Origin: Halosolutus halophilus
GTDB taxonomy: Archaea; Halobacteriota; Halobacteria; Halobacteriales; Natrialbaceae
Direction: 5' to 3'
Length of the DNA: 64,000 bases
NCBI RefSeq assembly: GCF_022869805.1
Contig: NZ_CP094974.1
Coordinates: 682,001-746,000, forward strand
This document shows positions 1-64,000 of the stretch, piece by piece. How positions within the stretch are numbered: the stretch's first letter is position 1; every line of letters starts with the position of its first letter. The notes under the pieces are model-generated. The model was not told where the DNA came from and made no database searches. It saw only the letters and a program-made list of their open reading frames with translations. Both the position numbers and the translations under genes were made by a program.

Positions 1-104
1 GAATAGGTGTTTATGGCAGTCAAAGCACTCGCTGACGTTTGAGACTCAGTTCGAAGTAGCAGAAGGTAGCTTTTGACCCCAGCGCAATTTGAGAAACCTT
101 CCAA

Positions 105-1127
105 TTATCGGATCCAAGCAGTCAAAATTGTTCGAGTAATACCGAGAGCATACTTTATCTGGGGCTTCTTCGTCTCGCCAGCCTGTCGCTCTTCGATCGT
201 GATCGGGATTTCCTGCATCCGAAGGCCGTTCTTTCGCGCCTCGATGATCAACTCGGGGGCACTGAATCGCTCTTCGGTCAGTTGCATCTCTTCGAGCCCG
301 GTCGCCCGAATCGCGCGGAAGCCGTTCGTACAGTCCGTAATCGTGGACTTCGTCAGCACGTTGATCAGCCACGTAAAGACCTGGATCCCGCTTTCGCGGA
401 CGAGACTGTTGCCGGAGTGGTCTTCCCCTTTGTACCGCGAGCCCATCACGTAGTCCGCCTCGTCGTCGATCACGGGCGAGACCAACCGCTCGAGTTCGTC
501 CGCGGGATGCTGGCCATCGCCGTCCATCGTCACGACGATCGACGCGCCCCGATCGAGTGCGATCTGGAAGCCGGTTTTCAACGCCCCACCCTGGCCCTGA
601 TTGACGGGATGTTCGACGACGGCGGTGCCGTTGTACTTGGCGTTCTCGGCGGTGTCGTCGGCGGAGCCATCCGAGACGACCACCGGTTGGACGGCGTAGC
701 CCCGGATGGTCTCCGGCAACGATTGGACGACCGACCGGATCGTCGCCCCCTCGTTGTAGGCCGGAATGACGACGAAGATCGTGCGCTCCCCACCATCTGT
801 TTCTGCGACTTGGTCGGCGGAGAGGTTGCGCACGAGGTCGCCAAACCGGGCGTTCGCCTCGCGAAGCGCCGCGAGGAGATAGAGCACGACCGCGAGCGTC
901 GCCAAATGGGCCAGCAGCGACAGCAATACGAACCGCTGTTCGATATTCAGCGCATCGCCAACAACGTCGTACACGCCCGGGAGGACGACGAAGAGCAGAA
1001 TCCCCCCGGCGAGTACCCCCGCGATCAGGAGATCGGATTTTACGAATCGGGACCGGTAGCGCTCGAACCCCCAGACGAGGATTCCGATGGCGATCCCACC
1101 AAGCACCAGATCGAGGACGCCTACCAT
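105..1127 (-). CDS. Membrane-anchored family 2 glycosyltransferase
   Basis: The 340-residue product has a hydrophobic N-terminal region (about residues 1-90, several membrane segments, DUF2304-like arrangement) followed by a GT-A glycosyltransferase domain from about residue 115. The GT2 signature is visible: VVIPAYNEG, then a DGDGQHPADE metal/nucleotide-binding stretch, then a GSRYKGE region typical of dolichol-phosphate sugar synthases. The likely role is transfer of a sugar from a nucleotide sugar to a lipid or glycan carrier at the cytoplasmic membrane, as in archaeal N-glycosylation. It is transcribed away from the SQD1-like gene at 1316, with about 190 bp between them. The ATG at 1127 is the first good start and precedes the first membrane helix. 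The donor and acceptor sugars cannot be read from the sequence. Confidence 0.85.
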   Translation of the reverse strand: MVGVLDLVLGGIAIGILVWGFERYRSRFVKSDLLIAGVLAGGILLFVVLPGVYDVVGDALNIEQRFVLLSLLAHLATLAVVLYLLAALREANARFGDLVRNLSADQVAETDGGERTIFVVIPAYNEGATIRSVVQSLPETIRGYAVQPVVVSDGSADDTAENAKYNGTAVVEHPVNQGQGGALKTGFQIALDRGASIVVTMDGDGQHPADELERLVSPVIDDEADYVMGSRYKGEDHSGNSLVRESGIQVFTWLINVLTKSTITDCTNGFRAIRATGLEEMQLTEERFSAPELIIEARKNGLRMQEIPITIEERQAGETKKPQIKYALGITRTILTAWIR

Positions 1128-1315
1128 TCTAGTCTCACCCCCCGTGATCGGTAATCGCGACTAATCACACCAATTGGCTGGTATTACCTAATCGATATAA
1201 TTCTATCGGCCCGCCCGCGAAAAGTCACCTGTTCCACGCCACCCTTTAAGCAACCCGTCACATCAGAACAACAAGACTTATCACACAGACTTGTCATTCG
1301 GAACGTGAGTAACAG

Positions 1316-2569
1316 ATGACGATACTTTTGACTGGCGCCGATGGCTATCTCGGCTGGCCAACGGCACTGCGGATCGCAGCACGCACTGACGATCGGATCG
1401 TACTCGTCGACAACTGCGCGCGGCGGGAGTGGGTCGAGGAGGTCGGTAGCACGAGCGCCACGCCGATCGCCTCGCCCGAGGAGCGCCTCGACGCCGCGCG
1501 GGAGGTCCACGGCTGTCACAACCTCTCCTTTGTCGAGGGCGACCTCACGGAGAAGGCGTTCGTCGACGAACTCCTCGAGATCCACGAACCCGACACCGTC
1601 GTCCACACGGCGGCCCAGCCGTCGGCGCCGTACTCCCAGATCAACGGCGAGCGCGCCAACTACACCCAGCACAACAACCTGCAGGCGACCCGGAACCTGC
1701 TGTGGGGGCTGGAGGAACACGACCTGACTGACACGCACTTCATCGAGACGACGACGACGGGCATCTACGGCGCGCCGGAGTTCCCCATCCCGGAAGGTGG
1801 CGCGACGATGGAGCACGACGGCGCCCGCGACGAGGTCCCGTTCCCGGCGATGGCGGGCTCGTGGTACCACCTCACCAAGAGCCACGACGCCGCCAACATG
1901 CGGCTCGCGCACAAGCAGTTCGACATCCCGATCTCGGACGTCCGCACCGCGATCACCTACGGGACCCAGACCGCCGAGACTGCGGCGGATCCGCGACTGA
2001 ACACCCGGTTCGACTTCGACTACTACTTCGGGGTCGTCGCCCACCGCTTTTGCGCCCAGGCCATCGCGGGCTACCCCATGACCGTCTACGGCAAGGGCGA
2101 ACAGCGCAAACCGTTCATCAGCCTCGAGGACGCCGTCGAAGGCCTCGCCCGGCTCGCCCTCGGCGATCCGGCCGACCGGCCCGCCGAGCACGCCGTCTAC
2201 AACCAGGTCACGCGCGCGATCAGCATCGTCGAGATGGCCAACACCATCGCCGACGTCGGCGACGAGTTCGACCTCGACGTCGCCGTCGAACACTTCGAGA
2301 ACCCGCGCGACGAGGACGAGACCCACAAGATGGAGATCGAGAACGAGCGCTACATGGCCCTGATCGGCGAGCAGCGCCAGACGTTCACCGAGGGCGTCCG
2401 CGACATCCTCGAAACGCTCGTCGAGTACGACGAGACGATCACGGCCCACGAGGATCGCTTCCTGCCGGGCGTCCTCGACGACTGGGAGACGGCCGACGAA
2501 ACGGAACTCACCTACGAGGAGGACGCTGCCGACGAGCCCGAGGCCGAAGCCACCCCCGATGCCAACTGA
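1316..2569 (+). CDS. UDP-sulfoquinovose synthase (SQD1/Agl3) family SDR enzyme
   Basis: The 417-residue product is an extended SDR with the nucleotide-binding GADGYLGWP motif at the N-terminus. Its whole core follows SQD1: SAPYSQIN, YTQHNN, a TTTGIYG active-site strand, then YHLTK (catalytic Tyr and Lys), RFCAQA and VYGKG. SQD1 and archaeal Agl3 build UDP-sulfoquinovose from UDP-glucose and sulfite. The acidic C-terminal tail after about residue 385 is typical of haloarchaea. A TATA-like stretch lies near 1275, suiting a nearly leaderless start at 1316. The next gene starts inside this one (11-nt overlap), so 1316-4584 reads as one operon. Neighbours suggest use in cell-surface glycan or glycolipid synthesis. 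The sulfonating activity is inferred from family only. Confidence 0.8.
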   Translation: MTILLTGADGYLGWPTALRIAARTDDRIVLVDNCARREWVEEVGSTSATPIASPEERLDAAREVHGCHNLSFVEGDLTEKAFVDELLEIHEPDTVVHTAAQPSAPYSQINGERANYTQHNNLQATRNLLWGLEEHDLTDTHFIETTTTGIYGAPEFPIPEGGATMEHDGARDEVPFPAMAGSWYHLTKSHDAANMRLAHKQFDIPISDVRTAITYGTQTAETAADPRLNTRFDFDYYFGVVAHRFCAQAIAGYPMTVYGKGEQRKPFISLEDAVEGLARLALGDPADRPAEHAVYNQVTRAISIVEMANTIADVGDEFDLDVAVEHFENPRDEDETHKMEIENERYMALIGEQRQTFTEGVRDILETLVEYDETITAHEDRFLPGVLDDWETADETELTYEEDAADEPEAEATPDAN

Positions 2570-3590
2570 GCGATCCGGTATGCACGTCCTCGTCACCGGC
2601 GGCTGTGGCTACATCGGGAGCGCGCTCATCCCGCAGCTCCAGGCCGACGACCGGATCGACCGGGTCACCGTCCTCGACTCGCTCGCGAGCGGCTCGCCGG
2701 CGAACCTCGTCGGGGCCCGATTCGACGGGGACCTCGCGTTCGTCCGCGGCGACGTCCGCAACTACGGCGACGTCGAAACCGCGATGCGGGGCGTCGACCG
2801 CGTGATCCACCTGGCGGCGATCACGGGGGCGGCGAGCACCCACGATCGCGTCGACGAGACGCGGGCGGTCAACCTCGAGGGGACGCGCAACGTGTTCAAC
2901 GCGGCCCAGAAGGTCGGCGTCGACCACGTCGTCTTCGCCTCCTCGTGTAACAACTACGGGCGCGCGACCAGCACGGAGATCGACGAAACGACGGAGCCCG
3001 ACCCCCTCAACCCGTACGCGGAGACGAAGTACGAAGGCGAGGACCTCCTGCGCGAGTACGTCGACGACGGCGCGTTTACGGGGACGGCACTCCGGATGAG
3101 TACGAACTACGGCTACGCGCCGGGTATCCGGTTCAACCTCGTCGTCAATCACTTCGTTTTCAGGGCGCTGACCGATCGGCCGCTGACCGTCTACGGTGAC
3201 GGGAGCAACTGGCGGCCGTTCATTCACGTCCGGGATGCGGCACGGGCGTATCACCAGGCCGTCTGTGAGCCCGCCGCGTGGGCGGCGCCGGTCTACAACG
3301 TCGGCTCGACCGACGAGAACTATCGCATCGAGACGATCGCCGAGATCGTCCGCGAGGAACTGGACACGGACCTCGAGGTCTCGTATCTCGAAGAGAAGAA
3401 TCCCGGGCCGTCGTACCACGTCAACTTCGACCTGCTCGCGGAGACCGGGTTCGACCCCGAGTGGACCCTCCGCGAGGGGGTGCGCGATCTCGCCGCCCAG
3501 TTCCAGCACCAAGCGCCCCGCAATGGCGGTGTCGGCGATGACCCAGCCGACGACGTCAGCGCAAGCCCCTCCATCCAGAACGATGACTGA
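2559..3590 (+). CDS. NAD-dependent epimerase/dehydratase (extended SDR)
   Basis: The 343-residue product starts with a Rossmann motif (VTGGCGYIGS), has HLAAITGAAS and the SDR active site (ASSCNNYG, then YAETKYEGE with catalytic Tyr and Lys), and keeps the RPFIHVRD segment of UDP-sugar epimerases. It belongs to the GalE/WcaG type of nucleotide-sugar epimerases and probably acts on an NDP-hexose. The start is either 2559, overlapping the previous stop, or an in-frame ATG at 2580 that places the Rossmann motif at residue 2; the second fits the family better. The stop overlaps the ATG of the next epimerase at 3583. Substrate unknown. Confidence 0.85.
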   Translation: MPTERSGMHVLVTGGCGYIGSALIPQLQADDRIDRVTVLDSLASGSPANLVGARFDGDLAFVRGDVRNYGDVETAMRGVDRVIHLAAITGAASTHDRVDETRAVNLEGTRNVFNAAQKVGVDHVVFASSCNNYGRATSTEIDETTEPDPLNPYAETKYEGEDLLREYVDDGAFTGTALRMSTNYGYAPGIRFNLVVNHFVFRALTDRPLTVYGDGSNWRPFIHVRDAARAYHQAVCEPAAWAAPVYNVGSTDENYRIETIAEIVREELDTDLEVSYLEEKNPGPSYHVNFDLLAETGFDPEWTLREGVRDLAAQFQHQAPRNGGVGDDPADDVSASPSIQNDD

Positions 3591-4584
3591 CGAGAACCTC
3601 ACCATCGCGGTGACCGGCGCAGCGGGCTACATCGGCAGCCGGGTCGTCGACCGGCTCCAGGCGACCCATCCCGAGTGGTCGATCACCGCGCTCGATAACT
3701 TCTATCGGGGCACCGTCCGCGACATCGGCGATGTCACCGTCGACCACGTCGACATCCGGGATCGCGACCGGCTCGCAGCGGCGCTCGAGGGCGCCGACAT
3801 CGTGATGCATCTCGCCGCCCTCAGCGGCGTCGACGACTGCGAGGACAACGCCGACCTCGCGTATGCGGTCAACGTCACCGGGACGAACAACGTGGCGTGG
3901 TTCTGCCGCCAGCACGGCGCGGGGTTGATCTTCCCCGCGAGTATGGCGATCATCGGCGATCCCGACGCGTTCCCGATCACGGCCGACGATCCGCGCGACC
4001 CGCTGAACTGGTACGGGCGGACGAAAGTCCTCGGCGAGCAAGCGATCGAGACGCTGGCCGACGACGCGTTCCCGGCACACGTCTACCTGAAGTCGAACCT
4101 CTACGGGGAGCACCAGGTCGGCGGCCAGACGATCTCGAAAGGGACCGTCATCAACTTCTTCGTCAACCGGGCGCTGGCCGGCGAGCCCCTGACCGTCTAC
4201 GAACCCGGCACGCAATCGCGGAACTTCGTCCACGTCAAAGACATCGCACGTGCATACGTTCGCAGCGCTGAACGGCTCCACCGGCAACTCGCACGTGGCG
4301 AGACGGGCGTCGAGAAGTACACGCTCGCGTCCGACGAGGATCCGAGCGTCCAGGAGACGGCGGAGATGGTCGCCCGAATCGCCGACGACGAACTCGGTGG
4401 CAGGCCCGAGGTGACGCTCGTGGAGAACCCGCGTGCCGGCGAAACGCTGGTCGACGAGTTCCCCGTCGAGACGACGCGCACGCACGCCGATCTCGGCTGG
4501 ACGCCCGAGCACACGGTCGCGGAGACGATCCGCGAGCTCATCCAGGACGCCGCTGGGCAGGACGCGCCGGCGCAGGACACGTAG
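3583..4584 (+). CDS. NAD-dependent epimerase/dehydratase (extended SDR)
   Basis: The 333-residue product begins with TVTGAAGYIGSR-like Rossmann sequence, has HLAALSGVDD, a Ser-Met active-site strand (PASMAII), the catalytic pair in NWYGRTK, and RNFVHVKD near the C-terminal substrate domain. The start at 3583 is chosen because it overlaps the preceding stop codon by a few bases (translational coupling) and puts the Rossmann motif at residue 8. The frame is open further upstream, but that part lies in the body of the preceding gene. It is the third SDR in an operon with the SQD1-like enzyme, which suggests several steps of one nucleotide-sugar pathway. Its end is only 7 nt from the end of the convergent TrmB gene. 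Confidence 0.85.
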   Translation: MTDENLTIAVTGAAGYIGSRVVDRLQATHPEWSITALDNFYRGTVRDIGDVTVDHVDIRDRDRLAAALEGADIVMHLAALSGVDDCEDNADLAYAVNVTGTNNVAWFCRQHGAGLIFPASMAIIGDPDAFPITADDPRDPLNWYGRTKVLGEQAIETLADDAFPAHVYLKSNLYGEHQVGGQTISKGTVINFFVNRALAGEPLTVYEPGTQSRNFVHVKDIARAYVRSAERLHRQLARGETGVEKYTLASDEDPSVQETAEMVARIADDELGGRPEVTLVENPRAGETLVDEFPVETTRTHADLGWTPEHTVAETIRELIQDAAGQDAPAQDT

Positions 4585-4591
4585 GGAGCGA

Positions 4592-5449
4592 TCACTCGAC
4601 GGAGCCGACGCTCTCGTGTTCCCAGATGAGCTCGACGTACCGGTGTAAGCCGGCAACGAACGAGCCGTTCTCGGTGACCGCGGCCTGGCGCATATGCAAC
4701 GGGACATCCGTTTCTTCGACGAGGACGATCGCCCGGCCCGTCTCGTAGTCCATGCTGGGATCGATCAGCGTGCCGCGCCAGGGGAGCAACTCGGTACTGA
4801 ACCGGATCGCGATCTCGGGGTACGCGTCAGCGATGTACTCCCGCGTCGTGCGCTGTTTGGCCTGATTCTCGGCCGATAAGTTTTCGGGATGGAGAAAGAG
4901 GGCGTAGATCGAGACGCCCCGATCGAGTGCGTCTTGGACTGCCGGTTCGACGGCCTCGAAGTACTCGAAACTCTTCGTGATGACGTGGACGGTGTCCGTC
5001 GCCTCACGGTACAGCGATCGGGTCTCGCGCTCGCTCGGCTCGCCGACGTCGACGACGTAGAACAGTTCCTCGGCAGGCGTAATATCGTCACTCGCTTGCT
5101 CGTACAACGGCTCGAACCGGTCGAGGAACGCCTCCTGCACGGCTTCGAGTTCGTCACAGAACTGCTCGTATTCCCGCTGGCGATTCTGTTGGGCCTGCTC
5201 GAGGATCGCAGCGGGCGGCTTCGCTTTGTACTGTTTCGGCCGCCCGGGAATGAGTTTGATGTAGCCCTGGTTGGCGAGGTCGTCGAGGACGGTATAAATC
5301 CGTGCGCGGGGAATGCCCGTTGCGTCCGCGAGGTTCGGCGCCGTCGTCTGACCGAGCCGCAGCAGGTGATTCAGCGCGGTCGTCTCGTACTCCTTCAACT
5401 CGAGGTGCTCGAACAGCGCGTCGGCGTCGTCAGTCATGATCCATAGCAC
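4592..5449 (-). CDS. TrmB-family transcriptional regulator
   Basis: The 285-residue product has an N-terminal winged helix-turn-helix (about residues 10-75: LGQTTAPNLADATGIPR, then RIYTVLDDLANQG) and a C-terminal effector-binding region with the conserved family end (SFVAGLHRYVELIWE). TrmB proteins of archaea bind sugars or sugar phosphates and control sugar metabolism and transport genes. An internal ATG at residue 5 (5437) is an equally good start. It lies tail to tail with the epimerase operon and may control it or the genes further right; no operator was identified. Confidence 0.85.
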   Translation of the reverse strand: MLWIMTDDADALFEHLELKEYETTALNHLLRLGQTTAPNLADATGIPRARIYTVLDDLANQGYIKLIPGRPKQYKAKPPAAILEQAQQNRQREYEQFCDELEAVQEAFLDRFEPLYEQASDDITPAEELFYVVDVGEPSERETRSLYREATDTVHVITKSFEYFEAVEPAVQDALDRGVSIYALFLHPENLSAENQAKQRTTREYIADAYPEIAIRFSTELLPWRGTLIDPSMDYETGRAIVLVEETDVPLHMRQAAVTENGSFVAGLHRYVELIWEHESVGSVE

Positions 5450-5602
5450 CGGGAGCAGCCATTGTCAATCTCCCGATGAGGCGAACGACGCACCGTTCCG
5501 TGTCGTCCTCGGGGGTCGTCCGGACCACGGGAAGCCGACAAGAACAATGGTTGCAAAATCACAATGTTTATGATGCTTACCACAAGTGCCGTTACTAAGA
5601 TC

Positions 5603-5722
5603 ATGAGTAACTCAGAAATCGAAGAAGAAGCGGATGAGCGGTCGCATCTCGCGGATGTCGACGATGGGGCTGGTTGTGTCGAGATCTGGGAAACAATCAG
5701 CGAGAACCGAAGCGACGACTAG
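5603..5722 (+). CDS. Small acidic protein, 39 residues
   Basis: The ORF codes for 39 residues, strongly acidic, with a central DVDDGAGCVEIWE motif that includes a single Cys next to a Trp. A TATA-like element (TTTATGATG, about 5567-5575) sits about 30 nt upstream of the ATG, as expected for a leaderless haloarchaeal transcript. This spacing, the acidic composition and the compact motif suggest a real microprotein. I do not recognise a function. It is just upstream of a decayed epimerase fragment on the other strand. Confidence 0.5.
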   Translation: MSNSEIEEEADERSHLADVDDGAGCVEIWETISENRSDD

Positions 5723-5739
5723 TTGGACTGGGTGTCGGG

Positions 5740-5922
5740 ACAGCCGATTCGTTCGATGCCAACTTCGAACTCGATTTTGAGTACCCTACCGATTGTATCC
5801 TGGAGGTTTGATGCCTCTGCACACGAGTCCTGGACATACACGTCGGAGATTGGGTTCTCGACGTCTGTCGGGTCGAGCCGTCCCGAGTTCCGCGTTCAGC
5901 AACTCGACGAGCGTAGTGACCG
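5740..5922 (-). pseudogene. Decayed C-terminal fragment of an NDP-sugar epimerase
   Basis: Read on the minus strand, one frame gives TLVELLNAELGT and a second frame gives VENPISD-VYVQDSCAE. These match, in order, the C-terminal region of the epimerase at 6403-7382 (LVAMLNAELGT and VANPIPDDGYVHDTCAD). The two parts are in different frames, so at least one indel separates them, and no N-terminal part is present. The region is therefore a degraded paralogous gene end in inverted orientation to its intact relative. The match was found by eye. Confidence 0.6.
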
Positions 5923-6113
5923 AGTAGCGCTCACTGCTGCTCAGGGGGCGGGCGACACCGACCACTACGAATAGGCGTTTGAATCGCTGACTGCGACCTA
6001 AATCGGGCTGTTTCGACGTGGTATGTTGCGGTGTCTGGTCTCGAGTCCTGGGTCGACGTTGCTCGACTCGCGACCAGCACCCCCCTCGCAGGTCGGAGAC
6101 CAGTTCTCAGCCG

Positions 6114-6123
6114 AAAATTATAT
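6114..6123 (+). promoter_or_regulatory. TATA-like promoter element of the zinc-ribbon gene
   Basis: AAAATTATAT lies 26-35 nt upstream of the ATG at 6149. Archaeal TATA boxes sit about 25-27 nt before transcription start, so this placement supports a leaderless message starting near 6149 and not at the upstream in-frame ATGs. Confidence 0.45.
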
Positions 6124-6148
6124 CCAAGTAATGGGACAGTTCAAAACG

Positions 6149-6319
6149 ATGCAGGGAATATCAGGGGATGTAACTACGCGTGACTCGGTGCTCGGATCAT
6201 TGGAAGGGGCGGAGTGTACGTTTTGCGGGGACGGCGAACTCATTCGCGAGACGTACAACGGCAACGACGCAGTCGTCTGTCCCGAGTGCGGGGTTCCGAG
6301 CGCCCAGATCTGGTCGTGA
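6149..6319 (+). CDS. Small zinc-ribbon protein (56 residues)
   Basis: The product contains two Cys pairs, C-T-F-C and C-P-E-C, about 20 residues apart with GELIRETYNGNDAVV between them: a classic haloarchaeal mini zinc finger. It resembles the small zinc-finger proteins that are widespread in Haloferax and relatives. The reading frame extends upstream to 6023, but the TATA-like box at 6114-6123 and the typical family N-terminus (MQGISG) favour the ATG at 6149; 6131 is the alternative. A regulatory or protein-protein role is likely but unproven. Confidence 0.7.
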   Translation: MQGISGDVTTRDSVLGSLEGAECTFCGDGELIRETYNGNDAVVCPECGVPSAQIWS

Positions 6320-6402
6320 GCGTCCGCAATAGCTCCACGACCGCTGCTAATACAGATCAGAAGTACTGACGATCCTTATTACGGACAACTGATAGCATCC
6401 GA

Positions 6403-7382
6403 ATGATGGACAACAACCGCGTCCTCGTCACAGGCGGGGCCGGCGTTATCGGCTCGAACCTCGCGAACCACCTCGCCGACCAGAACGAGGTGATCGCCGT
6501 CGACGACGGTTATCTCGGGACCCCAGAAAATCTCGCCGCCGCCGTCGAGTTCCACGACCGGAGCGTCCTCGAGGACGACCTCCCGACGGACGTCGACGTC
6601 GTCTTCCACCTCGCGGCGCTCTCGTCGTACGCGATGCACGAGGACGATCCCGCACGTGGCGCCCGCGTCAACGTCGAGGGGTTCGTCAACACGATCGAAC
6701 AGGCCCGGGCGGACGGCTGTGAGACGATCGTCTACGCCTCGACGTCGTCGATCTACGGCAGCCGGACCGAGCCGCCGCCCGTGGACATGGAGGTCGCCGT
6801 CAACAAGGTCGCCGTCAACACGGGGTACGAGGCGTCCAAACTCGCGCGGGAACGCTACGGCGAGTACGTCGCGACCCACTACGACATGCACGTCGCCGGA
6901 ATGCGGTTCTTCTCGGTCTCCCAGGGCTACGGTGGCGCCGAGGCACACACGGGCGAGTACGCGAACGTGATCGCCCAGTTCGCCGACGACCTCGCCAACG
7001 GCGACGCACCCGTCCTCTACGGCGACGGCACGCAGACGCGGGACCTCACCCACGTCTCCGACATCGTCCGCGGGCTCGAACTCGCCGCCGAGCACGACCT
7101 CACGGGATCTACAACCTCGGCACGGGCGACGCCGACAGCGTCACCGACCTCGTCGCGATGCTCAACGCGGAACTGGGGACCGATATCGAGCCCGAGTACG
7201 TCGCGAACCCGATCCCCGACGACGGCTACGTCCACGACACCTGTGCCGATACGTCGGCGTTCGAAGCCGCGACCGGGTGGGCACCCGCGATCGACATCGA
7301 AGAGGGCCTGCGGCGCGTCTGTGCACAGTATACCGACGGGACAGCGGAGACGGAAGCCGCGGCAGAGTCGTCCTCCCAGTAG
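6403..7382 (+). pseudogene. NAD-dependent epimerase with a frameshift near 7105
   Basis: Frame one from 6403 gives a good extended SDR: VTGGAGVIGSN, HLAALSSYAM, active site STSSIYGS, and YEASK with catalytic Tyr and Lys, up to VSDIVRGLELAAEHDL (about residue 233). After that it turns into Ser/Thr/Arg-rich nonsense. A second frame resumes GIYNLGTGDAD, LVAMLNAELGT and a normal epimerase C-terminus ending at 7382. A single missing base around 7103-7110 would restore a protein of about 326 residues. A TATA-like element (about 6372-6383) precedes it. It is either a recently inactivated gene or a sequencing error in the run CTCACGGGAT. Confidence 0.8.
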
Positions 7383-7576
7383 TCCGAGCGCGGTCTTTCT
7401 CCGGACGAAGTTGGCACGGTGCTGCGGCTCTCACCCGCTGCGTTCGTTGTCGCAATGACTGCCTCTGCAGGAGTAGGTACAAACGCGATAACGGGGCAAA
7501 CTCGGCCCGATTTCCCCATCGCCCGACGCTCTAACATGTCCCAACTCGAAACCGATCGGTGGGACTACGACCTCGG

Positions 7577-7846
7577 TTAGTCGGCGTCCGACTCGGAACG
7601 CGCTGGAATCCGTGTGGTCGGCCCGATCAGCGCGCTGGAGCGCGCCACCCCTTCGAGGTAGGACCCCGCGTCGATGATCGAACGGCGTACCGTCGTCCCC
7701 TTGAGCGTCGCGTCCGGGAAGACCACCGATCGCTCCACCTCGGCGTCGACGAGCGTCGCACCCGTCATCACGTAAACGTCGTCCCCGATCGGTGCGCTCA
7801 CGAGGACCCAGCCTACGTAGGTGCGATCGGCTTGGATCGGCGCCAG
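7577..7846 (-). pseudogene. C-terminal fragment of a sugar nucleotidyltransferase
   Basis: On the minus strand the sequence reads IGDDVYVMTGATLVDAEVE, RSVVFPDATL, SIIDAGSYLEG and LIGPTTRIP, a left-handed beta-helix end typical of archaeal glucose-1-phosphate thymidylyl/uridylyltransferases. The catalytic nucleotidyltransferase domain is missing here. The matching N-terminal end (PVAGKGTRLRPLTDD) lies about 1.5 kb away on the same strand at 9317-9431, in the correct order, with an unrelated gene between them. This is best read as one gene destroyed by an insertion plus deletion. The rest of 7383-8127 holds no gene I can support. Confidence 0.7.
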
Positions 7847-8127
7847 GCCAGTCGTCGTTGCGATATCGGGGGCCCCACTAGGTTCGGTTCGATCCTGTCC
7901 GGCTACATAGTCTCTACCGGTCGCGTGCCGCACCATAGAGGCGGAACCACTCGACCGATCAGCAAGAGCGAAACCGCGGACGGCTTCGCTCTCACCACAC
8001 TACCACTGCGGACTGTTAGGCACCCCGGGCACAGATCCTCGACACAAAAACCAGGCTTGAAACAACTGTACACTACTAGTTCGAAGACTCACTTTTATTA
8101 CTGAACAAGATGTAGAACGGTTGAACA

Positions 8128-9144
8128 GTGCATCGCAGAACATTCCTATACTCAACGGCTTCGGCAGCTACATCCACGGTTGGGTTTTCAACTGCTTCTA
8201 CGATTACTCCGGATAGCGACTTCCTGGAGGAATATAGCTATGCAGTCGCTCACTTCTTTGACGAGAACTGGGATCGTGCCACATTAGAGGAAGCCACGTT
8301 TGAAGCCGTTAACCATGTCTGCTACGCATACGGGAATGTGGAGAATCTAACCGGATCAGACCCATCGGAGGAATCTGGATATCTGAGTCAACTCGCAGAC
8401 GTGGCGAGTACAACGGAAATCGCTGACTGGGCCGCTGAGAATCTCGGTTATCTCGCATATTTCGTAGAAAACCTCGGCGTGATCTCAGACGGTGTTGTAA
8501 AGAAAATCGAAGAAATGGTGGAGAAAGTCCGCGATGGGACGAAATACGTCCCGCTCGTCTTGAGCATCAAAGGAGTGCTTGACGAGGGATGCTCTATTCA
8601 CAGTCAGGTAGAAACTGGGAAGGAAATAGCGAAGGAGACCTACACCGAGTTTTTCAAGCGCGTGGCACTAGTCGCTGTAGAAATCATACTGCTCGCCGCA
8701 GGAATTCCTGTTGCGTATAAAACCGCATTCGGTGTGACGGGCTGGGCGAACAGACGCCTCATCAACGCTGTTGGAAGACACATTGGCTGGGAAGCGTACT
8801 CATGGGTTCTAAGCCAGATTCATTGGGGAATCCGGGTTGTGTTCGCTGAGGGGATGGGGGAAGCGATTGACAACACTGTCGAAATAGTAACTGCAGATGT
8901 AGTCTCTGCCGCAAGGAGTGAAGGAGACGATCTGTCGAGGGATGTGGTTGAACAGCAGGCACAAACTCATGTCGAGGATATGGCTGATTATACTGATAAA
9001 TGGAGTTACAACTACGAACTATGGGATGCCAAACGTAGGATTCGAGTAACGAAACAACAGGCAGAACAGCAGGCAAAGGATACCAGAGAAGAATTCCTTG
9101 ATCTGTTACCCTTTGCGACATCGGAAAGGGCTGTGAGGTTGTGA
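8128..9144 (+). CDS. Unknown Tat-exported protein, 338 residues
   Basis: The GTG-initiated product starts with a twin-arginine signal (HRRTFLYSTASAAT, then a short hydrophobic stretch), so folded export is likely. The mature part is acidic and mostly helical by composition. One strongly hydrophobic segment (about residues 178-200, VALVAVEIILLAAGIPVAY) could be membrane-associated, and Gln/Lys/Glu-rich helices follow near the C-terminus. I recognise no family. Its codon use and base composition are more AT-rich than the glycan genes around it, and it sits inside a disrupted nucleotidyltransferase gene, so it looks like transferred or inserted DNA. An AT-rich promoter-like stretch (CTTTTATTACTG, about 8091-8102) lies upstream. 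Confidence 0.75.
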   Translation: MHRRTFLYSTASAATSTVGFSTASTITPDSDFLEEYSYAVAHFFDENWDRATLEEATFEAVNHVCYAYGNVENLTGSDPSEESGYLSQLADVASTTEIADWAAENLGYLAYFVENLGVISDGVVKKIEEMVEKVRDGTKYVPLVLSIKGVLDEGCSIHSQVETGKEIAKETYTEFFKRVALVAVEIILLAAGIPVAYKTAFGVTGWANRRLINAVGRHIGWEAYSWVLSQIHWGIRVVFAEGMGEAIDNTVEIVTADVVSAARSEGDDLSRDVVEQQAQTHVEDMADYTDKWSYNYELWDAKRRIRVTKQQAEQQAKDTREEFLDLLPFATSERAVRL

Positions 9145-9316
9145 GAGAATAGCAGAAACAATCACGCTGAGTTTATCACGGCACGTTAGGTAACGATCTA
9201 TCCCACGTCTGCAGCTTAGGAGGGACAGCAAGTCAACGATGGGAGGTACTCGACTCTGGTGCCAAGGGCAGCTGCTCGGGTCCATGATTGCGCCGCTGGA
9301 TCTAGCAGAGGAATCG

Positions 9317-9431
9317 CGAACACGTGCGTGAGCAGCGGCTGCCCGGCGACCGAGACGAGCGCCTTGGGTCGGTCGTCCGTCAGCGGCCGCAGGCGGGTTC
9401 CCTTCCCCGCCACGGGCACAACGGCTTGCAT
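9317..9431 (-). pseudogene. N-terminal fragment of a sugar nucleotidyltransferase
   Basis: Beginning at the minus-strand ATG at 9431, about 38 residues read MQAVVPVAGKGTRLRPLTD and then RPKALVSVAGQPLLTHVF, the signature start of NDP-sugar pyrophosphorylases (G-x-G-T-R-L-R-P-L-T and P-K). After HVF the similarity stops and the frame ends at 9216. The enzyme normally needs about 240-400 residues, so this is a broken gene. Its C-terminal end is at 7577-7846. Confidence 0.75.
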
Positions 9432-9553
9432 ACGACGCAATACCGAACCGATCGGCAAAAAGGTCCGCTCCCTCGGTCAGGTGCCGACGGGTACGACTAC
9501 TGCCTTCTCACATACTCTGCCCAAAGCAAGCGCCCGCCAGTAGAAGTCTGAAT

Positions 9554-10676
9554 TCAGTTCGTGGACTCAGTCGGACACGTAACGGTCACGTCACCGTCTT
9601 CTCCGTCCTCGCCCGCTTGTAACCACCGCCCGGCCTCGTCGCGATCCGCGGGATAGCCGACGTCGATCCGCCAGCCATCGAGCCCGATCGCGCGGGACGG
9701 CGCTGAGGCACACTCGGTGTGAGAAGGCGACGCTCACTGTGCCTGCCGGCGGCCGATCGATGGGACGGCGGAGAGCGATGGAAACGACCTCGCTGGGCGA
9801 TCGGACCGCGACGGTGACTACCTCGGTGTCACCCGAGTAGGTGACGTGGGCGGCGACAAGTGACCGGACTTCGCTGTCACTGGCCCGCGATGGACCCGCC
9901 GCTCACGCGGCGCTCCGGGTCCGCATCTCACTCCCGAGGAGTACAGGTGACGAATTTTTGGGCACGTTGAGAGACTACTCATCCGTACACCCCAACTGCA
10001 CATCCCTGTATTTAGTTGGGTATATTCTTCTTTATTCATAACGAATTCTCAGAAACTTTATTTTGATTTAGCACTCCGAATTCGGTACTTGCAGGGAATT
10101 ATTTTTGCAATAATATGTAGTATAACTCTTCAATCGAATTTTGAGCTATTATTCTGTATTGACCGTCCAGAAGTTCTAAAGTGGTGTATTTGGGGACAGA
10201 TAAGCCACTAATGCACGTGTGTAGGCTCTACAGCGTGGGAATCCTGCTCTACGAATGTACACTTCCTATATGTAATTTAATCTCACGACTGTCGTACCGA
10301 TAGCGACTTCGAATCTGTCGTCTGCCGGGGATAGGCCTGCGTACAGTCACGTGTTCGCATCGCGTCAGAGGGCGATGACAGACACCGGCAATAGCGCTGG
10401 AGCGAGACGACGGAAAGCCGCCGGAAAACCCGACACGGCAGGGGTACGACCGTAGCGTGAGGCGATCGACGTTTCGGCGGACTCCGTCTGCTGCTCTGCG
10501 CGCTGGCCTTGGATATCACGTCGTTCGTAGTCGCGCTCCAGGCTCTCGTTCGGTCGTTGAACGAATTGCCCCTCGAGCCGTGAGCCGTCCGAATTCGACA
10601 GCCTGAAAACTAGTCGAGAAGCACTGCCGGCCGACTGCTAGTGGGTTCGTCTGGTCCCGTGGGGCGTGATCGCGTG
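9554..10676. other. Long stretch without an intact gene
   Basis: No convincing complete gene is visible. On the minus strand a short open tail ending at 9554 contains GWRIDVGYPADRDEA and may be the end of a lost gene of unknown family. The part from about 9990 to 10290 is markedly AT-rich. A short GTGGGAATCCTGCTCT string near 10237 resembles the 3' ends of IS200/IS605-type elements, but too little is left to call one. Together with the broken genes to the left, this looks like a rearranged, decaying segment. Confidence 0.5.
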
Positions 10677-10907
10677 TTATACCGTGCTTTGAGCTCGGAG
10701 CTCTTTATCCATATCCTCATACAACAATATTGCCACCGTGAAGGAGAATGACATTACTAAGAGTAGAACGAACTGAGCAACTCCGCTAAGCATCCCCGAA
10801 ATCGGTTCAATTTCTTGCCACATGGCTAGTAAGTAAATCATGTAAATTAAAAATAACGCTGTTGATACCGCCAGTGATGCTCTTGCAGCTGTTTGCTTGA
10901 ACCCCAT
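10677..10907 (-). CDS. Small membrane protein, 76 residues
   Basis: The product has two predicted membrane helices (about residues 12-30, ASLAVSTALFLIYMIYLLA, and 42-63) and a short charged C-terminus. It lies about 100 nt downstream of dctM on the same strand and could be a late gene of the TRAP operon, though the gap and the lack of a family match leave this open. The base composition is AT-rich, like the transporter genes next to it. Confidence 0.5.
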   Translation of the reverse strand: MGFKQTAARASLAVSTALFLIYMIYLLAMWQEIEPISGMLSGVAQFVLLLVMSFSFTVAILLYEDMDKELRAQSTV

Positions 10908-11007
10908 GTTAGCAATGTACTCACCACCACACTTATAGTTTTTGATGATAATTCCATTCCAAAGAAGGATCGAATCTACTTTTCAAAGAGAATAGATGAG
11001 ATAGATG

Positions 11008-12288
11008 TTAGAGCCAGATCATCGAGATGGCAGGGATCATCCCGATCGCGAGGACGATTATCGTCATAGATATTATGAACGGGATGGAGCGCTTGGCGAT
11101 CTTTGTGATCGGTTCCCCACTAATCCCTGCCATAACGTAGAGGTTGAGTCCGATTGGCGGTGTCATGAATCCGATTCCGAGAGCAGACACCATGAATACG
11201 ACGAAGTGGACCGGATCCATTCCGACCTCCGTCGCTACTGGTAGGAGTAACGGGCCCAGAATTAGAATGTTCGGTGTCGTTTCCATTACAGCTCCCGCAA
11301 TCATAAATATAATAAACATTATTATAATTATCAAGTAAAAATTAGTGGTGAGTGCCGTGAGATAGCCGACGACCTGTTGGGGGAGACGGAGTGCGGAAAG
11401 AACTTGACTAAATAAAATCGCGACTGCAATAATCGGTGAAATAACCCCGTTAACTAGTGCACTTCTCTCGAACATTCCGGGGAAGTCGGAGAGTGGAAGC
11501 CGCCCACCTGCGACGCCGATAACTATTGTCAGGAGGACAGCCACGGCTGCTGCCTCGCTCGGTGTAAAAACACCTGAATAAATCCCGCCAAGAATGATCA
11601 CCGGGATCATTAGAGCGAATTTCGCCTCCCAAACCGAATTACCGACTTCTTTCGGTTCGGGATGACCCGTGGCTTGCTCATAATTTTCCTTATGGTTAAC
11701 AAACATATTTGTGAGGATTAATCCAGAAAGTACGATGATTCCCGGGATAAATGCCGCAAGAAAGAGCGTAGACGCTGAAACGCCGAGAGCAACGCCGGCA
11801 ATAATGTACGCAATACTTGGCGGAATGAGAATACCAGTGGACGCACCACTAGCAATAAGAGCAGAAGCATATGACCGATCGTATCCTGTGTCATCAAGAT
11901 AATTGATAGTCATCCGACCAACTGCTGCAGCAGCGGATGCGTTCGAGCCACTAATTGCTGCAAACAGCCCACAACCGAATAAAGTAGCTGTGCCGAGAGC
12001 GCTACTGAACCCGGCAAAGACGGCTTCAGCGAATTGGAGCAATTTTTCGGATAAACCGGTTCCTGCCAGTGCATCCCCTGTAAGAATGAACAGGGGAACA
12101 GCAATCAGGGGGAACGAATTTAATCCATTGAATATGGATTCCCCGACGATCGAAAACGGCAAGATGCTAGTCATTTGTAACAGTACTAATGTGCCGATCC
12201 CTAACCAAGCGATTACAGGAACCCCTAGTAGCATCAAAACGATCATTAATACTACTGGGAGTATCACTTCAAATCCTACCATGATCAC
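11008..12288 (-). CDS. dctM: TRAP transporter large permease (DctM)
   Basis: The 426-residue product is a polytopic membrane protein of the DctM/TRAP large-subunit family: about 12 hydrophobic segments, GSNASAAAAVGRM near residues 113-125, SGASTGILIPPS near 147-158 and GFMTPPIGLNLYV near the C-terminus, all family hallmarks. It forms the sodium-driven translocation channel of a tripartite ATP-independent transporter for small carboxylates or sulfonates. The ATG overlaps the stop of dctQ (ATGA). Neighbours (SDR, SuyAB, SuyZ, HpsN-like genes) suggest that the substrate is a C3 sulfonate, which is inference. Confidence 0.92.
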   Translation of the reverse strand: MIMVGFEVILPVVLMIVLMLLGVPVIAWLGIGTLVLLQMTSILPFSIVGESIFNGLNSFPLIAVPLFILTGDALAGTGLSEKLLQFAEAVFAGFSSALGTATLFGCGLFAAISGSNASAAAAVGRMTINYLDDTGYDRSYASALIASGASTGILIPPSIAYIIAGVALGVSASTLFLAAFIPGIIVLSGLILTNMFVNHKENYEQATGHPEPKEVGNSVWEAKFALMIPVIILGGIYSGVFTPSEAAAVAVLLTIVIGVAGGRLPLSDFPGMFERSALVNGVISPIIAVAILFSQVLSALRLPQQVVGYLTALTTNFYLIIIIMFIIFMIAGAVMETTPNILILGPLLLPVATEVGMDPVHFVVFMVSALGIGFMTPPIGLNLYVMAGISGEPITKIAKRSIPFIISMTIIVLAIGMIPAISMIWL

Positions 12289-12854
12289 TCACTGAATAAT
12301 GTTTCTCCTTTGTAGACCGGTTCGCCGTTCTTTATGTCTTGGACGTCCCTATACGTTGCTTGCAATATTCGGATCACAAAGAGTGACATCCCAAACGGGA
12401 TCGCGACCTGGAAGAAGGCGAGGTTCACGCGTAGCGCTTGGCTGACCGATCCAAATGTTATTGAATTCTGTATGAGCGGGATTGAGATCTGTATCGCCGC
12501 GACAGAGAATATCAGCATCATGAGATCCCCGAGCACATATAGTAGCCCAGTAGTGCGTTCGGAAACGTAATCGTGGATAATATCTATTCGAATATGCAGC
12601 CGTTCGTTGACGCCCCAGCTCGCGCCGATCCATGTTAAATATATGAACATATACCGCGCTGATTCTGGCCCCCACAAGCTGGACATGTTGAGAACGAATC
12701 GGCGGAATACCTCTGTCCCGATGATAAAGACGATATAGGTATACAGGGTGAGCAGTAACACCCGTTCTGCATTACTGTTCAAATAATAAATGATATTCGC
12801 CACGCTACTCCGGAAGCGTCCATTAACACTGAACGAGGGTTCTGTGGTGCTCAT
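12285..12854 (-). CDS. dctQ: TRAP transporter small permease (DctQ)
   Basis: The 189-residue product has four hydrophobic helices and the DctQ pattern (WGPESARYMFIYLTWIGAS, followed by a conserved HIRIDI segment). It is the small membrane subunit that pairs with DctM. It lies 5 nt downstream of dctP and overlaps dctM by 4 nt, so the three genes are clearly one operon (13972 to 11008). Confidence 0.9.
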   Translation of the reverse strand: MSTTEPSFSVNGRFRSSVANIIYYLNSNAERVLLLTLYTYIVFIIGTEVFRRFVLNMSSLWGPESARYMFIYLTWIGASWGVNERLHIRIDIIHDYVSERTTGLLYVLGDLMMLIFSVAAIQISIPLIQNSITFGSVSQALRVNLAFFQVAIPFGMSLFVIRILQATYRDVQDIKNGEPVYKGETLFSE

Positions 12855-12859
12855 CTGTA

Positions 12860-13972
12860 CTATGGTTCATCAACGGTGAAATCACTCTGTTCCTGGGTGG
12901 CTTCCTCTAACCGTTCGAACGTTTCCATATCACCCGCCAACTCCACCTTCCAGTCATCCCAGTCCGATTGATCATATGCCATCTCATTACGCCACTCCTC
13001 GAGTTCATCGTCATTCAGACTGTGAATTTCCACCCCGTTATCTTCAAGGACCTCGTACGAGTTCTCTCGAGAGATCGGGACTTGCTCGAGGTTTTGTTCG
13101 AACGTCTGTTCTGCTGCACTTGAAAGTCCGTCCTGCAGGTCCTCTGGGAGGCTCTGGTACCACTCCGAGTTCACAGCATACACCTGAGCGTCTTCAACAA
13201 TATTCGTCAAGGTGACGTGTGAAATGATGTCTTCAAAGCCGAAAGCAACGTATGCTTCGGGAGCCGTGTGGACTGTATCCGCAACCCCTTCTTGAATTGC
13301 GGACGGTGTTTCACCCCAATCAACAGGTGTCGGATTCGCATCGACCATTCCCCATGCCTCGGATAAGATGTCAGAACCGGGGACCCGGTGCCGCAGCCCT
13401 GCCATGTCCGACGGCGACAGTATTGGCTCATCCACGGCATCTCCCACAGCAACAGCACGTGGATCAATCACGAGATAGAACAAGGGTTCAAATCCATTTT
13501 CACGCACGTTTTCGTGAACAATATCATTCCAGGCATCGCTCGTGACAAGGTTCACAAACTCTTGGTTCGTTCCGGCAAAGTACGGAAGGTTGACGAGGTC
13601 CACCGCACTGGCATACGGTGAAAAGTTGGCAAACGAGAATTGAGCCGCCTGGATCGTATTGTTTTGGACTTGATTTGCGAGTTCAGCGCCTGCTCCGAGC
13701 ACACCACCGGGATGATGATTGACTTGGATTCGGCCGTCCGTCTCCGCCTCGACGTTCTCAATGAACGCCTTTTGCATCACAGGGTAATGTTCTGTGGTAC
13801 CTTCCGTGTACGCCGTCGCAAAATCCAACGTGAATTCTCCATCCCCGCCCCCGCCTCCAGTACCGCTTTGTCCGCCGAGACAGCCGGCAACCGCCCCGAT
13901 TCCGCTAACGGCCGTGATTTTGAGAACCGATCTCCGACTACTACCTGAAGCATCTGAATGCTTTCGTGGCAT
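12860..13972 (-). CDS. dctP: TRAP transporter substrate-binding lipoprotein (DctP)
   Basis: The 370-residue product has a Tat lipoprotein signal (SSRRSVLKITAVSG, then a lipobox AVAGC) and a Gly-rich linker before the mature binding domain. The DctP fold is supported by LRHRVPGSDIL near residue 190, by VDWGETPSAIQEGVADTVH and by the spacing of the rest. It captures the substrate outside the cell, anchored by its Cys lipid. A TATA-like element (ATTATAAATAG on the minus strand, about 13999-14009) stands upstream, divergent from the SDR promoter. The substrate is predicted to be a small anionic sulfonate or hydroxyacid from context only. Confidence 0.9.
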   Translation of the reverse strand: MPRKHSDASGSSRRSVLKITAVSGIGAVAGCLGGQSGTGGGGGDGEFTLDFATAYTEGTTEHYPVMQKAFIENVEAETDGRIQVNHHPGGVLGAGAELANQVQNNTIQAAQFSFANFSPYASAVDLVNLPYFAGTNQEFVNLVTSDAWNDIVHENVRENGFEPLFYLVIDPRAVAVGDAVDEPILSPSDMAGLRHRVPGSDILSEAWGMVDANPTPVDWGETPSAIQEGVADTVHTAPEAYVAFGFEDIISHVTLTNIVEDAQVYAVNSEWYQSLPEDLQDGLSSAAEQTFEQNLEQVPISRENSYEVLEDNGVEIHSLNDDELEEWRNEMAYDQSDWDDWKVELAGDMETFERLEEATQEQSDFTVDEP

Positions 13973-14088
13973 ACATCCACATGCATATTATCCCACCTAT
14001 TTATAATTATTGGTGAACTTTTTTCGTTAGAGTACTGTGTCCTAGGTTTCAATAATGTTTATATGTGGTGATTGTGATCTCAAGTTGT
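13973..14088. promoter_or_regulatory. Divergent promoter region dctPQM / SDR
   Basis: The 116-bp gap contains a TATA-like element for each side: ATTATAAATAG reading left (about 13999-14009) and AATGTTTATATG reading right (about 14053-14064, 25-36 nt before the SDR ATG at 14089). The placing of both suggests coordinated divergent expression, possibly by the IclR regulator at 20014. No clear palindromic operator was found. Confidence 0.45.
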
Positions 14089-14844
14089 ATGCTTGACGGT
14101 AAGACTGCCGTAGTAACTGGCGGGTCAAGTGGTATCGGAAGAGCGATCGCACAGAAGTACGCAGCCGAGGGAGCCGCTGTCGTCATTGGGGATCAGAAAG
14201 AAGAGCCCCGCCGAGCAGAACTCCCCACAGTAGAAACAATTGAAAAGGAAGGTGGTGAGGCAACGTTCGTATCAACAGACGTCACTGAATACCAGGATGT
14301 TGTCGACCTAGTCGAGGTCGCTGATAGAGAGTACGGGAGCGTTGATATCATGGTGAACAATGCGGGGATTCTCCAGCAGACGCTACTCCATGAAACCTCT
14401 TCAGAGCAGTGGGAGGAGCTAATGGACATTAATGTGACTGGGGTGTTCCACGGATCCAAAGCGGCTATTCAAAAAATGCTGGAGCAGGACTCCGGAGGAA
14501 ATATCGTCAATATCTCTTCCATCAGTGGCTCCATTGGACGCGCTAACGCGCCAGCATATTGTACCTCAAAGGGGGCTGTAACCATGATGACTCGACAAAA
14601 TGCGATCGATTATGGCCCAAAAGGAATCCGAGTCAATGCTGTAGGTCCAGGAGGGACGTTGACATCGATGGTATATGAAACGATGTCAGAAGAGCGCCGT
14701 GAATACCTAGAAATGCAGACCCCGCTGAGGAGGCTCGCTGAGCCGGATGAAATCGCTGAGGTTGCGACGTTTCTTGCGTCAGATATGGCAAGCTATGTCA
14801 ATGGGCACGTTCTCTTCGCTGATGGGGGATTCTCGATCTCATAG
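14089..14844 (+). CDS. SDR oxidoreductase, candidate DHPS/sulfolactate-pathway dehydrogenase
   Basis: The 251-residue product is a classical SDR: TGGSSGIGRA cofactor motif near residue 8, NNAGIL, active-site Ser in NISSISGS, and Y-x-x-x-K in YCTSKGA. A Gly/Asp-rich GDQKE after the second strand suits NAD. An in-frame GTG lies upstream at 14065, but the family start and the TATA-like spacing favour the ATG at 14089. In bacterial dihydroxypropanesulfonate (DHPS) degradation, SDR enzymes HpsO and HpsP interconvert DHPS enantiomers beside HpsN. The gene order here (TRAP, SDR, SuyBA, SuyZ, HpsN-like, IclR) supports such a role, but any 2-hydroxy substrate is possible. Confidence 0.85.
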   Translation: MLDGKTAVVTGGSSGIGRAIAQKYAAEGAAVVIGDQKEEPRRAELPTVETIEKEGGEATFVSTDVTEYQDVVDLVEVADREYGSVDIMVNNAGILQQTLLHETSSEQWEELMDINVTGVFHGSKAAIQKMLEQDSGGNIVNISSISGSIGRANAPAYCTSKGAVTMMTRQNAIDYGPKGIRVNAVGPGGTLTSMVYETMSEERREYLEMQTPLRRLAEPDEIAEVATFLASDMASYVNGHVLFADGGFSIS

Positions 14845-15148
14845 CTGTTGAAGTGAAATCGGGTTTTTCTGCAGAGGGATACTACTCTCAAATCAATCCC
14901 ATCAAGAACGGCGGACAACTTGCTGAGTAGAGTTGCTAGCGAGAAGGGATCTGATCTCCGTTCGCGTTCCCGCCGCGTCAGTACCGCCTATCCGACGATC
15001 CGTGTGACGGAACAGTGGGTTACAGTCCAGTACAGCGATTCGTGTTAGAACACGATTTCAACGCTGGTACGAGATCACGCCAACCTCTCTACGTTAACTC
15101 CGAAAAAAGATCGTAGTTTCGCCGGCCACCGGATCTTCTAAGGGGGGA
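14845..15148. other. Intergenic, nothing recognised
   Basis: About 300 bp between the convergent ends of the SDR gene and suyB copy 1. I see no ORF, strong palindrome or repeat that I can support. Confidence 0.5.
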
Positions 15149-16312
15149 TTATGTCGACGGACCGATCCGGTGGATCGCGAACTGACTTTCGCCGAGCACT
15201 TCGCTGAGTGTTTGCTTGCCGTTGACGACCTCCATGATCTCGTCCCAGAGTTCGTCGGTGGCCCAGTCGATCGTCTGGTCGCCGACCAGCGCTTCGCTGA
15301 CGTCGACGTCGGTTTCTTCGGGAACGCGTTCGGCGCTGCCGGGGTTCCCGGTGATCTTGATCGTCGGCATGATCGCGTTCGAGAGGGTGTGGCCCTGGCC
15401 CGTGGAGATGATCATGAAGTGTGCGCCGCCGGCACCGATCCCGGTGACTGATTCTGCGCCGTGGCCGGGCGAGTCCATGATGTACATGCCACTCTCCTCG
15501 GGAATTTGCTCGGCGTAGTCGACCAGGTCCTGGATGGGGCCGTCGCCGGATTTGACCAGCGCGCCGAGGGCTTTCTCCTCGATGGTCGTCAGCCCACCGT
15601 CCATGTTGTCCGGCGTCGGCTGGGCGCCCCGGACGTCGTAGCCGGTCTCTTGCAGTCGCTGGTCCCAGTTATCGACGTAGTCCAGAATCTTCTGGGCGAC
15701 GTCGTCGTTGACCGCGCGTTCGGCCAGCCCTTCCTCACCGCCGAAGAACTCCGGCGTTTCCGCGAAGACGGCGCGGCCGCCTTCGTCGATGAGCCGCCAG
15801 GCGGCCCCTGCAGTGGCCTTGTGCTGGCAGAGGCCGCTGGTGGTGTCCGAGGTCGCACAATTGATCCCGAAGGTGAGATTCGAGATGTCATGGGGCTGGC
15901 GCTGCTGGGCGCTGGCGTCCTGGACCATCTCGCGGGTGGCGTTGACGGTGGCTTTGAGGCCGTTCATCACGCCCTTCTCGTCGTGGATGTTGATGCTCGC
16001 ACTCGGGCGGCCGGTCTCCGCGATGTCGTCGGCCAGTTCGTCGCCGTCAACGATCTCGCCGGCGTGGGCGACCACGACCGCCCCGTAGGTGTTCGGGTGG
16101 GTGGCATAGCCGAGCAGCGTCCGGTAGGTCTGGAAGACGTCGGGTTTCGTCTGACACCGCCCCAGCGGATGGGTGATCGGGATCGCATCGTCGACGATCT
16201 CCGCCGCTCGCTTTACCGTGTCGTTGGCGTACGGGGCCGTCGCGATGATCGGGACGAAGTTTCGAATGCCAATACTGCCGTCAGATCGTTCGTATCCGAG
16301 AAAGTCTGTCAT
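15149..16312 (-). CDS. suyB: Large subunit of sulfolactate sulfo-lyase (UxaA superfamily), copy 1
   Basis: The 387-residue product is a UxaA/altronate-dehydratase large domain without the SAF part (GIRNFVPII, HPLGRCQTK, FGINCATSDTTSGL, MYIMDSPGHGAESVTG, GQGHTL). SuyB is the known member of this superfamily that works with a separate SAF subunit, SuyA, to split (R)-3-sulfolactate into pyruvate and sulfite. Here the SAF gene lies 28 nt upstream, a SuyZ-type exporter follows, and HpsN- and ComC-like genes are in the window. All of this favours SuyB over altronate or galactarate dehydratase, though those remain possible. The protein is identical to that of copy 2 at 30877; the genes differ at 11 third-codon positions. 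It is distinctly more GC-rich than the genes around it. Confidence 0.75.
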   Translation of the reverse strand: MTDFLGYERSDGSIGIRNFVPIIATAPYANDTVKRAAEIVDDAIPITHPLGRCQTKPDVFQTYRTLLGYATHPNTYGAVVVAHAGEIVDGDELADDIAETGRPSASINIHDEKGVMNGLKATVNATREMVQDASAQQRQPHDISNLTFGINCATSDTTSGLCQHKATAGAAWRLIDEGGRAVFAETPEFFGGEEGLAERAVNDDVAQKILDYVDNWDQRLQETGYDVRGAQPTPDNMDGGLTTIEEKALGALVKSGDGPIQDLVDYAEQIPEESGMYIMDSPGHGAESVTGIGAGGAHFMIISTGQGHTLSNAIMPTIKITGNPGSAERVPEETDVDVSEALVGDQTIDWATDELWDEIMEVVNGKQTLSEVLGESQFAIHRIGPST

Positions 16313-16340
16313 TATGTATCTTAGATTCTCTGTTGATGCG

Positions 16341-16646
16341 TTATGCGGTCTCCTCGGCTAGGTCGCCGCGGCCGTAGTTGCTCTCGACGTTGTGCGCGTG
16401 GACCCACTCGCCCGCCTCGATATCCCGAGAGGCGTAGCCGATACTGAGTCCGTACTTGTACACCGTCTCACCCTCAGGGATGTCCTCGAGGGCGATCTTG
16501 TGGCCAAACGTGACATCTTCCGCCACTTCGACTGTGACTTCGTTGTCGCCGACGTCAACTGTCACTGTCTCGCCGCCGTTCAGTTCTCGAATGGCGGTCG
16601 CAACGTTGTCATCTGATTCTACCGCTACGATGTGGGAATCACCCAT
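16341..16646 (-). CDS. suyA: Small SAF-domain subunit of sulfolactate sulfo-lyase, copy 1
   Basis: The 101-residue product is a stand-alone SAF/UxaA N-terminal domain: GHKIALEDIPEG, VYKYGLSIG, then WVHAHNVES. In the UxaA superfamily this domain closes over the active site of the large subunit. SuyA and SuyB are separate proteins in known sulfolactate sulfo-lyases, as here. A TATA-like ACTATTTTAG on the minus strand (about 16671-16680) is about 27 nt upstream of the ATG, so suyAB has its own promoter separate from suyZ (133-bp gap). It differs from copy 2 at about residues 23-42. Confidence 0.75.
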   Translation of the reverse strand: MGDSHIVAVESDDNVATAIRELNGGETVTVDVGDNEVTVEVAEDVTFGHKIALEDIPEGETVYKYGLSIGYASRDIEAGEWVHAHNVESNYGRGDLAEETA

Positions 16647-16670
16647 GGGTACACTGAACTGACGCCCCCC

Positions 16671-16680
16671 TAAAATAGTT
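16671..16680 (-). promoter_or_regulatory. TATA-like promoter element of suyA copy 1
   Basis: On the minus strand ACTATTTTAG lies 25-34 nt before the suyA ATG, the usual archaeal distance for a leaderless or very short-leader transcript. Confidence 0.4.
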
Positions 16681-16779
16681 TGCTATTATGGCAATTCATT
16701 CGAAACGTAAAATCATCAAGGCTGATATTATGTATCAAAACAAAAAAATATTGGAGGAACCGGATGCGATCGGGTATGA

Positions 16780-17820
16780 TCATCCGAGAATAGTCAACAG
16801 AACCAACAGCGACAGCGTGCTAACGGTGATGAACGCCATCAAAACAACGAGTACGGGTTGTAGACCTGCACGCAGGAGCTTTTCAATTTCGAGGTCGCTT
16901 CCCAGACCGACGAACGCGAACAAGAACAGCCAGCCATAGGCGTTCTCAAGTGACTGCACGTCTTGTGAGGAGAGAAGCCCGACGCTCGCAATAACCGCAA
17001 GTACAAGGAAGCCAACAACAAATTTCGGGAAACGGTGCCAGAACTCTCTCCAGCGGATAGTGGTTCCGTCGTCATTTGAGCCAATTTCATGGCGGGCATA
17101 GTACGTTGCGTAACCGACGGCAACGAGACCGAGCAGTGCGTTCCGTGTGAGTTTCGTGACTGTTGCCCACTGGCCGGCGGCGTCTGAGTGAGCAAATCCA
17201 ACAGCAACAACAGGGCCCGTGCTGAACATACTTACGCCAGCCCAGATGCCAAACACCTGTGCTGGCAGCTCTAACAGCTGGCCGACGATTGGATAGCCAA
17301 TGATAGTGATCGCATCAAAGAGGAGGACAGTCGCTGCTGCATAAGCGACGTGCTCTTCTTTTGCAGAGATACTTCCAGCAACAGCAACGACCGCCGATAC
17401 GCCACAGATACTGGAACCCGCCGCGAGTAGTGATGCGAATCTCTCAGAGAGTCCAAAAACCCCTCTAGACAATAGTTCTACATAGAGGAGTGTAAAGAGT
17501 GTGACAGTGAGCACCGAAATAATGGCGACAGCACCACTCTCGACAATTTGATTGAAAGACAGAGATGCGCCCATGAGCACGATGCCGGCACCAAGCCACA
17601 CCTTGTGTGTTTGCACACCGGGAACCGCCCACTCTGGAATACCGGTAGTATTCGTAAGAACTACGCCAATAATGATCGCGATAAGTAACTCATTGATAGT
17701 CGAGATTGCTGACCCAATCGTCCAAGCGATGACCGCTCCAACGACCAGTATAAGGATTCCCGGGAGGTAATCGCGAAAGTAGTAGCCGACCGGACCATCG
17801 TACGGCAGATTTACAACCAT
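16780..17820 (-). CDS. suyZ: YeiH-family (COG2855) membrane exporter, SuyZ-like
   Basis: The 346-residue product is polytopic, with about 10 hydrophobic segments and YeiH-family landmarks: VVLTNTTGIPEWAVPGV, KVWLGAGIVLMGASL, the AAGSSICGVSAVVAVA loop and FAFVGLGSDLEI near the end. YeiH/COG2855 proteins are predicted anion (sulfite or sulfate) exporters, and SuyZ of sulfolactate and cysteate degraders belongs to this family. The product of SuyAB is sulfite, so export of sulfite or sulfate is the natural job. A 38-residue ORF precedes it by 3 nt. A broken paralog lies beside the second suyAB copy at 32476-32941, so this may be the only functional exporter in the window. Confidence 0.8.
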   Translation of the reverse strand: MVVNLPYDGPVGYYFRDYLPGILILVVGAVIAWTIGSAISTINELLIAIIIGVVLTNTTGIPEWAVPGVQTHKVWLGAGIVLMGASLSFNQIVESGAVAIISVLTVTLFTLLYVELLSRGVFGLSERFASLLAAGSSICGVSAVVAVAGSISAKEEHVAYAAATVLLFDAITIIGYPIVGQLLELPAQVFGIWAGVSMFSTGPVVAVGFAHSDAAGQWATVTKLTRNALLGLVAVGYATYYARHEIGSNDDGTTIRWREFWHRFPKFVVGFLVLAVIASVGLLSSQDVQSLENAYGWLFLFAFVGLGSDLEIEKLLRAGLQPVLVVLMAFITVSTLSLLVLLTILG

Positions 17821-17823
17821 TAG

Positions 17824-17940
17824 CTATCCCGGAATGTTTACGTTTGATCCGACGATGAGTGCGACGATAGCAAATCCACACGTAACACTCTTCCAGTCTG
17901 TATCCAGTGTGATCCAGCGCTCGAGGACTCCCTCAGACAT
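17824..17940 (-). CDS. Tiny membrane protein upstream of suyZ (38 residues)
   Basis: The ORF starts MSEGVLERWITLDTDWK and ends in a single hydrophobic helix followed by VNIPG. Its stop is 3 nt from the suyZ start. A homologous sequence (WLALDVDWKGD, then a helix and LNVPVPG) sits in the same place beside the second, decayed suyZ at 32945, so it has been conserved through duplication. It could be an accessory subunit of the exporter or a split-off first helix. The reading frame is open further upstream to 18012, but the ATG at 17940 starts the conserved part. Confidence 0.65.
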   Translation of the reverse strand: MSEGVLERWITLDTDWKSVTCGFAIVALIVGSNVNIPG

Positions 17941-18022
17941 ACTGTCAGATGAGTGGATTCCCACTGAACTATTTAACTCTTTTGTAATTGTCCAATCAAT
18001 CCCACCTATCACCAGCCCAAAG

Positions 18023-18032
18023 TTTTATTTAT
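18023..18032 (+). promoter_or_regulatory. TATA-like promoter element of the HpsN-like gene
   Basis: TTTTATTTAT at 18023-18032 is 22-31 nt before the ATG at 18054 and is preceded by an A-rich BRE-like stretch (CCAAAG). It supports leaderless initiation at 18054 and divergence from the suyZ operon. Confidence 0.45.
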
Positions 18033-18053
18033 TTGTATAAGAACGGGTAGTCT

Positions 18054-19355
18054 ATGCCGACGAATGGCAAGCAGCAAATCGAGAGTAGAGAGTATCTCAA
18101 AAAAGCTACTGGATCCGCTGCAGAGATCGAGCAGTGGGTGAAAGATTCAGTGAGTGATATCCTCCAGGAAGTTCGTGAAAATGGCGACTCCGCGATTTTG
18201 TCGTTTACGGAAGAGTTCGATGATGTAGTCCTCGAAGATGTCCGCGTCTCTCAGGAGGAGATTGATGAAGCGAGAGAAATGCTCTCGGCGGAAGAGAAGG
18301 CGGTTATTGATCGCAGTATAGAACGTGTCGCTAACTTCGCCGAGGCACAGAAAGACGCGATGAAGAACGATTTTGAATCGGAATTCGGGGACGGAATCCG
18401 ATGTGGTCAGAGAACACTCCCAGTTAGTGCTGCTGGAACGTACGTCCCAGGTGGGAACTTCACGCATATCGCTTCGGCTGTAATGTCGATCACGCCTGCG
18501 ACTGTAGCCGGTGTTGACCGGATCGTCACTTGCACTCCCCCTCGAGAGGATGGGAGCGTCAATGCGTACCAACTATACGCTATGGCCGAATCCGGTGTCG
18601 ACGAAATCTATAAAATTGGAGGTGCTCAAGCGATTGGAGCGATGGCTTACGGTACCGAATCGATTGATTCGGTGGATATCGTTACTGGACCGGGGAACGT
18701 ATTTGTCGTTGAAGCTAAACGACAAGTTTTTGGAGACGTTGATTTAGATCTTCTTCCTGGACCGACAGAAACGCTAATTATTGCAGACGAGACGACTGAT
18801 CCTCATGTGGCTGCAGTCGACCTCCTTTCCCAAGCCGAGCATACGGAATCATCGCAGTGTGTTTTGATTTCAACAGACGAGGGCGTGGCAGAGGAAATCT
18901 TGGAAGAGATTGAGGACTTCCTGCCGAAGCTTGATACTGAGGAAACAGCCCGGAAGTGCTGGACGAAAAACGGCGAAGTCGCAGTCGTCACTGACTATGA
19001 CCAAGCCGCAGCATTGGCTAACGAATATGCCATCGAACACGTCCAAGTCATGACGGAGAATCCTCGAGACCTTGTTGAGAATCTCAAAAACTATGGGTCG
19101 CTGTTCCTCGGTCATAATGCTCCCGTTGTTTTCGGCGATAAAATAACTGGTCCAAACCATATTCTTCCAACGAACGGTACTGCAAGATTTAATGGTGGCT
19201 GTAATGTCGGATCATACCTCAAGAAGGTAACTCACCAGGAGATCACGCCCGAGGGTGGTGAATATCTTTCCTCGTATGGCGCAAAGATCTCTGAATTGGA
19301 AGGAATGCATGGTCACCAACTGTCTGCAGAACTTCGACCAGTCGAGCGAGATTAA
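18054..19355 (+). CDS. hpsN: HisD-family dehydrogenase, candidate DHPS 3-dehydrogenase (HpsN)
   Basis: The 433-residue product is a complete histidinol-dehydrogenase-family protein: VPGGNF, GPGNVFVVEAKRQVFGDVD, LPGPTETLIIAD, zinc ligand region LLSQAEHTESSQ (Gln and His), the Glu-His pair in YAIEHVQ, FGDKITGPNHILPT and a C-terminal HGHQLSAE. HisD makes histidine, but HpsN, a HisD homolog, oxidises (R)-2,3-dihydroxypropanesulfonate to (R)-sulfolactate. Beside SuyAB, SuyZ, a TRAP transporter and an SDR, with no histidine genes near, HpsN is the better call. Divergent promoters separate it from suyZ. Histidinol dehydrogenase itself cannot be excluded from sequence alone. Confidence 0.72.
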   Translation: MPTNGKQQIESREYLKKATGSAAEIEQWVKDSVSDILQEVRENGDSAILSFTEEFDDVVLEDVRVSQEEIDEAREMLSAEEKAVIDRSIERVANFAEAQKDAMKNDFESEFGDGIRCGQRTLPVSAAGTYVPGGNFTHIASAVMSITPATVAGVDRIVTCTPPREDGSVNAYQLYAMAESGVDEIYKIGGAQAIGAMAYGTESIDSVDIVTGPGNVFVVEAKRQVFGDVDLDLLPGPTETLIIADETTDPHVAAVDLLSQAEHTESSQCVLISTDEGVAEEILEEIEDFLPKLDTEETARKCWTKNGEVAVVTDYDQAAALANEYAIEHVQVMTENPRDLVENLKNYGSLFLGHNAPVVFGDKITGPNHILPTNGTARFNGGCNVGSYLKKVTHQEITPEGGEYLSSYGAKISELEGMHGHQLSAELRPVERD

Positions 19356-20013
19356 AACTCGCACCCGCGTGCCGAAGGGCGTGACATTCTCACCTTCTAT
19401 TTCGGAGGAACTATTTTTACGACGTGACCTGCGAAGCAGCAGGCTCGTTCTTCAACGGAGTCGTTTCGGGGAAGAGAGAGAGAGGGGATCGCTGGAGAGC
19501 AAACACTGCCAGAGGGGCATCGCTACTATTCGGGGGGAGAGACGATTAGGCCGGAAGAAGAAACTCACTGGCACTCTGTAGTTCAGCACCCCCTCGGGTG
19601 GTGTGATTGCGTTACTTCTTGTTCTTAAATAGAAAAACTCTTTGAAGCACTATATTCAAGAGAAGGCGCACCTCAGCAGTGAGATCTCGGATTGAATATT
19701 GGGATCGGTATGAACGTCCGTTCAAACAGCCGACACAGGAACTCGAGTTTGAGGCGTTTCGAATAATGGGATCACCACAGATCGCATCTCAATAGATTCC
19801 AATAGCTTTCGACTGATGGAAGTCCGTGAGCGGTTCCGCTGTGATTATCGGAACCCCTTCGCGCGCGAACAATTAAGATGGCTTCCCGTCCAACCAGTAC
19901 CGTAACGGTGCCTATCAATGGTCCTCAGCAGTTCCATTATCTGGTGTGAGATAGCAAACCACCAGTTCCGAAATAGTGAAGTATGATCATTACGGTGATT
20001 AAGGAAACCAAGC
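19356..20013. other. Intergenic, no supported gene
   Basis: The 658 bp between the HpsN-like and IclR genes contain only short antisense or low-quality reading frames. I see no family motif, no clear operator and no repeat. The 3' part close to 20014 presumably carries the IclR promoter. Confidence 0.5.
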
Positions 20014-20787
20014 ATGGCTGAAGGAACCACCGGCCGAAGCGACCTGAAAACAGTAGAAAAAGCGTTCCAGATAGTGACTCTCATACAAGAGAATAATGGC
20101 GCTCGAATCTCCGAAATTGCAAGCGAGCTTGAGGTGCCGAAAAGCACAGTTCATCGGCATGTCTCTACGCTAAATAATCACGGCTACCTAGTCCAAGAAG
20201 GCGAGAAATACTATGTTGGATTACGGTTTCTTGACCATGGGATCCACGCTCGAAATCGTGAAAAAGCATACCCATTAGTTAGAGAGGTGGTTGATGAACT
20301 CGCAAGTGAAACCGGCGATCGGGTACAGTTCATATGTGAAGAACAGGGAAAGGGAATTCACATCTACAACAAAGTGGGCGAACACGCGATGCAAACAGAT
20401 ACGAGAATTGGAAAGCAGATCTACCTCCACTCGGCTGCAGCTGGAAAGGCAATCCTTGCGGAACTGCCTGATGAACAGGTATCAGAGGTTATCACCAAAC
20501 GTGGCTTACCGGCTCTTACTTCTCGGACAATCACAGACGAGACGCGGCTCTTAGAGGAACTTGAAGAGGTCGAGGAACGTGGGGTTGCTTTTAACGATCA
20601 AGAACGAATCGAAGGGCTTCGGAGTGTTGGCATCCCAATTATTGGGACGAATGATCGTTTAATAGGTGCAGTGAGTATTTCTGGAACTACACACCGTATG
20701 TCCGGGGATAGATATAAAAAGGAAATTCCTGACCATCTGCTTGGAATTACCGATGAAATCCGTCTAAAATTGGAATATAGCGAGTGA
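20014..20787 (+). CDS. IclR-family transcriptional regulator
   Basis: The 257-residue product has an N-terminal winged helix (about residues 8-70: RSDLKTVEKAFQIVTLIQ, ISEIASELEVPKSTVHRHV, then NNHGYLVQEG) and a C-terminal IclR effector domain (RVQFICEEQGKG, HSAAAGKAILAELP, RGVAFNDQERIEGLRSVGIPI). IclR proteins sense small organic acids and often control a neighbouring catabolic operon. Its position at the end of the HpsN/SuyAB/TRAP group suggests it regulates that group. It differs clearly from the second IclR gene at 41539. Confidence 0.88.
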   Translation: MAEGTTGRSDLKTVEKAFQIVTLIQENNGARISEIASELEVPKSTVHRHVSTLNNHGYLVQEGEKYYVGLRFLDHGIHARNREKAYPLVREVVDELASETGDRVQFICEEQGKGIHIYNKVGEHAMQTDTRIGKQIYLHSAAAGKAILAELPDEQVSEVITKRGLPALTSRTITDETRLLEELEEVEERGVAFNDQERIEGLRSVGIPIIGTNDRLIGAVSISGTTHRMSGDRYKKEIPDHLLGITDEIRLKLEYSE

Positions 20788-22208
20788 TATCCACACGGCC
20801 TCTTTGATAGTGGTCCAGCAATAGTCCTGTTCCATTATGCAGAAACCCTTACTATGGTGCTTACAGTTGAATACTTGGAAGCGGGAGTCAACACGTGAGA
20901 AGATTTGTGAGGTGGTATTACAACTGTACTGCTGTAATTGCTGGGCTCCCTTCTCTTACACAGAAACCCCTGACCAGTGCTACCAATTGGATACTGAAAG
21001 CGGGAGTAGGATATAATAAGTCCCGTAGAGGAATATACCATCGGCGCTGATGCAATCATGGATAGTATACATTCATACTTTTGTAAAACCCATCTACTCT
21101 TAGGAACGTACAATCAGTATCCCATTTAATCTGTCATTCTCGCGCCCCAGATTGGAGACGCATCAATTGACTCTGTGCGTGGCAAATTACGACAATCGAT
21201 CGGCCGTTCGCGGGCGCCGATCGTTCGACGAAACCGTAGACAGAATCGAACGGACTCTCCGTCTCAGTGTCACAGAATGACAATTCAGGCGAGTTCCATT
21301 TAGTCTACACGACCCGACACGACCGAATGAACCGGCGAGATCTTGATAGTAATCTATTCGATACTAATGCCGAGCTATAGAATTAGAAAGATATCGTAGC
21401 TGGCCATGATTGCTCGAGTCACGCGGGAGATTGGCGCCGAAGTCCGGGGAGATCGGGCGGCACTCGAACGCCCTGATCCGGACGGGACAGTCGACGACTA
21501 TTCGAACCTGAACTGGCCAGGATCGGTGAAGAAACGTCGCCTACTGTCAGGATCCGCATCAGGTGTCGATCAGAGTCGACTCGAAGAAACATAGAAGGTC
21601 GGAAAAATCGATCGGGCGATCCGGTGGCGTGTTCGAGTCTGAAATACCCTTGAAACGAGTTCCTTTCCGGCAAATCAACGATGAAAAGGCGTACTCCGCC
21701 CGAATCCAGAACGAGGGGACTGAACGCGAACGCGCTGGTTGTTCATAACGGCCGGTAATCGCCACACCTTCACGATGGAACTATCCGAAGCGATCGTGTG
21801 ATACTAATCATCAATTTAGAAGTATAGAAATCGATCTGATGGTTCAGAGGAATCGATCGAGCACTCGCAGTACTTGCGGTGTCGGGACGATGGGTCTCCA
21901 ACGGCGGTCGCGCCGTTGGGTGAACCGCCGATCGGCCGACAAGTCAGTCAGTTTTATCGTTTGCAGGCTGAGCCCACCGTCCTCAACGCGAACGGAGCGT
22001 ACTGAAGTGAGCGAGTAAGGCGGGAATACAGCCGTACGGGATTCCGATATAGCCTTGAGCTACTCGCCGCTAATGACGGGACCGCTGCACAGGGTCCTAT
22101 CCGTCCCCGAGTCGACATAGAACTCGCGTTCTCAACGACCGAGTCCGCAGGACGTGCGAAGGAGGGTGCGGTAAGTTTATTTCCCGGTAGTGTGACTGTC
22201 CCCCGGAC
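20788..22208. other. Long intergenic segment between the two sulfonate clusters
   Basis: No intact gene is visible in about 1.4 kb. It contains an imperfect direct repeat (20840-20888 and 20961-21007) and several short shadow frames without family motifs. A TATA-like GTTTATT (about 22173-22180), near the right end, fits the promoter of the sugar dehydrogenase at 22209. Confidence 0.5.
20840..21007. repeat. Imperfect direct repeat, two units of about 48 bp
   Basis: Unit A at 20840-20888 and unit B at 20961-21007 share CAGAAACCC at the left, a TGGATACT/TGAATACT-type middle and AGCGGGAGT at the right, with an indel of two bases between. The repeat distance is about 121 bp. It may be the trace of an inserted element or a duplicated regulatory segment; no ORF is associated. 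Confidence 0.55.
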
Positions 22209-23291
22209 ATGGAACTCGAGTCGGTACTCGACAGTGGTTGTAGCCGTGACTGGCAAAGCGTCGCCCCCGAAGCGGTCGATCCACTTCGGTTCGCAGTGGT
22301 CGGCATTGGATGGTTCACCCGCGAGCGCGCGCTACCAGCGCTCGTCGAGAGCGAACTGTGCGAACCGACGGTGACGGTGAGTAGTACGACCGAAAAAGCC
22401 GAACGCGTCGCCGAAACGGTCGACCGGGCCGAGCGCGGCATCAGTTACGAGCAGTTCCACGACGGCGTCGCGGCCGATCGGTACGATGCGGTCTACATTT
22501 GCACACCGAACGCGCTCCACCTGCCGTACGCTCGGACCGCGGCCCAGTACGGCAAGGCCGTACTGTGCGAGAAGCCGATGGAACGCGACACCGAGCGTTC
22601 TCGCGAGTTGATCGACGTCTGCGACGAGCAGAACGTCCCGCTGATGATCGCGTATCGAATGCACACCGAACCCGCAGTTCGTCGCGCTCGCGAAATCGTC
22701 GACGCGGAATTGATCGGTGAACCCGTCGAGGTGTACGGCTCGATGAGCCAGCGGCTCCTCGATCGAATCAACCCGGATCCGGACCAGTGGCGGCTGGACG
22801 AAGAACTCGCCGGGGGCGGTGCTCTGTTCGATATCGGCCTCTACCCGCTGAACACGACACGGTTCATTCTCGGCGACGATCCAATCGCGGTCACCGGACG
22901 AACCAGAAGCACTCACGACGCGTTCGACGACGTCGACGAGACGGTCTCGTGTACGATCGAGTTCCCGGACGAGGTGTTTGCGACCTGTACGGCGAGCCAC
23001 AACGCTCGCCAATCGAGCACCCTTCGAATCACCGGGACCGAAGGGCAGGTCGCGATCGAACCGGCGTTCTTCCAGGATCAACAGCGATCGCTGCACGTAT
23101 CCCGGGGCGACGGTCGCCTTTCGGTAGCCCTCGAGAAAGTCGATCAGATGCTCGAGGAGTTCGATTACTTCGCCGATCGGGTCCGATCCGATGCGCCGAT
23201 ACTTCCGGACGGGGAACACGGGGTAGTCGATGTCGAAGCGATGCAAGCGGTCTACCGATCCGCCGAGCGACGTGAGTGGATCACCCTGTGA
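22209..23291 (+). CDS. Gfo/Idh/MocA-family sugar 1-dehydrogenase (haloarchaeal Gfo6/xylose-dehydrogenase type)
   Basis: The 360-residue product has an N-terminal Rossmann domain (FAVVGIGWFTRERALPA), the catalytic EKP motif at about residues 121-123 (LCEKPMERD), YRMHTEPAVRRA near 149 and GGGALFDIGLYPLNTTRF in the substrate domain. It closely follows the pattern of haloarchaeal NADP-dependent D-xylose dehydrogenase, which oxidises aldoses at C1 to a lactone. In this cluster it could act on xylose or glucose or, if the sulfonate idea is right, on sulfoquinovose. A TATA-like box about 30 nt upstream supports the start. GH3 follows on the same strand after 159 bp. Confidence 0.85.
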   Translation: MELESVLDSGCSRDWQSVAPEAVDPLRFAVVGIGWFTRERALPALVESELCEPTVTVSSTTEKAERVAETVDRAERGISYEQFHDGVAADRYDAVYICTPNALHLPYARTAAQYGKAVLCEKPMERDTERSRELIDVCDEQNVPLMIAYRMHTEPAVRRAREIVDAELIGEPVEVYGSMSQRLLDRINPDPDQWRLDEELAGGGALFDIGLYPLNTTRFILGDDPIAVTGRTRSTHDAFDDVDETVSCTIEFPDEVFATCTASHNARQSSTLRITGTEGQVAIEPAFFQDQQRSLHVSRGDGRLSVALEKVDQMLEEFDYFADRVRSDAPILPDGEHGVVDVEAMQAVYRSAERREWITL

Positions 23292-23462
23292 AACCGTCGC
23301 GCCTCGAACCAATCGGCCCGCGATCGTGTACACGGTAGGTGTTATTGCGATCAGAACGCGATCCAGATGGGAGAGTGTACTCGTCCACAAATCGGATAGC
23401 TCCCGCTCCCCCCCGGATGATCGACCAGTAATACATGTACCCCGGGGCGAATGTGGAGAAAG

Positions 23463-25799
23463 ATGACCGATCGCTCGTCGAAACCGCGCTCCGTCGAGGA
23501 CGTCGACACGCTTGTCGAACGGATGACGCTGGAAGAGAAGGTTGCACAGCTGGGGACGGTTCGAATCGGGACGGTCCTGGAGGACGGATCGTTCTCGGAA
23601 CGGAACGCCCGCGAATTGCTCCCGAACGGAATCGGACGGATCACGCGAGTCGGCCGAGAGAGCCACCTCCAACCGGCGGCGCTGGCCGAGGTCGTCGCGG
23701 ACGCACAGGCGTTCCTTCGAACGGAAACGCGCCTCGGAATTCCGGCGTTCGTCCGCGAGGAAAGCCTCTGTGGCTACGCCGGACGCGGCGGGAGCGTATT
23801 TCCCCAGAGTATTGGCATGGCGAGCACCTGGAATCCGGCTCGCGTCCGGGACGTCGCTGCCACGATCAGTGAGCAACTCTCGGCGATCGGAATCGACGTG
23901 ACGCTGTCCCCGATGGCCGACGTCGCACGCGATCCTCGATGGGGCCGAACCGAGGAGACGTACGGTGAAGATCCGTTGCTCGTCGCGACGATGGCGTCCG
24001 CGTACGTCGACGGGCTCCAGTGCGAATCGAACGGGGATCGAGTGGACGCAACCCTGAAGCACTTCGCTGGACACGGCGCGTCTGCGGGCGGTCGAAATCG
24101 GGCCTCCGTGGATATCTCTCCACGGGCGTTTCGAGAGACGCATCTGTTCCCGTTCGAGGCGGCGATCCGCAACGCCGACGCGGCGTCCGTCATGGCCGCC
24201 TATCACGACGTCGACGGGATCCCGTGTCATGCATCCCGGCATCTTCTCACCGACCTGTTACGCGACGACTGGGGATTCGGCGGGACCGTCGTTTCCGACG
24301 GCCGCGGCATCGAGATGTTACACACCGCCCATAACGTCGTCGAAAGCAGGCAGGCTGCCGGCGTCGCCGCGATCAAAGCCGGCATCGACGTCGAACTTCC
24401 CGAGAGATGCTGTTTCGGCGAGGGGCTGCGAGACGCGGTACGAAACGGTGACCTCGACGAGGAGACAGTTGATCGGGCCGTCCGGCGCCACCTCCATCAG
24501 AAAGCGCACCTTGGGCTGTTCGCGGAAGACAGCGATCGGCGATCCGTCGGCGATGCATTCGAGGCTACCGACGCGGCAAGTGGCGACTGTCGCGTGCGCT
24601 CTCTCGCGCGAGAAGTTGCGTGCGAATCGATCGTTCTACTTCAGAATCGCAACGACCGTCTACCGCTCTCGCGAGACGTCGAATCCATCGCCGTCGTCGG
24701 CCCGAACGCTGACGAACCGCGTCACTTGCTCGGAAATTACGCCTACGGCGCCGCTGAGTTACGTGATAGCGGCGTCCGGATCGTGACGCCCCTCGAAGGT
24801 ATCAGGCAGAGGGCCAGTGACGACGTCGACGTCACGCACGCGAAGGGGTGTGGAATTCGGGGACGCCGAGCGCAGAGCACGCCAGCAGACGAGGGGGAGA
24901 TCGCTGACGCCGTCGACGTCACCGAAAACGCTGACGTCGTCGTCGCTTGCGTCGGCGGGACTTCGGGTATCGACGTCGAGCGAGACTCGTCCGCGACCTC
25001 CGGCGAAGGGATCGACAGGATGGAAGTAGGCCTCCCCGGTCGTCAGTCCGCGCTGCTCCGGGCGCTTCACGAAACCGAAACGCCGCTCGTTGTAGTACTT
25101 ATCAACGGTCGGCCGCTCGCCGTCGAGTGGATCGCCGACACCGTGCCGACGGTGCTCGAAGCCTGGGTGCCGGGTGAGGAAGGGGGCACCGCGATCGCAG
25201 ACGTGCTGTTCGGCAACTGGACTCCCGGCGGGAAACTGCCCGTGACGATCCCGCGTACCGTCGGTTCGCTACCGATTCACGCCGGTCAGAAGCCAGTTAC
25301 AGGCGATCACACGTACGCGTTTGCCGAGAGCGAACCGCTCTATCCGTTCGGCCACGGCGAGAGTTACACCGAGTTCGCGTACAGTGCCCTCGAGATCGAG
25401 CCAGCCGTCGCCAACCCCTGTGAGGACGTGACAGTATGCGTCGACGTCGCGAACGTCGGCTCTCGACGGGGCGCCGAAGTCGTCCAGGTGTACGCCACCG
25501 ATTCCGTCGCGAGTCGCGTCCGACCCGCGTCACAGCTCGTCGGCTTCGCCCGGACGACGATCGAGCCGAGAAAAGAGCGAACCGTCTCGGTGACCGTCCC
25601 GACCCAGCAGCTGGCGTTCTACGATCGCAAGGGCGAGCCAGTGCTCGAGCCGGGGACGTTTGAGGTGGCGGTCGGGTCGTCTGCCGCCGACATCCGGGCA
25701 ACAGGATCGTTCGAGGTACGTGGTGAACGAACGACGGTAGAGACCCGGGCACGCCTCGGAAGCAGCGAAGTGGGAGAACAAAAACCGCGATCAGGGTGA
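23463..25799 (+). CDS. Glycoside hydrolase family 3 (beta-glucosidase/beta-xylosidase)
   Basis: The product of about 778 residues has the GH3 layout: an N-terminal TIM-barrel domain with KHFAGHGASAGGRNR, and the nucleophile Asp in GGTVVSDGRGIEML, then the alpha/beta sandwich (SIAVVGPNADEPRHLLGNYAYGA), and a C-terminal fibronectin-III-like domain (CVDVANVGSRRGAEVVQVY). No signal peptide is visible, so it should act inside the cell on imported glycosides. An in-frame ATG lies 12 nt upstream at 23451. It probably forms one transcription unit with the Gfo/Idh dehydrogenase. GH3 releases beta-linked glucose or xylose in most members; the natural glycoside here is unknown. Confidence 0.85.
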   Translation: MTDRSSKPRSVEDVDTLVERMTLEEKVAQLGTVRIGTVLEDGSFSERNARELLPNGIGRITRVGRESHLQPAALAEVVADAQAFLRTETRLGIPAFVREESLCGYAGRGGSVFPQSIGMASTWNPARVRDVAATISEQLSAIGIDVTLSPMADVARDPRWGRTEETYGEDPLLVATMASAYVDGLQCESNGDRVDATLKHFAGHGASAGGRNRASVDISPRAFRETHLFPFEAAIRNADAASVMAAYHDVDGIPCHASRHLLTDLLRDDWGFGGTVVSDGRGIEMLHTAHNVVESRQAAGVAAIKAGIDVELPERCCFGEGLRDAVRNGDLDEETVDRAVRRHLHQKAHLGLFAEDSDRRSVGDAFEATDAASGDCRVRSLAREVACESIVLLQNRNDRLPLSRDVESIAVVGPNADEPRHLLGNYAYGAAELRDSGVRIVTPLEGIRQRASDDVDVTHAKGCGIRGRRAQSTPADEGEIADAVDVTENADVVVACVGGTSGIDVERDSSATSGEGIDRMEVGLPGRQSALLRALHETETPLVVVLINGRPLAVEWIADTVPTVLEAWVPGEEGGTAIADVLFGNWTPGGKLPVTIPRTVGSLPIHAGQKPVTGDHTYAFAESEPLYPFGHGESYTEFAYSALEIEPAVANPCEDVTVCVDVANVGSRRGAEVVQVYATDSVASRVRPASQLVGFARTTIEPRKERTVSVTVPTQQLAFYDRKGEPVLEPGTFEVAVGSSAADIRATGSFEVRGERTTVETRARLGSSEVGEQKPRSG

Positions 25800-25815
25800 C
25801 CGGGCGGACGAACGG

Positions 25816-27276
25816 TTAGGCGTTTTTGCCGCCGTGGAATCCGACCAGTTTCTGTCGCGTAAAGTGTTCGACCGCATACTTGATCCCCTCCTTGCCCACG
25901 CCGCTGTCCTTGAACCCGCCGTAGGGCATGTGATCGGCGCGGAATCCGCTCACGGTGTTGACGTTCACACCTCCCGCGTCGATCTCATTTGCGGCGCGTT
26001 TCGCTCGATCCATGTCCTGCGTGAACAGACCGGCCTCGAGCCCGTACTCGGTGTTGTTCGCTTCCTCGATCGCCTCGTCGAAATCGGAAACGCTGATGAC
26101 GGGAACGAGCGGCCCGAATACCTCCTCGTTAGCGGCGGGCATGTCGGGCGTGACGCCCGAGAGCACCGTCGGTTCGAACGTCCGACCATCGTACTTGCCG
26201 CCACACTCGACTGTCGCACCGGCTTCGACGGTTTCCTCGTATATCCGCTGGACCTTCTCTGCAGCCCCGTCGTCGATGAGCGCTGCGATGTCGGTCTCCT
26301 CGTCGAACGGATCCCCGAGGGTGAGCGACTCGGCGTGGTCGACGATCGCGTCGACCAGTTCGTCCTCGATCGACTCGTGGACGAGCACCCGCTCGACGCT
26401 GTTACAAACCTGACCGGCGTTCGAACAGGCGCCGCCGACAAGCTGTTCGGCTGCGGCGTCGACGTTAGCGTCGTCCCAGACGATCGTCGGATCGTTCCCC
26501 CCGAGTTCGAGCGTGATGTCTTTCATCCCGCTGTTGTTGGCGATGTACTTGCCGACACCCGTGCTGCCGGTAAACGAGATCGCCTCGACCGCGTCGCTCT
26601 CGAGGAAAACGTCGCCGACGGTGCTCCCGCTTCCCGTGACCACGTTGACCAGTCCGTCCGGCGCGTCGAGTTCCCGGGCAGCCCGATCGAGATACCCGAA
26701 GAGTTTGATCGAGACGAGCGGCGTGTTCGTGGCCGGCTTGCCCACGACGGCGTTGCCCGCTGCGAGCGCCGGGCCGACCTTGTGAACCATCAGGTTGAGC
26801 GGGAAGTTGAACGGCGTAATCGCGGCAACGACGCCGATCGGTTCCCGCTGGGTAAACGCGTGCGTTCGATCGAACCCGCGCTGGGCATCCATCGGGACGT
26901 ACTCGCCGAACAGTCGTTTCGCCTCCTCGCCGGACAGCCGTAACGTCTGGACGGCTCGATCGACCTCGCCGCGGGCCTCGGTGATCGGCTTGCCCTGTTC
27001 GGCGGTCATCAGCTGTGCGACTTCCTCGGCTTCGGACTCGAGTAGTTCGGCGGTCCGGTATAGCAGTTCGTACCGTTCGTAGGCCGACAGCTCTGACTGT
27101 TCGACGGCGCGGGCAGCGGCTTCGACGGCGCGGCGAACCTGGCTTTCGGACGCGACGGGGACCGAACCGACGACGTCGCCGTTGTAGGGATGGATTACAT
27201 CGGCTCGGTCGTCCGCATCGATCCACTCGCCGTCGACGAGCATCTCCTCATGATGGAGTTCGATCTCGACGCTCAT
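25816..27276 (-). CDS. Aldehyde dehydrogenase, candidate sulfolactaldehyde or glycolaldehyde dehydrogenase
   Basis: The 486-residue product is a full ALDH: Asn157 in TPFNFPLN, the general base Glu257 in TLELGGNDP, catalytic Cys291 in GQVCNSVERV, and NEEVFGPLVPV and GGVNVNT near the end. The reading frame is open up to 27456, but the ATG at 27276 fits the family length, and a TATA-like TTTATC near 27308-27316 is upstream. It is divergent from the keto-deoxy-acid aldolase at 27455. Such an ALDH would oxidise the aldehyde the aldolase releases: sulfolactaldehyde in a sulfo-Entner-Doudoroff route, glycolaldehyde in a Dahms route. Confidence 0.85.
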   Translation of the reverse strand: MSVEIELHHEEMLVDGEWIDADDRADVIHPYNGDVVGSVPVASESQVRRAVEAAARAVEQSELSAYERYELLYRTAELLESEAEEVAQLMTAEQGKPITEARGEVDRAVQTLRLSGEEAKRLFGEYVPMDAQRGFDRTHAFTQREPIGVVAAITPFNFPLNLMVHKVGPALAAGNAVVGKPATNTPLVSIKLFGYLDRAARELDAPDGLVNVVTGSGSTVGDVFLESDAVEAISFTGSTGVGKYIANNSGMKDITLELGGNDPTIVWDDANVDAAAEQLVGGACSNAGQVCNSVERVLVHESIEDELVDAIVDHAESLTLGDPFDEETDIAALIDDGAAEKVQRIYEETVEAGATVECGGKYDGRTFEPTVLSGVTPDMPAANEEVFGPLVPVISVSDFDEAIEEANNTEYGLEAGLFTQDMDRAKRAANEIDAGGVNVNTVSGFRADHMPYGGFKDSGVGKEGIKYAVEHFTRQKLVGFHGGKNA

Positions 27277-27454
27277 GATCTCATTTGCAGTATATTTCAG
27301 CGGTCGTGATAAACGTTCGTATTGAGTTGTGATGGCACACGATCGCGTCCGGTCGACGAACCGAGTCGCTGCCCCTCCGCGTGTGCGAAGTTCCGCAGAC
27401 GAGAACTTTGCAGTTTCCCAAACGTTTTTATCTTCGATATGCAACCAACTACCC

Positions 27455-28339
27455 ATGCGACTTGAGGGGACAGTCTGTCCTATGCCGACCCCGACCAGCG
27501 GACGGAGTATCGATATCGAGACACTCGCAGAGTATACGGACTACCTCGTCAACAACGGCGTTCACGGTCTCTTTCCCTGTGGATCGATCGGGGAGTTCTC
27601 CAGCCTCACCCGGGTACAGCGCCGACACGTTCTGGAAGCTGTCGCCGATCGGTCGGGCGACGTACCGGTACTCGCCGGCTGCGGGAACACGAACACTGCG
27701 GATGTGGCGAATCACATCGAAGACGCCGCCAACGCGGGGGCCGACACAGCCGTCGTCGTCACACCGTACTACCTGAGTACGACCCAACAGGGTCTCCAGC
27801 GGTTTTTCGACGCGGTGGCCGACGACAGTCCGCTGCCGATCGTGCTCTACAACATTCCGGCTCTGACCGGTGAAGGGCTCCCTCTCGAACTGGTAAAGCA
27901 GTTCGCAGATCACCCGAACGTCGTCGGACTCAAGGACACGTCGGGAGACCTGACGTTCCTCTACGACGTCGTCGAGGCGACGCCGTCGTCGTTCACTGTC
28001 TTCCAGGGCGCTACGGAACTCTCCGTGGCATCGCTCGACGCCGGGGCCGACGGGATGATCGCCGGCCCCGCGAACGTGTTTCCGGGAGCTGTCGCCCGAC
28101 TGTACGAGAGCTATCGGAACGGAAACCGTGAACGAACCAACCAGTTGATGAACGAGGTCGTCAATCCCGTTGTCAGCGCGACCAGCGAACCGCCCACTGC
28201 CGCGGCGATCAAGCACCTCGTTACTCGTCAGGGCTACGACGTCGGCGAACCCCTGCCACCGCTGCCGCGCCTCTCCGACAATCAGCGTGAGATGCTCGAT
28301 CGGTGTTTCGAGTCGGTGCAGACGAGCCTCTCCGTCTGA
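27455..28339 (+). CDS. DHDPS/NAL-family 2-keto-3-deoxy sugar-acid aldolase
   Basis: The 294-residue product is a class I aldolase of the DHDPS family, with the pyruvate-carboxylate motif GSIGE (about residues 43-47), Tyr132 in VLYNIPALTG and the Schiff-base Lys160 in VGLKDTSGD. The ATG at 27455 is preferred over the longer frame: it matches family length and has a TATA-like GTTTTTATC about 26-34 nt upstream (27423-27431). Archaeal KDG aldolases belong here, so cleavage of a 2-keto-3-deoxy acid into pyruvate and an aldehyde is likely. A sulfonated acid (KDSG) would give sulfolactaldehyde; a pentose acid would give glycolaldehyde. Confidence 0.85.
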   Translation: MRLEGTVCPMPTPTSGRSIDIETLAEYTDYLVNNGVHGLFPCGSIGEFSSLTRVQRRHVLEAVADRSGDVPVLAGCGNTNTADVANHIEDAANAGADTAVVVTPYYLSTTQQGLQRFFDAVADDSPLPIVLYNIPALTGEGLPLELVKQFADHPNVVGLKDTSGDLTFLYDVVEATPSSFTVFQGATELSVASLDAGADGMIAGPANVFPGAVARLYESYRNGNRERTNQLMNEVVNPVVSATSEPPTAAAIKHLVTRQGYDVGEPLPPLPRLSDNQREMLDRCFESVQTSLSV

Positions 28340-28495
28340 TCACGGTCGGCGACAGAGAATCGAGCAGAAACCGAATCGCAAATCCCTCGGACTCGCACCC
28401 GCTTCGTTCCGTTCGTTTCACACGCGATAGACGCCAGGCTGGTCGAGAGACGCCGATCGGACAGGCGGCGAAGACACCGCGCTGAGCGGGAAGCG

Positions 28496-29770
28496 TTAGC
28501 CCCCGTTGATTTCCTCGTCGATCTCCGCCTGTGCGTCGTCGAGCGCTTCCTGCGGGGTCTTGCTTTCGACCAGCGCGTTGTTGGCCTGCGTGAACACGAT
28601 CTCGGAGAACGTCGGATAGTTCTCGAGCGGTGGCCGTGCGCGGGTCCGATTGAGGATATCCTCGAACAACGCCAACTCCTCGAACTCGTCGCGGATCTCG
28701 TCGTTCTCGTACACCTCTTGTCGGACCGGCAGTCGGCTGTGTTCGCGCGCGAGGTGTTCCTGAATCTCGAGCGAGGCCATGAAGTTGGCGAACTGCTGTG
28801 CGAGTTCCTGATTTTCGGAGTACGCGTTGATGAACAGGTTCCACCCGCCGAGACAGGAGTTCGCCGCGTCGGGGTGGTCCTCGTGCGTCGGCAACGGTGC
28901 GACCGAGAAGTCCCCCTGCACGTCCGATCCGTCCTCGTTCATCAGCGACACCGCGTAGGGCCAGTTACGCATGAACAGCGTATTCCCTTGCTGGAACGTT
29001 TCCCGGTTCTCGTCGGTCGCGCTCGAGGGGATATGTTCCGGCGTCACTTCGTACTCGTGGATCAGGTCGACAGCGTGTTGAAGGGCTTCGACACCCTCGT
29101 CGCTGTTGACGGTGACCTCGTTGCCGTCGTAGACCTCGCCGTTCATGCCCCAGACCCAGTTGAGCCACATGATCGTGAGACCCTCGTTGGTCCCACCCTG
29201 CCAGATGTATCCGTTCTCGATCTCGTCGTCCTGATCGAGAATGTCCTGGGCCATATCCACGAGTTCTGAGAACGTCTCCGGCGGATCGTCGTATCCGTAC
29301 TCCTCGAGTTTGTCGTGGCGGTAGTACAGCGCGTTCGCGTCCGTGTGGAGCGGCATTCCGTACATCGTGCCGTCAATGGTCACCGCGTCGACGGGCGTCT
29401 CGAGCATGTTGTCGGTGTGCCCCTCCGGATCGCCCATCTCTGTGGCCCAGCCGAGACCTGCGAATTCCCCCGGCCAGATGATATCCATGTTCCCGATGTC
29501 GAAGTCGCCGCTCTCCGCGACGAACTGGTTGACGTAGTACTCTCGGGTCGACGTGGCTTCACCCGGCGACGACTGCGTCGACACGTCCTCGTCGAACTCC
29601 TCTTCGAACATCGGCACGACGTCCTCGGCGTCGGCACCGAAGTAGCTCGGATGGACGTAATTCAACCCGCCGTCGCCGTCGCCGTCGCTGCCACCGAGAC
29701 ATCCTGCCAGGCTGGCGAGGCCAGCCATCGCTGCACCCTTGACAAAGGTTCGTCTGTGTTGCATTGGCAC
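28496..29770 (-). CDS. Sugar ABC transporter substrate-binding lipoprotein
   Basis: The 424-residue product has a Tat lipoprotein signal (QHRRTFVKGAAMAG and lipobox LAGC) and a Gly/Asp linker, then a periplasmic-binding-protein class 1 domain (MDIIWPGEFAGLG, YGMPLHTDANALYYRHD, NTLFMRNWPYAVSL, LGGWNLFINAYSENQ). It is of the maltose/glycerol-phosphate type (CUT1). A second ATG at 29764 is possible. A TATA-like ATTATTATAG on the minus strand lies near 29790-29800. The permeases at 33302 and 34269 and the ATPase at 40131 complete the transporter, although on the other strand. Confidence 0.9.
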   Translation of the reverse strand: MPMQHRRTFVKGAAMAGLASLAGCLGGSDGDGDGGLNYVHPSYFGADAEDVVPMFEEEFDEDVSTQSSPGEATSTREYYVNQFVAESGDFDIGNMDIIWPGEFAGLGWATEMGDPEGHTDNMLETPVDAVTIDGTMYGMPLHTDANALYYRHDKLEEYGYDDPPETFSELVDMAQDILDQDDEIENGYIWQGGTNEGLTIMWLNWVWGMNGEVYDGNEVTVNSDEGVEALQHAVDLIHEYEVTPEHIPSSATDENRETFQQGNTLFMRNWPYAVSLMNEDGSDVQGDFSVAPLPTHEDHPDAANSCLGGWNLFINAYSENQELAQQFANFMASLEIQEHLAREHSRLPVRQEVYENDEIRDEFEELALFEDILNRTRARPPLENYPTFSEIVFTQANNALVESKTPQEALDDAQAEIDEEINGG

Positions 29771-29870
29771 ACGTGACCTATTTGGAGAACACTATAATAA
29801 TCTTTCCTATTAACCTGTACTCGAAAGCGAGGGGGAGCGGATCCCGCGTCGATCGAACTAGGAGCGCTGC

Positions 29871-30872
29871 TCAGTCGGCGTTTGCGAGTTCGAGTACGCG
29901 GGTCCAGCACTCTTCGGCGACGTCGATCGTGTCGTCGGCCTCCCTTGTGAGCGACGTCTCGCCGGGCAACCGGATCTCGTCCGCGTTCGCCTCCGTCTCG
30001 ATCCGCTTCAACGATCGAAGAAACGCGTTCGTCTCTTCGCTGAACGACCCGCCGGCCGTCGCTTCGGGATCGATCGCAACGAAGAGATCGCCCTTGGTGC
30101 AGGGGTCGGACGTGTGGTAGGTTCCCGTCACGTCCGTCCCGGTTGCGGCGCCGACGAGCGCGCCGGCCAAGATTTCGACGGCGATCGCGAGGCCGGAACC
30201 TTTCGGCCCGCCGAACGGGAGGATCGTTCCTTCGAGCGCGGCCTCGGGATCGGTCGTGGGCTCGCCGTTCGCGTCGAGCGCGACACCGTCGGGAATCGAT
30301 TCGCCGCGCTCTGCCGCCCGATCGATCGAACCGCGGGCGATGGCCGAGGTACTCATGTCGAGATTGAACGGTGGGTCGGACGGCAGTCCGATCGCGATAG
30401 GGTTCGTACCCAACACCGGTTCCGCGCCGCCGTAGGGCGGCATCGCGGGTTCGGTGTTGGTCAACGCAACGGCGACGTACCCCTGCTTTCGCAGCCGGTC
30501 CGTGTAGTACCCGAGCATCCCAAGATGTGTGGCGTTGCGAACACCGACCAGTCCGATCCCGTGTTCGTCGGCACGAGTCGCCGCCTCTTCGAGTGCGTAG
30601 TCGGCAACGGCTGGACCGAGCCGCGCACCACCGTCGATTGTGGCCGCTGCACCGGCGTCGTGGACGACGTCGACGGTTCCCGCGGGATCAACGTTACCGT
30701 GTTCGACCCCCCGGAGATACCGCGGAAGCCGGATCAGGCCGTGTGAAGACTTGCCGCGTGCCTCCGCCGTGACGAGCATCTCGGCGGTCGCCTCCGCATC
30801 GGGACGAGAGATTCCGTGGGCGACGAACGCCTCGACCGCGATCGATCGAGCGCGCTCTCTGTCGACATTCAT
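29871..30872 (-). CDS. comC: Malate/L-lactate (LDH2)-family dehydrogenase, ComC-like sulfolactate dehydrogenase
   Basis: The 333-residue product is an LDH2/MDG-type dehydrogenase: KSSHGLIRLPRYLRG near the N-terminus, TNTEPAMPPYGG, GTNPIAIGLPSD, FNLDMSTS and ILPFGGPKGSGLA. ComC of methanogens and of sulfolactate degraders, an (R)-sulfolactate dehydrogenase interconverting it with sulfopyruvate, belongs to this family. It is only 4 nt downstream of suyB copy 2, so an operon is certain. The frame is open upstream into suyB; the ATG at 30872 gives the family start. A paralog of roughly two-thirds identity lies at 47487. Malate or ureidoglycolate use cannot be excluded. Confidence 0.75.
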   Translation of the reverse strand: MNVDRERARSIAVEAFVAHGISRPDAEATAEMLVTAEARGKSSHGLIRLPRYLRGVEHGNVDPAGTVDVVHDAGAAATIDGGARLGPAVADYALEEAATRADEHGIGLVGVRNATHLGMLGYYTDRLRKQGYVAVALTNTEPAMPPYGGAEPVLGTNPIAIGLPSDPPFNLDMSTSAIARGSIDRAAERGESIPDGVALDANGEPTTDPEAALEGTILPFGGPKGSGLAIAVEILAGALVGAATGTDVTGTYHTSDPCTKGDLFVAIDPEATAGGSFSEETNAFLRSLKRIETEANADEIRLPGETSLTREADDTIDVAEECWTRVLELANAD

Positions 30873-30876
30873 ACTG

Positions 30877-32040
30877 TTACGTCGATGGGCCGATCCGGTG
30901 GATCGCAAACTGGCTCTCGCCGAGCACTTCGCTGAGTGTTTGCTTGCCGTTGACGACCTCCATGATCTCGTCCCAGAGTTCGTCGGTGGCCCAGTCGATC
31001 GTCTGGTCGCCGACCAGTGCCTCACTGACGTCGACGTCGGTTTCTTCGGGAACGCGTTCGGCGCTGCCGGGGTTCCCGGTGATCTTGATCGTCGGCATGA
31101 TCGCGTTCGAGAGGGTGTGGCCCTGGCCCGTAGAGATGATCATGAAGTGTGCGCCGCCGGCACCGATCCCGGTGACTGATTCTGCGCCGTGGCCGGGCGA
31201 GTCCATGATGTACATGCCACTCTCCTCGGGAATTTGCTCGGCGTAGTCGACCAGGTCCTGGATGGGGCCGTCGCCGGATTTGACCAGCGCGCCGAGGGCT
31301 TTCTCCTCGATGGTCGTCAGCCCACCGTCCATGTTGTCCGGCGTCGGCTGGGCGCCCCGGACGTCGTAGCCGGTCTCTTGCAGTCGCTGGTCCCAGTTAT
31401 CGACGTAGTCCAGAATCTTCTGGGCGACGTCGTCGTTGACCGCGCGTTCGGCCAGCCCTTCCTCACCGCCGAAGAACTCCGGCGTTTCCGCGAAGACGGC
31501 GCGGCCGCCTTCGTCGATGAGCCGCCAGGCGGCCCCTGCAGTGGCCTTGTGCTGGCAGAGGCCGCTGGTGGTGTCCGAGGTCGCACAATTGATCCCGAAG
31601 GTGAGATTCGAGATGTCATGGGGCTGGCGCTGCTGGGCGCTGGCGTCCTGGACCATCTCGCGGGTGGCGTTGACGGTGGCTTTGAGGCCGTTCATCACGC
31701 CCTTCTCGTCGTGGATGTTGATGCTCGCACTCGGGCGGCCGGTCTCCGCGATGTCGTCGGCCAGTTCGTCGCCGTCAACGATCTCGCCGGCGTGGGCGAC
31801 CACGACCGCCCCGTAGGTGTTCGGGTGGGTGGCATAGCCGAGCAGCGTCCGGTAGGTCTGGAAGACGTCGGGTTTCGTCTGACACCGCCCCAGCGGATGG
31901 GTGATCGGGATCGCGTCGTCGACGATCTCCGCCGCTCGCTTTACCGTGTCGTTGGCGTACGGGGCCGTCGCGATGATCGGGACGAAGTTTCGAATGCCAA
32001 TACTGCCGTCAGATCGTTCGTATCCGAGAAAGTCTGTCAT
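30877..32040 (-). CDS. suyB: Large subunit of sulfolactate sulfo-lyase (UxaA superfamily), copy 2
   Basis: The 387-residue product is identical to copy 1 at 15149. Here it sits in a suyA-suyB-comC operon within a sugar-catabolic cluster, and its base composition matches its neighbours, so this copy is the likelier donor in a conversion event. The reaction inferred is (R)-sulfolactate to pyruvate and sulfite, feeding central metabolism. Altronate-type dehydration is the main alternative. Confidence 0.75.
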   Translation of the reverse strand: MTDFLGYERSDGSIGIRNFVPIIATAPYANDTVKRAAEIVDDAIPITHPLGRCQTKPDVFQTYRTLLGYATHPNTYGAVVVAHAGEIVDGDELADDIAETGRPSASINIHDEKGVMNGLKATVNATREMVQDASAQQRQPHDISNLTFGINCATSDTTSGLCQHKATAGAAWRLIDEGGRAVFAETPEFFGGEEGLAERAVNDDVAQKILDYVDNWDQRLQETGYDVRGAQPTPDNMDGGLTTIEEKALGALVKSGDGPIQDLVDYAEQIPEESGMYIMDSPGHGAESVTGIGAGGAHFMIISTGQGHTLSNAIMPTIKITGNPGSAERVPEETDVDVSEALVGDQTIDWATDELWDEIMEVVNGKQTLSEVLGESQFAIHRIGPST

Positions 32041-32066
32041 GAGGTTTTGGAACGTGTGTTGCGACG

Positions 32067-32372
32067 TTATGCGGTCTCTTCTGCCAGGTCGCCGCGACCG
32101 TAGTTGCTCTCGACGTTATGCGCGTGGACCCACTCGCCCGCCTCGATATCCCGAGAGGCGTAGCCGATACTGAGTCCGTACTTGTACACCGTCTCGCCCT
32201 CAGGGATGTCCTCGAGGGCGATCTTATGGCCAAACGTGACGTCCTCAGTCACCTCGACCCTGACTTCGTCGTCGCCGACGCCGACCGTCACCGTTTCCCC
32301 GTCCTCGAGTTCACGAATGGCGGTCGCGACGTTGTCATCTGATTCTACCGCTACGATGTGGGAGTCACCCAT
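32067..32372 (-). CDS. suyA: Small SAF-domain subunit of sulfolactate sulfo-lyase, copy 2
   Basis: The 101-residue product has the same SAF motifs as copy 1 (GHKIALEDIPEG, VYKYGLSIG, WVHAHN). It differs only at about six residues between 23 and 42, where charged residues replace Asn, Gly, Thr and Ala. The frame is open four codons further upstream, but the ATG at 32372 equals the copy 1 start. It is followed after 26 nt by suyB. A 13-bp palindrome at 32411-32423 lies upstream. Confidence 0.75.
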   Translation of the reverse strand: MGDSHIVAVESDDNVATAIRELEDGETVTVGVGDDEVRVEVTEDVTFGHKIALEDIPEGETVYKYGLSIGYASRDIEAGEWVHAHNVESNYGRGDLAEETA

Positions 32373-32410
32373 ACGACAACGCAACTGACTCTCTGTTGAA
32401 ATAGCTTACC

Positions 32411-32423
32411 ATACCGGCGGTAT
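32411..32423. promoter_or_regulatory. Perfect 13-bp palindrome upstream of suyA copy 2
   Basis: ATACCG-G-CGGTAT, two exact 6-bp arms around one base, lies 39-51 nt before the suyA ATG, where an archaeal activator or repressor could bind next to the TATA/BRE region. It is absent in the same place before suyA copy 1, so the copies may be regulated differently. The binding factor is unknown. Confidence 0.35.
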
Positions 32424-32475
32424 CGGACCCCGTTTTAGCGTGCCAATGTCGTCGGTGACCGACCTGGCGCCACGC

Positions 32476-32941
32476 TTAGCCGAGGACAGCCAGTAAAACC
32501 AGCAGCGAGACCGTGCCGACCGTGAGGTGGGCGATCAACACCACGGGTATCGGCTGCATCCCGGTACGTCGGATCTTCGCCGCTTCGAGGTCCGTGCTGA
32601 AACCGGCGAACGCGAGCGTTTCGACGTAGACGATCGTGAATGCGCCACACAGAGCACGACGACGCCGTGTTCGATGTATCTGATCGAGGGCGAGCGACGC
32701 GCCCACGGGAACGAGCCCCCGTCCCGAGCCAGATTTTGTTGGGTCGAACGCCAGCGTTGGCCCACTCCGGGATTTCGATCGTGTTCGTGACGACGACCCC
32801 GACGACGATCGCAACGAGCAACGCGTCGATACCCGGGAGCAGCGACCCGAGCACCGAGGCGACGACCGCACCGGTCACCAGGACGGCCACACCCGGGGCG
32901 TGGTCGACGATCGAGCGCCGGAATGAGAGTGCATCTCCCAC
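32476..32941 (-). pseudogene. Decayed second suyZ (YeiH family)
   Basis: The minus strand starts as a normal YeiH protein (VVTNTIEIPEWANAGVRP, then KIWLGTG) for about 75 residues, then breaks. A second frame carries GFSTDLEAAK and LTVGTVSLLVLLAVLG, the C-terminal end of the family. The central part (about residues 95-270 of copy 1) is missing and the ends are in different frames. An internal deletion plus frameshift has inactivated it, while the suyAB and comC genes beside it are intact. Confidence 0.8.
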
Positions 32942-32944
32942 CGA

Positions 32945-33130
32945 TTATCCCGGTACAGGGACGTTGAGACCGACCAGGAGTCCGACGATGTCGATCCTAC
33001 AGACGTCGCCTTTCCAGTCCACATCGAGAGCCAGCCACCATCGGACGAGGGTTGTTCGGAGTCGGTACCAGGCGTAAACCCGGTCGTTGTGTCTCCCGTT
33101 GTCGCTTCGGGTGGAATCTTTACCGACCAC
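32945..33130 (-). CDS. Small ORF upstream of the decayed suyZ
   Basis: The C-terminal half (WLALDVDWKGD followed by one hydrophobic helix and LNVPVPG) is clearly homologous to the 38-residue ORF before suyZ copy 1. The N-terminal half looks unlike it and no good ATG stands at the equivalent place, so the start may have been lost or be a non-ATG codon. Coordinates are those of the open frame. It may be decaying along with suyZ. Confidence 0.45.
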   Translation of the reverse strand: MVGKDSTRSDNGRHNDRVYAWYRLRTTLVRWWLALDVDWKGDVCRIDIVGLLVGLNVPVPG

Positions 33131-33265
33131 TAATTAAAAATCGCCGACTGGTCGACGCTGATCCGTTCGTCCGTCCGTGATGTCGGAGCTAGCTATGGCT
33201 CCGCGTAGCCGGCAACCTTGTCGCCGCAAACGGGGGTCTCGAAACGGCGTCTTCGCTAGACCGTA

Positions 33266-33295
33266 ATTTTATATACATGGTATGGTATTTCATGT
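33266..33295 (+). promoter_or_regulatory. Promoter and inverted repeat before the ABC permeases
   Basis: A TATA-like TTTTATATA is at about 33267-33275, 27-35 nt before the ATG at 33302. Directly after it, ACATG at 33275-33279 and CATGT at 33291-33295 form an inverted repeat with an 11-nt spacer. It overlaps the expected transcription start, as a repressor site would. TrmB or IclR are the candidate binders. Confidence 0.45.
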
Positions 33296-33301
33296 CCATA
33301 G

Positions 33302-34267
33302 ATGGCTACTGAAACACCAGATGCGTCTGGCGAAGCTTCCCGTCAGGCGGATACTGGCTTACGAGAGCGGTACAGACGATACAAACAGCTTCGCTTCACC
33401 GACAACGAGATGGCGGCACTACTGCTCGCCCCGGTACTGACTTACCTCTTCGTCATCTCGTACTATCCGATCGCCGACACCGTCTGGACGAGTTTGCACT
33501 CGGGCAGCGTGATGCCAACCCGGGAACAGCAGTTCGTCGGCCTCGAACACTATCGATCGGTGCTCTCGAGTCCCTCGTTCTGGAACTCGTTCTGGGTCAC
33601 GCTGATCTACACCTTCGTGAGCGTCCCGATCGAGATGGTGCTCGGGCTCGGCGTCGCGCTGCTCATCAACCGGGACTTCTGGGGCCGGTACGTCGCGCTA
33701 GTCGCGATCCTGTTCCCCTGGGCACTGCCGACGATCATCAACGCACAGATCTGGTCCTGGCTGTTCCACGGCGAATACGGCGTCATCAACGATCTCCTCA
33801 TTCGCGTCGGGATCCTCGAGTCGGCGTATCCGTTCCTCTCCGATCCCGACATCGCACTCGCGTCGATGTTGTTCGTAACGATCTGGAAGACGACCTCGTT
33901 CGTCGCGTTAATCCTGCTCGCGGGACTCGCGAGCATTCCCGACAACCTCTACGAGGCCGCGCGTATCGACGGCGCATCAAAAGTCAAGCAGTTCTGGTAC
34001 GTGACCCTCCCCCTGTTGAAACCGGTCATCCTGGTCGCCTTGATCTTCCGGACACTGCCGGCGTTCCAGGCGTTCGGACTCCCTTACGGGCTGACCGGTG
34101 GCGGCCCCGGCGAATCGACGACGACGCTGGTGCTGTGGGCCCACAGCCAAACGTTCACTCGATTCGAGTTCGGGGAAGGAGCCGCCGCCGCAACGATCAT
34201 CACGCTCGTCGCGATGGTGATCTGCCTGATCTACGTCATGACCCTGTACGAACCGGAGGTACGCTAA
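33302..34267 (+). CDS. Sugar ABC transporter permease (UgpA/MalF type)
   Basis: The 321-residue product has six membrane segments and the EAA loop of binding-protein-dependent permeases (YEAARIDGASKVKQFWYVTLP, about residues 218-238). The N-terminal cytoplasmic stretch is long and charged, common in haloarchaea. It starts 1 nt before a second permease gene, so they pair as a heterodimeric CUT1 channel for the binding protein at 28496 and the ATPase at 40131. Confidence 0.92.
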   Translation: MATETPDASGEASRQADTGLRERYRRYKQLRFTDNEMAALLLAPVLTYLFVISYYPIADTVWTSLHSGSVMPTREQQFVGLEHYRSVLSSPSFWNSFWVTLIYTFVSVPIEMVLGLGVALLINRDFWGRYVALVAILFPWALPTIINAQIWSWLFHGEYGVINDLLIRVGILESAYPFLSDPDIALASMLFVTIWKTTSFVALILLAGLASIPDNLYEAARIDGASKVKQFWYVTLPLLKPVILVALIFRTLPAFQAFGLPYGLTGGGPGESTTTLVLWAHSQTFTRFEFGEGAAAATIITLVAMVICLIYVMTLYEPEVR

Positions 34268-34268
34268 C

Positions 34269-35165
34269 ATGAGTTCCAAAACCCACGATCCGACGAGTTC
34301 CGTCGCCGACGACCAGTCCGTGTTCGATCGGTTCGACCCACACCGAGTCGGCGAACAGTTGGGCTTCTACGGCTCGGTCGTCCTGCTGTGTCTGGTCTCG
34401 TTCTTCCCGATCATCTGGATCTTCCTGACGTCGATCAAACCGTCGACGGAAATCATCCAGTTTCCCGTGCAGTATCTGCCATCCGAGGTCACTCTGGATA
34501 ACTACGTCATGGCTCTTCAGCAGGCCCCGTTCCTCCGCTACCTCATCAACAGCTTCATCGTGGCCTCAGGAACCGCAATCCTCTGCGTCGTTCTCGGATC
34601 GATGGCCGGATACGCACTCTCTCGCCTCGATTTCCGCTTCAAACTCCACGTGCTGATGATCGTCCTCGTCTCGGCCATGCTGCCGTTTTTCGGTCGACTG
34701 ATTCCGCTGTTCGATCTGGCGCGATCGACCGGCTTCCTCAACAGCTACCTCGGACTCATCATCCCCTACTCGGCGTTCCAGTTGCCGTTCGCGATCTGGA
34801 TCTTTCAGGCGTACTTCAAGGAACTCCCCGATTCACTCGAAGAGGCGGGCCTGATCGACGGCCTTTCACACATCGGCGTGCTGTTCAGGATCATCCTCCC
34901 GGTCTCCGCGCCGGCGATGGCGACGACGGCGATCATCGTCTTCATTTACGCGTGGAACGAGTTCCTGTTCGCCCTGACATTCATGACCGAAGATTCGATG
35001 CGAACGATCACGGTCGGAATCGCGCTCTACCAAGGCGAGTACACTTACCCGTGGGCGACAATCTCCGCGGCGGTGTTCATGTCGATCGTGCCGCTGCTCC
35101 TGCTGATGCTGTTCTTCCAGCGCAAGATCGTGGAAGGGCTGACCGCCGGCGTCGGCAAAGCCTGA
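34269..35165 (+). CDS. Sugar ABC transporter permease (UgpE/MalG type)
   Basis: The 298-residue product has six membrane segments and the EAA-type loop (EEAGLIDGLSHIGVLFRIILP, about 197-217) plus the family ending in FFQRKIVEGLTAGVGKA. It follows the first permease after one base and shares its transcript. Together they form the channel of a CUT1-type importer for a mono- or oligosaccharide. Confidence 0.92.
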   Translation: MSSKTHDPTSSVADDQSVFDRFDPHRVGEQLGFYGSVVLLCLVSFFPIIWIFLTSIKPSTEIIQFPVQYLPSEVTLDNYVMALQQAPFLRYLINSFIVASGTAILCVVLGSMAGYALSRLDFRFKLHVLMIVLVSAMLPFFGRLIPLFDLARSTGFLNSYLGLIIPYSAFQLPFAIWIFQAYFKELPDSLEEAGLIDGLSHIGVLFRIILPVSAPAMATTAIIVFIYAWNEFLFALTFMTEDSMRTITVGIALYQGEYTYPWATISAAVFMSIVPLLLLMLFFQRKIVEGLTAGVGKA

Positions 35166-35304
35166 GAACGACCCGTTTTCTGGCCGAACCGACGGCGTTT
35201 CCCATTTCTTGCGCGAGTTTCCCTTCGAGACGTCTCGTCCTGTCAGGACACGATCTGCTTCGGTAGAGAAGGACGGTCGGAGACCGCAGAATTCGAGCGC
35301 CGAT

Positions 35305-36270
35305 CTACACGTCGTTGACCAGGTTCGCGGGCCGGTCGCCGAGCAGCGCCGCACGGACGTTTTCCGCGGCTTTCCGGCGCCGCTCCGCGTTCGCCTCCTC
35401 GGAGTACCAGGCGACGTGTGGCGTCGCGACGACGCGATCGTGGGTCCGCAACGGATCGTCCGCCACCGGCGGTTCGTCCGGGAAGACGTCGAGGCCAGCA
35501 CCCGCGATCTCGCCCGCGTCGAGGGCGGCGAGGAGCGCGTCGGCGTCGACGATCGGTCCGCGCGCAACGTTCACCAGCACCGCCGACTCCCGCATTCGCG
35601 CGAACGCGTCGGCGTCGAACAGGTCGCGCGTCTCCGGCGTCAGCGGCGAGTGGATCGTCACGGCGTCGGCCCGCTTGAGCAGTGTCTCGAACGCGACGAG
35701 TTCGGCCCCGTGGTCGGCGGCCGTCTCTTCGTCGATGAACGGATCGCTCGTGACGAGATCGAACCCGAGGGCGGCGGCGCGGTCGGCGACCGCCCGCCCG
35801 ATCGCTCCGAAGCCGACGATTCCGAGCGTCTGCGTCGAGAGCCGGCGGATCGGCGTCGCGACGTCGCGCTCCCACTCGCCCGCGGTGACCGACTCCGTGT
35901 ACCGGGTGACGCCCCGGTACAGCGAGAGCAACAGCGAGAGCGCGTGGGTCGCCACCTCCTCCTGGCAGTAATCAGGGACGTTAGTCACGTAGAGGCCGCG
36001 CTCGGTCGCCGCCTCGAGGTCGACGTTGTCGACGCCGATCCCGTACCGTGCGACGATCCGGCAATCGTCCATCCGCTCGATGAGCGTACGATCGATGTCG
36101 TAGCGGAGGTTCAATACGGCGTCGGCGTCGATCAGGTACTCGTCGACGTTCGCGTCGACGTCGACGTCGCCCCCGGCGTCGCGTACGTCGGCGACGTCGT
36201 CTAAGACCTCCCGTTCGATGTCGAGGGTGTCGAAATCGTGGTCGCTCACCACGACGGTGTGTGTAGGCAT
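35305..36270 (-). CDS. D-2-hydroxyacid dehydrogenase, candidate SlcC-like
   Basis: The 321-residue product has the NAD-binding GIVGFGAIGRA (about 149-159) and the catalytic residues of the family: Arg in LVNVARGPIVD, Glu in LDVFPDEPP and His in ATPHVAWYSEE. It belongs to the CtBP/phosphoglycerate-dehydrogenase branch. SlcC, the (S)-sulfolactate dehydrogenase of Chromohalobacter, is in this superfamily and works with ComC to invert sulfolactate. A close paralog at 46282 sits opposite the second comC copy. The substrate could equally be another 2-hydroxyacid such as glycerate. Confidence 0.8.
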   Translation of the reverse strand: MPTHTVVVSDHDFDTLDIEREVLDDVADVRDAGGDVDVDANVDEYLIDADAVLNLRYDIDRTLIERMDDCRIVARYGIGVDNVDLEAATERGLYVTNVPDYCQEEVATHALSLLLSLYRGVTRYTESVTAGEWERDVATPIRRLSTQTLGIVGFGAIGRAVADRAAALGFDLVTSDPFIDEETAADHGAELVAFETLLKRADAVTIHSPLTPETRDLFDADAFARMRESAVLVNVARGPIVDADALLAALDAGEIAGAGLDVFPDEPPVADDPLRTHDRVVATPHVAWYSEEANAERRRKAAENVRAALLGDRPANLVNDV

Positions 36271-36323
36271 ACACCACCACGTGGAGCGAAACGATCAAAA
36301 AAGGTACCGATCGGCCCGGCCGG

Positions 36324-37583
36324 TCAGACGATCAGTTCGGAGCCATCGGTGAGGTACTCCGCGGCCAGTTCGCGGTCGATCTCGACGCCGAGGCCGGGTC
36401 CTTCTGGGACCTCGATGTACCCGTCTTCGAGGATCGGGCCTCGCTCGCCGGTGCGCACGGCGAACTCGTTCCACCACGGCACGTCCCTGGAGTGCCACTC
36501 CATACAGAGGAAGTTCGGAATCGCCGCCGAGAGGTGCGCGCCGGCGACGGTGCCGATCGGACTCGAGATGTTGTGCGAGGCGATCGGGATGCCGTAAAGG
36601 TCGCAGATCGTCGCGATCTTTTTCATCTCTCCGAGACCGCCGCACTTGTTGACGTCCGGAGCGGCGATGTCCATCGCCCCCTCGCGGGCATATTTGTTGA
36701 ACTGGGCGGGCGTGACGAGGTTCTCGCCGGTGAGTACGGGGAGATCGAGGGCTTCGGTCACGCGGCGCTGGACGTCGAGTTTCTCCGGCGGCACCGGGTC
36801 CTCGAGCCACGCGAGATCGAACCGCTCGAGTTTCTTCCCTAGGCGGATGGCGGTCTCTTTCGTGAAGTTCCAGTGGAGGTCCATCCCGAGGTCGATATCG
36901 TAGCCGATCTCGTCACGGACGGCCTCGACGAGTTGCACCTTGTGTTCGAGCGCCGCGTTGTCCATCCGGCGGTTGGCTTCGTCGTACTCGGCGTGGGTCG
37001 GTACGTCGAGGTCGAACTTGAGCGCCTCGAACCCCTCGTCGACTACCTCGCGGGCCGCGCGGGCGTACGATTCGGGCGTATAGACCTCCCTAGGGTCGTG
37101 CGCCTCGGCTTCGCCCAGCGACTCGCCGCCGTGGGTGTCGCAGTAGATCTTGATCTCGTCGCGGTACTTCCCGCCGAGGAGTTCGTAGACGGGAACGTCG
37201 AATACCTTCCCTTTGATGTCGTAACAGGCGGTCTCGATCGCCGTGAACGCCGCCTGGCCGATCCGGCCACAGCCCGTATAGCGCTGGTTGAGCAACTCGA
37301 CGATCCGATCGGTGTCGAGCGGGTTCTCGCCGACCAGGTCGACGTCCATCCGACCGGCCATGTCGAGGGCGGCCTCTGCTCGGAACGTTTCGCCGAGCCC
37401 GTAGTGTTCGGTGTTCGTTTCCACCTTGACGATCCCCCAGGTGAAGTTGCCCGCGATCGCCATGGTCTTGATGTCGGTAATTTCGACGTCCCGCTCGGGT
37501 GGTCGGTGGGTCTCCTCGAGGCCCATATCCCGCCACGGCACGCCGCCGCCCTGCGGAATCCGGTAATCTGGCTCGTCTTCCAT
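36324..37583 (-). CDS. Enolase-superfamily sugar-acid dehydratase (MR/MLE type)
   Basis: The 419-residue product is an acid-sugar dehydratase: Lys189 in LKFDLDVP, metal ligands Asp235 in DLHWNF, Glu261 in LEDPVPP and Glu287 in TGENLV, and the base His337 in ASHNISSPIG. Haloarchaeal gluconate and xylonate dehydratases are of this type. The frame stays open upstream to 37913, but the ATG at 37583 suits the family and lies about 30 nt from a CATTATAATG TATA-like stretch (37612-37621). It would turn an aldonate, possibly sulfogluconate, into its 2-keto-3-deoxy form for the aldolase at 27455. Confidence 0.85.
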   Translation of the reverse strand: MEDEPDYRIPQGGGVPWRDMGLEETHRPPERDVEITDIKTMAIAGNFTWGIVKVETNTEHYGLGETFRAEAALDMAGRMDVDLVGENPLDTDRIVELLNQRYTGCGRIGQAAFTAIETACYDIKGKVFDVPVYELLGGKYRDEIKIYCDTHGGESLGEAEAHDPREVYTPESYARAAREVVDEGFEALKFDLDVPTHAEYDEANRRMDNAALEHKVQLVEAVRDEIGYDIDLGMDLHWNFTKETAIRLGKKLERFDLAWLEDPVPPEKLDVQRRVTEALDLPVLTGENLVTPAQFNKYAREGAMDIAAPDVNKCGGLGEMKKIATICDLYGIPIASHNISSPIGTVAGAHLSAAIPNFLCMEWHSRDVPWWNEFAVRTGERGPILEDGYIEVPEGPGLGVEIDRELAAEYLTDGSELIV

Positions 37584-37716
37584 AAGTACACTCGCCAAGA
37601 GAGAGAATAGCATTATAATGATTGTGGTTAGGGTGAGACAGTGGGTCCGACCGCGACACGGGTGGCGACGACTCGTGAATAGTTTTAATAGGGTGTCCGC
37701 GTCTCTCTGAGAACGA

Positions 37717-40068
37717 ATGGTCAACACTACCGTCAGTTCGGTCCGGGAGTACGAGCGGACCGGCAACACGATCGAATTGCTCTGCGACGTCGATCGGACC
37801 CTCGAGCAGCCCCGCAGCGACGATCGGCCGGTTCCGGTCACGATCCGGTTTCTGAACGCCTCGACGTTCCGGTTCGAGTTGCGGGCGAACCCCGAAGCGG
37901 GTACCGATCGCAACCCCTATCCCGAGTTCGACGAGGACGCGATCCGCGAGGACGTCGTCTTAGACCTCGACGAGCGCGACGGCGTGCTCGCGGTCGACAC
38001 CGGCGACCTCTGCCTCGAGATCGGCCTCGAGACGTGGTCGTTCCGCGTCGAGGACGCTGACGGCGCGGTCCGCTTCGAGGAACAGCGGAAGGACCTCGAC
38101 GTCCGGGGAAACGACCGCGTCGAACCGCTCGGCTTCCGCGAGGAGGAGATCAACCACGGCCCTCACCGGGTGACGGAGACGGGCACCGCGTTCGCGCTGG
38201 CTCCCGGCGAGCGCATCTACGGGCTGGGCGAGAAGTTCACGCCCTTCGATCGGCGGGGCCAGGAGATCGAGTCTTGGCACGTCGAACCGCTGGGCACCGA
38301 GAGCGAGCGCGCATACAAGAACATCCCGTTTCACGTCTCGTCGCGGGGATACGGGCTGCTCGTCGATACGACCCACCGGGTGCGCTACGACCTCGGGAAC
38401 GAGTCGACCGCCAGCGCGACGGTCGCCGTCGAGGACGACACCTTCGCGTTCGTCTTCTTCGCCGGGTCGTCCATCAAGGAGATCCACAGCGCGTACACGG
38501 CGCTGACGGGTCGACCCGATCGTCCACCGAAGTGGAGTTTCGGCGTCTGGATGTCGCGACTCGGCTACGAGTCGCGCGAACAACTCGAGGCGATCACCGC
38601 GCGCCTACGCGAGGAAGAAATCCCGGCGGACGTCGTCCACTTGGATCCGTTCTGGATGCGCGAAAACAAGTCGACTGATCTGGTCTGGGACACAGAGCAG
38701 TTCCCCGACCCTGAAGGGATGATCGAGGAGCTCCACGAGAACGGCTTCCGGCTCTCGCTGTGGGAACACCCCCACGTCCCTGTCAGCACCGAGGCGTTCG
38801 AGACCGGCCGCGAAGAGGGCTATTTTGTCGAGGACGGTACCGGCAAGCCGTACGTGATGGAGCGGACCTGTCAGGGCGACTACCGCGGCGCAATCGTCGA
38901 CTTCACGAACCCCGACGCGGTCGCGTGGTGGACCGATAAACACCGCGACCTGCTCGAGATGGGCGTGGACACGTTCAAGACCGATTACGGGGAGTACATT
39001 CCCGAGGACGCGGTCTTCGACAACGGCCTCTCCGGCAAAGCGATGCACAACCTCTACCCGTACCTCTACAACGAGGCCGTCTACGAGACCGTCGGGGAGG
39101 TCAACGGCGACGACCAGGCGCTCGTCTGGGGCCGGGCCGGTTGGACCGGAAGCCAGCGGTTCCCCGTCCACTGGGGCGGTGATCCGCAGACATCGTTCAA
39201 CGGGATGGCCGCCGCGTTGCGCGGCGGGCTGAGCGCGTCGCTGTCCGGCATCGGCTACTGGAGTCACGACATCGGCGGCTTCCGCGGCGAACCCGACGAC
39301 GAGGTGTACGTTCGGTGGGCGCAGTTCGGGTTGCTCTCGAGTCACTCCCGGTGTCACGGGACGACCCCGCGCGAGCCTTGGGCGTTCGGCGAGCGAGCGG
39401 TCGAGATCTTCCGGGAGTTCGCCCGACTCCGCTACCGGCTCCTGCCGTACATCTACAGCGAGGCCGAAGTGACCAGCAGGACGGGGTACCCGATCGTTCG
39501 ACCGCTGCTCTTCGAGTTCGAAGACGATCCGCGAACGCACGAGATCGCAGACCAGTACCTGCTCGGCGAGTCGCTGCTCGTTGCACCCGTGTTCGACGAG
39601 ACCGATTCGCGATCGGTCTACCTGCCGGAGGGCGAGTGGATCGAGTGGTGGTCCGGCGAGCGTTATGCGGGTGAACAGACCCTCGACGTCGACGTGCCGC
39701 TCGATCGGATCCCGCTGTACGTCCGCGCCGGTTGCGTGCTTCCGACGCGCGAGCCAGCACAGACGGTTCAAGAGGGGCCGCCGGAACGACTGACGCTTCA
39801 GGCCACACTCGCCGATGGCGGCGCATCCGGACGCTACTACGACGAAGCGCGCGACGAACTGGCCGAAATCGAGGTCGGTGTCGACGGAACCACGCTCATC
39901 GTCGACGTCGGTCAGATGACGCCGGTTCGCGAATTCGTCGTCGAGGGAGTCGACGGGCGTGTAGAGGGCGTCAGCGTCAACGGGACCCCCCTCTCGTCCG
40001 TCGAAACTGCACCGAGTCCGGGAGAGTGGGTCGACGAAGGTGAGAACGTTCGATTCGTGGTCGAGTAG
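37717..40068 (+). CDS. Glycoside hydrolase family 31, YicI-like alpha-xylosidase
   Basis: The 783-residue product has the GH31 architecture: N-terminal beta-sandwich (YGLGEKFTPFDRRG), (beta/alpha)8 barrel with nucleophile Asp423 in FKTDYGEYIP and acid/base Asp489 in HWGGDPQ, and C-terminal beta domains. The barrel matches alpha-xylosidase YicI (PKWSFGVWMSRL, HLDPFWM, FWM-x3-KSTDLVWD). The sulfoquinovosidase YihQ sequence around Gln288, Arg301 and Trp304 (WAQDWSGIR) is not present. No signal peptide, so intracellular. A TATA-like TTTTAATA lies about 30 nt upstream (37683-37690). It is the strongest evidence that the cluster handles xylosides. Confidence 0.88.
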   Translation: MVNTTVSSVREYERTGNTIELLCDVDRTLEQPRSDDRPVPVTIRFLNASTFRFELRANPEAGTDRNPYPEFDEDAIREDVVLDLDERDGVLAVDTGDLCLEIGLETWSFRVEDADGAVRFEEQRKDLDVRGNDRVEPLGFREEEINHGPHRVTETGTAFALAPGERIYGLGEKFTPFDRRGQEIESWHVEPLGTESERAYKNIPFHVSSRGYGLLVDTTHRVRYDLGNESTASATVAVEDDTFAFVFFAGSSIKEIHSAYTALTGRPDRPPKWSFGVWMSRLGYESREQLEAITARLREEEIPADVVHLDPFWMRENKSTDLVWDTEQFPDPEGMIEELHENGFRLSLWEHPHVPVSTEAFETGREEGYFVEDGTGKPYVMERTCQGDYRGAIVDFTNPDAVAWWTDKHRDLLEMGVDTFKTDYGEYIPEDAVFDNGLSGKAMHNLYPYLYNEAVYETVGEVNGDDQALVWGRAGWTGSQRFPVHWGGDPQTSFNGMAAALRGGLSASLSGIGYWSHDIGGFRGEPDDEVYVRWAQFGLLSSHSRCHGTTPREPWAFGERAVEIFREFARLRYRLLPYIYSEAEVTSRTGYPIVRPLLFEFEDDPRTHEIADQYLLGESLLVAPVFDETDSRSVYLPEGEWIEWWSGERYAGEQTLDVDVPLDRIPLYVRAGCVLPTREPAQTVQEGPPERLTLQATLADGGASGRYYDEARDELAEIEVGVDGTTLIVDVGQMTPVREFVVEGVDGRVEGVSVNGTPLSSVETAPSPGEWVDEGENVRFVVE

Positions 40069-40130
40069 CTGACCAAGTCTCCTCACCACGGGATTTATTA
40101 GCAATACACTCAAACCCCCGTAACAGGACT

Positions 40131-41282
40131 ATGGGACAGGTTGACGTAAGCGGATTGACGAAAGTGTATGACGACGGCAGCAGTAACACGATCGTTGCCG
40201 TCACCGATCTCGACATCACGATCCAGGACGGCGAGTTCCTCGTGCTCGTCGGTCCGTCTGGATGCGGCAAATCGACGACGTTGCGCTGTCTGGCCGGTCT
40301 AGAAATGCCAACCCAAGGAACCATCGATCTCGACGGAAAAGAGATCACCCGGAAACGGCCCAAAGAACGAGGGGTGGCCATGGTGTTCCAGAACTACGCA
40401 CTGTATCCCCACATGAACGTCCGGAAGAACATGACTTTCGGGCTGAAGATGACAACGGATCTTTCAAAAGAAGAGCGGATCGAAAAGGTCGAGGAAGCGG
40501 CCGATATTCTGGGTATTACCGACCTCCTCGAGAAGCGGCCGAAAGAACTCTCGGGCGGCCAGCAACAGCGTGTCGCACTCGGTCGCGCCATCGTTCGCGA
40601 TCCGGAAATCTTCCTGATGGATGAACCGCTGTCGAATCTGGACGCGAAACTGCGGTCTCAGATGCGAACAGAACTGCAACAACTCCAGCAGAATCTCGAC
40701 GTCACGACGGTCTACGTGACCCACGACCAGACCGAGGCGATGACGATGGGCGATCGGATCGCCGTGCTCAACCAGGGTCGGCTCCAGCAGATCGGGACGC
40801 CGCTCGAGTGCTACCACGAGCCGGCGAACCAGTTCGTCGCGGGCTTCATCGGATCGCCGAGCATGAACTTCATCGAAGTTACCCACAAGGACGGGACGCT
40901 CGTCGGGCCGTCGTTCGAGTACGATCTCCCGTCGGAGATCCAGCAAGAGATCGCCGACGAGAACACAGAATTGACGCTCGGTATTCGGCCTCAGGACATC
41001 GAACTCGCCAAACCGTCCGTCGATAACGCCATCACTGCAGACGTAACGGTAATGGAGCCGATGGGGGAAGTGTCGAACCTCTATCTCGACATCGGCGAAC
41101 AGACGTTGACCGCTAGCATCAGCGGCGAACTCGTCATCGACTCGAGTCAGGACATCAATATCATCTTCCCCGCCGATCGGATCCACCTCTTTGACAGAGC
41201 GACCGGCAACGCGGTCAAGAACCGGGAATCGATCGACGATGGTGACGACCTCGAAAAGCATATGATCACTCCGTCCAGCTGA
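40131..41282 (+). CDS. Sugar ABC transporter ATPase (UgpC/MalK type)
   Basis: The 383-residue product has Walker A GPSGCGKST, Q-loop VFQNYALYPHM, signature LSGGQQQRVALGR, Walker B IFLMDEPLSNLDAK and the H-loop THDQTEA, followed by a C-terminal TOBE/OB-like domain (TLGIRPQDIEL) of the multi-sugar MalK/UgpC type. Such an ATPase energises one or several CUT1 importers. It follows GH31 after 62 bp with a TATA-like TTTATTA at 40094-40100 and is the missing partner of the permeases at 33302 and 34269. Confidence 0.93.
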   Translation: MGQVDVSGLTKVYDDGSSNTIVAVTDLDITIQDGEFLVLVGPSGCGKSTTLRCLAGLEMPTQGTIDLDGKEITRKRPKERGVAMVFQNYALYPHMNVRKNMTFGLKMTTDLSKEERIEKVEEAADILGITDLLEKRPKELSGGQQQRVALGRAIVRDPEIFLMDEPLSNLDAKLRSQMRTELQQLQQNLDVTTVYVTHDQTEAMTMGDRIAVLNQGRLQQIGTPLECYHEPANQFVAGFIGSPSMNFIEVTHKDGTLVGPSFEYDLPSEIQQEIADENTELTLGIRPQDIELAKPSVDNAITADVTVMEPMGEVSNLYLDIGEQTLTASISGELVIDSSQDINIIFPADRIHLFDRATGNAVKNRESIDDGDDLEKHMITPSS

Positions 41283-41495
41283 GTTCTCTCGTTTCTCCGT
41301 CCATTGTCACAGCGTCGCTGTGAGACCACGTTCCTCCACGGTGGTCGTCCGTGAGTCGTTTGCAAGTCGTGAACGCGCGCGATCGAGGTCACCGTTACTG
41401 GTTCTGCGAACGACGTAGTTCTGTGCCGGCCCGATCAAACGTGCGACGGATACCGAACGCTTGCGGCTTAATGTAGATCGTAGCGGGTGCGTTTT

Positions 41496-41517
41496 CCACA
41501 TGCAAACAATTATGTGG
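41496..41517. promoter_or_regulatory. Inverted repeat CCACAT-N10-ATGTGG before the second IclR gene
   Basis: Exact 6-bp arms CCACAT (41496-41501) and ATGTGG (41512-41517) flank a 10-nt AT-rich spacer. The site ends about 21 nt before the IclR ATG at 41539, right in the promoter zone. Operators of IclR regulators are often short palindromes in their own promoters, so autoregulation is likely. Confidence 0.5.
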
Positions 41518-41538
41518 GTCGTGCTACCATCAGAGAGT

Positions 41539-42321
41539 ATGAACGAACACCAAGACGGACCGACGGAACGACGGACCGTGAACGCGGTCCAGTTCTCCTG
41601 TGACATACTCGATGCGCTGAAACGACTAAACGGCGCAGGAGTGACGGAGATTGCAAACCACCTAGACGCCTCGAAAGGGGCCGTACATACGCACTTGGCG
41701 ACGCTCGAGGCGAACGAGTTCGTCGTCAAACGTGACGACGAGTACAGGCTGAGTCTCCGGTTTCTCGATCTCGGCAAGTACGTTCGCGACGAGATCAAGA
41801 TCTACGACGTCGTGGAAGAAGAGATCGAGCGGCTGGCCGACGTCAGCGGCGAAGTCGCACAGTTCATGGTCGAACAGCACGGTCGGGGCGTCTACCTGTA
41901 CAAAGCGGAGGGCGAAAACGCCGTCCAAACCGCCTCCTACGTCGGTGGACGTAATCCCATGCACTGTACCGCCCTCGGGAAGGCGATCCTCGCACACCTC
42001 CCCGGGGAACGCGTCAGGGAAATAATCGACCGCCACGGGTTGGCAGCGAAGACATCGAACACGATCACCGAGCGGGAGGAACTCTTAGCGGAACTCGAGG
42101 AGATTCAGGAGCGGGGACTCGCGTACGACAGGGAGGAGATTTTCAAAGGGCTGCAGTGCGTCGCAGCACCAGTCCTCGACCGGAGCGGCGACGTGATCGG
42201 CGCCGTCAGCGTTACCGGGCCGACGAGTCGAATGCAGGGCGATCGGCTGGAAGAGGAGGTTGCGGAGATGGTCCAGCACACGTCGAACGTGATCGAGGTA
42301 AACGCCGCACAGGTCCAGTAG
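41539..42321 (+). CDS. IclR-family transcriptional regulator
   Basis: The 260-residue product has a winged helix (about residues 10-75: QFSCDILDALKRLNGAGVTEIANHL and KGAVHTHLATLEANEFV) and an IclR effector domain (EVAQFMVEQHGRGVYLYK, MHCTALGKAILAHLPGE, RGLAYDREEIFKGLQCVAAPV). The open frame begins at 41461 with a TTG; the ATG at 41539 is chosen because it follows the promoter-like inverted repeat and gives the normal family length. It is next to the ABC ATPase and probably controls the sugar cluster at 22.2-41.3 kb. Confidence 0.88.
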   Translation: MNEHQDGPTERRTVNAVQFSCDILDALKRLNGAGVTEIANHLDASKGAVHTHLATLEANEFVVKRDDEYRLSLRFLDLGKYVRDEIKIYDVVEEEIERLADVSGEVAQFMVEQHGRGVYLYKAEGENAVQTASYVGGRNPMHCTALGKAILAHLPGERVREIIDRHGLAAKTSNTITEREELLAELEEIQERGLAYDREEIFKGLQCVAAPVLDRSGDVIGAVSVTGPTSRMQGDRLEEEVAEMVQHTSNVIEVNAAQVQ

Positions 42322-44983
42322 TGTTCGCACCTCGAAAACGCGTTTGATATCGATATCCGCTGCGACTCGATTTGCAGGGATCGTGTTTGCACAGAACAAA
42401 CGGCAGCAGTGGACGGAAAGCACCGGGATTACACACATACGCTTGTATATATTTTAACGGTTCTCGTCAGAAGGTCGCAGACCGATTCCGCGGTTGATCC
42501 TGAATTTACATCCATATGGACGTAATAGATCATTCGAAAATCATATCAGTTCCTCGTTTTGCAATCGTTCAAACAGTTTCTCCAGATGTGATGTACCATG
42601 TGTGCCTGTGGACCGCCGTGAAGAGACTACATTCGCTCAGGACGGCATCGCGATACACGAACAAGAATCCACGTATCCGACTCGCCGCTGGTCCGTGAGA
42701 GTAGTAGAAATTCGACCTCACACTTCACGAGGATCCGAATTCGAAACACGATTTGATTGAGGACGGACGCCCGTCCGCTCGAAACCGACCGCGTAGTCTG
42801 CGTGTGTGGCAGGGTTGTCTCCGGCTTCGCATTCCACGTGCAGAACTGAAATTCATGATTTTGGACTCGTGAGCAGTCCTGCAATGACTCACGATCCATT
42901 CTCGATGTGTCCACTAGTCGTCTACCAACCCTAGTTGATACTTGTGAAACCGATCGAAACCGAAGCGACGGAACGAGAGTGTATCATCTATTTTCTTATC
43001 TTTATTATTTCCTATACGAATAGTGATTATTATGAGGCGTGCAATGAGAGGGGATATCCGACACAGGCTATATCGGACCGCGTGGACTGGGAACCGCGAC
43101 TCTACAGCCGGCAATGTGATAATATCGATGGAAACTCAAAAATTCAGTGGTATTACCTACTCATATCTTCCAGAAACCCATAAACATAATAATCTGTGGA
43201 TTCGGACCGAACTTTGGATCTTCGGTGGTGAATGTATGGGGTTGGCTTGTGACATCGACCAGAACCACACCTCTGGAACCCTGTCGCTCAGCAACCCACG
43301 CAAAAATCACTGAATGTGCAACCGCAGACGGCGGAAATAGTCGGATCTGGTAAGCCGCTGTCCGCCTTGGGATCGATTCCAGCGTACAGGCAGTACTGCT
43401 GATTGCCACACCGAATCACCGTCCCGTCAAGCGCACTGCGATACCTGACAGCGGGCTGTAAATCGTATTCATCCAGCCGATTGAGCACAACTTTCTGCGA
43501 GCGATCGAACCAGTAGTGTAGAATTTTCGAACTATATGTAAAACAGAGGAATCAGCAAGACGGAGTCGAATCCCTGAGCGCCAGCAAGCCGTGCGAAGTC
43601 TGCGGCCGTCCCACCACAACCACGTCGATCTAGGCACGCCGGCCGCTGTGGCGGTTGAGTTGTGCCGTGGTAGCCGCACGACCGTCCCACCTTCCAGTTC
43701 ACGATACACTGACTCGGGCACACTGATCCAAGCGTTCCGCGCTCCGCGGAGAACAATGTCGACGGCTGCCAGCACAATCAGCCCCGCGTTAGTGACACAG
43801 CCAGGGTTCCAGACGGACGACTGCTGCTTCTTAGGGACTGTATCTTGCGCGCCAGTGCCGTACCTAGTACGTCCTATGACATACCTGTGTTCGATGGCAC
43901 CGAACAACTCCTTCGTGATCCTAGAAGCAGAGGCTGGCCCAGGCGGCGTCAATTTACACTCGTACTGTAGTAAATACTCTTCCTCCACATACATACCCCA
44001 TTAATTATATGAGTACGTTAGTATTTCGGTGGGGAAACAGCGTTTCCACTGTAATTCCGTGTCTGCTAAGACCTGCAGTCAGTGGAGATCGAGGGTCGCT
44101 CACGATGCCGTTTTGTGTCATCGAACACCCGGTTCACGCAAGATAGACCAATGCTTCTATGCGGGCTCTCGACTATCTCCCGGTTCGGTAATGGAGTACC
44201 CAACAACGAGGCCTTCGCGTTTCCTGTGATGCTAGACCGTTGGTCGGCTGAAGCGCTCCCGAACGTTCTACGGGTGTTTGATTGTTGGATCCAGCCCGTC
44301 CAGTGGTTCACAGCATCCTGGTGGGTTGTTGTCAGTATTATCCTTCGATGATCTTCTACTACTGAGTTCGTTCTGTACGTTCGCTTGGAAATGATTTTGT
44401 TCGACTAGATCGAACACGTCTCGATAGCTTGGTGAGAATTGATCACTGGGGTCCAATGCCCATCGGAGGTTAGCAGGACCGTTGAGAGCAGTCACAGTCA
44501 AAAACGAAAATACGTGCTCGCTAACGCGGTTTGCGCTGTGAGCGCGGTGGTCGGCTGGCGTCGCGGGGTTGGGATGCTTCTTCCGCCATTGATTACAGTG
44601 GCGGTTGGTCTCAGAATCGTAATCTCCATCGGTCGGATAGCCGGCGGGAAGATGCCGATCTACAAACCATTGGAACAGACGCCGGATCCGGGCATCCAGG
44701 CATCGGTGTACGACGGGACCGGCCTGTTGTTTTGTGTGATGGGTGTCTACCAGCGTCTCACCGCCTTTCTGCTGATATTCCTAGTCGAGTCGAGAGGAGA
44801 GTTCCGCGACGGTGGCTGCCATCCTGGAAGTCACACGAGAGGACTGGCTACGGACTGTTTCGGACGGTAACCATCGGGATCAGGCGATAAGGGTTGAACT
44901 GTCAGGCCTCGTCCATCCGAGAACTCTTCTCGCTGAGCACGGTGTTGAACCGATCTTCACCAACTATGGTGCCGACCGATGTG
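42322..44983. other. 2.7 kb with no intact gene
   Basis: Only short frames without recognisable families occur here. A minus-strand frame at 43416-43994 carries a VPESVYRELEGG stretch that recalls PIN-domain toxins, but it has no DTN/D start motif and shifts frames, so it is at best a relic. The base composition is lower in GC than the neighbouring clusters. It separates the sugar cluster from the SlcC/ComC/Soe region and may be a decayed insertion. Confidence 0.5.
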
Positions 44984-45670
44984 CTATTCATCGAACGCTG
45001 CAACGAATTCGAACAGATCGTCGACGATTAGGTCGGGTTCACCGTCGTAGGTCTCCCAGGGGAGGTCCTGTCGATTGACCCAGACGGCTTGCATGCCGGC
45101 GTTCATCGCACCGAAGACGTCGTACCAGGGCGTCGCTACGTGAACGACGTTTTCGAGAGGTGTATCGGTTCGGTTCGAAGCGTGCTGATAGATCGCCGCA
45201 TCCGGCTTGTAGATCTCGATCTCGTCCGCGCTGATCGTATCGATGACGTGGTCGTCCACGTCCGCGCGTTCGACGATGGCGTCGAGGAGTTCGGGTTCGC
45301 CGTTCGAGACGATATAGAGGTCGTACCCCGCGTCATCGAGTTGTTCGAAGCTGTCGGCCACGTCCCCGAAAACGTCGAGTTGTCGGAAGACGTTGGCGAC
45401 CGCGTCGATCGTCTCTTCGGAGAGTTCGACGTCGTGGACCGCCAGCGCGTACTTCAGGGCCTGTCGCGTAGTCCGCTGGTACGGTTCGTACGCCCCTACG
45501 AAGTTACACAGCATCCGGTACTCGACAGCCCGCGTCCGCCAGCGGGTGACGATCGGGTCTGGATCGTCGACGTACTGACGAAGGACCCGGTCTGTCGACC
45601 CGAGCACGTCGACCAAGGTGGTAAACGAGTCGAACGTAATCGTCTCGATATCGTCTACGGCGACTGCCAT
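44984..45670 (-). CDS. HAD-superfamily hydrolase, haloacid-dehalogenase type II-like
   Basis: The 228-residue product has the nucleophile Asp in TITFDSFTTLVD, motif II Ser in YIVSNGEPE, motif III Lys in EIYKPDAAIY and a VATPWYDVFGAM acidic loop. The four-helix cap suggests the type II haloacid dehalogenase branch, whose members act on 2-halo acids; many in archaea are phosphatases instead. It is transcribed convergently with nothing near its end. It may belong to the organic-acid catabolism region to the right, but the link is weak. Confidence 0.8.
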   Translation of the reverse strand: MAVAVDDIETITFDSFTTLVDVLGSTDRVLRQYVDDPDPIVTRWRTRAVEYRMLCNFVGAYEPYQRTTRQALKYALAVHDVELSEETIDAVANVFRQLDVFGDVADSFEQLDDAGYDLYIVSNGEPELLDAIVERADVDDHVIDTISADEIEIYKPDAAIYQHASNRTDTPLENVVHVATPWYDVFGAMNAGMQAVWVNRQDLPWETYDGEPDLIVDDLFEFVAAFDE

Positions 45671-45849
45671 GGCAGTACCTATACGTCAGCTCTTAACAAA
45701 ATACCGGTCGGAACAGAACGGTTCGATTGTCACGAAGCGATCAACCCATGCCTCAGTCGAGGGTCCGCTTCAGGTGGCGTCACTGACAGCCCACGGCCTC
45801 GATCTCACACCGGTATCCGGGGAGACCTAGACGCTCGGCGACGTGACGA

Positions 45850-46089
45850 CTAGGAATCGTTCGTTGCTTCCGCCTCTGCGAGAGACTCCCACGCCGGGAC
45901 CGCCTGGAGGTAGATGTACCACACCCCGAAGTAGATCGTAAAGAAACTCCACAGCGGCCAGTCTAGCTGGTCGACCATGAACGCGATAGCGCCCGTCCAC
46001 AGTAGTGCAACGCTCACGTCCCGCAGGATGGCTTCGCGGTTGTGCTCGAGATAGGCACGAAACCCGCTTTTGTCCGATTCCTCCGACAT
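45850..46089 (-). CDS. Small membrane protein, 79 residues
   Basis: The product has an acidic N-terminus (SEESDKSGFRAYLEHNREAI), two membrane helices (about 28-45 and 47-63) and a short acidic tail. It lies divergent to the SlcC-like gene (46282) with about 190 bp between. I do not recognise a family with certainty; haloarchaeal genomes carry similar two-helix proteins. No function can be named. Confidence 0.6.
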   Translation of the reverse strand: MSEESDKSGFRAYLEHNREAILRDVSVALLWTGAIAFMVDQLDWPLWSFFTIYFGVWYIYLQAVPAWESLAEAEATNDS

Positions 46090-46281
46090 ATCTGTCTCTA
46101 GGAAGCGAATCTGTCGATATAAGCGTACCGTTCGACAACTGTCCCCGGGTTCTCGAGATCCCGAGTCTGTGCGGAGCCGACGGGCTCGGGCCGGGGATGC
46201 TTGTCGGCCTCTCAGTCAGTGGTAATCGCAGCCGTCTCGAGGACCGGTAACGTTTTGGACTCGTTTCGTCAACGCCTCCGT

Positions 46282-47253
46282 ATGGTAGACTATCACATTG
46301 TAGTCACTGATCATGATTTCGACGACCTGGCGATCGAACGCACAGTTCTCGACGGTATCGCCGAGGTACGGACGCTGGCAGCGGACGTAGGCGATGTCGG
46401 TCGGCAACTCCCCGACTCTGTCGATGGTATACTCAACCTCCGTGCGGAACTGGATCGGTCGGCAATCGGCAGTCTCGACGAATGCAAGATCATTGCTCGC
46501 TACGGGATCGGTGTCGACAACGTAGCCCTTGACGCGGCCAGCGAGAAGGGGATCTACGTGACAAACGTTCCGGACTACTGTCTCGAGGAGGTCGCGACTC
46601 ACGCGCTCGGAATGGCTCTGGCGCTGGCCAGGTCGCTACACCGTTACGACCGGTCAGTCGCCGGCGGCGAGTGGGATCGCGACGTTGGGACGCCGATCCA
46701 CCGGCTCTCGACACGGACCGTTGGTGTCGTCGGGTTCGGGGGGATCGGACGGGCGTTCGGCGAGCGCGCCGCCGCACTAGGGGCTGATGTGATCGCACAT
46801 GATCCGTACGTCGACGAAGAGGAAGTCGTCGACTACGACGTGACACTTCTCGGGTTCGAGGAATTGCTCGACGGTGCCGATATCATCTCTGTTCACTCTC
46901 CGCTGACCGATTCGACGAGGAGACTGTTCGACGAGGACGCTTTCCACCGAATGCGCGACGACGCGTATCTGATCAATGCCTCTCGGGGCGCGATCGTTGA
47001 CCGAGTAGCCTTACTCGACGCGCTCGAAGCCGGCAAGATCGGAGGTGCCGGACTGGACGTCTTCCCCACGGAACCGCCCGCTGCGGACGATCCGATCCGG
47101 GACCATGAGGCGGTCCTCACGACGCCGCACGTCGGCTGGTACTCCGAGGAGGCGAACGTGGAGCGGCGGCGGGCCGCCGCAAGGTGTGTTCGGCAGGCGC
47201 TGGAGGGCGATCGGCCGTCGAACCTGGTTAACGAGGATGCCGTCGACGGATGA
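46282..47253 (+). CDS. D-2-hydroxyacid dehydrogenase, SlcC-like, second copy
   Basis: The 323-residue product matches the gene at 35305 throughout: VTDHDFDDL start, VGFGGIGRAFG cofactor loop, NASRGAIVD with catalytic Arg, DVFPTEPPAADD with Glu, and TPHVGWYSEE with His. The frame is open from 46201, but the ATG at 46282 aligns with the paralog. A ComC-like gene lies next to it on the opposite strand, giving an SlcC/ComC pair, the known combination for turning (S)-sulfolactate into (R)-sulfolactate through sulfopyruvate. Confidence 0.8.
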   Translation: MVDYHIVVTDHDFDDLAIERTVLDGIAEVRTLAADVGDVGRQLPDSVDGILNLRAELDRSAIGSLDECKIIARYGIGVDNVALDAASEKGIYVTNVPDYCLEEVATHALGMALALARSLHRYDRSVAGGEWDRDVGTPIHRLSTRTVGVVGFGGIGRAFGERAAALGADVIAHDPYVDEEEVVDYDVTLLGFEELLDGADIISVHSPLTDSTRRLFDEDAFHRMRDDAYLINASRGAIVDRVALLDALEAGKIGGAGLDVFPTEPPAADDPIRDHEAVLTTPHVGWYSEEANVERRRAAARCVRQALEGDRPSNLVNEDAVDG

Positions 47254-47486
47254 GCGACTCGACGGGCGTGCGCCAGTGAGCGAACGTCTCCGGCGAGTGA
47301 GGGTCGAGACAGGCGTCTCGGTCGGACGAATCGGGCGTCTCTCGGGTTCGTTCGTCGACTTCGGCCGCTAGTCCGCTCGTTTCTATCGCGCCCAGCACAC
47401 GTCATGTCGTCATCGTTGCAAGGAGAAGACGAAAACCGGTGGCCACGCGGATGCGCTCGACCGGATGATCGGCCGTCGTAAACCGT

Positions 47487-48485
47487 CTACTCAGTGAGCG
47501 ACTGCACTTCCTCCCAGAGATCGTCGTCGATTGAGATCGTCTCGGCGTTCCGTTCCCGTTTCACTGATCGCTCGCCTGGGAGCCGTATCTCGTCGAAACC
47601 GGAGGCGAGCGGCTCACGTTTGAGCGAGTGGAGATACTCGCTTGCACGGTCCGCGAACCCTTTCCCGGCTAGTGCATCGGGATCGATGATGGCGAAGAGA
47701 TCCCCCTTCGTGCAGGGATCCTCGGTGTGGTACGTCCCGGTGACCTCCCGCCCCATTGCCGCCCCGACGAGCCCGCCGGCCAATATCTCCACAGCGATCG
47801 CCAGTCCCGATCCTTTAGGGCCGCCGAAAGGAAGTATCGTCCCTTCTAGGGCTGCCTCCGGGTCGGTCGTTGGCTCGCCTTGCGAGTCGAGAGCGATTTC
47901 TTCCGAAATGGATCCGCCCTGCTCGCTCTTCTCAAGGATCTTCCCCCGGGCGATGCTGGAGGTACTCATATCGAGATTGAAAGGTGGGTGGGTGGGTAGA
48001 CCGATCGCGATTGGATTCGTTCCCAGAATGGGTTCGGAGCCGCCGTAGGGGGGCATGGCTGGCTCTGTATTGGTCATGCCGATAGCGACGTACCCATCGT
48101 GGCGCGCCTGGTTTGTGTAATATCCGAGCATCCCGAGGTGATTAGAGCTGTGTGCACCGACCACGCCGACGCCGTACTCGTCAGCGCGGTCCATCGCCTC
48201 GGCGATCGCCCTAGTTGCAACAGTCGCGCCTAACTTCGATCCGCCGTCAAGCGTTGCCGCAGCCCCTGAATCACGCACCACCTCGATTTTGCCCTCGGGA
48301 TCGACGTTTCCGTGCTCGATTCCACGGACGTACCGTGGTAGCCGGAGGAGGCCATGTGATCCTTTGCCCATCGCATCAGCCGTCACGAGGACGTCGGCGG
48401 CGAGGTCGGAATCCGCGGGTGCGATGCCGTGGGCCTGGAACGCCTCGGATGCGACGCGTTTCGCACGCGACCTGTCGACCTCCAT
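47487..48485 (-). CDS. comC: LDH2-family dehydrogenase, ComC-like, second copy
   Basis: The 332-residue product shares all landmarks with the copy at 29871 (GKGSHGLLRLPRYVRG, TNTEPAMPPYGGSEP, GTNPIAIGLPTH, FNLDMSTSSIARG, ILPFGGPKGSGLA). The start at 48485 is set by comparison with that copy. It ends about 230 bp from the SlcC-like gene. Here no suyAB is next to it, but the Soe-like operon begins on the same strand to the right, which suggests a common theme of sulfonate oxidation. Confidence 0.75.
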   Translation of the reverse strand: MEVDRSRAKRVASEAFQAHGIAPADSDLAADVLVTADAMGKGSHGLLRLPRYVRGIEHGNVDPEGKIEVVRDSGAAATLDGGSKLGATVATRAIAEAMDRADEYGVGVVGAHSSNHLGMLGYYTNQARHDGYVAIGMTNTEPAMPPYGGSEPILGTNPIAIGLPTHPPFNLDMSTSSIARGKILEKSEQGGSISEEIALDSQGEPTTDPEAALEGTILPFGGPKGSGLAIAVEILAGGLVGAAMGREVTGTYHTEDPCTKGDLFAIIDPDALAGKGFADRASEYLHSLKREPLASGFDEIRLPGERSVKRERNAETISIDDDLWEEVQSLTE

Positions 48486-48690
48486 CAGATCGCCTCCGAT
48501 CGGTTGCCCGCTGCCGGCCGTCCGGCTGTTCGTTCGATCGGGGCCGTGCTGTAACATCCTGTTCGCGGCGAACGGTTGAGCTGATTCGAGTCGTGTGTTC
48601 TCATACCACTGATCGCCTCACACCGGATATTCCGAGAGGACGCACATAAAACACCGGTTCGCCGGTGGCAGGATGCGAGATCGCGCTAGC

Positions 48691-49866
48691 TCAGGATTCC
48701 GTTAGCCGATCGCCGCCAGTCGTAGCGAGCCGGTCGATGCGGGCGGCCGTCCGTGTACAGATCTGGTCGAACGCATTCCGGAGAGGGCCAGCGTCCTCCC
48801 GTATGACGACCGGATCGGGAAGCTCCTCCCGTTCACGCTCCTCACGCGTCCGGGGAAGGTCGAGCCGACCGATGACGGGCACTTCGATTCCTGGCGGGTT
48901 GACATCCTCCTCCCGATTCGGTGCACCGACGGCAGGATTCAGGGGGAGCCGTCCGAGCACTGGCACGTCGAACCGCTCGCTCAGCCGTCGAGCACCGCCG
49001 GTATCGAAGATTTCGTGGGTGGATCCACAATCCGGACAGTCGAAGCGGCTCATGTTCTCTACGATACCGAGGATCGGAACGTCGTACCGATCGAAGGCAC
49101 GCAGCCCCCGTTTAGCGTCCTCGATGGCGACTGGCTGTGGGGTCGTGACGATCACAGCACCGGACAATGGAAGAGATTGAGTGAGCGTCAGGTGAGCGTC
49201 GCCGGTTCCGGGCGGGAGATCGACGACGAGGTAGTCCAGACTGCCCCACTGGACATCCGTCAGTAGTTGCTTGAGGGAGTCGTCAACGAGTACGCCTCGC
49301 CATATCACGGGATCATCTTCGCCGACGAGAAAGTCCATGCTCATCGCCTTCACGCCGTGGGCGGTCCGGGGACGGATTCGGTCGTCGAGCGTCGTCTCGG
49401 GTGTCCGATCGGACAGCCCCAACATCGCCGGGGCATTCGGACCGTAGACGTCGGCATCGAGCAAGCCGACGTCGCTCCCGCTTCGAGCGAGGGAGACGGC
49501 CAAGTTCGTCGCGACCGTGCTCTTGCCGACGCCACCCTTTCCGCTTGCGACCGCGACGACGTGTTTCACGTCCGAGAGGGCATCGATGCGGACGCCCGGA
49601 TCCGGAACCGCTGGCTCCCAGACCACCTCAACAGTCGTGACGCCTGTAACCTCCAGCGCAGCGACCCTGATCTCTCGCTCGAGGCGATCTCGGACTGGGC
49701 CAGGCGGGACCGGGATCCTGACCCGGACCGTGACGGTTTCCCCGGCTACGGTCACGTCTCCACTCCCGACGAGATCAGTGCCGCCGCTCCCCCCGTCGAT
49801 CGTCACGCTGGTGAGTCGCTCACTGACGCGCTCGACCGTTTCATGTCGGGGCGTGTCCGCAACCAT
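48691..49866 (-). CDS. ApbC/Mrp-family iron-sulfur cluster carrier ATPase
   Basis: The 391-residue product has an N-terminal DUF59-like region and a P-loop ATPase domain with the deviant Walker A VASGKGGVGKST (about 126-137), LLDADVYGPN, VDLPPGTGD and ENMSRFDCPDCG, including a Cys-x2-Cys pair used by Mrp proteins to hold a 4Fe-4S cluster. The ATG at 49866 overlaps the stop of the preceding molybdopterin subunit by one base (TGATG), showing tight coupling. It probably helps mature the several clusters of the oxidoreductase. Confidence 0.9.
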   Translation of the reverse strand: MVADTPRHETVERVSERLTSVTIDGGSGGTDLVGSGDVTVAGETVTVRVRIPVPPGPVRDRLEREIRVAALEVTGVTTVEVVWEPAVPDPGVRIDALSDVKHVVAVASGKGGVGKSTVATNLAVSLARSGSDVGLLDADVYGPNAPAMLGLSDRTPETTLDDRIRPRTAHGVKAMSMDFLVGEDDPVIWRGVLVDDSLKQLLTDVQWGSLDYLVVDLPPGTGDAHLTLTQSLPLSGAVIVTTPQPVAIEDAKRGLRAFDRYDVPILGIVENMSRFDCPDCGSTHEIFDTGGARRLSERFDVPVLGRLPLNPAVGAPNREEDVNPPGIEVPVIGRLDLPRTREEREREELPDPVVIREDAGPLRNAFDQICTRTAARIDRLATTGGDRLTES

Positions 49867-52800
49867 CAGTTCGACCTCGAGGACCGCTCCTCGGGGTCCC
49901 AGCGCTCGGGTCGACCGACGGGACCGCCGACGTACCACGCCTCGTCGTCACCGTTCGTCGGCGGGGCAACGGGCCGTTTGAGCCACTTGGGTCGACGCAA
50001 CCCCTCCGGTCCCGGTGCGGCGTTCGTCTCGTCGAGCCACTCGCGATAGATCGCCATGGCTCGCTCGGTGTCGACGTAGACGTCGCCGTAGTAGTCGTCG
50101 TCTTCGGCCGGTCGCACCGTGACCTTTTGATGCCAACAATGCATCCCCGAGATCGGGTCGGGATGGGGTGCGTGCGTGAGGTTCTGCGCAACCCCTCCAT
50201 CGGTCCACCAGACGCGCTCGCTGTCCGGATCGTCGCTCTCGAACGGACCGATCCCATCGACCTGACGCATTCCCCACTGGCTCTCGGCGTTGTCCAGTGC
50301 CACCGTCACCTTTCCGTAGGGATCGCCACCCTCTTCCGCCTCCCCGTCGCCGTCCTCTCGGTCGATCTTCCACTGACCCATATGGTGAGACATGGCAGTG
50401 ATCCCGGGCTTGATCGATTCGGTCACCCACACCTCGTTCACGAAGTAGCCGATGTCCGTCTCCACACGGACGAGGTCACCGGTCTCGACGCCCAGCCTGT
50501 GGGCGTCCCTGGTGTGCAGCCAGACGGGGTTATTATGGGAGATTTCCTCGAGCCACTTGGAGTTTGACGACCGGGAGTGGATCTGGGTCGGAAGTCGAAA
50601 CGTCGGCACCAGTACCATCTCGCCGTCGTCGTAGTCGATGTTCTCGGGGTGGACATGGCTCTTTAGGTAGTGGGGGATGGTGTACTCCTCGTCGTCCCAG
50701 CCCCACTCCGCGATCGTCTTCGAATAGAACTGCTGTTTTCCGGTCGGGGTGGGAAACCCGCGTTTCGGTTCGCCGTCGACCATCACGCCCAGCACTTCTG
50801 AGCTATCCGACTCGGAGGCCGTCTCCGGCCGATCACCCCGGCGGATCGTGCCGTACTCGTCGACCCACACGTCGTCATCCTCGAGGATTGACTCGTCGAT
50901 TGGTTCCTCGTGAAGCACATAGTCGTTCGTCGAAGCCTCGAAGGCGCCGTGATGTTTCATGTACTCCAGAGGTGTCATCCCTTCCGCGTCGGCGCGCTCG
51001 ACGAGGGCCTCCTCGTGTTCGAAGACGTACCTGTAGTACTCGTCGATCGTCATCTTCGGTGGTTCCTCGCCGTCGTCGCCCTCGCGGTACGGACTCTCGA
51101 AGTGTTCGCGAATCCCAAGTTCGCCGTCCTCGTCGAGCTGCCAGGAGAGTTCGATCCAGAACTCGTCTTCTTCCCATACCTCACCGGGATTTGCCTCGTA
51201 GGTGTACTCGACGTTCTCGCCCTCGCGCTCGGCGAACTCCCGAAGGACGGGCTGACGGTAGGTGACCCACGTTCCGGCGTGGGTCTCCTGGCTCTGGATG
51301 TCGTGGCGCTCCGGACTGTGGCCCATCGGCAGGACGTAGTCGGCGAAGTACGCCGTCTCGTTCCAAGTAGGCGTGAGCGCGACGTGCATCCCGACCATCT
51401 CCTCGTCGCTCAGCGCCTCGATCCAGGAGAACCCGTCAGGGTAGGTGTAGACGGGGTTGAACACGCGGGTGAAATACACCGACAACTTCCCGCGGCCCTC
51501 CTTGAGGAAGTACGGCAACAGCTGACTCATCTCGTAGTGGGCGAAGGGATACTCGACGGGCAACTGGAGTTCGTCCCAGAGTGTCTGGCGCGGCGGCTCC
51601 TTCGGCATCTCCGGCTCGAACTTGTGCCATGCGTTCGGCGACGTTCCGCCTTTCGTCCCGACGCTCCCGGTCAAGACTGACAGGAAGTGCAGACACCGCG
51701 AGACCTGCCAACCACCGCGGTTGCCGCTGGCGGCGCTGCGCCAGATGTGGCTCGCGAACCGATCGCCGGCGGTACCGATCTTCCGGCCGATCGTTTCGAT
51801 CTTCGCGGCGTCGACGCCGCTTTCGCCCGCCGCAGACTGGGGCGTAAACTCCGCATAGATTTCCTTCAGCGTCCGGATATAGGTCTCGAAGCTGCGTTCG
51901 CGGTCGGGATACTCCTCATCAAGGAATTGTCCCCAATTGACCCAGTTCCGGAGGAATTCTGCGTCGTAGAGGTCTTCCTTGAGGATCACGTTCGCCATCG
52001 ACAGCAGGACGGCAGCCTCGCTGCCGGGCTGGGTCGGCAGCCAGTGGTCGGCCATCGCCGCGGTGTTCGAGAGCCGTGGATCCATCACTGCGAGCTGTCC
52101 ACCGTCTTGCATGCCCTCGATGATCCGCTGTGCGTGCGGATTGAAGTAGTGTCCAGATTCGAGGTGGGCCGACAGAAGCAAAACGACTTCCGCATTGGCG
52201 AAGTCCGCGCTCGGCCGGTCGTACTTATGCCAGAGGGCATACCCGGCCCGCGCGCCTGCACTACAAATATTCGTATGCGAATTGTGACCGTCCAGCCCCC
52301 AAGCGTCGATGACCCGATCCATGAATCCCTCGTGGCCCGGGCGTCCGACGTGGTAAGTAATCTCGTTTTCTCGGCCGTCTTCGATAGTCTTGCGCATCTC
52401 ACTGGCAATATCATCGAGAGCGTCTTCCCAGGAGACGCGTTTCCACTTGCCGCTCCCTCGCGGTCCGTCGCGCCTGAGCGGGTATCGGATGCGCTGGGGG
52501 TCGGTCAGCTGATTGATCGTCGCCGGTCCTTTCGCGCAGTTGCGCCCGCGCGAGCCAGGGTGTTCGGGGTTCCCCTCGATCTTCCGAATCTCCCCGGTTT
52601 CCTTGTCGATGTAGGTCAGGAGGCCACAGCCGGCCTCGCAGTTGAAACACGCCGTCGGAACGAGCGAGTATTCGCGGGGTTCGCCGCTGGACTCGTACTC
52701 CAGGTAGGAGTCCCACGTCTCGGGATCGGGATAGGACGCGAGCTGACCGTCAGGACCGATGCTTTCGACGCCGTCGGCGCCGAGTCGCTGGCGTTGCTTT

Positions 52801-52883
52801 TTCGTGTCTGTCGTTCGGTTCGACAGAATACCTAGCCGTTCGGCGAGTCGTTCGACTCGAGTCGGAGTGAAGTTGTTTCCCAT
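49866..52883 (-). CDS. soeA: Cytoplasmic molybdopterin oxidoreductase, SoeA-like catalytic subunit
   Basis: The 1005-residue product is a DMSO-reductase-superfamily enzyme. An N-terminal 4Fe-4S site uses Cys79, Cys82, Cys86 and Cys116; Cys207 (SHTNICSAGARAG) is the likely Mo ligand; TGSVGTKGG and HGAF segments follow, and the C-terminal domain has VWLHTRDAHRLGVETGDLV. No Tat signal is visible, so it stays in the cytoplasm, as in sulfite dehydrogenase SoeABC and unlike Psr/Phs. It starts 2 nt after the fused FeS/NrfD gene; frame upstream of 52883 is antiparallel noise. Inferred role: sulfite to sulfate, electrons to quinone. Other oxyanion substrates remain possible. Confidence 0.8.
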   Translation of the reverse strand: MGNNFTPTRVERLAERLGILSNRTTDTKKQRQRLGADGVESIGPDGQLASYPDPETWDSYLEYESSGEPREYSLVPTACFNCEAGCGLLTYIDKETGEIRKIEGNPEHPGSRGRNCAKGPATINQLTDPQRIRYPLRRDGPRGSGKWKRVSWEDALDDIASEMRKTIEDGRENEITYHVGRPGHEGFMDRVIDAWGLDGHNSHTNICSAGARAGYALWHKYDRPSADFANAEVVLLLSAHLESGHYFNPHAQRIIEGMQDGGQLAVMDPRLSNTAAMADHWLPTQPGSEAAVLLSMANVILKEDLYDAEFLRNWVNWGQFLDEEYPDRERSFETYIRTLKEIYAEFTPQSAAGESGVDAAKIETIGRKIGTAGDRFASHIWRSAASGNRGGWQVSRCLHFLSVLTGSVGTKGGTSPNAWHKFEPEMPKEPPRQTLWDELQLPVEYPFAHYEMSQLLPYFLKEGRGKLSVYFTRVFNPVYTYPDGFSWIEALSDEEMVGMHVALTPTWNETAYFADYVLPMGHSPERHDIQSQETHAGTWVTYRQPVLREFAEREGENVEYTYEANPGEVWEEDEFWIELSWQLDEDGELGIREHFESPYREGDDGEEPPKMTIDEYYRYVFEHEEALVERADAEGMTPLEYMKHHGAFEASTNDYVLHEEPIDESILEDDDVWVDEYGTIRRGDRPETASESDSSEVLGVMVDGEPKRGFPTPTGKQQFYSKTIAEWGWDDEEYTIPHYLKSHVHPENIDYDDGEMVLVPTFRLPTQIHSRSSNSKWLEEISHNNPVWLHTRDAHRLGVETGDLVRVETDIGYFVNEVWVTESIKPGITAMSHHMGQWKIDREDGDGEAEEGGDPYGKVTVALDNAESQWGMRQVDGIGPFESDDPDSERVWWTDGGVAQNLTHAPHPDPISGMHCWHQKVTVRPAEDDDYYGDVYVDTERAMAIYREWLDETNAAPGPEGLRRPKWLKRPVAPPTNGDDEAWYVGGPVGRPERWDPEERSSRSN

Positions 52884-52885
52884 GG

Positions 52886-54643
52886 TTACGCGAGTGAAAT
52901 GGTTTGTGGTGCGGTAATCCAACAGTACTCGAAGGCGAAGAGGCCGGCCAGTGCCGCGATGCCCGCGGCGGCGACGACCGGCCCGGTTCCACTGATTGCG
53001 ATCAGGATGAGTGGGACGGCGATCCCCAGGGCAATCCCGCCGATCCAGAACGCAGTACTGAACTCCCCCCGGACGATCCGGGCGGCGGCCTCCTCGGCGT
53101 CTTCGGTCTGGTGAGGAGTGAGGATCTCTGACCCGATCAGTGCCAGGTGGACGACCAGTCCGGCCGCAAGCAGTAGCCTCGATGGACCCACGAATGTCCC
53201 GATCCCGATCAGTCCCATCAGTGCGGTCGCGGCGGCGCCCGCGACGACCGCCTGCACGAACATGTGAAGCGGCATCGCCGGGCTCTGCCAAAGGTCGCGT
53301 CCCTTCGACTGGCTGAACAGGAATGCCGTATAGACGGCGGTCGCGGCTGCAAGCGCCCCACCTGCCACGAGAGAGGTGGGGTGGACGACAGCGTCGACGC
53401 CGAGCAGCCAGCCGACGACCACGAGCCCGAGATACCCACCGTACGCCGTGATGATGTACGCGCCTCTCACCAGCCACGATTTCCAGTTGGGTCGCAGCAG
53501 CACCCAGTGGAACCGTCCGGGCCGATCCAAATCGAGGATCAGCAAAACACCGGTCAAACCGAGGAACGCTGCACTGACTGTAGCACTGGCCCCGATCAGG
53601 TCCAGCGAGGGTTCGATCAGTCCCGTCAACATCAGTAGTACGGGCAACAGGAAGACGCCGGCGCTGATCGACTTCGTCCACGTGTAGGAGTACACCTCCC
53701 ATCCCCACGACGTCCGATGGTTCTCGGCGACGTCGTACACCCTCTTCGCCTCGGTCTGGAGGAGTTCGTAGGCCCGTTCGGTCCGGCTTGATCCGACGTC
53801 CGCCGACGTCCCGGACCTGGCGCCGCCGTCGGAGGCGACGCGGTCGCTCCCTTCGTCGCAGTCACAACTATCACAGCCACAACCCTCTTTTCTGCCGGGT
53901 CGCTCGCCGCCGTCAGCCTTGGGTTCGATCATGCTCCTGTCGCTGTTCGACAGGGAGACATCCGATTCGGCGAGCGACTGGGCGGCACGCTCGAGGTCGA
54001 AGTCCTCGCGGGCTGCACCGCGAGTTTCGACCTGGTTGGGTGCATCGCTCCACATGTAGTGTTCCCCCCGGTCGGTCGATTCGGGCGTGATCGAACTCTC
54101 GTCCCCCTCGACGTAGAAGAGGTTCGGTTCGGTCCCTTTCTCGGGCTTGCGGGCTTGCACCTCCTGTCCGGAGATCGTCCCGCTAATCTCAGTCTCCGGG
54201 TTCTCCATGTCCCCAGCGATGATCGCGTCCTCCGGACAAACGGTCACGCAAGCGGGTTCTCGTCCCGAGTCGACCCGGTGGGAACAGTAGTTGCACTTCG
54301 TTGCGGTGGACGTCTCTGGATCGATATAAAGGGCGTCGTACGGGCATCCCTGCATACACGCCTTGCAACCAATACACCGTTCGGTGTCGAAGTCAACGAT
54401 CCCGTCTTCCCGTTCCCAGAGTGCGGTTACTGGGCAGACGTCAGTACATGGCGAATCGGCGCAGTGGTTGCATCGCATCACCGAAAACTTCCGACTCGTT
54501 TGCGGGAAATTTCCCTTTTCGATATACTTCACCCACGTCTTGTTGACACCGATCGGATCGTCGTGTTCAGCTTTACACGCGACCGTACACGCGTGACATC
54601 CGATACACCGCCGGTTGTCGATGACAAATCCGTAGTTAGTCAT
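52886..54643 (-). CDS. Fused FeS (SoeB-like) and NrfD membrane (SoeC-like) subunit
   Basis: The 585-residue product begins with a four-cluster ferredoxin domain (Cys13, 16, 19 and 23; RCNHCADSPC; RCIGCKACMQGCPYDALY; KCNYCSHRVD), continuing GTEPNLFY as in SoeB. A linker of about 110 residues carries a Cys cluster (Cys255, 257, 260, 262). An NrfD/PsrC-type domain with about eight membrane helices runs from about residue 327 to the end. No Tat signal. Known SoeB and SoeC are separate proteins, so this is a fusion. It is the first gene of the operon and feeds electrons from the Mo subunit to the quinone pool. Confidence 0.85.
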   Translation of the reverse strand: MTNYGFVIDNRRCIGCHACTVACKAEHDDPIGVNKTWVKYIEKGNFPQTSRKFSVMRCNHCADSPCTDVCPVTALWEREDGIVDFDTERCIGCKACMQGCPYDALYIDPETSTATKCNYCSHRVDSGREPACVTVCPEDAIIAGDMENPETEISGTISGQEVQARKPEKGTEPNLFYVEGDESSITPESTDRGEHYMWSDAPNQVETRGAAREDFDLERAAQSLAESDVSLSNSDRSMIEPKADGGERPGRKEGCGCDSCDCDEGSDRVASDGGARSGTSADVGSSRTERAYELLQTEAKRVYDVAENHRTSWGWEVYSYTWTKSISAGVFLLPVLLMLTGLIEPSLDLIGASATVSAAFLGLTGVLLILDLDRPGRFHWVLLRPNWKSWLVRGAYIITAYGGYLGLVVVGWLLGVDAVVHPTSLVAGGALAAATAVYTAFLFSQSKGRDLWQSPAMPLHMFVQAVVAGAAATALMGLIGIGTFVGPSRLLLAAGLVVHLALIGSEILTPHQTEDAEEAAARIVRGEFSTAFWIGGIALGIAVPLILIAISGTGPVVAAAGIAALAGLFAFEYCWITAPQTISLA

Positions 54644-54959
54644 TGCTGGGCGTTACTCTATTCGTTCCCGTCGACAACGTTCGTGCTATCATACTTTTTC
54701 GGTTCCGCGGGATATCCGCCCCGTTCGTGAGACATGTGAACGCGCTACATTATGTTGGTCAGGCATCGTACAAATTCGTTTCGCCCAGTCGCGGATCTCG
54801 TCTCTGGGGACAAGGACGATCCATCGTCGGTGATCGAGTATGTGGCGTCTCGAAACTTGGTTCTCCTTTCATACCAATCGTCGTTATTCCATCCTCGGTG
54901 TGTGTTTTGAAACGGCGGATGACCCGCACAGAGTGGAGTAATTCGTCGGTATTATTGGC
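54644..54959. other. Intergenic between the Soe-like operon and a small membrane gene
   Basis: About 316 bp ahead of the fused subunit, which should contain the operon's promoter. I see no clear TATA-like box at the canonical distance, no strong palindrome and no small ORF that I can support. Confidence 0.4.
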
Positions 54960-55223
54960 TCAACTTCTGGATCTCCGGATCAGGTCACCCATCGACACGT
55001 CGTCCATCCTGAAGACGGTGAACACGACTGTTAGAACCGCAACCAGCCCAATCAACACGATCGGGCTACGAGTGAGAGGCAGCGTCGGTATTATATCGCC
55101 CTGTTCGAACAGTGAAACTACGAACACCGTCATGCCGACGAGAATAATCGCTTCTAACAGTCCGAGCCAGCCAAAAATCACCCAATCGGGGACCGGGAGG
55201 TCCCAATCTTGAAGATTGACCAT
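54960..55223 (-). CDS. Small membrane protein, 87 residues, downstream of TAXI protein
   Basis: The product has two membrane segments (about 13-40 and 52-70) and a short positively charged C-terminus (DLIRRSRS). It starts 8 nt after the TAXI binding-protein gene, so it is cotranscribed. I know no function; an accessory role in the transporter is suggested by position. Confidence 0.65.
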   Translation of the reverse strand: MVNLQDWDLPVPDWVIFGWLGLLEAIILVGMTVFVVSLFEQGDIIPTLPLTRSPIVLIGLVAVLTVVFTVFRMDDVSMGDLIRRSRS

Positions 55224-55231
55224 CTCTGTGA

Positions 55232-56263
55232 TTACAGCAGATCGTTGTCCTCGTACGCGTCTTGTGCTCCGGGGTGGAGGTCGAAGGGGACGTCCGAGTG
55301 CATCGACTCGTCGGCATCGAAGACGCCGAGGATGTCGGCGGAGTTGCGCACCTGGTCGACGTTCTTGATGACGCCGTCGACGACGCTATAGATTGATTCC
55401 TCGGGTGCGTCGACCTGCGCGTTGACCAGGCCGCTGTCCTGCATACAGGACAACGTGTCGTCCAGTTCCGGCAGGGTACCCGACTCAAGGTCAGCGGTCA
55501 GAAGTCCGTACTCGTCGCTGAAGTACTCGCGGTTTTCGTCCGTCCACTGCAGGTACTTCACGTCGCGCGTTGCCGTGATCGTCTCGAGCCAACCCACGGC
55601 GCGACCGCTGACCGCGAGAATCGCGTCGATATCCTCGTCGACGAACATCTGTGCCATATCGTCCCACGAGGTCCGGCGGTAGTCGCCGCCGAGTTCGTCG
55701 ATCGTTTCTTGATCGTACCCCAGTTCCGCAAGTGCCGTGTCCCACACGAACCCACCGAACGTCCCTTCGGGCTGGTTCGTGACCGTGATCGGATACTCGT
55801 CGTCGGCTGCCTCCTGTAAGGTGTCGTACTCGAAGTCCGGTTGTGCGACCACGTAGTAGAACAGTTCCGTCTGATCGGCGATTACCGATCGGATGTTTCC
55901 GCTCTCCCAGTCCGAACCATCATACGGGTCCTTCCCATTAGCGGCGAGCGAGCCAGCCACCATCGTCGTGTGTCCGACGTGGATATCCTTGCTTTGAAGC
56001 CGCTCGTTGTTCCCGACCCAGCCGCCCGGGAGGATGTTGTACGCGAGGTTGGGATACTCGGCTGAGGCGGTCGACATGAGCGCGTTCATGATGACGTACC
56101 CCGTTCCGCCCGGACTACCCGCGGCCGTCTCCAACAGCAACTGGCCGTCGCCGTTACCGCCACCGCCGCCACCGCCACCGAGACAGCCGGCAACCCCGGC
56201 AATACCGGTTGCGCCGATCGATTGTAAGACTCTACGCCGTCGAATGGTGTTGTTATCTACCAT
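55232..56263 (-). CDS. TAXI-family TRAP substrate-binding lipoprotein
   Basis: The 343-residue product has a Tat lipoprotein signal (IRRRRVLQSIGATG, lipobox GVAGC) and a Gly-only linker. The mature domain is of the TAXI type: ETAAGSPGGTGY near the start, NAGTG-like loops replaced by NILPGGWVGN, then AVSGRAVGWLETI. TAXI proteins deliver organic acids to fused TRAP permeases. The permease at 60967 is the probable partner, although it is 4.7 kb away and on the other strand. Genes of two small membrane proteins flank it within 10 nt. Confidence 0.85.
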   Translation of the reverse strand: MVDNNTIRRRRVLQSIGATGIAGVAGCLGGGGGGGGNGDGQLLLETAAGSPGGTGYVIMNALMSTASAEYPNLAYNILPGGWVGNNERLQSKDIHVGHTTMVAGSLAANGKDPYDGSDWESGNIRSVIADQTELFYYVVAQPDFEYDTLQEAADDEYPITVTNQPEGTFGGFVWDTALAELGYDQETIDELGGDYRRTSWDDMAQMFVDEDIDAILAVSGRAVGWLETITATRDVKYLQWTDENREYFSDEYGLLTADLESGTLPELDDTLSCMQDSGLVNAQVDAPEESIYSVVDGVIKNVDQVRNSADILGVFDADESMHSDVPFDLHPGAQDAYEDNDLL

Positions 56264-56269
56264 AGTATT

Positions 56270-56587
56270 TCACTCATAGCTCGTGCCACCCATTTCGGGT
56301 TCTTCGTGGAGTTCACCACGGTCGCGCATGAGCTTCATGTACCACAGGAATCCCGTCGCCATTACCGCCAGCGGTGGCCACACGTTGAACCGCGTTCGCC
56401 CGATCACCATCGAGACCACCCAGAGCAACGCAGCACCGATGAAAATGACGGTGAATGCGAGCCACTGTCTGGAATCGATGTTCTCGATGCCGTCCTCGTG
56501 AACAGTATTGACGATCGGCAGCACGGCGAAGGCTGTCACGAACAGCACCCCGAGCGGAAGCAGGTTCAGTATGTCAAATGAGCTCAT
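56270..56587 (-). CDS. Small membrane protein, 105 residues, upstream of TAXI protein
   Basis: The product has three membrane helices (about 8-26, 44-64 and 70-86) and an acidic tail ending in GGTSYE. It lies 6 nt before the TAXI gene and leads the three-gene operon. No family is recognised; it could be part of the transport complex. Confidence 0.65.
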   Translation of the reverse strand: MSSFDILNLLPLGVLFVTAFAVLPIVNTVHEDGIENIDSRQWLAFTVIFIGAALLWVVSMVIGRTRFNVWPPLAVMATGFLWYMKLMRDRGELHEEPEMGGTSYE

Positions 56588-56685
56588 GCCCCAACATCGA
56601 CTAATTCAATGTGTATACATATAACTTTCCCTAAAATGCGTTATGAGTTTGCAGTTATTTAATGAAAGTGGCTTTTGCTGGTACG

Positions 56686-58866
56686 TCACTCCACGTCAAC
56701 AAACACTGGTGAACTCCACGCCATCTCGCCATCGTCCTGTCGGATCCGCACGTAGTACGCGTGACGACCGGCAGTAGCCCCTTCGTCGCGGAACGTCCGA
56801 TCGATGTCGAACGTACTCGACGTTCCTGCCCGTCGAACCGAAAGCTGTCGGCCGACCGGTCCATCGGCGAACGTCAGTTCGTCGTCAAGGGAGTCTACCG
56901 GTATGGTCGTTGTGACCGGTTCGGTGGCGATCCGCAACTTCGCATCTTCGGGAGCGTCGAGCCGAAGTCGGAGACCCTGATAGTTTCCGGCGGTCGCACC
57001 GTCCCACTCGATTGTCGTGTCTGTCGCCCGTTCTATTCCTTGGTTCGGGTGGTCGAACCCAACCGGTTCGGCTGATACGATTCGACCGGCCGAGAGGTTG
57101 AGTGCTCCGCTCCAGTCCTGGACCTTGTGACGGTTCTTCGACCGGGCCCCGGTCCACATGATCTCAATCAGGTCGTCGTCGTCCGCGAACGAACGCGATT
57201 CGATCGGATCCGGCCCGCGGAACAGGTCGACCTGACGCAGGGGCGCAGTCCCGTTCACCGTCACGTCGACGGCGGGGTCCTCTTCGACCTTCGTCTCCCC
57301 ACCCATTGGGGTCCCATCGACGCGTACGTCGAGGAAGATTCGCGCGCCGGTCGTGCCGTAAACGCGGCGTTCCGTGAACGACTCCCACAACGCGTCCCGA
57401 GTGAGGTCCTCCGCTTTCGCGGCCATCACCGGCCCCTTGATCGGGAACGACCAGTCGGCTGTGTTCGTCGGATAGCTTGCGCCAGGGCGGCCGGTGTGAT
57501 CGTCGCTTCCTCCAACGAACCCCACCTCGTAACCGCGTTCGAGGGCCTCCTGCCCGAACCACTCGAAGATTCCCCAGACGGATGTAATCTCGACGAAGGG
57601 TGTCAGTTCCGGATCGAGGTCGTCGAGGACGGCCGGCCGTCCTCCTTGGTGGGGGATTATAAGCACGTCATCTCGGTCCTCGTAGACTGCGTAAAGCTCC
57701 GAGACGGGGTAGGTCCCCTCGTGTTTCTCGTAGCCGTCGGCGATCTGCCAGCTCGAACTCCGGTGAATCTCCGCCTCGTCCCCCTTGAAGTAGACGTTGT
57801 GGTCGCCTCCTACGGACGTATTCGGCGACCACTCGTAACAGAGGAACGTAACGAAGGTTCCGGGATCATGATGCTCACGGACCTGTTCTTGGATGGTGTT
57901 CCAGAACTCATCGGTGATCTGGAAGTCGTTGGCGGCGTGTGAGCCGAAATCGAGGTGGGCGTTTTCCCGGAGATACCGGAAATAGCGCTGGATGGTCCCC
58001 GTCCCCACCGTCTCCCCGGACTGCCCGTGGATGTCCCCCCAATACGTCGGCCGCGCGTCGTCGTGGCCACAACGGACGGGGTTGGTGGTCGTCTCCAAGT
58101 CGGAACGGTCAGCGTCGGCGACCCGCAGCCGATGAACGCCTTCCTCGGCGAGGACCACGTCGGCGATGGCGAGTCCCTCCGAGGCCGTCACCGTGACGGG
58201 AGAGTCAAGCGCCTCGCCTTCGACGCGCAGCCTCCCCTCGTATCTCGCGGCCGTGTTCCCCCAGTAGTCTTCCGCACGGACCCGTACGGTCACTTCGTCG
58301 CCGGACTCCGCGTTCGAAGGGGCGAACGCTCGTAGCTGGTTGGCGGAACCAGAAACGACGTCGAAGGTGAGCGGTTCGGGCAGGGGGACGGGTTCGCCGG
58401 ACTCGAACGCGTCAACGAGTACTACGAGTTCGAAATCCTCCTCCGGAAACGACTGGGCTTGATGGCCGAGACACCCGCCGCCGGTCTCGCCGAGCGTGAG
58501 CGTGATCGCGTCGCCGGGGGCCAACGCCCCGTCGTAGACGTCGATGGTGATCGTGTCTTTCAATGGCCGTACGTATCCGTCAGTGTCCCAACGGGCATCG
58601 ACGGATGCGTCGCCCGACGTCTCCACGGTCGCATAGTTATCGGCCGACGGATCGTCGAACTGCGGCCGCCCCCAGTCGCTTGACATGTTAGCTGCGAACT
58701 TCAGCGTGCTCCCGTCGTCCATCCCCAGTTCACCAACCGTGTAGGTAACCGTCCACGTGCAATAGGAGCCTGCGACGACCTCTCCGTCCGGTTCCAAACT
58801 GGCGGTTCCGTACGCTTCACATCTCTCGTCGGTCCGCTGATCAACCATAGTGGCATGATGACACAC
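56686..58866 (-). CDS. DUF3604-like protein with PHP-type metal motifs
   Basis: The 726-residue product (or 720 from an ATG at 58848) has two beta-rich N-terminal regions (to about residue 290), then a domain with YWGDIHGQSG, PHQGGRP and GGSDDHTGRPG, the His/Asp metal motifs of the PHP fold that DUF3604 proteins share, and a beta-rich C-terminus. There is no obvious signal peptide. DUF3604 proteins are predicted metal-dependent hydrolases or phosphoesterases with unknown substrates. The UspA gene on the same strand starts just upstream; a common transcript is possible. Confidence 0.75.
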   Translation of the reverse strand: MCHHATMVDQRTDERCEAYGTASLEPDGEVVAGSYCTWTVTYTVGELGMDDGSTLKFAANMSSDWGRPQFDDPSADNYATVETSGDASVDARWDTDGYVRPLKDTITIDVYDGALAPGDAITLTLGETGGGCLGHQAQSFPEEDFELVVLVDAFESGEPVPLPEPLTFDVVSGSANQLRAFAPSNAESGDEVTVRVRAEDYWGNTAARYEGRLRVEGEALDSPVTVTASEGLAIADVVLAEEGVHRLRVADADRSDLETTTNPVRCGHDDARPTYWGDIHGQSGETVGTGTIQRYFRYLRENAHLDFGSHAANDFQITDEFWNTIQEQVREHHDPGTFVTFLCYEWSPNTSVGGDHNVYFKGDEAEIHRSSSWQIADGYEKHEGTYPVSELYAVYEDRDDVLIIPHQGGRPAVLDDLDPELTPFVEITSVWGIFEWFGQEALERGYEVGFVGGSDDHTGRPGASYPTNTADWSFPIKGPVMAAKAEDLTRDALWESFTERRVYGTTGARIFLDVRVDGTPMGGETKVEEDPAVDVTVNGTAPLRQVDLFRGPDPIESRSFADDDDLIEIMWTGARSKNRHKVQDWSGALNLSAGRIVSAEPVGFDHPNQGIERATDTTIEWDGATAGNYQGLRLRLDAPEDAKLRIATEPVTTTIPVDSLDDELTFADGPVGRQLSVRRAGTSSTFDIDRTFRDEGATAGRHAYYVRIRQDDGEMAWSSPVFVDVE

Positions 58867-58901
58867 ACCCTATTTAAGATACTGCCCAGTCGGGTCATCG
58901 A

Positions 58902-59375
58902 CTACTGCGGCGCTCCAAAGACGGTCACCGGTTGATCCGTCGCGAACATGACTGACTGGGTAGTGCTTCCGAACAGCATCTTGCCCGCCGGCGACCGCTT
59001 TCTGCCGCCGATGTAAATCCCCTCCGCGTCGAGTTCGTTTGCGATCCGGACGATTTCGTCGGGCGGATTGCCCCGCTCGACACGGATCTCGTATGCGACG
59101 CCGTGATCGGCGAGTCCGTCCACTACCTGCGCTAAGGTAGCCGGGTGTACCTCCTGTTCGACTTCGTCGTCCGGGTCTTCGCGCCGCGGCGGTTCCCACA
59201 CGGCGGCACTCGGTGGTGCCTCAACGTCCTTGAACACGTGTACCACGATCGCCCGGACGGACTGCGATGCGTCCGGTAGAGACGCGACTTTCTCGACCAT
59301 CGATTCGGCGATCTCTTCGTCCTCGCCGACCGCGAGCACTACTTGATACATACCCCCCTGTTGTCTCGACTCCAT
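58902..59375 (-). CDS. Universal stress protein (UspA family)
   Basis: The 157-residue product (149 from the ATG at 59351, which fits the family start MYQVVLAVG) has the Usp fold with the nucleotide-binding end IYIGGRKRSPAGKMLFGST (G-x2-G-x9-G-S/T). It binds ATP and is typically a stress-linked accessory to transporters in haloarchaea. It lies between the lyase and the DUF3604 gene on the same strand. Confidence 0.85.
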   Translation of the reverse strand: MESRQQGGMYQVVLAVGEDEEIAESMVEKVASLPDASQSVRAIVVHVFKDVEAPPSAAVWEPPRREDPDDEVEQEVHPATLAQVVDGLADHGVAYEIRVERGNPPDEIVRIANELDAEGIYIGGRKRSPAGKMLFGSTTQSVMFATDQPVTVFGAPQ

Positions 59376-59411
59376 ATTAAACGTTCAAGCCATCGCTCGT
59401 TGGTCCGGTGT

Positions 59412-60761
59412 TCAGGACGACCTCCCGGACGCCTCGAGTACACGATCGATGAACGTGGTCGAGAGCCCGATGTACTCGATCGGATCGGTCAGGGATTCGA
59501 TCCTCGTTTCGGAAAGGTGGTCTGCCACACGGGAATCGGTGGCGAGTGCCTCCCTGAACGACACGTCTCCGTCGAGTGCCGTCGTCGCGGCTTCGTGGAC
59601 GACCTCGTGAGCCGTCTGTCGACCGATTTCCTCGGCGAGTGCCATCATGACGGCCTCGGAGGCAATCAGCGGCCCAGACCGATGGACGTTTCGTTCCATC
59701 GCTTGCGGTTCAACGCCGAGCCCCGTCAAATTGTCGCGCGTGTTGACGAGCGCGCGGTGGAGATACATGGCGCTCTCGGGGACGACCGCGAACTCGACGT
59801 ACCAGGACGATCGGTCCCGCTCGTCGTACGGTTCGAGCGATTCGTTCATCACGTTCGCGGTCGCCCGAACCAGACGTGCGAGTCCAACGGTGTGCTGGGA
59901 CAACACTGGATTACGCTTGTGCGGGTTGGTACTGCTCCCTAGTTCATCGTCGGGAACGGTCTCCACGAGTTCGCCGATTTCCGGTCGGTTCAGGAGCAGC
60001 ACCTGCCGTCCGATCCGAGCCAACGACCCGGCGATCATCGCAAAGAGATTTAGCGTTTCGGCGAACCGATCGCGGGTCGCTGTCCACCCGATTCTCGGAG
60101 GTTGGAGATCCAACTCCGTAGCGAACCGTTCGAGAATCTCAGCTCCGTCGTCGCCGACGGCCGCCAACGTTCCTGACGCGCCCGCGAACTCGGCCACGTA
60201 CACGCGTTCCTCGAGTTGCCGCAGGCGCACCAGGTGACGCTCGATCTCGTCGAGCCAGGTCGCAAACTTGAAGCCAAGAGTGATCGGCGGCGCGTTGGTG
60301 TGCTGAGTCCGCCCGATCATCGGCGTTTCGCGGTGCTCGTCTGCGAGGGATACGAGCCGATCTCGAACGGCCAGAAGCGTTTCGCCGATGGCCTCCATCG
60401 CCTCGCGGAGCTGGATGACGACGACAGTGTCGGAGATGTCCTGCGTCGAGGCCCCCCAGTGGACGTATTCCCCCGCCTCGCCGAGTTCTTCCTTCCAGGC
60501 CTCAATGATGCTCATCGAGAACAGCCCGATCTCGTCGACGTACTCCTTGATCCGTGTGGTCTCGACGTGTTCGATCGAGGACTTCGCTGTAATCTCGGCG
60601 GCGGCCCACTCGGGCACGATCCCGGCCTCCGCCTCGGCCCTCGCGAGCGCGGCTTCGACCTCAAGAAACGTCGAGACGAACGACGCTTCGTCAAAGATCT
60701 CTCGCATCGTTTCCGTTCCGAAGGTATCCCTGAACAGAATACAGTTCGTGTGGAGTATCAT
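59412..60761 (-). CDS. Fumarase/adenylosuccinate-lyase superfamily lyase (PurB/PcaB-like)
   Basis: The 449-residue product has all three superfamily regions: VHWGASTQDISDT, GRTQHTNAPPITLG and the flexible signature loop GSSTNPHKRNP. It eliminates an amine or other group from a fumarate-type C4 acid. It is not next to purine or arginine genes but to a TRAP permease, UspA and a gamma-glutamyltransferase, so a catabolic lyase (3-carboxymuconate cycloisomerase or an N-succinyl-compound lyase) is as likely as PurB. Start at 60761 fits family length. Confidence 0.8.
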   Translation of the reverse strand: MILHTNCILFRDTFGTETMREIFDEASFVSTFLEVEAALARAEAEAGIVPEWAAAEITAKSSIEHVETTRIKEYVDEIGLFSMSIIEAWKEELGEAGEYVHWGASTQDISDTVVVIQLREAMEAIGETLLAVRDRLVSLADEHRETPMIGRTQHTNAPPITLGFKFATWLDEIERHLVRLRQLEERVYVAEFAGASGTLAAVGDDGAEILERFATELDLQPPRIGWTATRDRFAETLNLFAMIAGSLARIGRQVLLLNRPEIGELVETVPDDELGSSTNPHKRNPVLSQHTVGLARLVRATANVMNESLEPYDERDRSSWYVEFAVVPESAMYLHRALVNTRDNLTGLGVEPQAMERNVHRSGPLIASEAVMMALAEEIGRQTAHEVVHEAATTALDGDVSFREALATDSRVADHLSETRIESLTDPIEYIGLSTTFIDRVLEASGRSS

Positions 60762-60966
60762 CGTGGACGGGTTTACGCGCCAAGATCATAGTTGTGGCCA
60801 CGTCGGCGTTACATACGCTGCTACTGATAGCCTCGTTCTACGATTCTCACTGCGTCTCCGGCCGGCTGATACGGTCTTTCGCGCCTGTGTGTCATTTCTT
60901 ACCAGTCGTTCTCAGATGCCGGTGAGCGAAACATTGATATCCCATAGTAAATAGATAACAATCACC

Positions 60967-62880
60967 ATGGATGTAGACGCGATCGACACGAGAGCACGCA
61001 CCATCGGGCTTTATTTGATATCGTTCATCGCAATCACCACCTCGCTGTTTCACCTCTATACCGGCGCGTTCGGAATCTTTGGTGGACTCATCCAGCGATC
61101 GATCCACGTGTACCTCCTGGCAGCGTTGACCTTCGCTATCGTGCCCTACGCGGGAAGCACGAAGTGGCGGTACCGAACGGTAGACATCGTACTCATCGTG
61201 CTGTCATTCGTTTCGATGGGATATGTCCTCCTTCACTACTTCCGGATGCTCAACAAGGTCCCGTGGGTGGAAGCCCCTCCAGTTGGCGACTGGATCATCG
61301 GGATAATTTCGGTGCTTCTCGTCCTCGAGGCGACCCGTCGGATTGTCGGCCGTTTGCTGGCCGCCGTTGTCGTCGTCTTTCTGCTCGCCACGTACTTCGC
61401 GTACCTGCTTCCCCCGCCGTTTACGACCCCTGCCGTCCCGCCGTCGAACTGGATCGACGGGTTATTCGTCACCAGCGAGGGGCTGTGGGGGATTCCCACA
61501 CGGGTCTCCGCGACGTTTATTTTCCTGTTCGTCGTACTCGCCGCGTTCCTCGAAAGTACGAAAGCCGGGCAGTTTTTGATCGACATCGGTAACGCCATGG
61601 TGGGCCACCTGCAGGGCGGCTATTCGAAGGTCTCCGTCGTCGCAAGTTCCATTTTCGGCAGCCTCTCCGGAAGCGCGGCTGCAAACGTCTACGGGACCGG
61701 TATCTTCACCATCCCGATGATGAAGAAAAGCGGTCTCAACCCCATCTCTGCGGGATCGACCGAGGTGACGGCATCGTGTGGTGGGCAGTTGATGCCGCCG
61801 ATCATGGGTGCGGGCGCGTTCATCATGGCCCAGTTTCTGGGCATTAACTACGTCGTCGTCGCCATGGCGGCGATTATTCCGTCGTTTCTCTACTACACCT
61901 CCGTGTACTTCTCGGTACACGCGGAAGCGGTCAAACAGAAGATCGAGCCGATCCCGAAAGAGGACCGGAAGAAAGCGCTTAACGTCATACGCGAGGCTCC
62001 TGGACAGGCGCTGACACTCACGCTAACGCTTCTCGTCCTGATTTACATGCTCGTCCGCGGGTACACGATCTACCGATCGGTCTTCGTAGCGATCGGCATT
62101 CTCATGATTGTGAGTTCGATACAGCCCGGTTCCCGGATGGGAGTGAAACACATGACCGTCGCGCTAGACAAAGGTGCCCGGAACGCAACTCAGATCGCGA
62201 TGGCGTGTGCTGCCGCGTCGATCGTACTCGGTTCGCTCAACATTACCGGACTGGGGGTGGTTTTCGGACAGTTCCTCGTGGGTGCGGCAGGAGGTGTTCT
62301 CTGGGTACTGTTGATCATGGTGGCTGCCTTCTCCATCATCCTTGGGTTCGGGATGCCCACGACCGCGGCATACATTCTCGCCGCTTCGCTGTTGGCCCCA
62401 GCGCTGGCGGCGGTCGATCTCGGTGGCCTGCCAAGTCACTTTTACATCTTCACGTTTGCCGTGTATTCGACGCTGACCCCGCCCGTCGCGCTTGCGGCGT
62501 TCGCCGCTGGCCAAGTCGCAGACGCGGATCCGATCCGGATCGCGTTCAAAGCGATCAAGATGGTGCTTCCGACGTTCATCATCCCCGTGCGGTACGTGCT
62601 CCACCCGGCGATTCTCCTGGAGATGAGTTGGCAGTGGATCGTGCTCGATTTCGGAATCCTGTTCGTCGCCGTCATCGCCATCCAGTCCGGACTCTGGGGC
62701 TGGCCGGTCAAGGGGGTCGTTCCCCGAACGCTGGCAGTCGTCGGGTCGATTCTCCTGATACTGCCGGCTACGTTACTCCCCGTGGGGTTCTTTACGCTCA
62801 TCGTCGCGGGGCTGATACTGGTCGGCTTTGCCGCGGCGACTCACATGACGGTCAACGGGCGACAGGCCGAACCGGTCTAG
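60967..62880 (+). CDS. Fused TRAP transporter permease (DctQM-like, TAXI type)
   Basis: The 637-residue product has about 16-17 membrane segments: an N-terminal four-helix DctQ-like part and a DctM-like part with GSLSGSAAANVYGTG, ASCGGQLMPPIMGAGAF and GFGMPTTAAYILAASL, hallmarks of fused TRAP permeases that use TAXI binding proteins. It is divergent from the lyase gene. The TAXI protein at 55232 should supply the substrate, which is unknown. Confidence 0.9.
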   Translation: MDVDAIDTRARTIGLYLISFIAITTSLFHLYTGAFGIFGGLIQRSIHVYLLAALTFAIVPYAGSTKWRYRTVDIVLIVLSFVSMGYVLLHYFRMLNKVPWVEAPPVGDWIIGIISVLLVLEATRRIVGRLLAAVVVVFLLATYFAYLLPPPFTTPAVPPSNWIDGLFVTSEGLWGIPTRVSATFIFLFVVLAAFLESTKAGQFLIDIGNAMVGHLQGGYSKVSVVASSIFGSLSGSAAANVYGTGIFTIPMMKKSGLNPISAGSTEVTASCGGQLMPPIMGAGAFIMAQFLGINYVVVAMAAIIPSFLYYTSVYFSVHAEAVKQKIEPIPKEDRKKALNVIREAPGQALTLTLTLLVLIYMLVRGYTIYRSVFVAIGILMIVSSIQPGSRMGVKHMTVALDKGARNATQIAMACAAASIVLGSLNITGLGVVFGQFLVGAAGGVLWVLLIMVAAFSIILGFGMPTTAAYILAASLLAPALAAVDLGGLPSHFYIFTFAVYSTLTPPVALAAFAAGQVADADPIRIAFKAIKMVLPTFIIPVRYVLHPAILLEMSWQWIVLDFGILFVAVIAIQSGLWGWPVKGVVPRTLAVVGSILLILPATLLPVGFFTLIVAGLILVGFAAATHMTVNGRQAEPV

Positions 62881-62995
62881 CTGCCCGAGAAACTCTGATT
62901 CCTCGACGTCCGGGACGCGCTTCTGGTATACGTATACTGCGACGATTGCGACACGCCGGTCAGTGAGCACACCATTTCCGAAATTCGTTCGGTCG

Positions 62996-64000
62996 TCAGT
63001 AGCCGGTCGCGTTTCCGTCCTTTCGCGGTTCAGTTGCAGCCGAGAGCGTCCCGTGCCGATTTCGAGCGATCTGTGCGCCGCCGAAGTCCGCCGGAAGGCC
63101 GATTCGGACGTCGTGACCCCGGCGAAGGAGCTTTGAAGCGAGGTCTCCGTCGAAGCGTCCCTCGACTGCCAGTGTTCCGTCTACACGACAACACCATCGC
63201 GGGCGGTCGAGCGCGTGCTGGAGCGACAGATCGTCGTCGAGCAGGTGCGAGAGCACCTGCAGGTGGCCCTGGGGCTGCATGTATCCTCCCATCACGCCGA
63301 ACGCGGCCCAGTCATCCTCGTCGAACCGTACTAACCCCGGAATCAGCGTGTGAAACGGACGTTTGCTCGGTTCCAGACGGTTCGGATGGTCGGCTTCGAG
63401 GGAGAACGATCCTCCACGGTTCTGCAGTGCGATCCCTGTGCCGTCGGCGACCAGTCCCGATCCGAAGCCCTTGAACCGAGAGTTGATGTACGAGACCACG
63501 TTCCCCTCGTCATCGGCGACACACAAAAGGACGGTATCAGCTTCTTCTGCGTTCGCGTTCGGGACGCCAATCGAGACGTCCTCGAGGGCTTCCCGGCCGA
63601 TCTCAGCCGCTCGCTTTCGGGCCCACTCTCGGGAGGCAAGCGGTGGGATTGCCTCGTAGTCAGGGTCCGTGATGTAGTGATGGCCGTCGTGAAAGGCCAC
63701 TTTCATCGCCTCCACGAGCCGGTGGATTCGAGCGACGGAGTCCGGGGGCTCCGCACCCGCTTCGAGTTCGGCTGCGACGTTCAACGCCTCGAGAGCGATC
63801 AGCCCCTGGTTGTTCGGCGGCAACTCGAACACATCCGCGCCGCGATAGGATGTCGACACCGGATCCGGATACTCGACCTCGAAGTCCGCGAGGTCGTCCA
63901 TCGTCAGGAAGCCGCCTTTCGACTGTACTTCATCGACGATTGCCTCGCCGATTTCACCCTCGTATACCACGTCCGCACCCCGCTCGGCGATCGATCGCAT
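62996..64000 (-). CDS. Gamma-glutamyltransferase (GGT) family, 5' end beyond the window
   Basis: The 334 residues visible are the C-terminal part of a GGT-type Ntn hydrolase: the nucleophile Thr in EEADTVLLCVADDEGN, FGSGLVADGTGIALQNRG, PSKRPFHTLIPG and GVMGGYMQPQGH. The N-terminal part lies past 64000. GGT cleaves gamma-glutamyl bonds; archaeal members also act on other amides (cephalosporin-acylase-like). It converges with the TRAP permease. Its place near a lyase and transporter suggests use of a nitrogen-containing organic acid. Confidence 0.88.
   Translation of the reverse strand: MRSIAERGADVVYEGEIGEAIVDEVQSKGGFLTMDDLADFEVEYPDPVSTSYRGADVFELPPNNQGLIALEALNVAAELEAGAEPPDSVARIHRLVEAMKVAFHDGHHYITDPDYEAIPPLASREWARKRAAEIGREALEDVSIGVPNANAEEADTVLLCVADDEGNVVSYINSRFKGFGSGLVADGTGIALQNRGGSFSLEADHPNRLEPSKRPFHTLIPGLVRFDEDDWAAFGVMGGYMQPQGHLQVLSHLLDDDLSLQHALDRPRWCCRVDGTLAVEGRFDGDLASKLLRRGHDVRIGLPADFGGAQIARNRHGTLSAATEPRKDGNATGY

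Follow-up and report, generated by a model that had tools for sequence, protein, structure and literature searches.

Predicted gene modules for sulfosugar and sulfonate breakdown in a haloarchaeon

Does a salt-loving archaeon carry the means to take organosulfonates all the way to sulfate? The question is raised by a window of 64,000 nucleotides from Halosolutus halophilus (GCF_022869805.1, contig NZ_CP094974.1, positions 682,001 to 746,000), for which a first-pass annotation proposed a possibly complete organosulfonate-to-sulfate route, with homologs of a DHPS/sulfolactate route, a Soe-type sulfite oxidase, and an Entner-Doudoroff-like set surrounding one suyAB-comC operon. The genes are real and where that annotation put them: every gene class named is present as an intact ORF with a strong family match, namely DctM/Q/P, SDR, two GD_AH_C + SAF pairs (SuyB/SuyA), Cons_hypoth698 (SuyZ), Histidinol_dh, two Ldh_2 (ComC), two 2-Hacid_dh (SlcC), Gfo/Idh/MocA, MR_MLE, ALDH, Mo-oxidoreductase, an FeS+NrfD fusion and ParA/NUBPL (Mrp/ApbC). 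The interpretation is supported only in part, since a DHPS/sulfolactate module is borne out, whereas completeness to sulfate is not established; the window is better read as two or three parallel modules sharing SuyAB than as one linear route. A third suyAB (SuyB 97%) lies about 3.3 kb beyond the window end.

The first module (11.0-20.8 kb) starts with a predicted DHPS-type TRAP importer. Its large permease (DctM, HpsM-like; 11008..12288, minus strand; PF06808) is 49-50% identical to the TRAP permease beside hpsN in two Rhodobacterales, the small permease (DctQ; 12285..12854, minus; PF04290) gives 43-47%, and the binding protein (DctP; 12860..13972, minus; PF03480) 47-54% to hpsN-linked DctP, although one of the two references was cut by the end of the stretch compared. 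An SDR dehydrogenase (14065..14844, plus), for which an HpsO-like role is inferred, is 31% identical to HpsO of Cupriavidus pinatubonensis and has a homolog (74-76%) in three other module-1 loci, though at another place in the order. These are followed by the first copies of SuyB, the predicted sulfolactate sulfo-lyase large subunit (15149..16312, minus; PF20629/PF04295), and SuyA (SAF domain; 16341..16646, minus; PF08666; 37% to C. pinatubonensis SuyA), by SuyZ, a YeiH-family anion exporter (16780..17820, minus; PF03601; 26-28% to bacterial SuyZ), by an HpsN-like, HisD-family DHPS 3-dehydrogenase (18054..19355, plus), and by an IclR regulator (20014..20787, plus; PF01614/PF09339), the role of which in this module is inferred.

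Grouping of the HisD homolog with true histidinol dehydrogenases had been named beforehand as an outcome that would count against the sulfonate reading, and this outcome does not come true. The protein splits from true HisD with support of 100/100, the genome has a separate HisD, and the best PDB hits are DHPS dehydrogenases. It carries the HpsN-diagnostic His at the last place of the G-R-Y-A/S-H motif and the sulfonate-contacting Lys after the Zn-ligand Asp (PMC11382572), as GNFTH and FGDK respectively; both are absent in the genome's true HisD. However, only the first G and the last H of the whole motif match, and the HpsN-like proteins form their own clade (100/99), not nested in bacterial HpsN. 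The closest described system is DHPS catabolism through hpsNOP-suyAB in C. pinatubonensis and in Rhodobacterales with an HpsKLM-type TRAP, where TRAP, an HpsN-type dehydrogenase, SDR, SuyAB and SuyZ are likewise found together; this set is archaeal, its HpsN-like clade is separate, and no HpsP-type MDR was seen in module 1.

The second module (22.2-42.3 kb) has the appearance of a sugar cluster. It opens with a Gfo6-type aldose 1-dehydrogenase (22209..23291, plus; NF041392, 510.9 against a cut-off of 350), the proposed 6-sulfo-sugar dehydrogenase, followed by a GH3 glycosidase (23451..25799, plus) which is not in every cluster. An ALDH (25816..27276, minus, with 27276 its likely start), the proposed sulfolactaldehyde dehydrogenase, has lactaldehyde dehydrogenases as its best models, below the NCBIfam cut-off. 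The "pyruvate aldolase" of the first-pass annotation is the plus-strand ORF at 27455..28339, a DHDPS-family protein and proposed KDSG aldolase, with matches to TIGR00674 and Arch_KDGaldase both below cut-off; two minus-strand ORFs at the same place have no Pfam family. Import would be served by an ABC sugar-binding protein (28496..29770, minus; PF01547), two ABC sugar permeases (33302-34267 and 34269-35165, plus; PF00528) and an ABC ATPase of MalK/UgpC type (40131..41282, plus). The best PDB hits of the binding protein are trehalose/maltose binders (235.2 bits), with SmoF among the hits at 135.7 bits. Within the cluster lie a ComC-like sulfolactate dehydrogenase (29871..30872, minus; PF02615; the best NCBIfam model is L-sulfolactate dehydrogenase, below cut-off), second copies of SuyB (30877..32040, minus) and SuyA (32067..32372, minus; 6 of 101 residues differ from copy 1), a decayed SuyZ remnant at about 32506-32905 (minus) with frame changes and its middle part missing, and a SlcC-like 2-hydroxyacid dehydrogenase (35305..36270, minus; PF02826), 39% identical over 241 aa to the hydroxyacid dehydrogenase beside comC in P. 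seriniphilus. The remaining genes encode an enolase-superfamily sugar-acid dehydratase (36324..37583, minus, with 37583 its likely start; PF13378/PF02746, the family pair of bacterial SfcF; also below NCBIfam cut-offs), proposed to act on sulfogluconate or sulfogalactonate, a YicI-like GH31 alpha-glycosidase (37717..40068, plus) and an IclR regulator (41461..42321, plus).

The two SuyB proteins of the window are identical, and a 1498-bp suyAB stretch is 96.5% identical between the copies, with all 11 DNA differences between the SuyB copies at third positions. Module 1 has a GC3 of 0.42-0.59 except for SuyB1 (0.84) and SuyA1 (0.72), which are like the module 2 copies, so one enzyme serves both modules. 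Whether this enzyme is a sulfo-lyase is inferred from sequence and context. SuyB carries GRCQ and TGQG signatures. Residues R52 and Q306 (signatures derived here, not published ones) are shared by 14 of 14 haloarchaeal and 7 of 7 bacterial SuyB-clade proteins, five of the latter with hps/suyZ/slcC-comC neighbours and two in unannotated records, and by none of 8 UxaA/GarD-type proteins. A reading in which the SuyAB homologs are altronate-, galactarate- or fuconate-type sugar-acid dehydratases, with no sulfonate involved, draws on superfamily membership, on 40-41% identity to haloarchaeal UxaA-type proteins against 34-38% to bacterial SuyB, on 14 sites that tie haloarchaeal SuyB to the dehydratases against 4 to bacterial SuyB, and on a heteromeric L-fuconate dehydratase proposed from gene context (PMC6336799). 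Kinship with bacterial SuyB is not firm: the full tree groups the proteins with SuyB at 95/92, but the AU test gave p values of 0.073 and 0.048 for two alternatives and thus does not firmly exclude the dehydratase reading, and a pruned tree is a three-way split. Yet 13 sites tie bacterial SuyB to the dehydratases too, so the site counts do not favour that reading, and given R52/Q306 and the linkage to SuyZ, ComC, SlcC and an HpsN-type dehydrogenase with its own DHPS-like TRAP, we consider it very unlikely.

The association of the sugar genes with suyAB is more than chance, and they do not merely surround it but form a conserved unit with it. In 15 of 18 SuyB loci found in other haloarchaeal records the same sugar gene set lies around suyAB. 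In a sample of 391 genomes, the module-2 dehydratase (at >=81% identity) is in 20, SuyB in 15 and both in 13 (Fisher p 1.2e-17), although in one of these sampled genomes (G247) the SuyB lies outside the cluster. Of the 20 clusters, all in haloarchaeal genomes, SlcC, ComC and SuyAB occur together in 12, from nine genera, and are all missing in 8, while the upstream genes stay; presence or absence changes four times on the dehydratase tree, so it is not one event. A SuyZ match stays in 6 of the 8 clusters without SuyAB.

These observations bear on an alternative, that module 2 is an ordinary xyloside/pentose oxidative (Dahms-type) pathway, of GH31/GH3 xylosidases, xylose dehydrogenase, xylonate dehydratase, keto-deoxy-pentonate aldolase and glycolaldehyde dehydrogenase, into which a separate sulfolactate operon happens to be inserted. 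NCBIfam calls the dehydrogenase D-xylose 1-dehydrogenase and GH31 a xylosidase, and both names pass their cut-offs. GH31 has the alpha-xylosidase YicI as its best PDB hit (455.7 bits against 216.5 for YihQ), and it lacks the known sulfoquinovosidase signature and the YihQ sulfonate loop: of the QQRWY/KERWY-type sulfonate-binding residues, YihQ K300-W304 and Y508 fall in gaps, and Q262 and Q288 are E and R in the window protein. Gfo6 and GH31 are single copies in this genome at E<=1e-20, so no other xylose dehydrogenase of this family is there, and 8 of the 20 clusters lack the block. On the other hand, the block comes and goes as a unit, SuyZ matches are kept where it is missing, and the cluster's Gfo6 forms a clade apart (100/99) from those of the hexose- and pentose-type haloarchaeal oxidative clusters (gfo6, dgoD, IclR), with which module 2 shares its Gfo6 and enolase-family dehydratase backbone and from which its linkage to SuyZ and, in 12 of 20, to SlcC-ComC-SuyAB also sets it apart. 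The YicI pocket residues F277, C307, W315 and N347 are replaced in GH31, though C307P is shared with two outgroup enzymes and F277G with one. We regard the pentose reading as unlikely. As for kinship to the GH188 sulfoquinovosidase SqgA among Gfo/Idh/MocA proteins, no chain named as a sulfoquinovosidase is among the 49 PDB hits of the Gfo6-type protein at E<=1e-8, and the best are sugar oxidoreductases. Relatives of the dehydratase at 74-75%, in the sampled genomes G312 (a second locus), G356 and G304, sit with an aldolase (52-53%) and, in two of three, a SlcC-like protein (53-54%), with no match to SuyAB, Gfo6, ALDH or GH31 in the stretch read, so that dehydratase-aldolase pair also serves some other route.

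With some confidence, though not firmly, we favor an explanation in which parallel routes meet at (R)-sulfolactate and share SuyAB. In module 1, the TRAP system would import DHPS, the SDR would help interconvert its stereoisomers, HpsN would oxidize R-DHPS to R-sulfolactate, SuyAB would split this to pyruvate and sulfite, and SuyZ would export the sulfite. In module 2, an ABC system would import a 6-sulfo-sugar or its glycoside, GH31 may free the sugar, the Gfo6-type enzyme would oxidize C1, the lactone would open spontaneously or by an unseen enzyme, the dehydratase would make 2-keto-3,6-dideoxy-6-sulfo-hexonate, the aldolase would give pyruvate and S-sulfolactaldehyde, ALDH would make S-sulfolactate, SlcC and ComC would invert it through sulfopyruvate, and SuyAB would release sulfite and pyruvate. 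The stereochemistry agrees, in that the inverting SlcC/ComC pair is absent from 4 of 4 module-1 sets, as R-sulfolactate from HpsN predicts. Our analysis shows the genes, their order and conservation, the signature residues and the joint presence and absence; every reaction, including sulfite release by SuyAB and the conversion of a C6 sulfo-sugar to sulfolactate, is inferred in the absence of expression or activity data, as is the identity of the 6-sulfo-sugar.

That sugar could be sulfoquinovose or, nearly as likely, sulfofucose. As a variant of this explanation, and not an exclusive alternative, it is possible that module 2 handles a 6-sulfo-sugar other than sulfoquinovose, such as sulfofucose, or a sulfo-sugar from haloarchaeal S-layer glycans; the H. 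volcanii S-layer carries sulfoquinovose-hexose repeats (PMC4343526). The sulfofucolytic Entner-Doudoroff and sulfolactate sulfo-lyase pathway of the bacterium Paracoccus wurundjeri (PMC12421959) shares ABC import, a PF13378/PF02746 dehydratase, a retro-aldol step and then SlcC, ComC and SuyAB, whereas sulfoquinovose sulfo-ED uses a PF00920 dehydratase. However, P. wurundjeri has an SDR dehydrogenase, a lactonase and a PF03328 aldolase, where the archaeal cluster has a Gfo/Idh/MocA dehydrogenase, a DHDPS-type aldolase, a clustered ALDH and GH31, with no lactonase among the 29 annotated features around a sister cluster, and dehydratase family alone does not fix the C4 configuration. The sulfo-ED pathway for sulfoquinovose in Pseudomonas putida SQ1 and Rhizobium SRDI565 matches in its proposed oxidation, dehydration, aldol cleavage to pyruvate and sulfolactaldehyde, and oxidation to sulfolactate, but its SDR, lactonase, PF00920 dehydratase and PF03328 aldolase are here replaced or unseen, and sulfolactate is excreted there, while in clusters with SuyAB it would be cleaved. 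A January 2026 review states that no sulfoquinovose pathway is characterized in archaea.

There remains the final step to sulfate. The Soe-like operon comprises an Mrp/ApbC FeS carrier (48691..49866, minus; PF10609), found in the same order in Rhodococcus and Natrinema, a Mo-oxidoreductase (49866..52883, minus, with 52883 its likely start; 1005 aa) and an FeS + NrfD fusion (SoeB+SoeC-like; 52886..54643, minus; PF13247/PF03916). By subunit make-up (Mo, FeS and NrfD) the complex resembles SoeABC, with FeS and NrfD fused and an Mrp partner added, and no twin-arginine start was seen by eye in the translation of the catalytic subunit, which would fit a cytoplasmic Soe-type enzyme. The link to the sulfonate genes is loose: the complex occurs in 12 of the 391 genomes, 8 of which lack SuyB, and none of the SuyB loci of other genomes that were read shows it, although the 4 genomes shared with the 15 carrying SuyB represent an enrichment (Fisher p 6e-4). 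This genome has a second copy elsewhere, and the Natrinema and Rhodococcus versions sit with rhodanese, TauE, DsrE and TusA, so that a sulfur-compound reductase or a general sulfite detoxifier, outside the sulfonate route, is about as likely as not.

A possible third module is suggested around this operon, with all roles inferred. It would include a second SlcC-like dehydrogenase (46282..47253, plus, in an ORF from 46201; PF02826), with a homolog beside suyAB in the sampled genome G029, and a second ComC-like dehydrogenase (47487..48557, minus; PF02615), again with L-sulfolactate dehydrogenase as its best model, below cut-off. A TAXI TRAP binding protein (55232..56263, minus; PF16868) has a homolog near suyAB and comC in G029 and in a further sampled genome, G337, and a fused TRAP permease (60967..62880, plus; PF06808) would also belong to the module.

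All of the gene classes named in the first-pass annotation, namely those of a DHPS/sulfolactate route, of an Entner-Doudoroff-like sugar set and of a Soe-type sulfite oxidase with its FeS maturation factor, were found intact and in the places where it had put them in the window (bases 682001-746000 of a 5.06-Mb single-contig haloarchaeal genome). Three modules can be told apart. The seven non-suyAB genes of module 1 (11008-20787) have a GC3 of 0.42-0.59, whereas the 14 module 2/3 and Soe genes measured besides suyAB have 0.70-0.90; within module 1, SuyB1 is at 0.84 and SuyA1 at 0.72. SuyB1 and SuyB2 are the same protein, and the 11 differing bases are all at third positions. The simplest reading, which remains an inference, is a likely gene conversion between the modules (15149-16646 against 30877-32372), in which the suyAB of module 1, an incoming low-GC island, was overwritten by the module 2 copy. 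Module 2's own SuyZ has decayed, and a third suyAB lies just past the window end in module 3.

We read module 1 as a DHPS module. The same set (IclR, SDR, SuyZ, SuyA, SuyB, HpsN, DctP, DctQ, DctM) recurs in three other haloarchaeal genomes (locus L022 of genome G316, locus L137 of genome G337, and locus L171 of Haloarcula pelagica), which agree in order with one another, whereas in the window SDR and HpsN have changed places. In Haloarcula pelagica, ppsA (PEP synthase) lies downstream of module 1 (L171:13457-15733), fitting growth on a pyruvate-yielding C3 sulfonate. In strain YJ-61-S of this species module 1 was read on one plasmid, and SuyB, dehydratase and gfo6 hits lie within about 17 kb on another. 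The TRAP proteins of the window's module 1 are 43-54% identical to the TRAP proteins beside hpsN in strain SC52 and Paracoccus seriniphilus.

The possibility that the HisD homolog of the window is a second histidinol dehydrogenase, which had been named beforehand as an outcome that would count against the sulfonate reading, was rejected. Its best PDB matches are DHPS dehydrogenases (304.8 and 304.2 bits; best HisD 287.3). Published work names a G-R-Y-A/S-H motif whose final His contacts the sulfonate, together with Lys353 (PMC11382572); the window protein has GNFTH and FGDK, its three orthologs have GHFTH and FGDK, and bacterial HpsN has GRYSH/GRYAH and FGDK, whereas the true HisD of this genome has GSAAY and GDY. 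The clade is not inside bacterial HpsN, so shared descent of the His is not shown. Orthologs at >=69% occur in 3 of 391 genomes. A larger haloarchaeal HpsN family was considered, but the second tier of 27 loci (53-56%; L097-L123) lacks the diagnostic His in 27 of 27, with PL in its place, and was not counted as HpsN; this HisD-like family does have the GDK lysine, and one member sits beside an SDR.

Module 2 is one unit. Of 18 SuyB loci from named records (39 pattern matches, 18 confirmed), 15 carry the sugar set around suyAB; the other three are a module 1 (L022), a module 3 (L010), and one with SuyZ-SuyA-SuyB and a remote SlcC-like protein (L013). ComC is in 15 of 15 and SlcC in 14 of 15, the missing one being cut by a contig end. 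In a 391-genome class sample (genomes numbered with the prefix G), SuyB at E<=1e-100 is in 15 genomes (12 of 86 genera) and the dehydratase at >=81% in 20, the next best being 75%; 13 genomes have both. The cluster DNA of all 20 was read: the window, five through twin records matched by coordinates (G095, G277, G284, G316, G382), and the rest directly, G346 in two contigs. SuyAB is in the cluster in 12 (G000, G048, G073, G095, G217, G277, G284, G316, G337, G346, G368, G382), each with SlcC and ComC. In the other eight (G075, G137, G175, G216, G247, G278, G312, G349), SuyA, SuyB, SlcC and ComC all give no match in the cluster, while Gfo6, ALDH, aldolase, binding protein, permeases, dehydratase, GH31, ATPase and IclR remain. 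Of these eight, G137 was matched by coordinates to Natribaculum breve (CP095391) and G247 to Natribaculum luteum. SuyZ matches lie in 8 of the 12 (the window's is a remnant) and in 6 of the 8. On the dehydratase tree the label changes four times, and on the less resolved Gfo6 tree three; as clusters share ancestry, the simple odds (8e-6) overstate the association, and the switches are the sounder count.

Several lines of evidence suggest a sulfo-sugar as the substrate, a role inferred from sequence and gene context alone. The block that comes and goes is what is needed to turn S-sulfolactate into pyruvate and sulfite, and the constant part could make a C3 hydroxy acid from a C6 sugar by an Entner-Doudoroff sequence. 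SuyAB is described as R-specific (PMC12890257), HpsN yields R-sulfolactate (PMC11382572), and sulfo-sugar cleavage is taken to yield the S form that SlcC/ComC invert (PMC12421959); module 1 lacks SlcC/ComC in 4 of 4, and module 2 with SuyAB has both in 12 of 12. The ALDH scores best against lactaldehyde dehydrogenases. The Gfo6 proteins of the cluster form one clade (100/99, 24 rows) apart from five others, among them the Gfo6 of hexose-type clusters (dgoD, KDPG aldolase, KDG kinase: Haloferax, Natronorubrum) and of a pentosan-type one (Haloterrigena), so the library name “xylose dehydrogenase” seems to cover several substrates. Gfo6 was also considered as a GH188 sulfoquinovosidase; no such chain was found among its PDB hits, and we regard this identity as unlikely, though not excluded.

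Other features of module 2 fit the sulfo-sugar reading less well. The GH31 enzyme is YicI-like, and a classical sulfoquinovosidase was rejected on residues; the sulfonate loop of YihQ falls in a gap. At YicI pocket positions the cluster members have F277G, C307P, I346E and N347H; C307P and I346E are shared with both outgroup enzymes and F277G with one, N347H is the cluster's own, and eight positions are invariant in 21 full-length members and differ from four comparators. It need not, then, be a xylosidase, but no sulfonate contact is shown. The binding protein is nearest to trehalose/maltose binders, and we saw no lactonase among the 29 annotated features around a sister cluster. The dehydratase passes no NCBIfam cut-off, and its 74-75% relatives stand in another haloarchaeal cluster type (L131, L132, L141) with a 52-53% aldolase, further MR_MLE proteins and ABC genes and, in two of three, a SlcC-like dehydrogenase, but without SuyAB, Gfo6, ALDH or GH31 matches in the stretch read.

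Whether the SuyB homologs are sulfolactate lyases rather than sugar-acid dehydratases was addressed by phylogeny and by signature residues. In a 33-row tree the 14 haloarchaeal rows join nine bacterial rows at 95/92, away from UxaA, GarD and the genome's UxaA-like paralogs. Of the nine, five have hpsN, suyZ or slcC-comC neighbours, two come from unannotated records, and two (Variovorax, Rhodococcus) are more remote with slcC/comC-like neighbours. Phylogeny alone was not decisive, as without the long rows the tree is a three-way split and AU tests give 0.073 and 0.048 for two alternatives. At four sites the 14 haloarchaeal and 7 bacterial SuyB share a residue found in none of eight UxaA/GarD-type proteins, the two telling ones being Arg52 (GRCQ/GRLQ) and Gln306 (TGQG against TGRG, the latter in 8 of 8); against that, 14 sites link haloarchaeal SuyB to those proteins and 13 link bacterial SuyB to them. 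Paired UxaA-type paralogs of this genome (about 40% and 25% to SuyB) lie at C1:653843-656684 (L001:11843-14684 of the stretch read), with ALDH, IclR and MR_MLE homologs nearby.

Taken together, the first-pass interpretation of a complete organosulfonate-to-sulfate route is supported in part and can be sharpened: we propose a DHPS module and a widespread haloarchaeal sulfo-sugar module sharing SuyAB, with oxidation to sulfate unproven. What the sequences show is the gene content, its conservation and the block-wise presence and absence; the reactions, substrates and lyase activity are inferred. A bolder reading, which we consider slightly more likely than not, is that haloarchaea possess their own sulfoglycolysis: an Entner-Doudoroff route for a 6-sulfo-sugar built from haloarchaeal sugar-acid enzymes (Gfo6-type dehydrogenase, enolase-type dehydratase, DHDPS-type aldolase, possibly a new kind of GH31 sulfo-glycosidase) rather than taken whole from bacteria. 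In this view it can carry a SlcC-ComC-SuyAB extension that is gained or lost as a block, so that some strains would excrete sulfolactate and others would release all carbon as pyruvate plus sulfite, and the same SuyAB would serve a DHPS module.

Sulfoquinovose is made on a vast scale and is also part of the S-layer glycan of Haloferax volcanii (PMC12890257; PMC4343526). A January 2026 review states that all known sulfoquinovose pathways are bacterial and that none is characterised in archaea (PMC12890257). In a partial search of the open-access literature, without subscription papers or preprints, no archaeal degradation of sulfolactate or DHPS and no archaeal sulfoglycolysis was seen besides the suyAB already listed, by annotation, in cold-adapted Halorubrum (PMC10468875); the lyase in haloarchaea is therefore not new, whereas the sugar pathway would be. 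GH188 sequences occur in a small number of archaea (PMC10755693). If our reading holds, archaea take part in the sulfonate cycle of brines through an enzyme set that gene searches built on bacterial references would miss, and cultured plasmid-bearing Haloarcula species make this directly testable; the block-wise gain and loss of SlcC-ComC-SuyAB also marks where primary degraders and sulfolactate feeders may part ways.

The case for the Soe-like complex as an integral step is weak. The FeS-NrfD protein, Mo protein and Mrp carrier are collinear in Natrinema and Rhodococcus beside sulfur genes (rhodanese, TauE; DsrE, TusA). The complex occurs in 12 of 391 genomes at E<=1e-150, 4 of them SuyB-positive against 0.46 expected (p 6e-4), and a second copy of the Mo subunit (84-85%, two matched pieces) lies elsewhere in this genome (C1:3425670-3428858). 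It may oxidise the sulfite; 11 of 15 SuyB genomes show no match, and may rely on export.

The third suyAB, just past the window end (C1:749278-759420; L003:3278-13420 of the stretch read), is accompanied by TauE, an ArgH/fumarase-superfamily lyase, FrdA/FrdB-like subunits and IclR. The same set is in G029, G337 and, by annotation, Natribaculum luteum, with TAXI/TRAP nearby, ComC in G029 and G337, and SlcC in G029. Within the window, the best NCBIfam model for a Lyase_1 protein (59412-60761) is XcbD, the 3-sulfopropionylcysteine synthase of bacterial coenzyme M synthesis, at 420 bits and thus below the cut-off of 600, and a 60% homolog of this protein lies in the module 3 cluster of G337.

Follow-up and report, generated by a model that had tools for sequence, protein, structure and literature searches.

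This work describes a conserved, mostly unannotated family of small proteins that is tied to YeiH, and is found in most Halobacteria having YeiH. One member lies in the window, by which is meant the whole 64,000-nucleotide stretch of DNA that was analysed, where an open reading frame encoding MSEGVLERWITLDTDWKSVTCGFAIVALIVGSNVNIPG (38 aa, minus strand translation) directly precedes the YeiH-type gene suyZ. The reading we favour, with reasonable though far from complete confidence, is that this microprotein is a putative single-span accessory subunit of YeiH, and at the same time the separated counterpart of a helix that opens the longer YeiH proteins of other lineages.

The initial annotation rightly placed the tiny reading frame 3 nt before suyZ, the ATG of which is at 17820 and in frame with it. 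The family is defined here by an RW..L..DW(Q/K)(S/A)V..G helix and a short tail, encoded by a reading frame ending within ~8 nt of a same-strand YeiH start; the window sequence combines RWITLDTDWKSVTCG.. with the 3-nt gap to YeiH and a profile E of 4.1e-15. The TTAAATA element would place the start of the transcript a few nt 5' of the reading frame, making it the probable first gene of the operon (Table 1). An alternative GTG, 24 nt upstream of the ATG, would yield 46 aa, but was disfavoured because the TATA-like box would then be only ~6-12 nt upstream; its position instead fits the ATG at 17940, which is therefore preferred. SuyZ itself matches the full length of PF03601 (profile positions 1-303 of 304, E 7e-65, 219 bits against a cut-off of 24.5), and scores 130 bits against TIGR00698, under the cut-off of 232.6. 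Adjoining the suyZAB operon is a divergent histidinol-dehydrogenase family gene (18054-19355), which could be an HpsN-like sulfopropanediol dehydrogenase supplying sulfolactate to SuyAB, rather than an enzyme of histidine biosynthesis.

Table 1. Positions of the microprotein gene, its operon and the second copy in the window
Feature	Position	Strand	Remarks
Micro-ORF, 38-aa single-helix membrane protein (predicted)	17824..17940	-	ATG 17940, TAG 17826-17824; YeiH-associated small-protein family
TATA-like TTAAATA	17970..17976	-	30-36 nt upstream of ATG; putative promoter from sequence
suyZ / YeiH-type transporter, 346 aa	16780..17820	-	PF03601; predicted NhaP/NapA/KefC-like elevator fold
suyA-like SAF-domain protein, 101 aa	16341..16646	-	3' of suyZ, same operon
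suyB-like GD_AH (UxaA-type) protein, 387 aa	15149..16312	-	Downstream, same operon
Second micro-ORF copy, degenerate	32945..33085	-	46 codons and stop, no ATG
Decayed second suyZ	32506..32905	-	Three tblastn fragments in two frames, large internal deletion

Searched with tblastn, the 38-aa query found itself at E 1.2e-21 and short reading frames directly 5' of YeiH in ~20 related genomes, at E 2.3e-6 to 1e-3. Once aligned, family members were usually 46 aa and followed the pattern MxxDxxxx..VxxRWxxLERDWQSVxVGAxIVxxV......IPW, with profile E as low as 4e-23, and with the D-W, G and IPW positions conserved across families of Halobacteria. The 38-residue length and VPG/IPG terminus initially described are not typical, the norm for the family being 46 aa ending in IPW. 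Among 292 Halobacteria genomes, the profile matched in 196 (E<=0.1) and a PF03601 gene was present in 172, Haloferax volcanii being among the carriers. The search of upstream regions that had been proposed as a check clearly returned homologues: a microprotein match lay upstream, on the same strand, of 113 of the 150 PF03601 matches listed for these genomes, and at least nine of the remaining 37 had divergent copies (L092, L097, L100, L101, L112, L120, L124, L128 and L130). A further 28 microprotein matches with E<1e-5 had partners that were not among the PF03601 matches listed, and all 28 preceded a YeiH gene. Every inspected match away from YeiH had an E of 1e-4 or worse; these (L016, L110 and L257-L261) were judged unrelated, the DW motif alone being shared. 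Of this group, the haloarchaeal proteins at L016 and L258-L261 carry TDW(R/K/Q)AVGxGFVVxLxVGxxGLxIP, and resemble the microprotein by motif only.

The association extends beyond the metabolic setting of the window. Genes for suyA, suyB or a hisD-like protein were absent within ~1.5 kb of all other microprotein-YeiH loci examined. Therefore the tie to suyZ in particular, as originally proposed, does not hold, and the partnership is with haloarchaeal YeiH generally, rather than with sulfolactate breakdown. The broader proposal of an unannotated part of YeiH-type exporters was borne out as a gene family tied to YeiH in the haloarchaeal branch, but does not apply to YeiH generally. No credible Pfam or NCBIfam match was found for any of 21 members of the family, the best E being 0.03 for single members; of the copies in four haloarchaeal plasmid records, one bears a hypothetical-protein annotation and three do not appear in the gene table, which is incomplete. 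Nor was an earlier description of the small protein found in the literature searched, of which the coverage was incomplete.

At some loci YeiH stands without its small neighbour. Decayed copies of the microprotein gene adjoin intact YeiH at L099 and L102, meaning the protein is dispensable in places, and no copy was found at some other intact YeiH genes. Including these two, there are five haloarchaeal loci (L115, L122, L125, L099 and L102) at which YeiH is intact and the microprotein sequence is decayed, truncated or rearranged, suggesting repeated loss; at L125, the N-terminus of YeiH itself begins MSTEHRWSW.

The favoured reading can be set out as follows. The reading frame would be translated just ahead of YeiH/SuyZ, and probably coupled to it, into a small single-span membrane protein with its N-terminus inside and its C-terminus outside, which would act as an accessory subunit of YeiH/SuyZ. 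The microprotein would most likely be the separated form of the (E)DWWA(V/I)WLG helix that long YeiH proteins, in a sister clade, keep in the same chain; in these long forms a second extra helix connects the N-terminal helix to the core, and haloarchaeal YeiH has no such second helix. Translation, membrane insertion, binding to YeiH and homology with the fused helix are what we infer, as are a role in the stability, oligomerisation or elevator motion of the transporter, and sulfite or sulfate as its substrate. The orientation is predicted from the asymmetry of charge across the helix: in 68 sequences, Lys and Arg averaged 3.1 ahead of the helix, against 0.06 past it. Many haloarchaeal YeiH cores have Arg-rich N-termini, such as MSVRRLLPG, and hence the N-terminus of the core is also predicted to be inside.

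The fused helix was found by scanning 84,980 species genomes for long YeiH, using a bait sequence as a probe only, with the conclusions drawn from the database loci returned. Long YeiH proteins (~445-600 aa, PF03601) occurred in Desulfobacterota, Nitrospirota, Bacteroidota, Planctomycetota and others, with similar fused proteins in Archaeoglobi-like genomes of the same phylum as the Halobacteria (the name being inferred), such as L223, MKYESMWKKEDWWAVWLGLGIIAMAILIFYSG. Like the microprotein, they place a DW-(x)-A(V/I)xxG helix N-terminal to the core: nearly all open with a helix resembling (E)D(W/Y)(W/M/L)A(I/V)(W/L)xG, of which the Glu and Asp were invariant in an alignment of 18 long proteins. 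The difference is one of arrangement: in the long forms this helix belongs to the transporter chain and a second extra helix comes after it, whereas the Halobacteria have a separate ~46-aa gene and no second helix. When the microprotein profile was compared with that of long YeiH, the single best match was the N-terminal helix, with DW falling on (E)DW (P 0.012-0.015; HH probability 3%). None of 200 column shuffles reached the score of 20.3, one of 200 exceeded the like-for-like score of 19.4, and three of 200 shuffles restricted to the helix region scored as high. Considering the proteins individually, the best match to the microprotein was at the N-terminal helix in 39-40 of 78 long YeiH, including most matches above 2 bits, and the strongest single match (L214, E 9e-4) was also there. 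A maximum-likelihood tree recovered the long YeiH as a clade (support 100/100), which grouped with haloarchaeal YeiH (100/99), apart from short bacterial and most short archaeal YeiH, when rooted at the midpoint. Homology between the microprotein and the fused helix is, on these comparisons, suggestive only.

Hence the alternative that fares best retains the subunit but severs this kinship: the microprotein could be a real accessory subunit of YeiH that arose as an independent single-span partner, with DWxAV..G being a common motif for entry into the membrane. Convergence of the DW helices is possible, because a DWxAVxxGxxV start also opens the unrelated haloarchaeal proteins described above; the HMM-HMM score is weak, and the two differ in the distance that separates the motif Asp and the conserved Trp past the helix (34 against 23 residues). 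In addition, the haloarchaeal branch has at its base L232, a short archaeal YeiH with neither a microprotein gene nor a fused helix. Yet two helices of independent origin would have to share both their place immediately ahead of the YeiH core and the register of their match, in proteins that form sister clades in the tree, and we regard an unrelated subunit as unlikely, albeit worth serious consideration.

The arrangement of the two genes permits another explanation, in which the peptide itself matters little. Of 70 non-identical pairs, 69 had a distance of -7 to +8 nt between the stop codon and the YeiH start, the commonest values being 4 nt (23 pairs), -7 nt (16) and 3 nt (8). A TTAACT/TTAAATA-like element lies ~24-36 nt upstream of the ATG in many microprotein loci, which suggests a near-leaderless transcript that starts with the microprotein gene, from a putative promoter. 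The short reading frame might therefore be a leader that brings ribosomes and membrane targeting to the start of YeiH, its product being little used later, as would suit its promoter-proximal position, the stop/start overlaps or 3-4 nt gaps, and its tolerated loss in some lineages. Selection on the sequence speaks to this directly. The Nei-Gojobori pN/pS of the family was 0.53 in the coding frame, whereas the two shifted frames gave 1.15; for residues 1-15 it was 1.16, and for residues 16-46 it was 0.33, with 0.25 for YeiH. The first 15 residues are thus unconstrained, as a leader would allow, and for the same reason the window copy can be eight residues shorter. But residues 16-46 are under purifying selection, and the conserved D-W, G and IPW are residues that coupling does not need, making a purely translational role improbable.

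The two remaining explanations dispense with a separate protein altogether. In the window, the two genes are in frame with one TAG between them, such that the micro-ORF could be the true start of YeiH, reached by read-through. This was ruled out by the wider set of pairs, 61 of 70 being out of frame, with all three stop codons occurring; hence the microprotein is a separate polypeptide, and read-through is not a general mechanism. It would also join a helix with its N-terminus in and C-terminus out straight to a core beginning inside, which is topologically inconsistent, and we give the idea almost no credence. Least credible of all is a spurious reading frame that chance alone has conserved in GC-rich intergenic DNA, as although 38 aa is short enough for a chance origin, the profile scores, the confinement of strong matches to YeiH loci and the codon-level selection leave it practically no probability.

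Returning to the separated-helix reading, structures were predicted for a long YeiH and for the window pair. The model of the long archaeal protein L223 (mean pLDDT 86) has an N-terminal helix at ~90-94, then the second extra helix, then the core. When AF2 was given the window microprotein and YeiH as one chain through the TAG, the mean pLDDT was 90, with the microprotein helix at ~85-90 and the linker below 50. The cores of L223 and the window YeiH match antiporters of the NhaP/NapA/KefC type (Z up to 14.5 and 16.8, respectively), and both match ASBT more weakly; the fold matches of long YeiH include the oxaloacetate decarboxylase beta-gamma entry 6iww_A (Z 12.7). In these monomer models the matches start at the core, and the extra helix falls outside the aligned part. 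A PDB sequence search with SuyZ found no relative, and Foldseek comparison with the PDB gave marginal E-values (best 1.3e-3) and poor superposition.

Small single-span proteins on larger transporters have precedents. KdpF and AcrZ, each ~50 aa or less, stabilise or modulate a larger transporter and are single-span like the microprotein, although they belong to other transporter families and no sequence relation is claimed. OadG is a small single-span subunit on the elevator-fold OadB, where it packs on T6, T4 and T10 of the beta subunit and stabilises the complex (PMC7274780). By analogy, OadG and OadB may be the closest working parallel for the putative microprotein-YeiH pair, as both would join a small single-span protein to an elevator-fold partner. 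The likeness stops at the C-terminus, which in OadG is cytoplasmic and carries a tail for recruiting the alpha subunit; no such tail was seen in the microprotein, which ends with IPW/IPG right past the helix, at a position predicted to be outside. Enterobacterial YeiH has the same core family as the haloarchaeal protein, and is a short form not known to carry the extra helix. In Salmonella, YeiH is required for sulfite resistance, and it is considered a transporter with an antiporter-like fold (PMC12880088). In the literature searched, this genetic work on sulfite resistance was the only evidence bearing on export of sulfite or sulfate.

Topology may also account for why the helix has its own gene. 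A helix that ends outside could not be fused directly to a core that begins inside, and hence would stay a separate polypeptide. We therefore raise, tentatively and with slightly less than even confidence, the idea that haloarchaeal YeiH is a transporter made of two polypeptides, in which the first membrane helix comes from its own gene, having been split off by topology after the loss of the connecting helix. If true, this would give the PSE/YeiH family a subunit that has so far gone unrecognised, and would be a testable case in which topology may determine where a membrane protein is divided. Little is understood of the YeiH-type proteins, which occur widely and have a link to sulfite resistance, and a small partner conserved across an archaeal class, and matching a fused helix, offers a direct handle on the parts of the transporter that matter. 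Haloarchaeal gene catalogues also gain a missing entry, as no curated family covers the microprotein.

The initial annotation had argued for a real protein from a duplicated locus in the window, and a counterpart near 32945 is indeed present before a decayed second suyZ, which lacks query residues 118-301 in tblastn. The family is real and conserved, but this second copy, a degenerate paralogue, is the weakest evidence for it: the copy, which ends with ..VRWWLALDVDWKGDVCRIDIVGLLVGLNVPVPG* at 32945, has no ATG, carries charged residues within the helix, and shares only 51% DNA identity with the first. Although the adjacent copies of suyA and suyZ show divergence or decay, the suyB-like genes at 15149-16312 and 30877-32040 encode identical 387-aa products, a sign of recent gene conversion or duplication.

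Small neighbours of YeiH may not be of one kind only. At two loci that are probably from Archaeoglobi (L227:356-496 and L228:317-550, both on the plus strand), a different single-span protein is encoded directly 5' of a long YeiH. These proteins, of 47 and 78 aa, share the pattern ..EPWDP...L.KySi.iGIVL.I.L.AII..TIL, and may represent another type of small membrane protein associated with YeiH; the 78-aa one has CxxC pairs.
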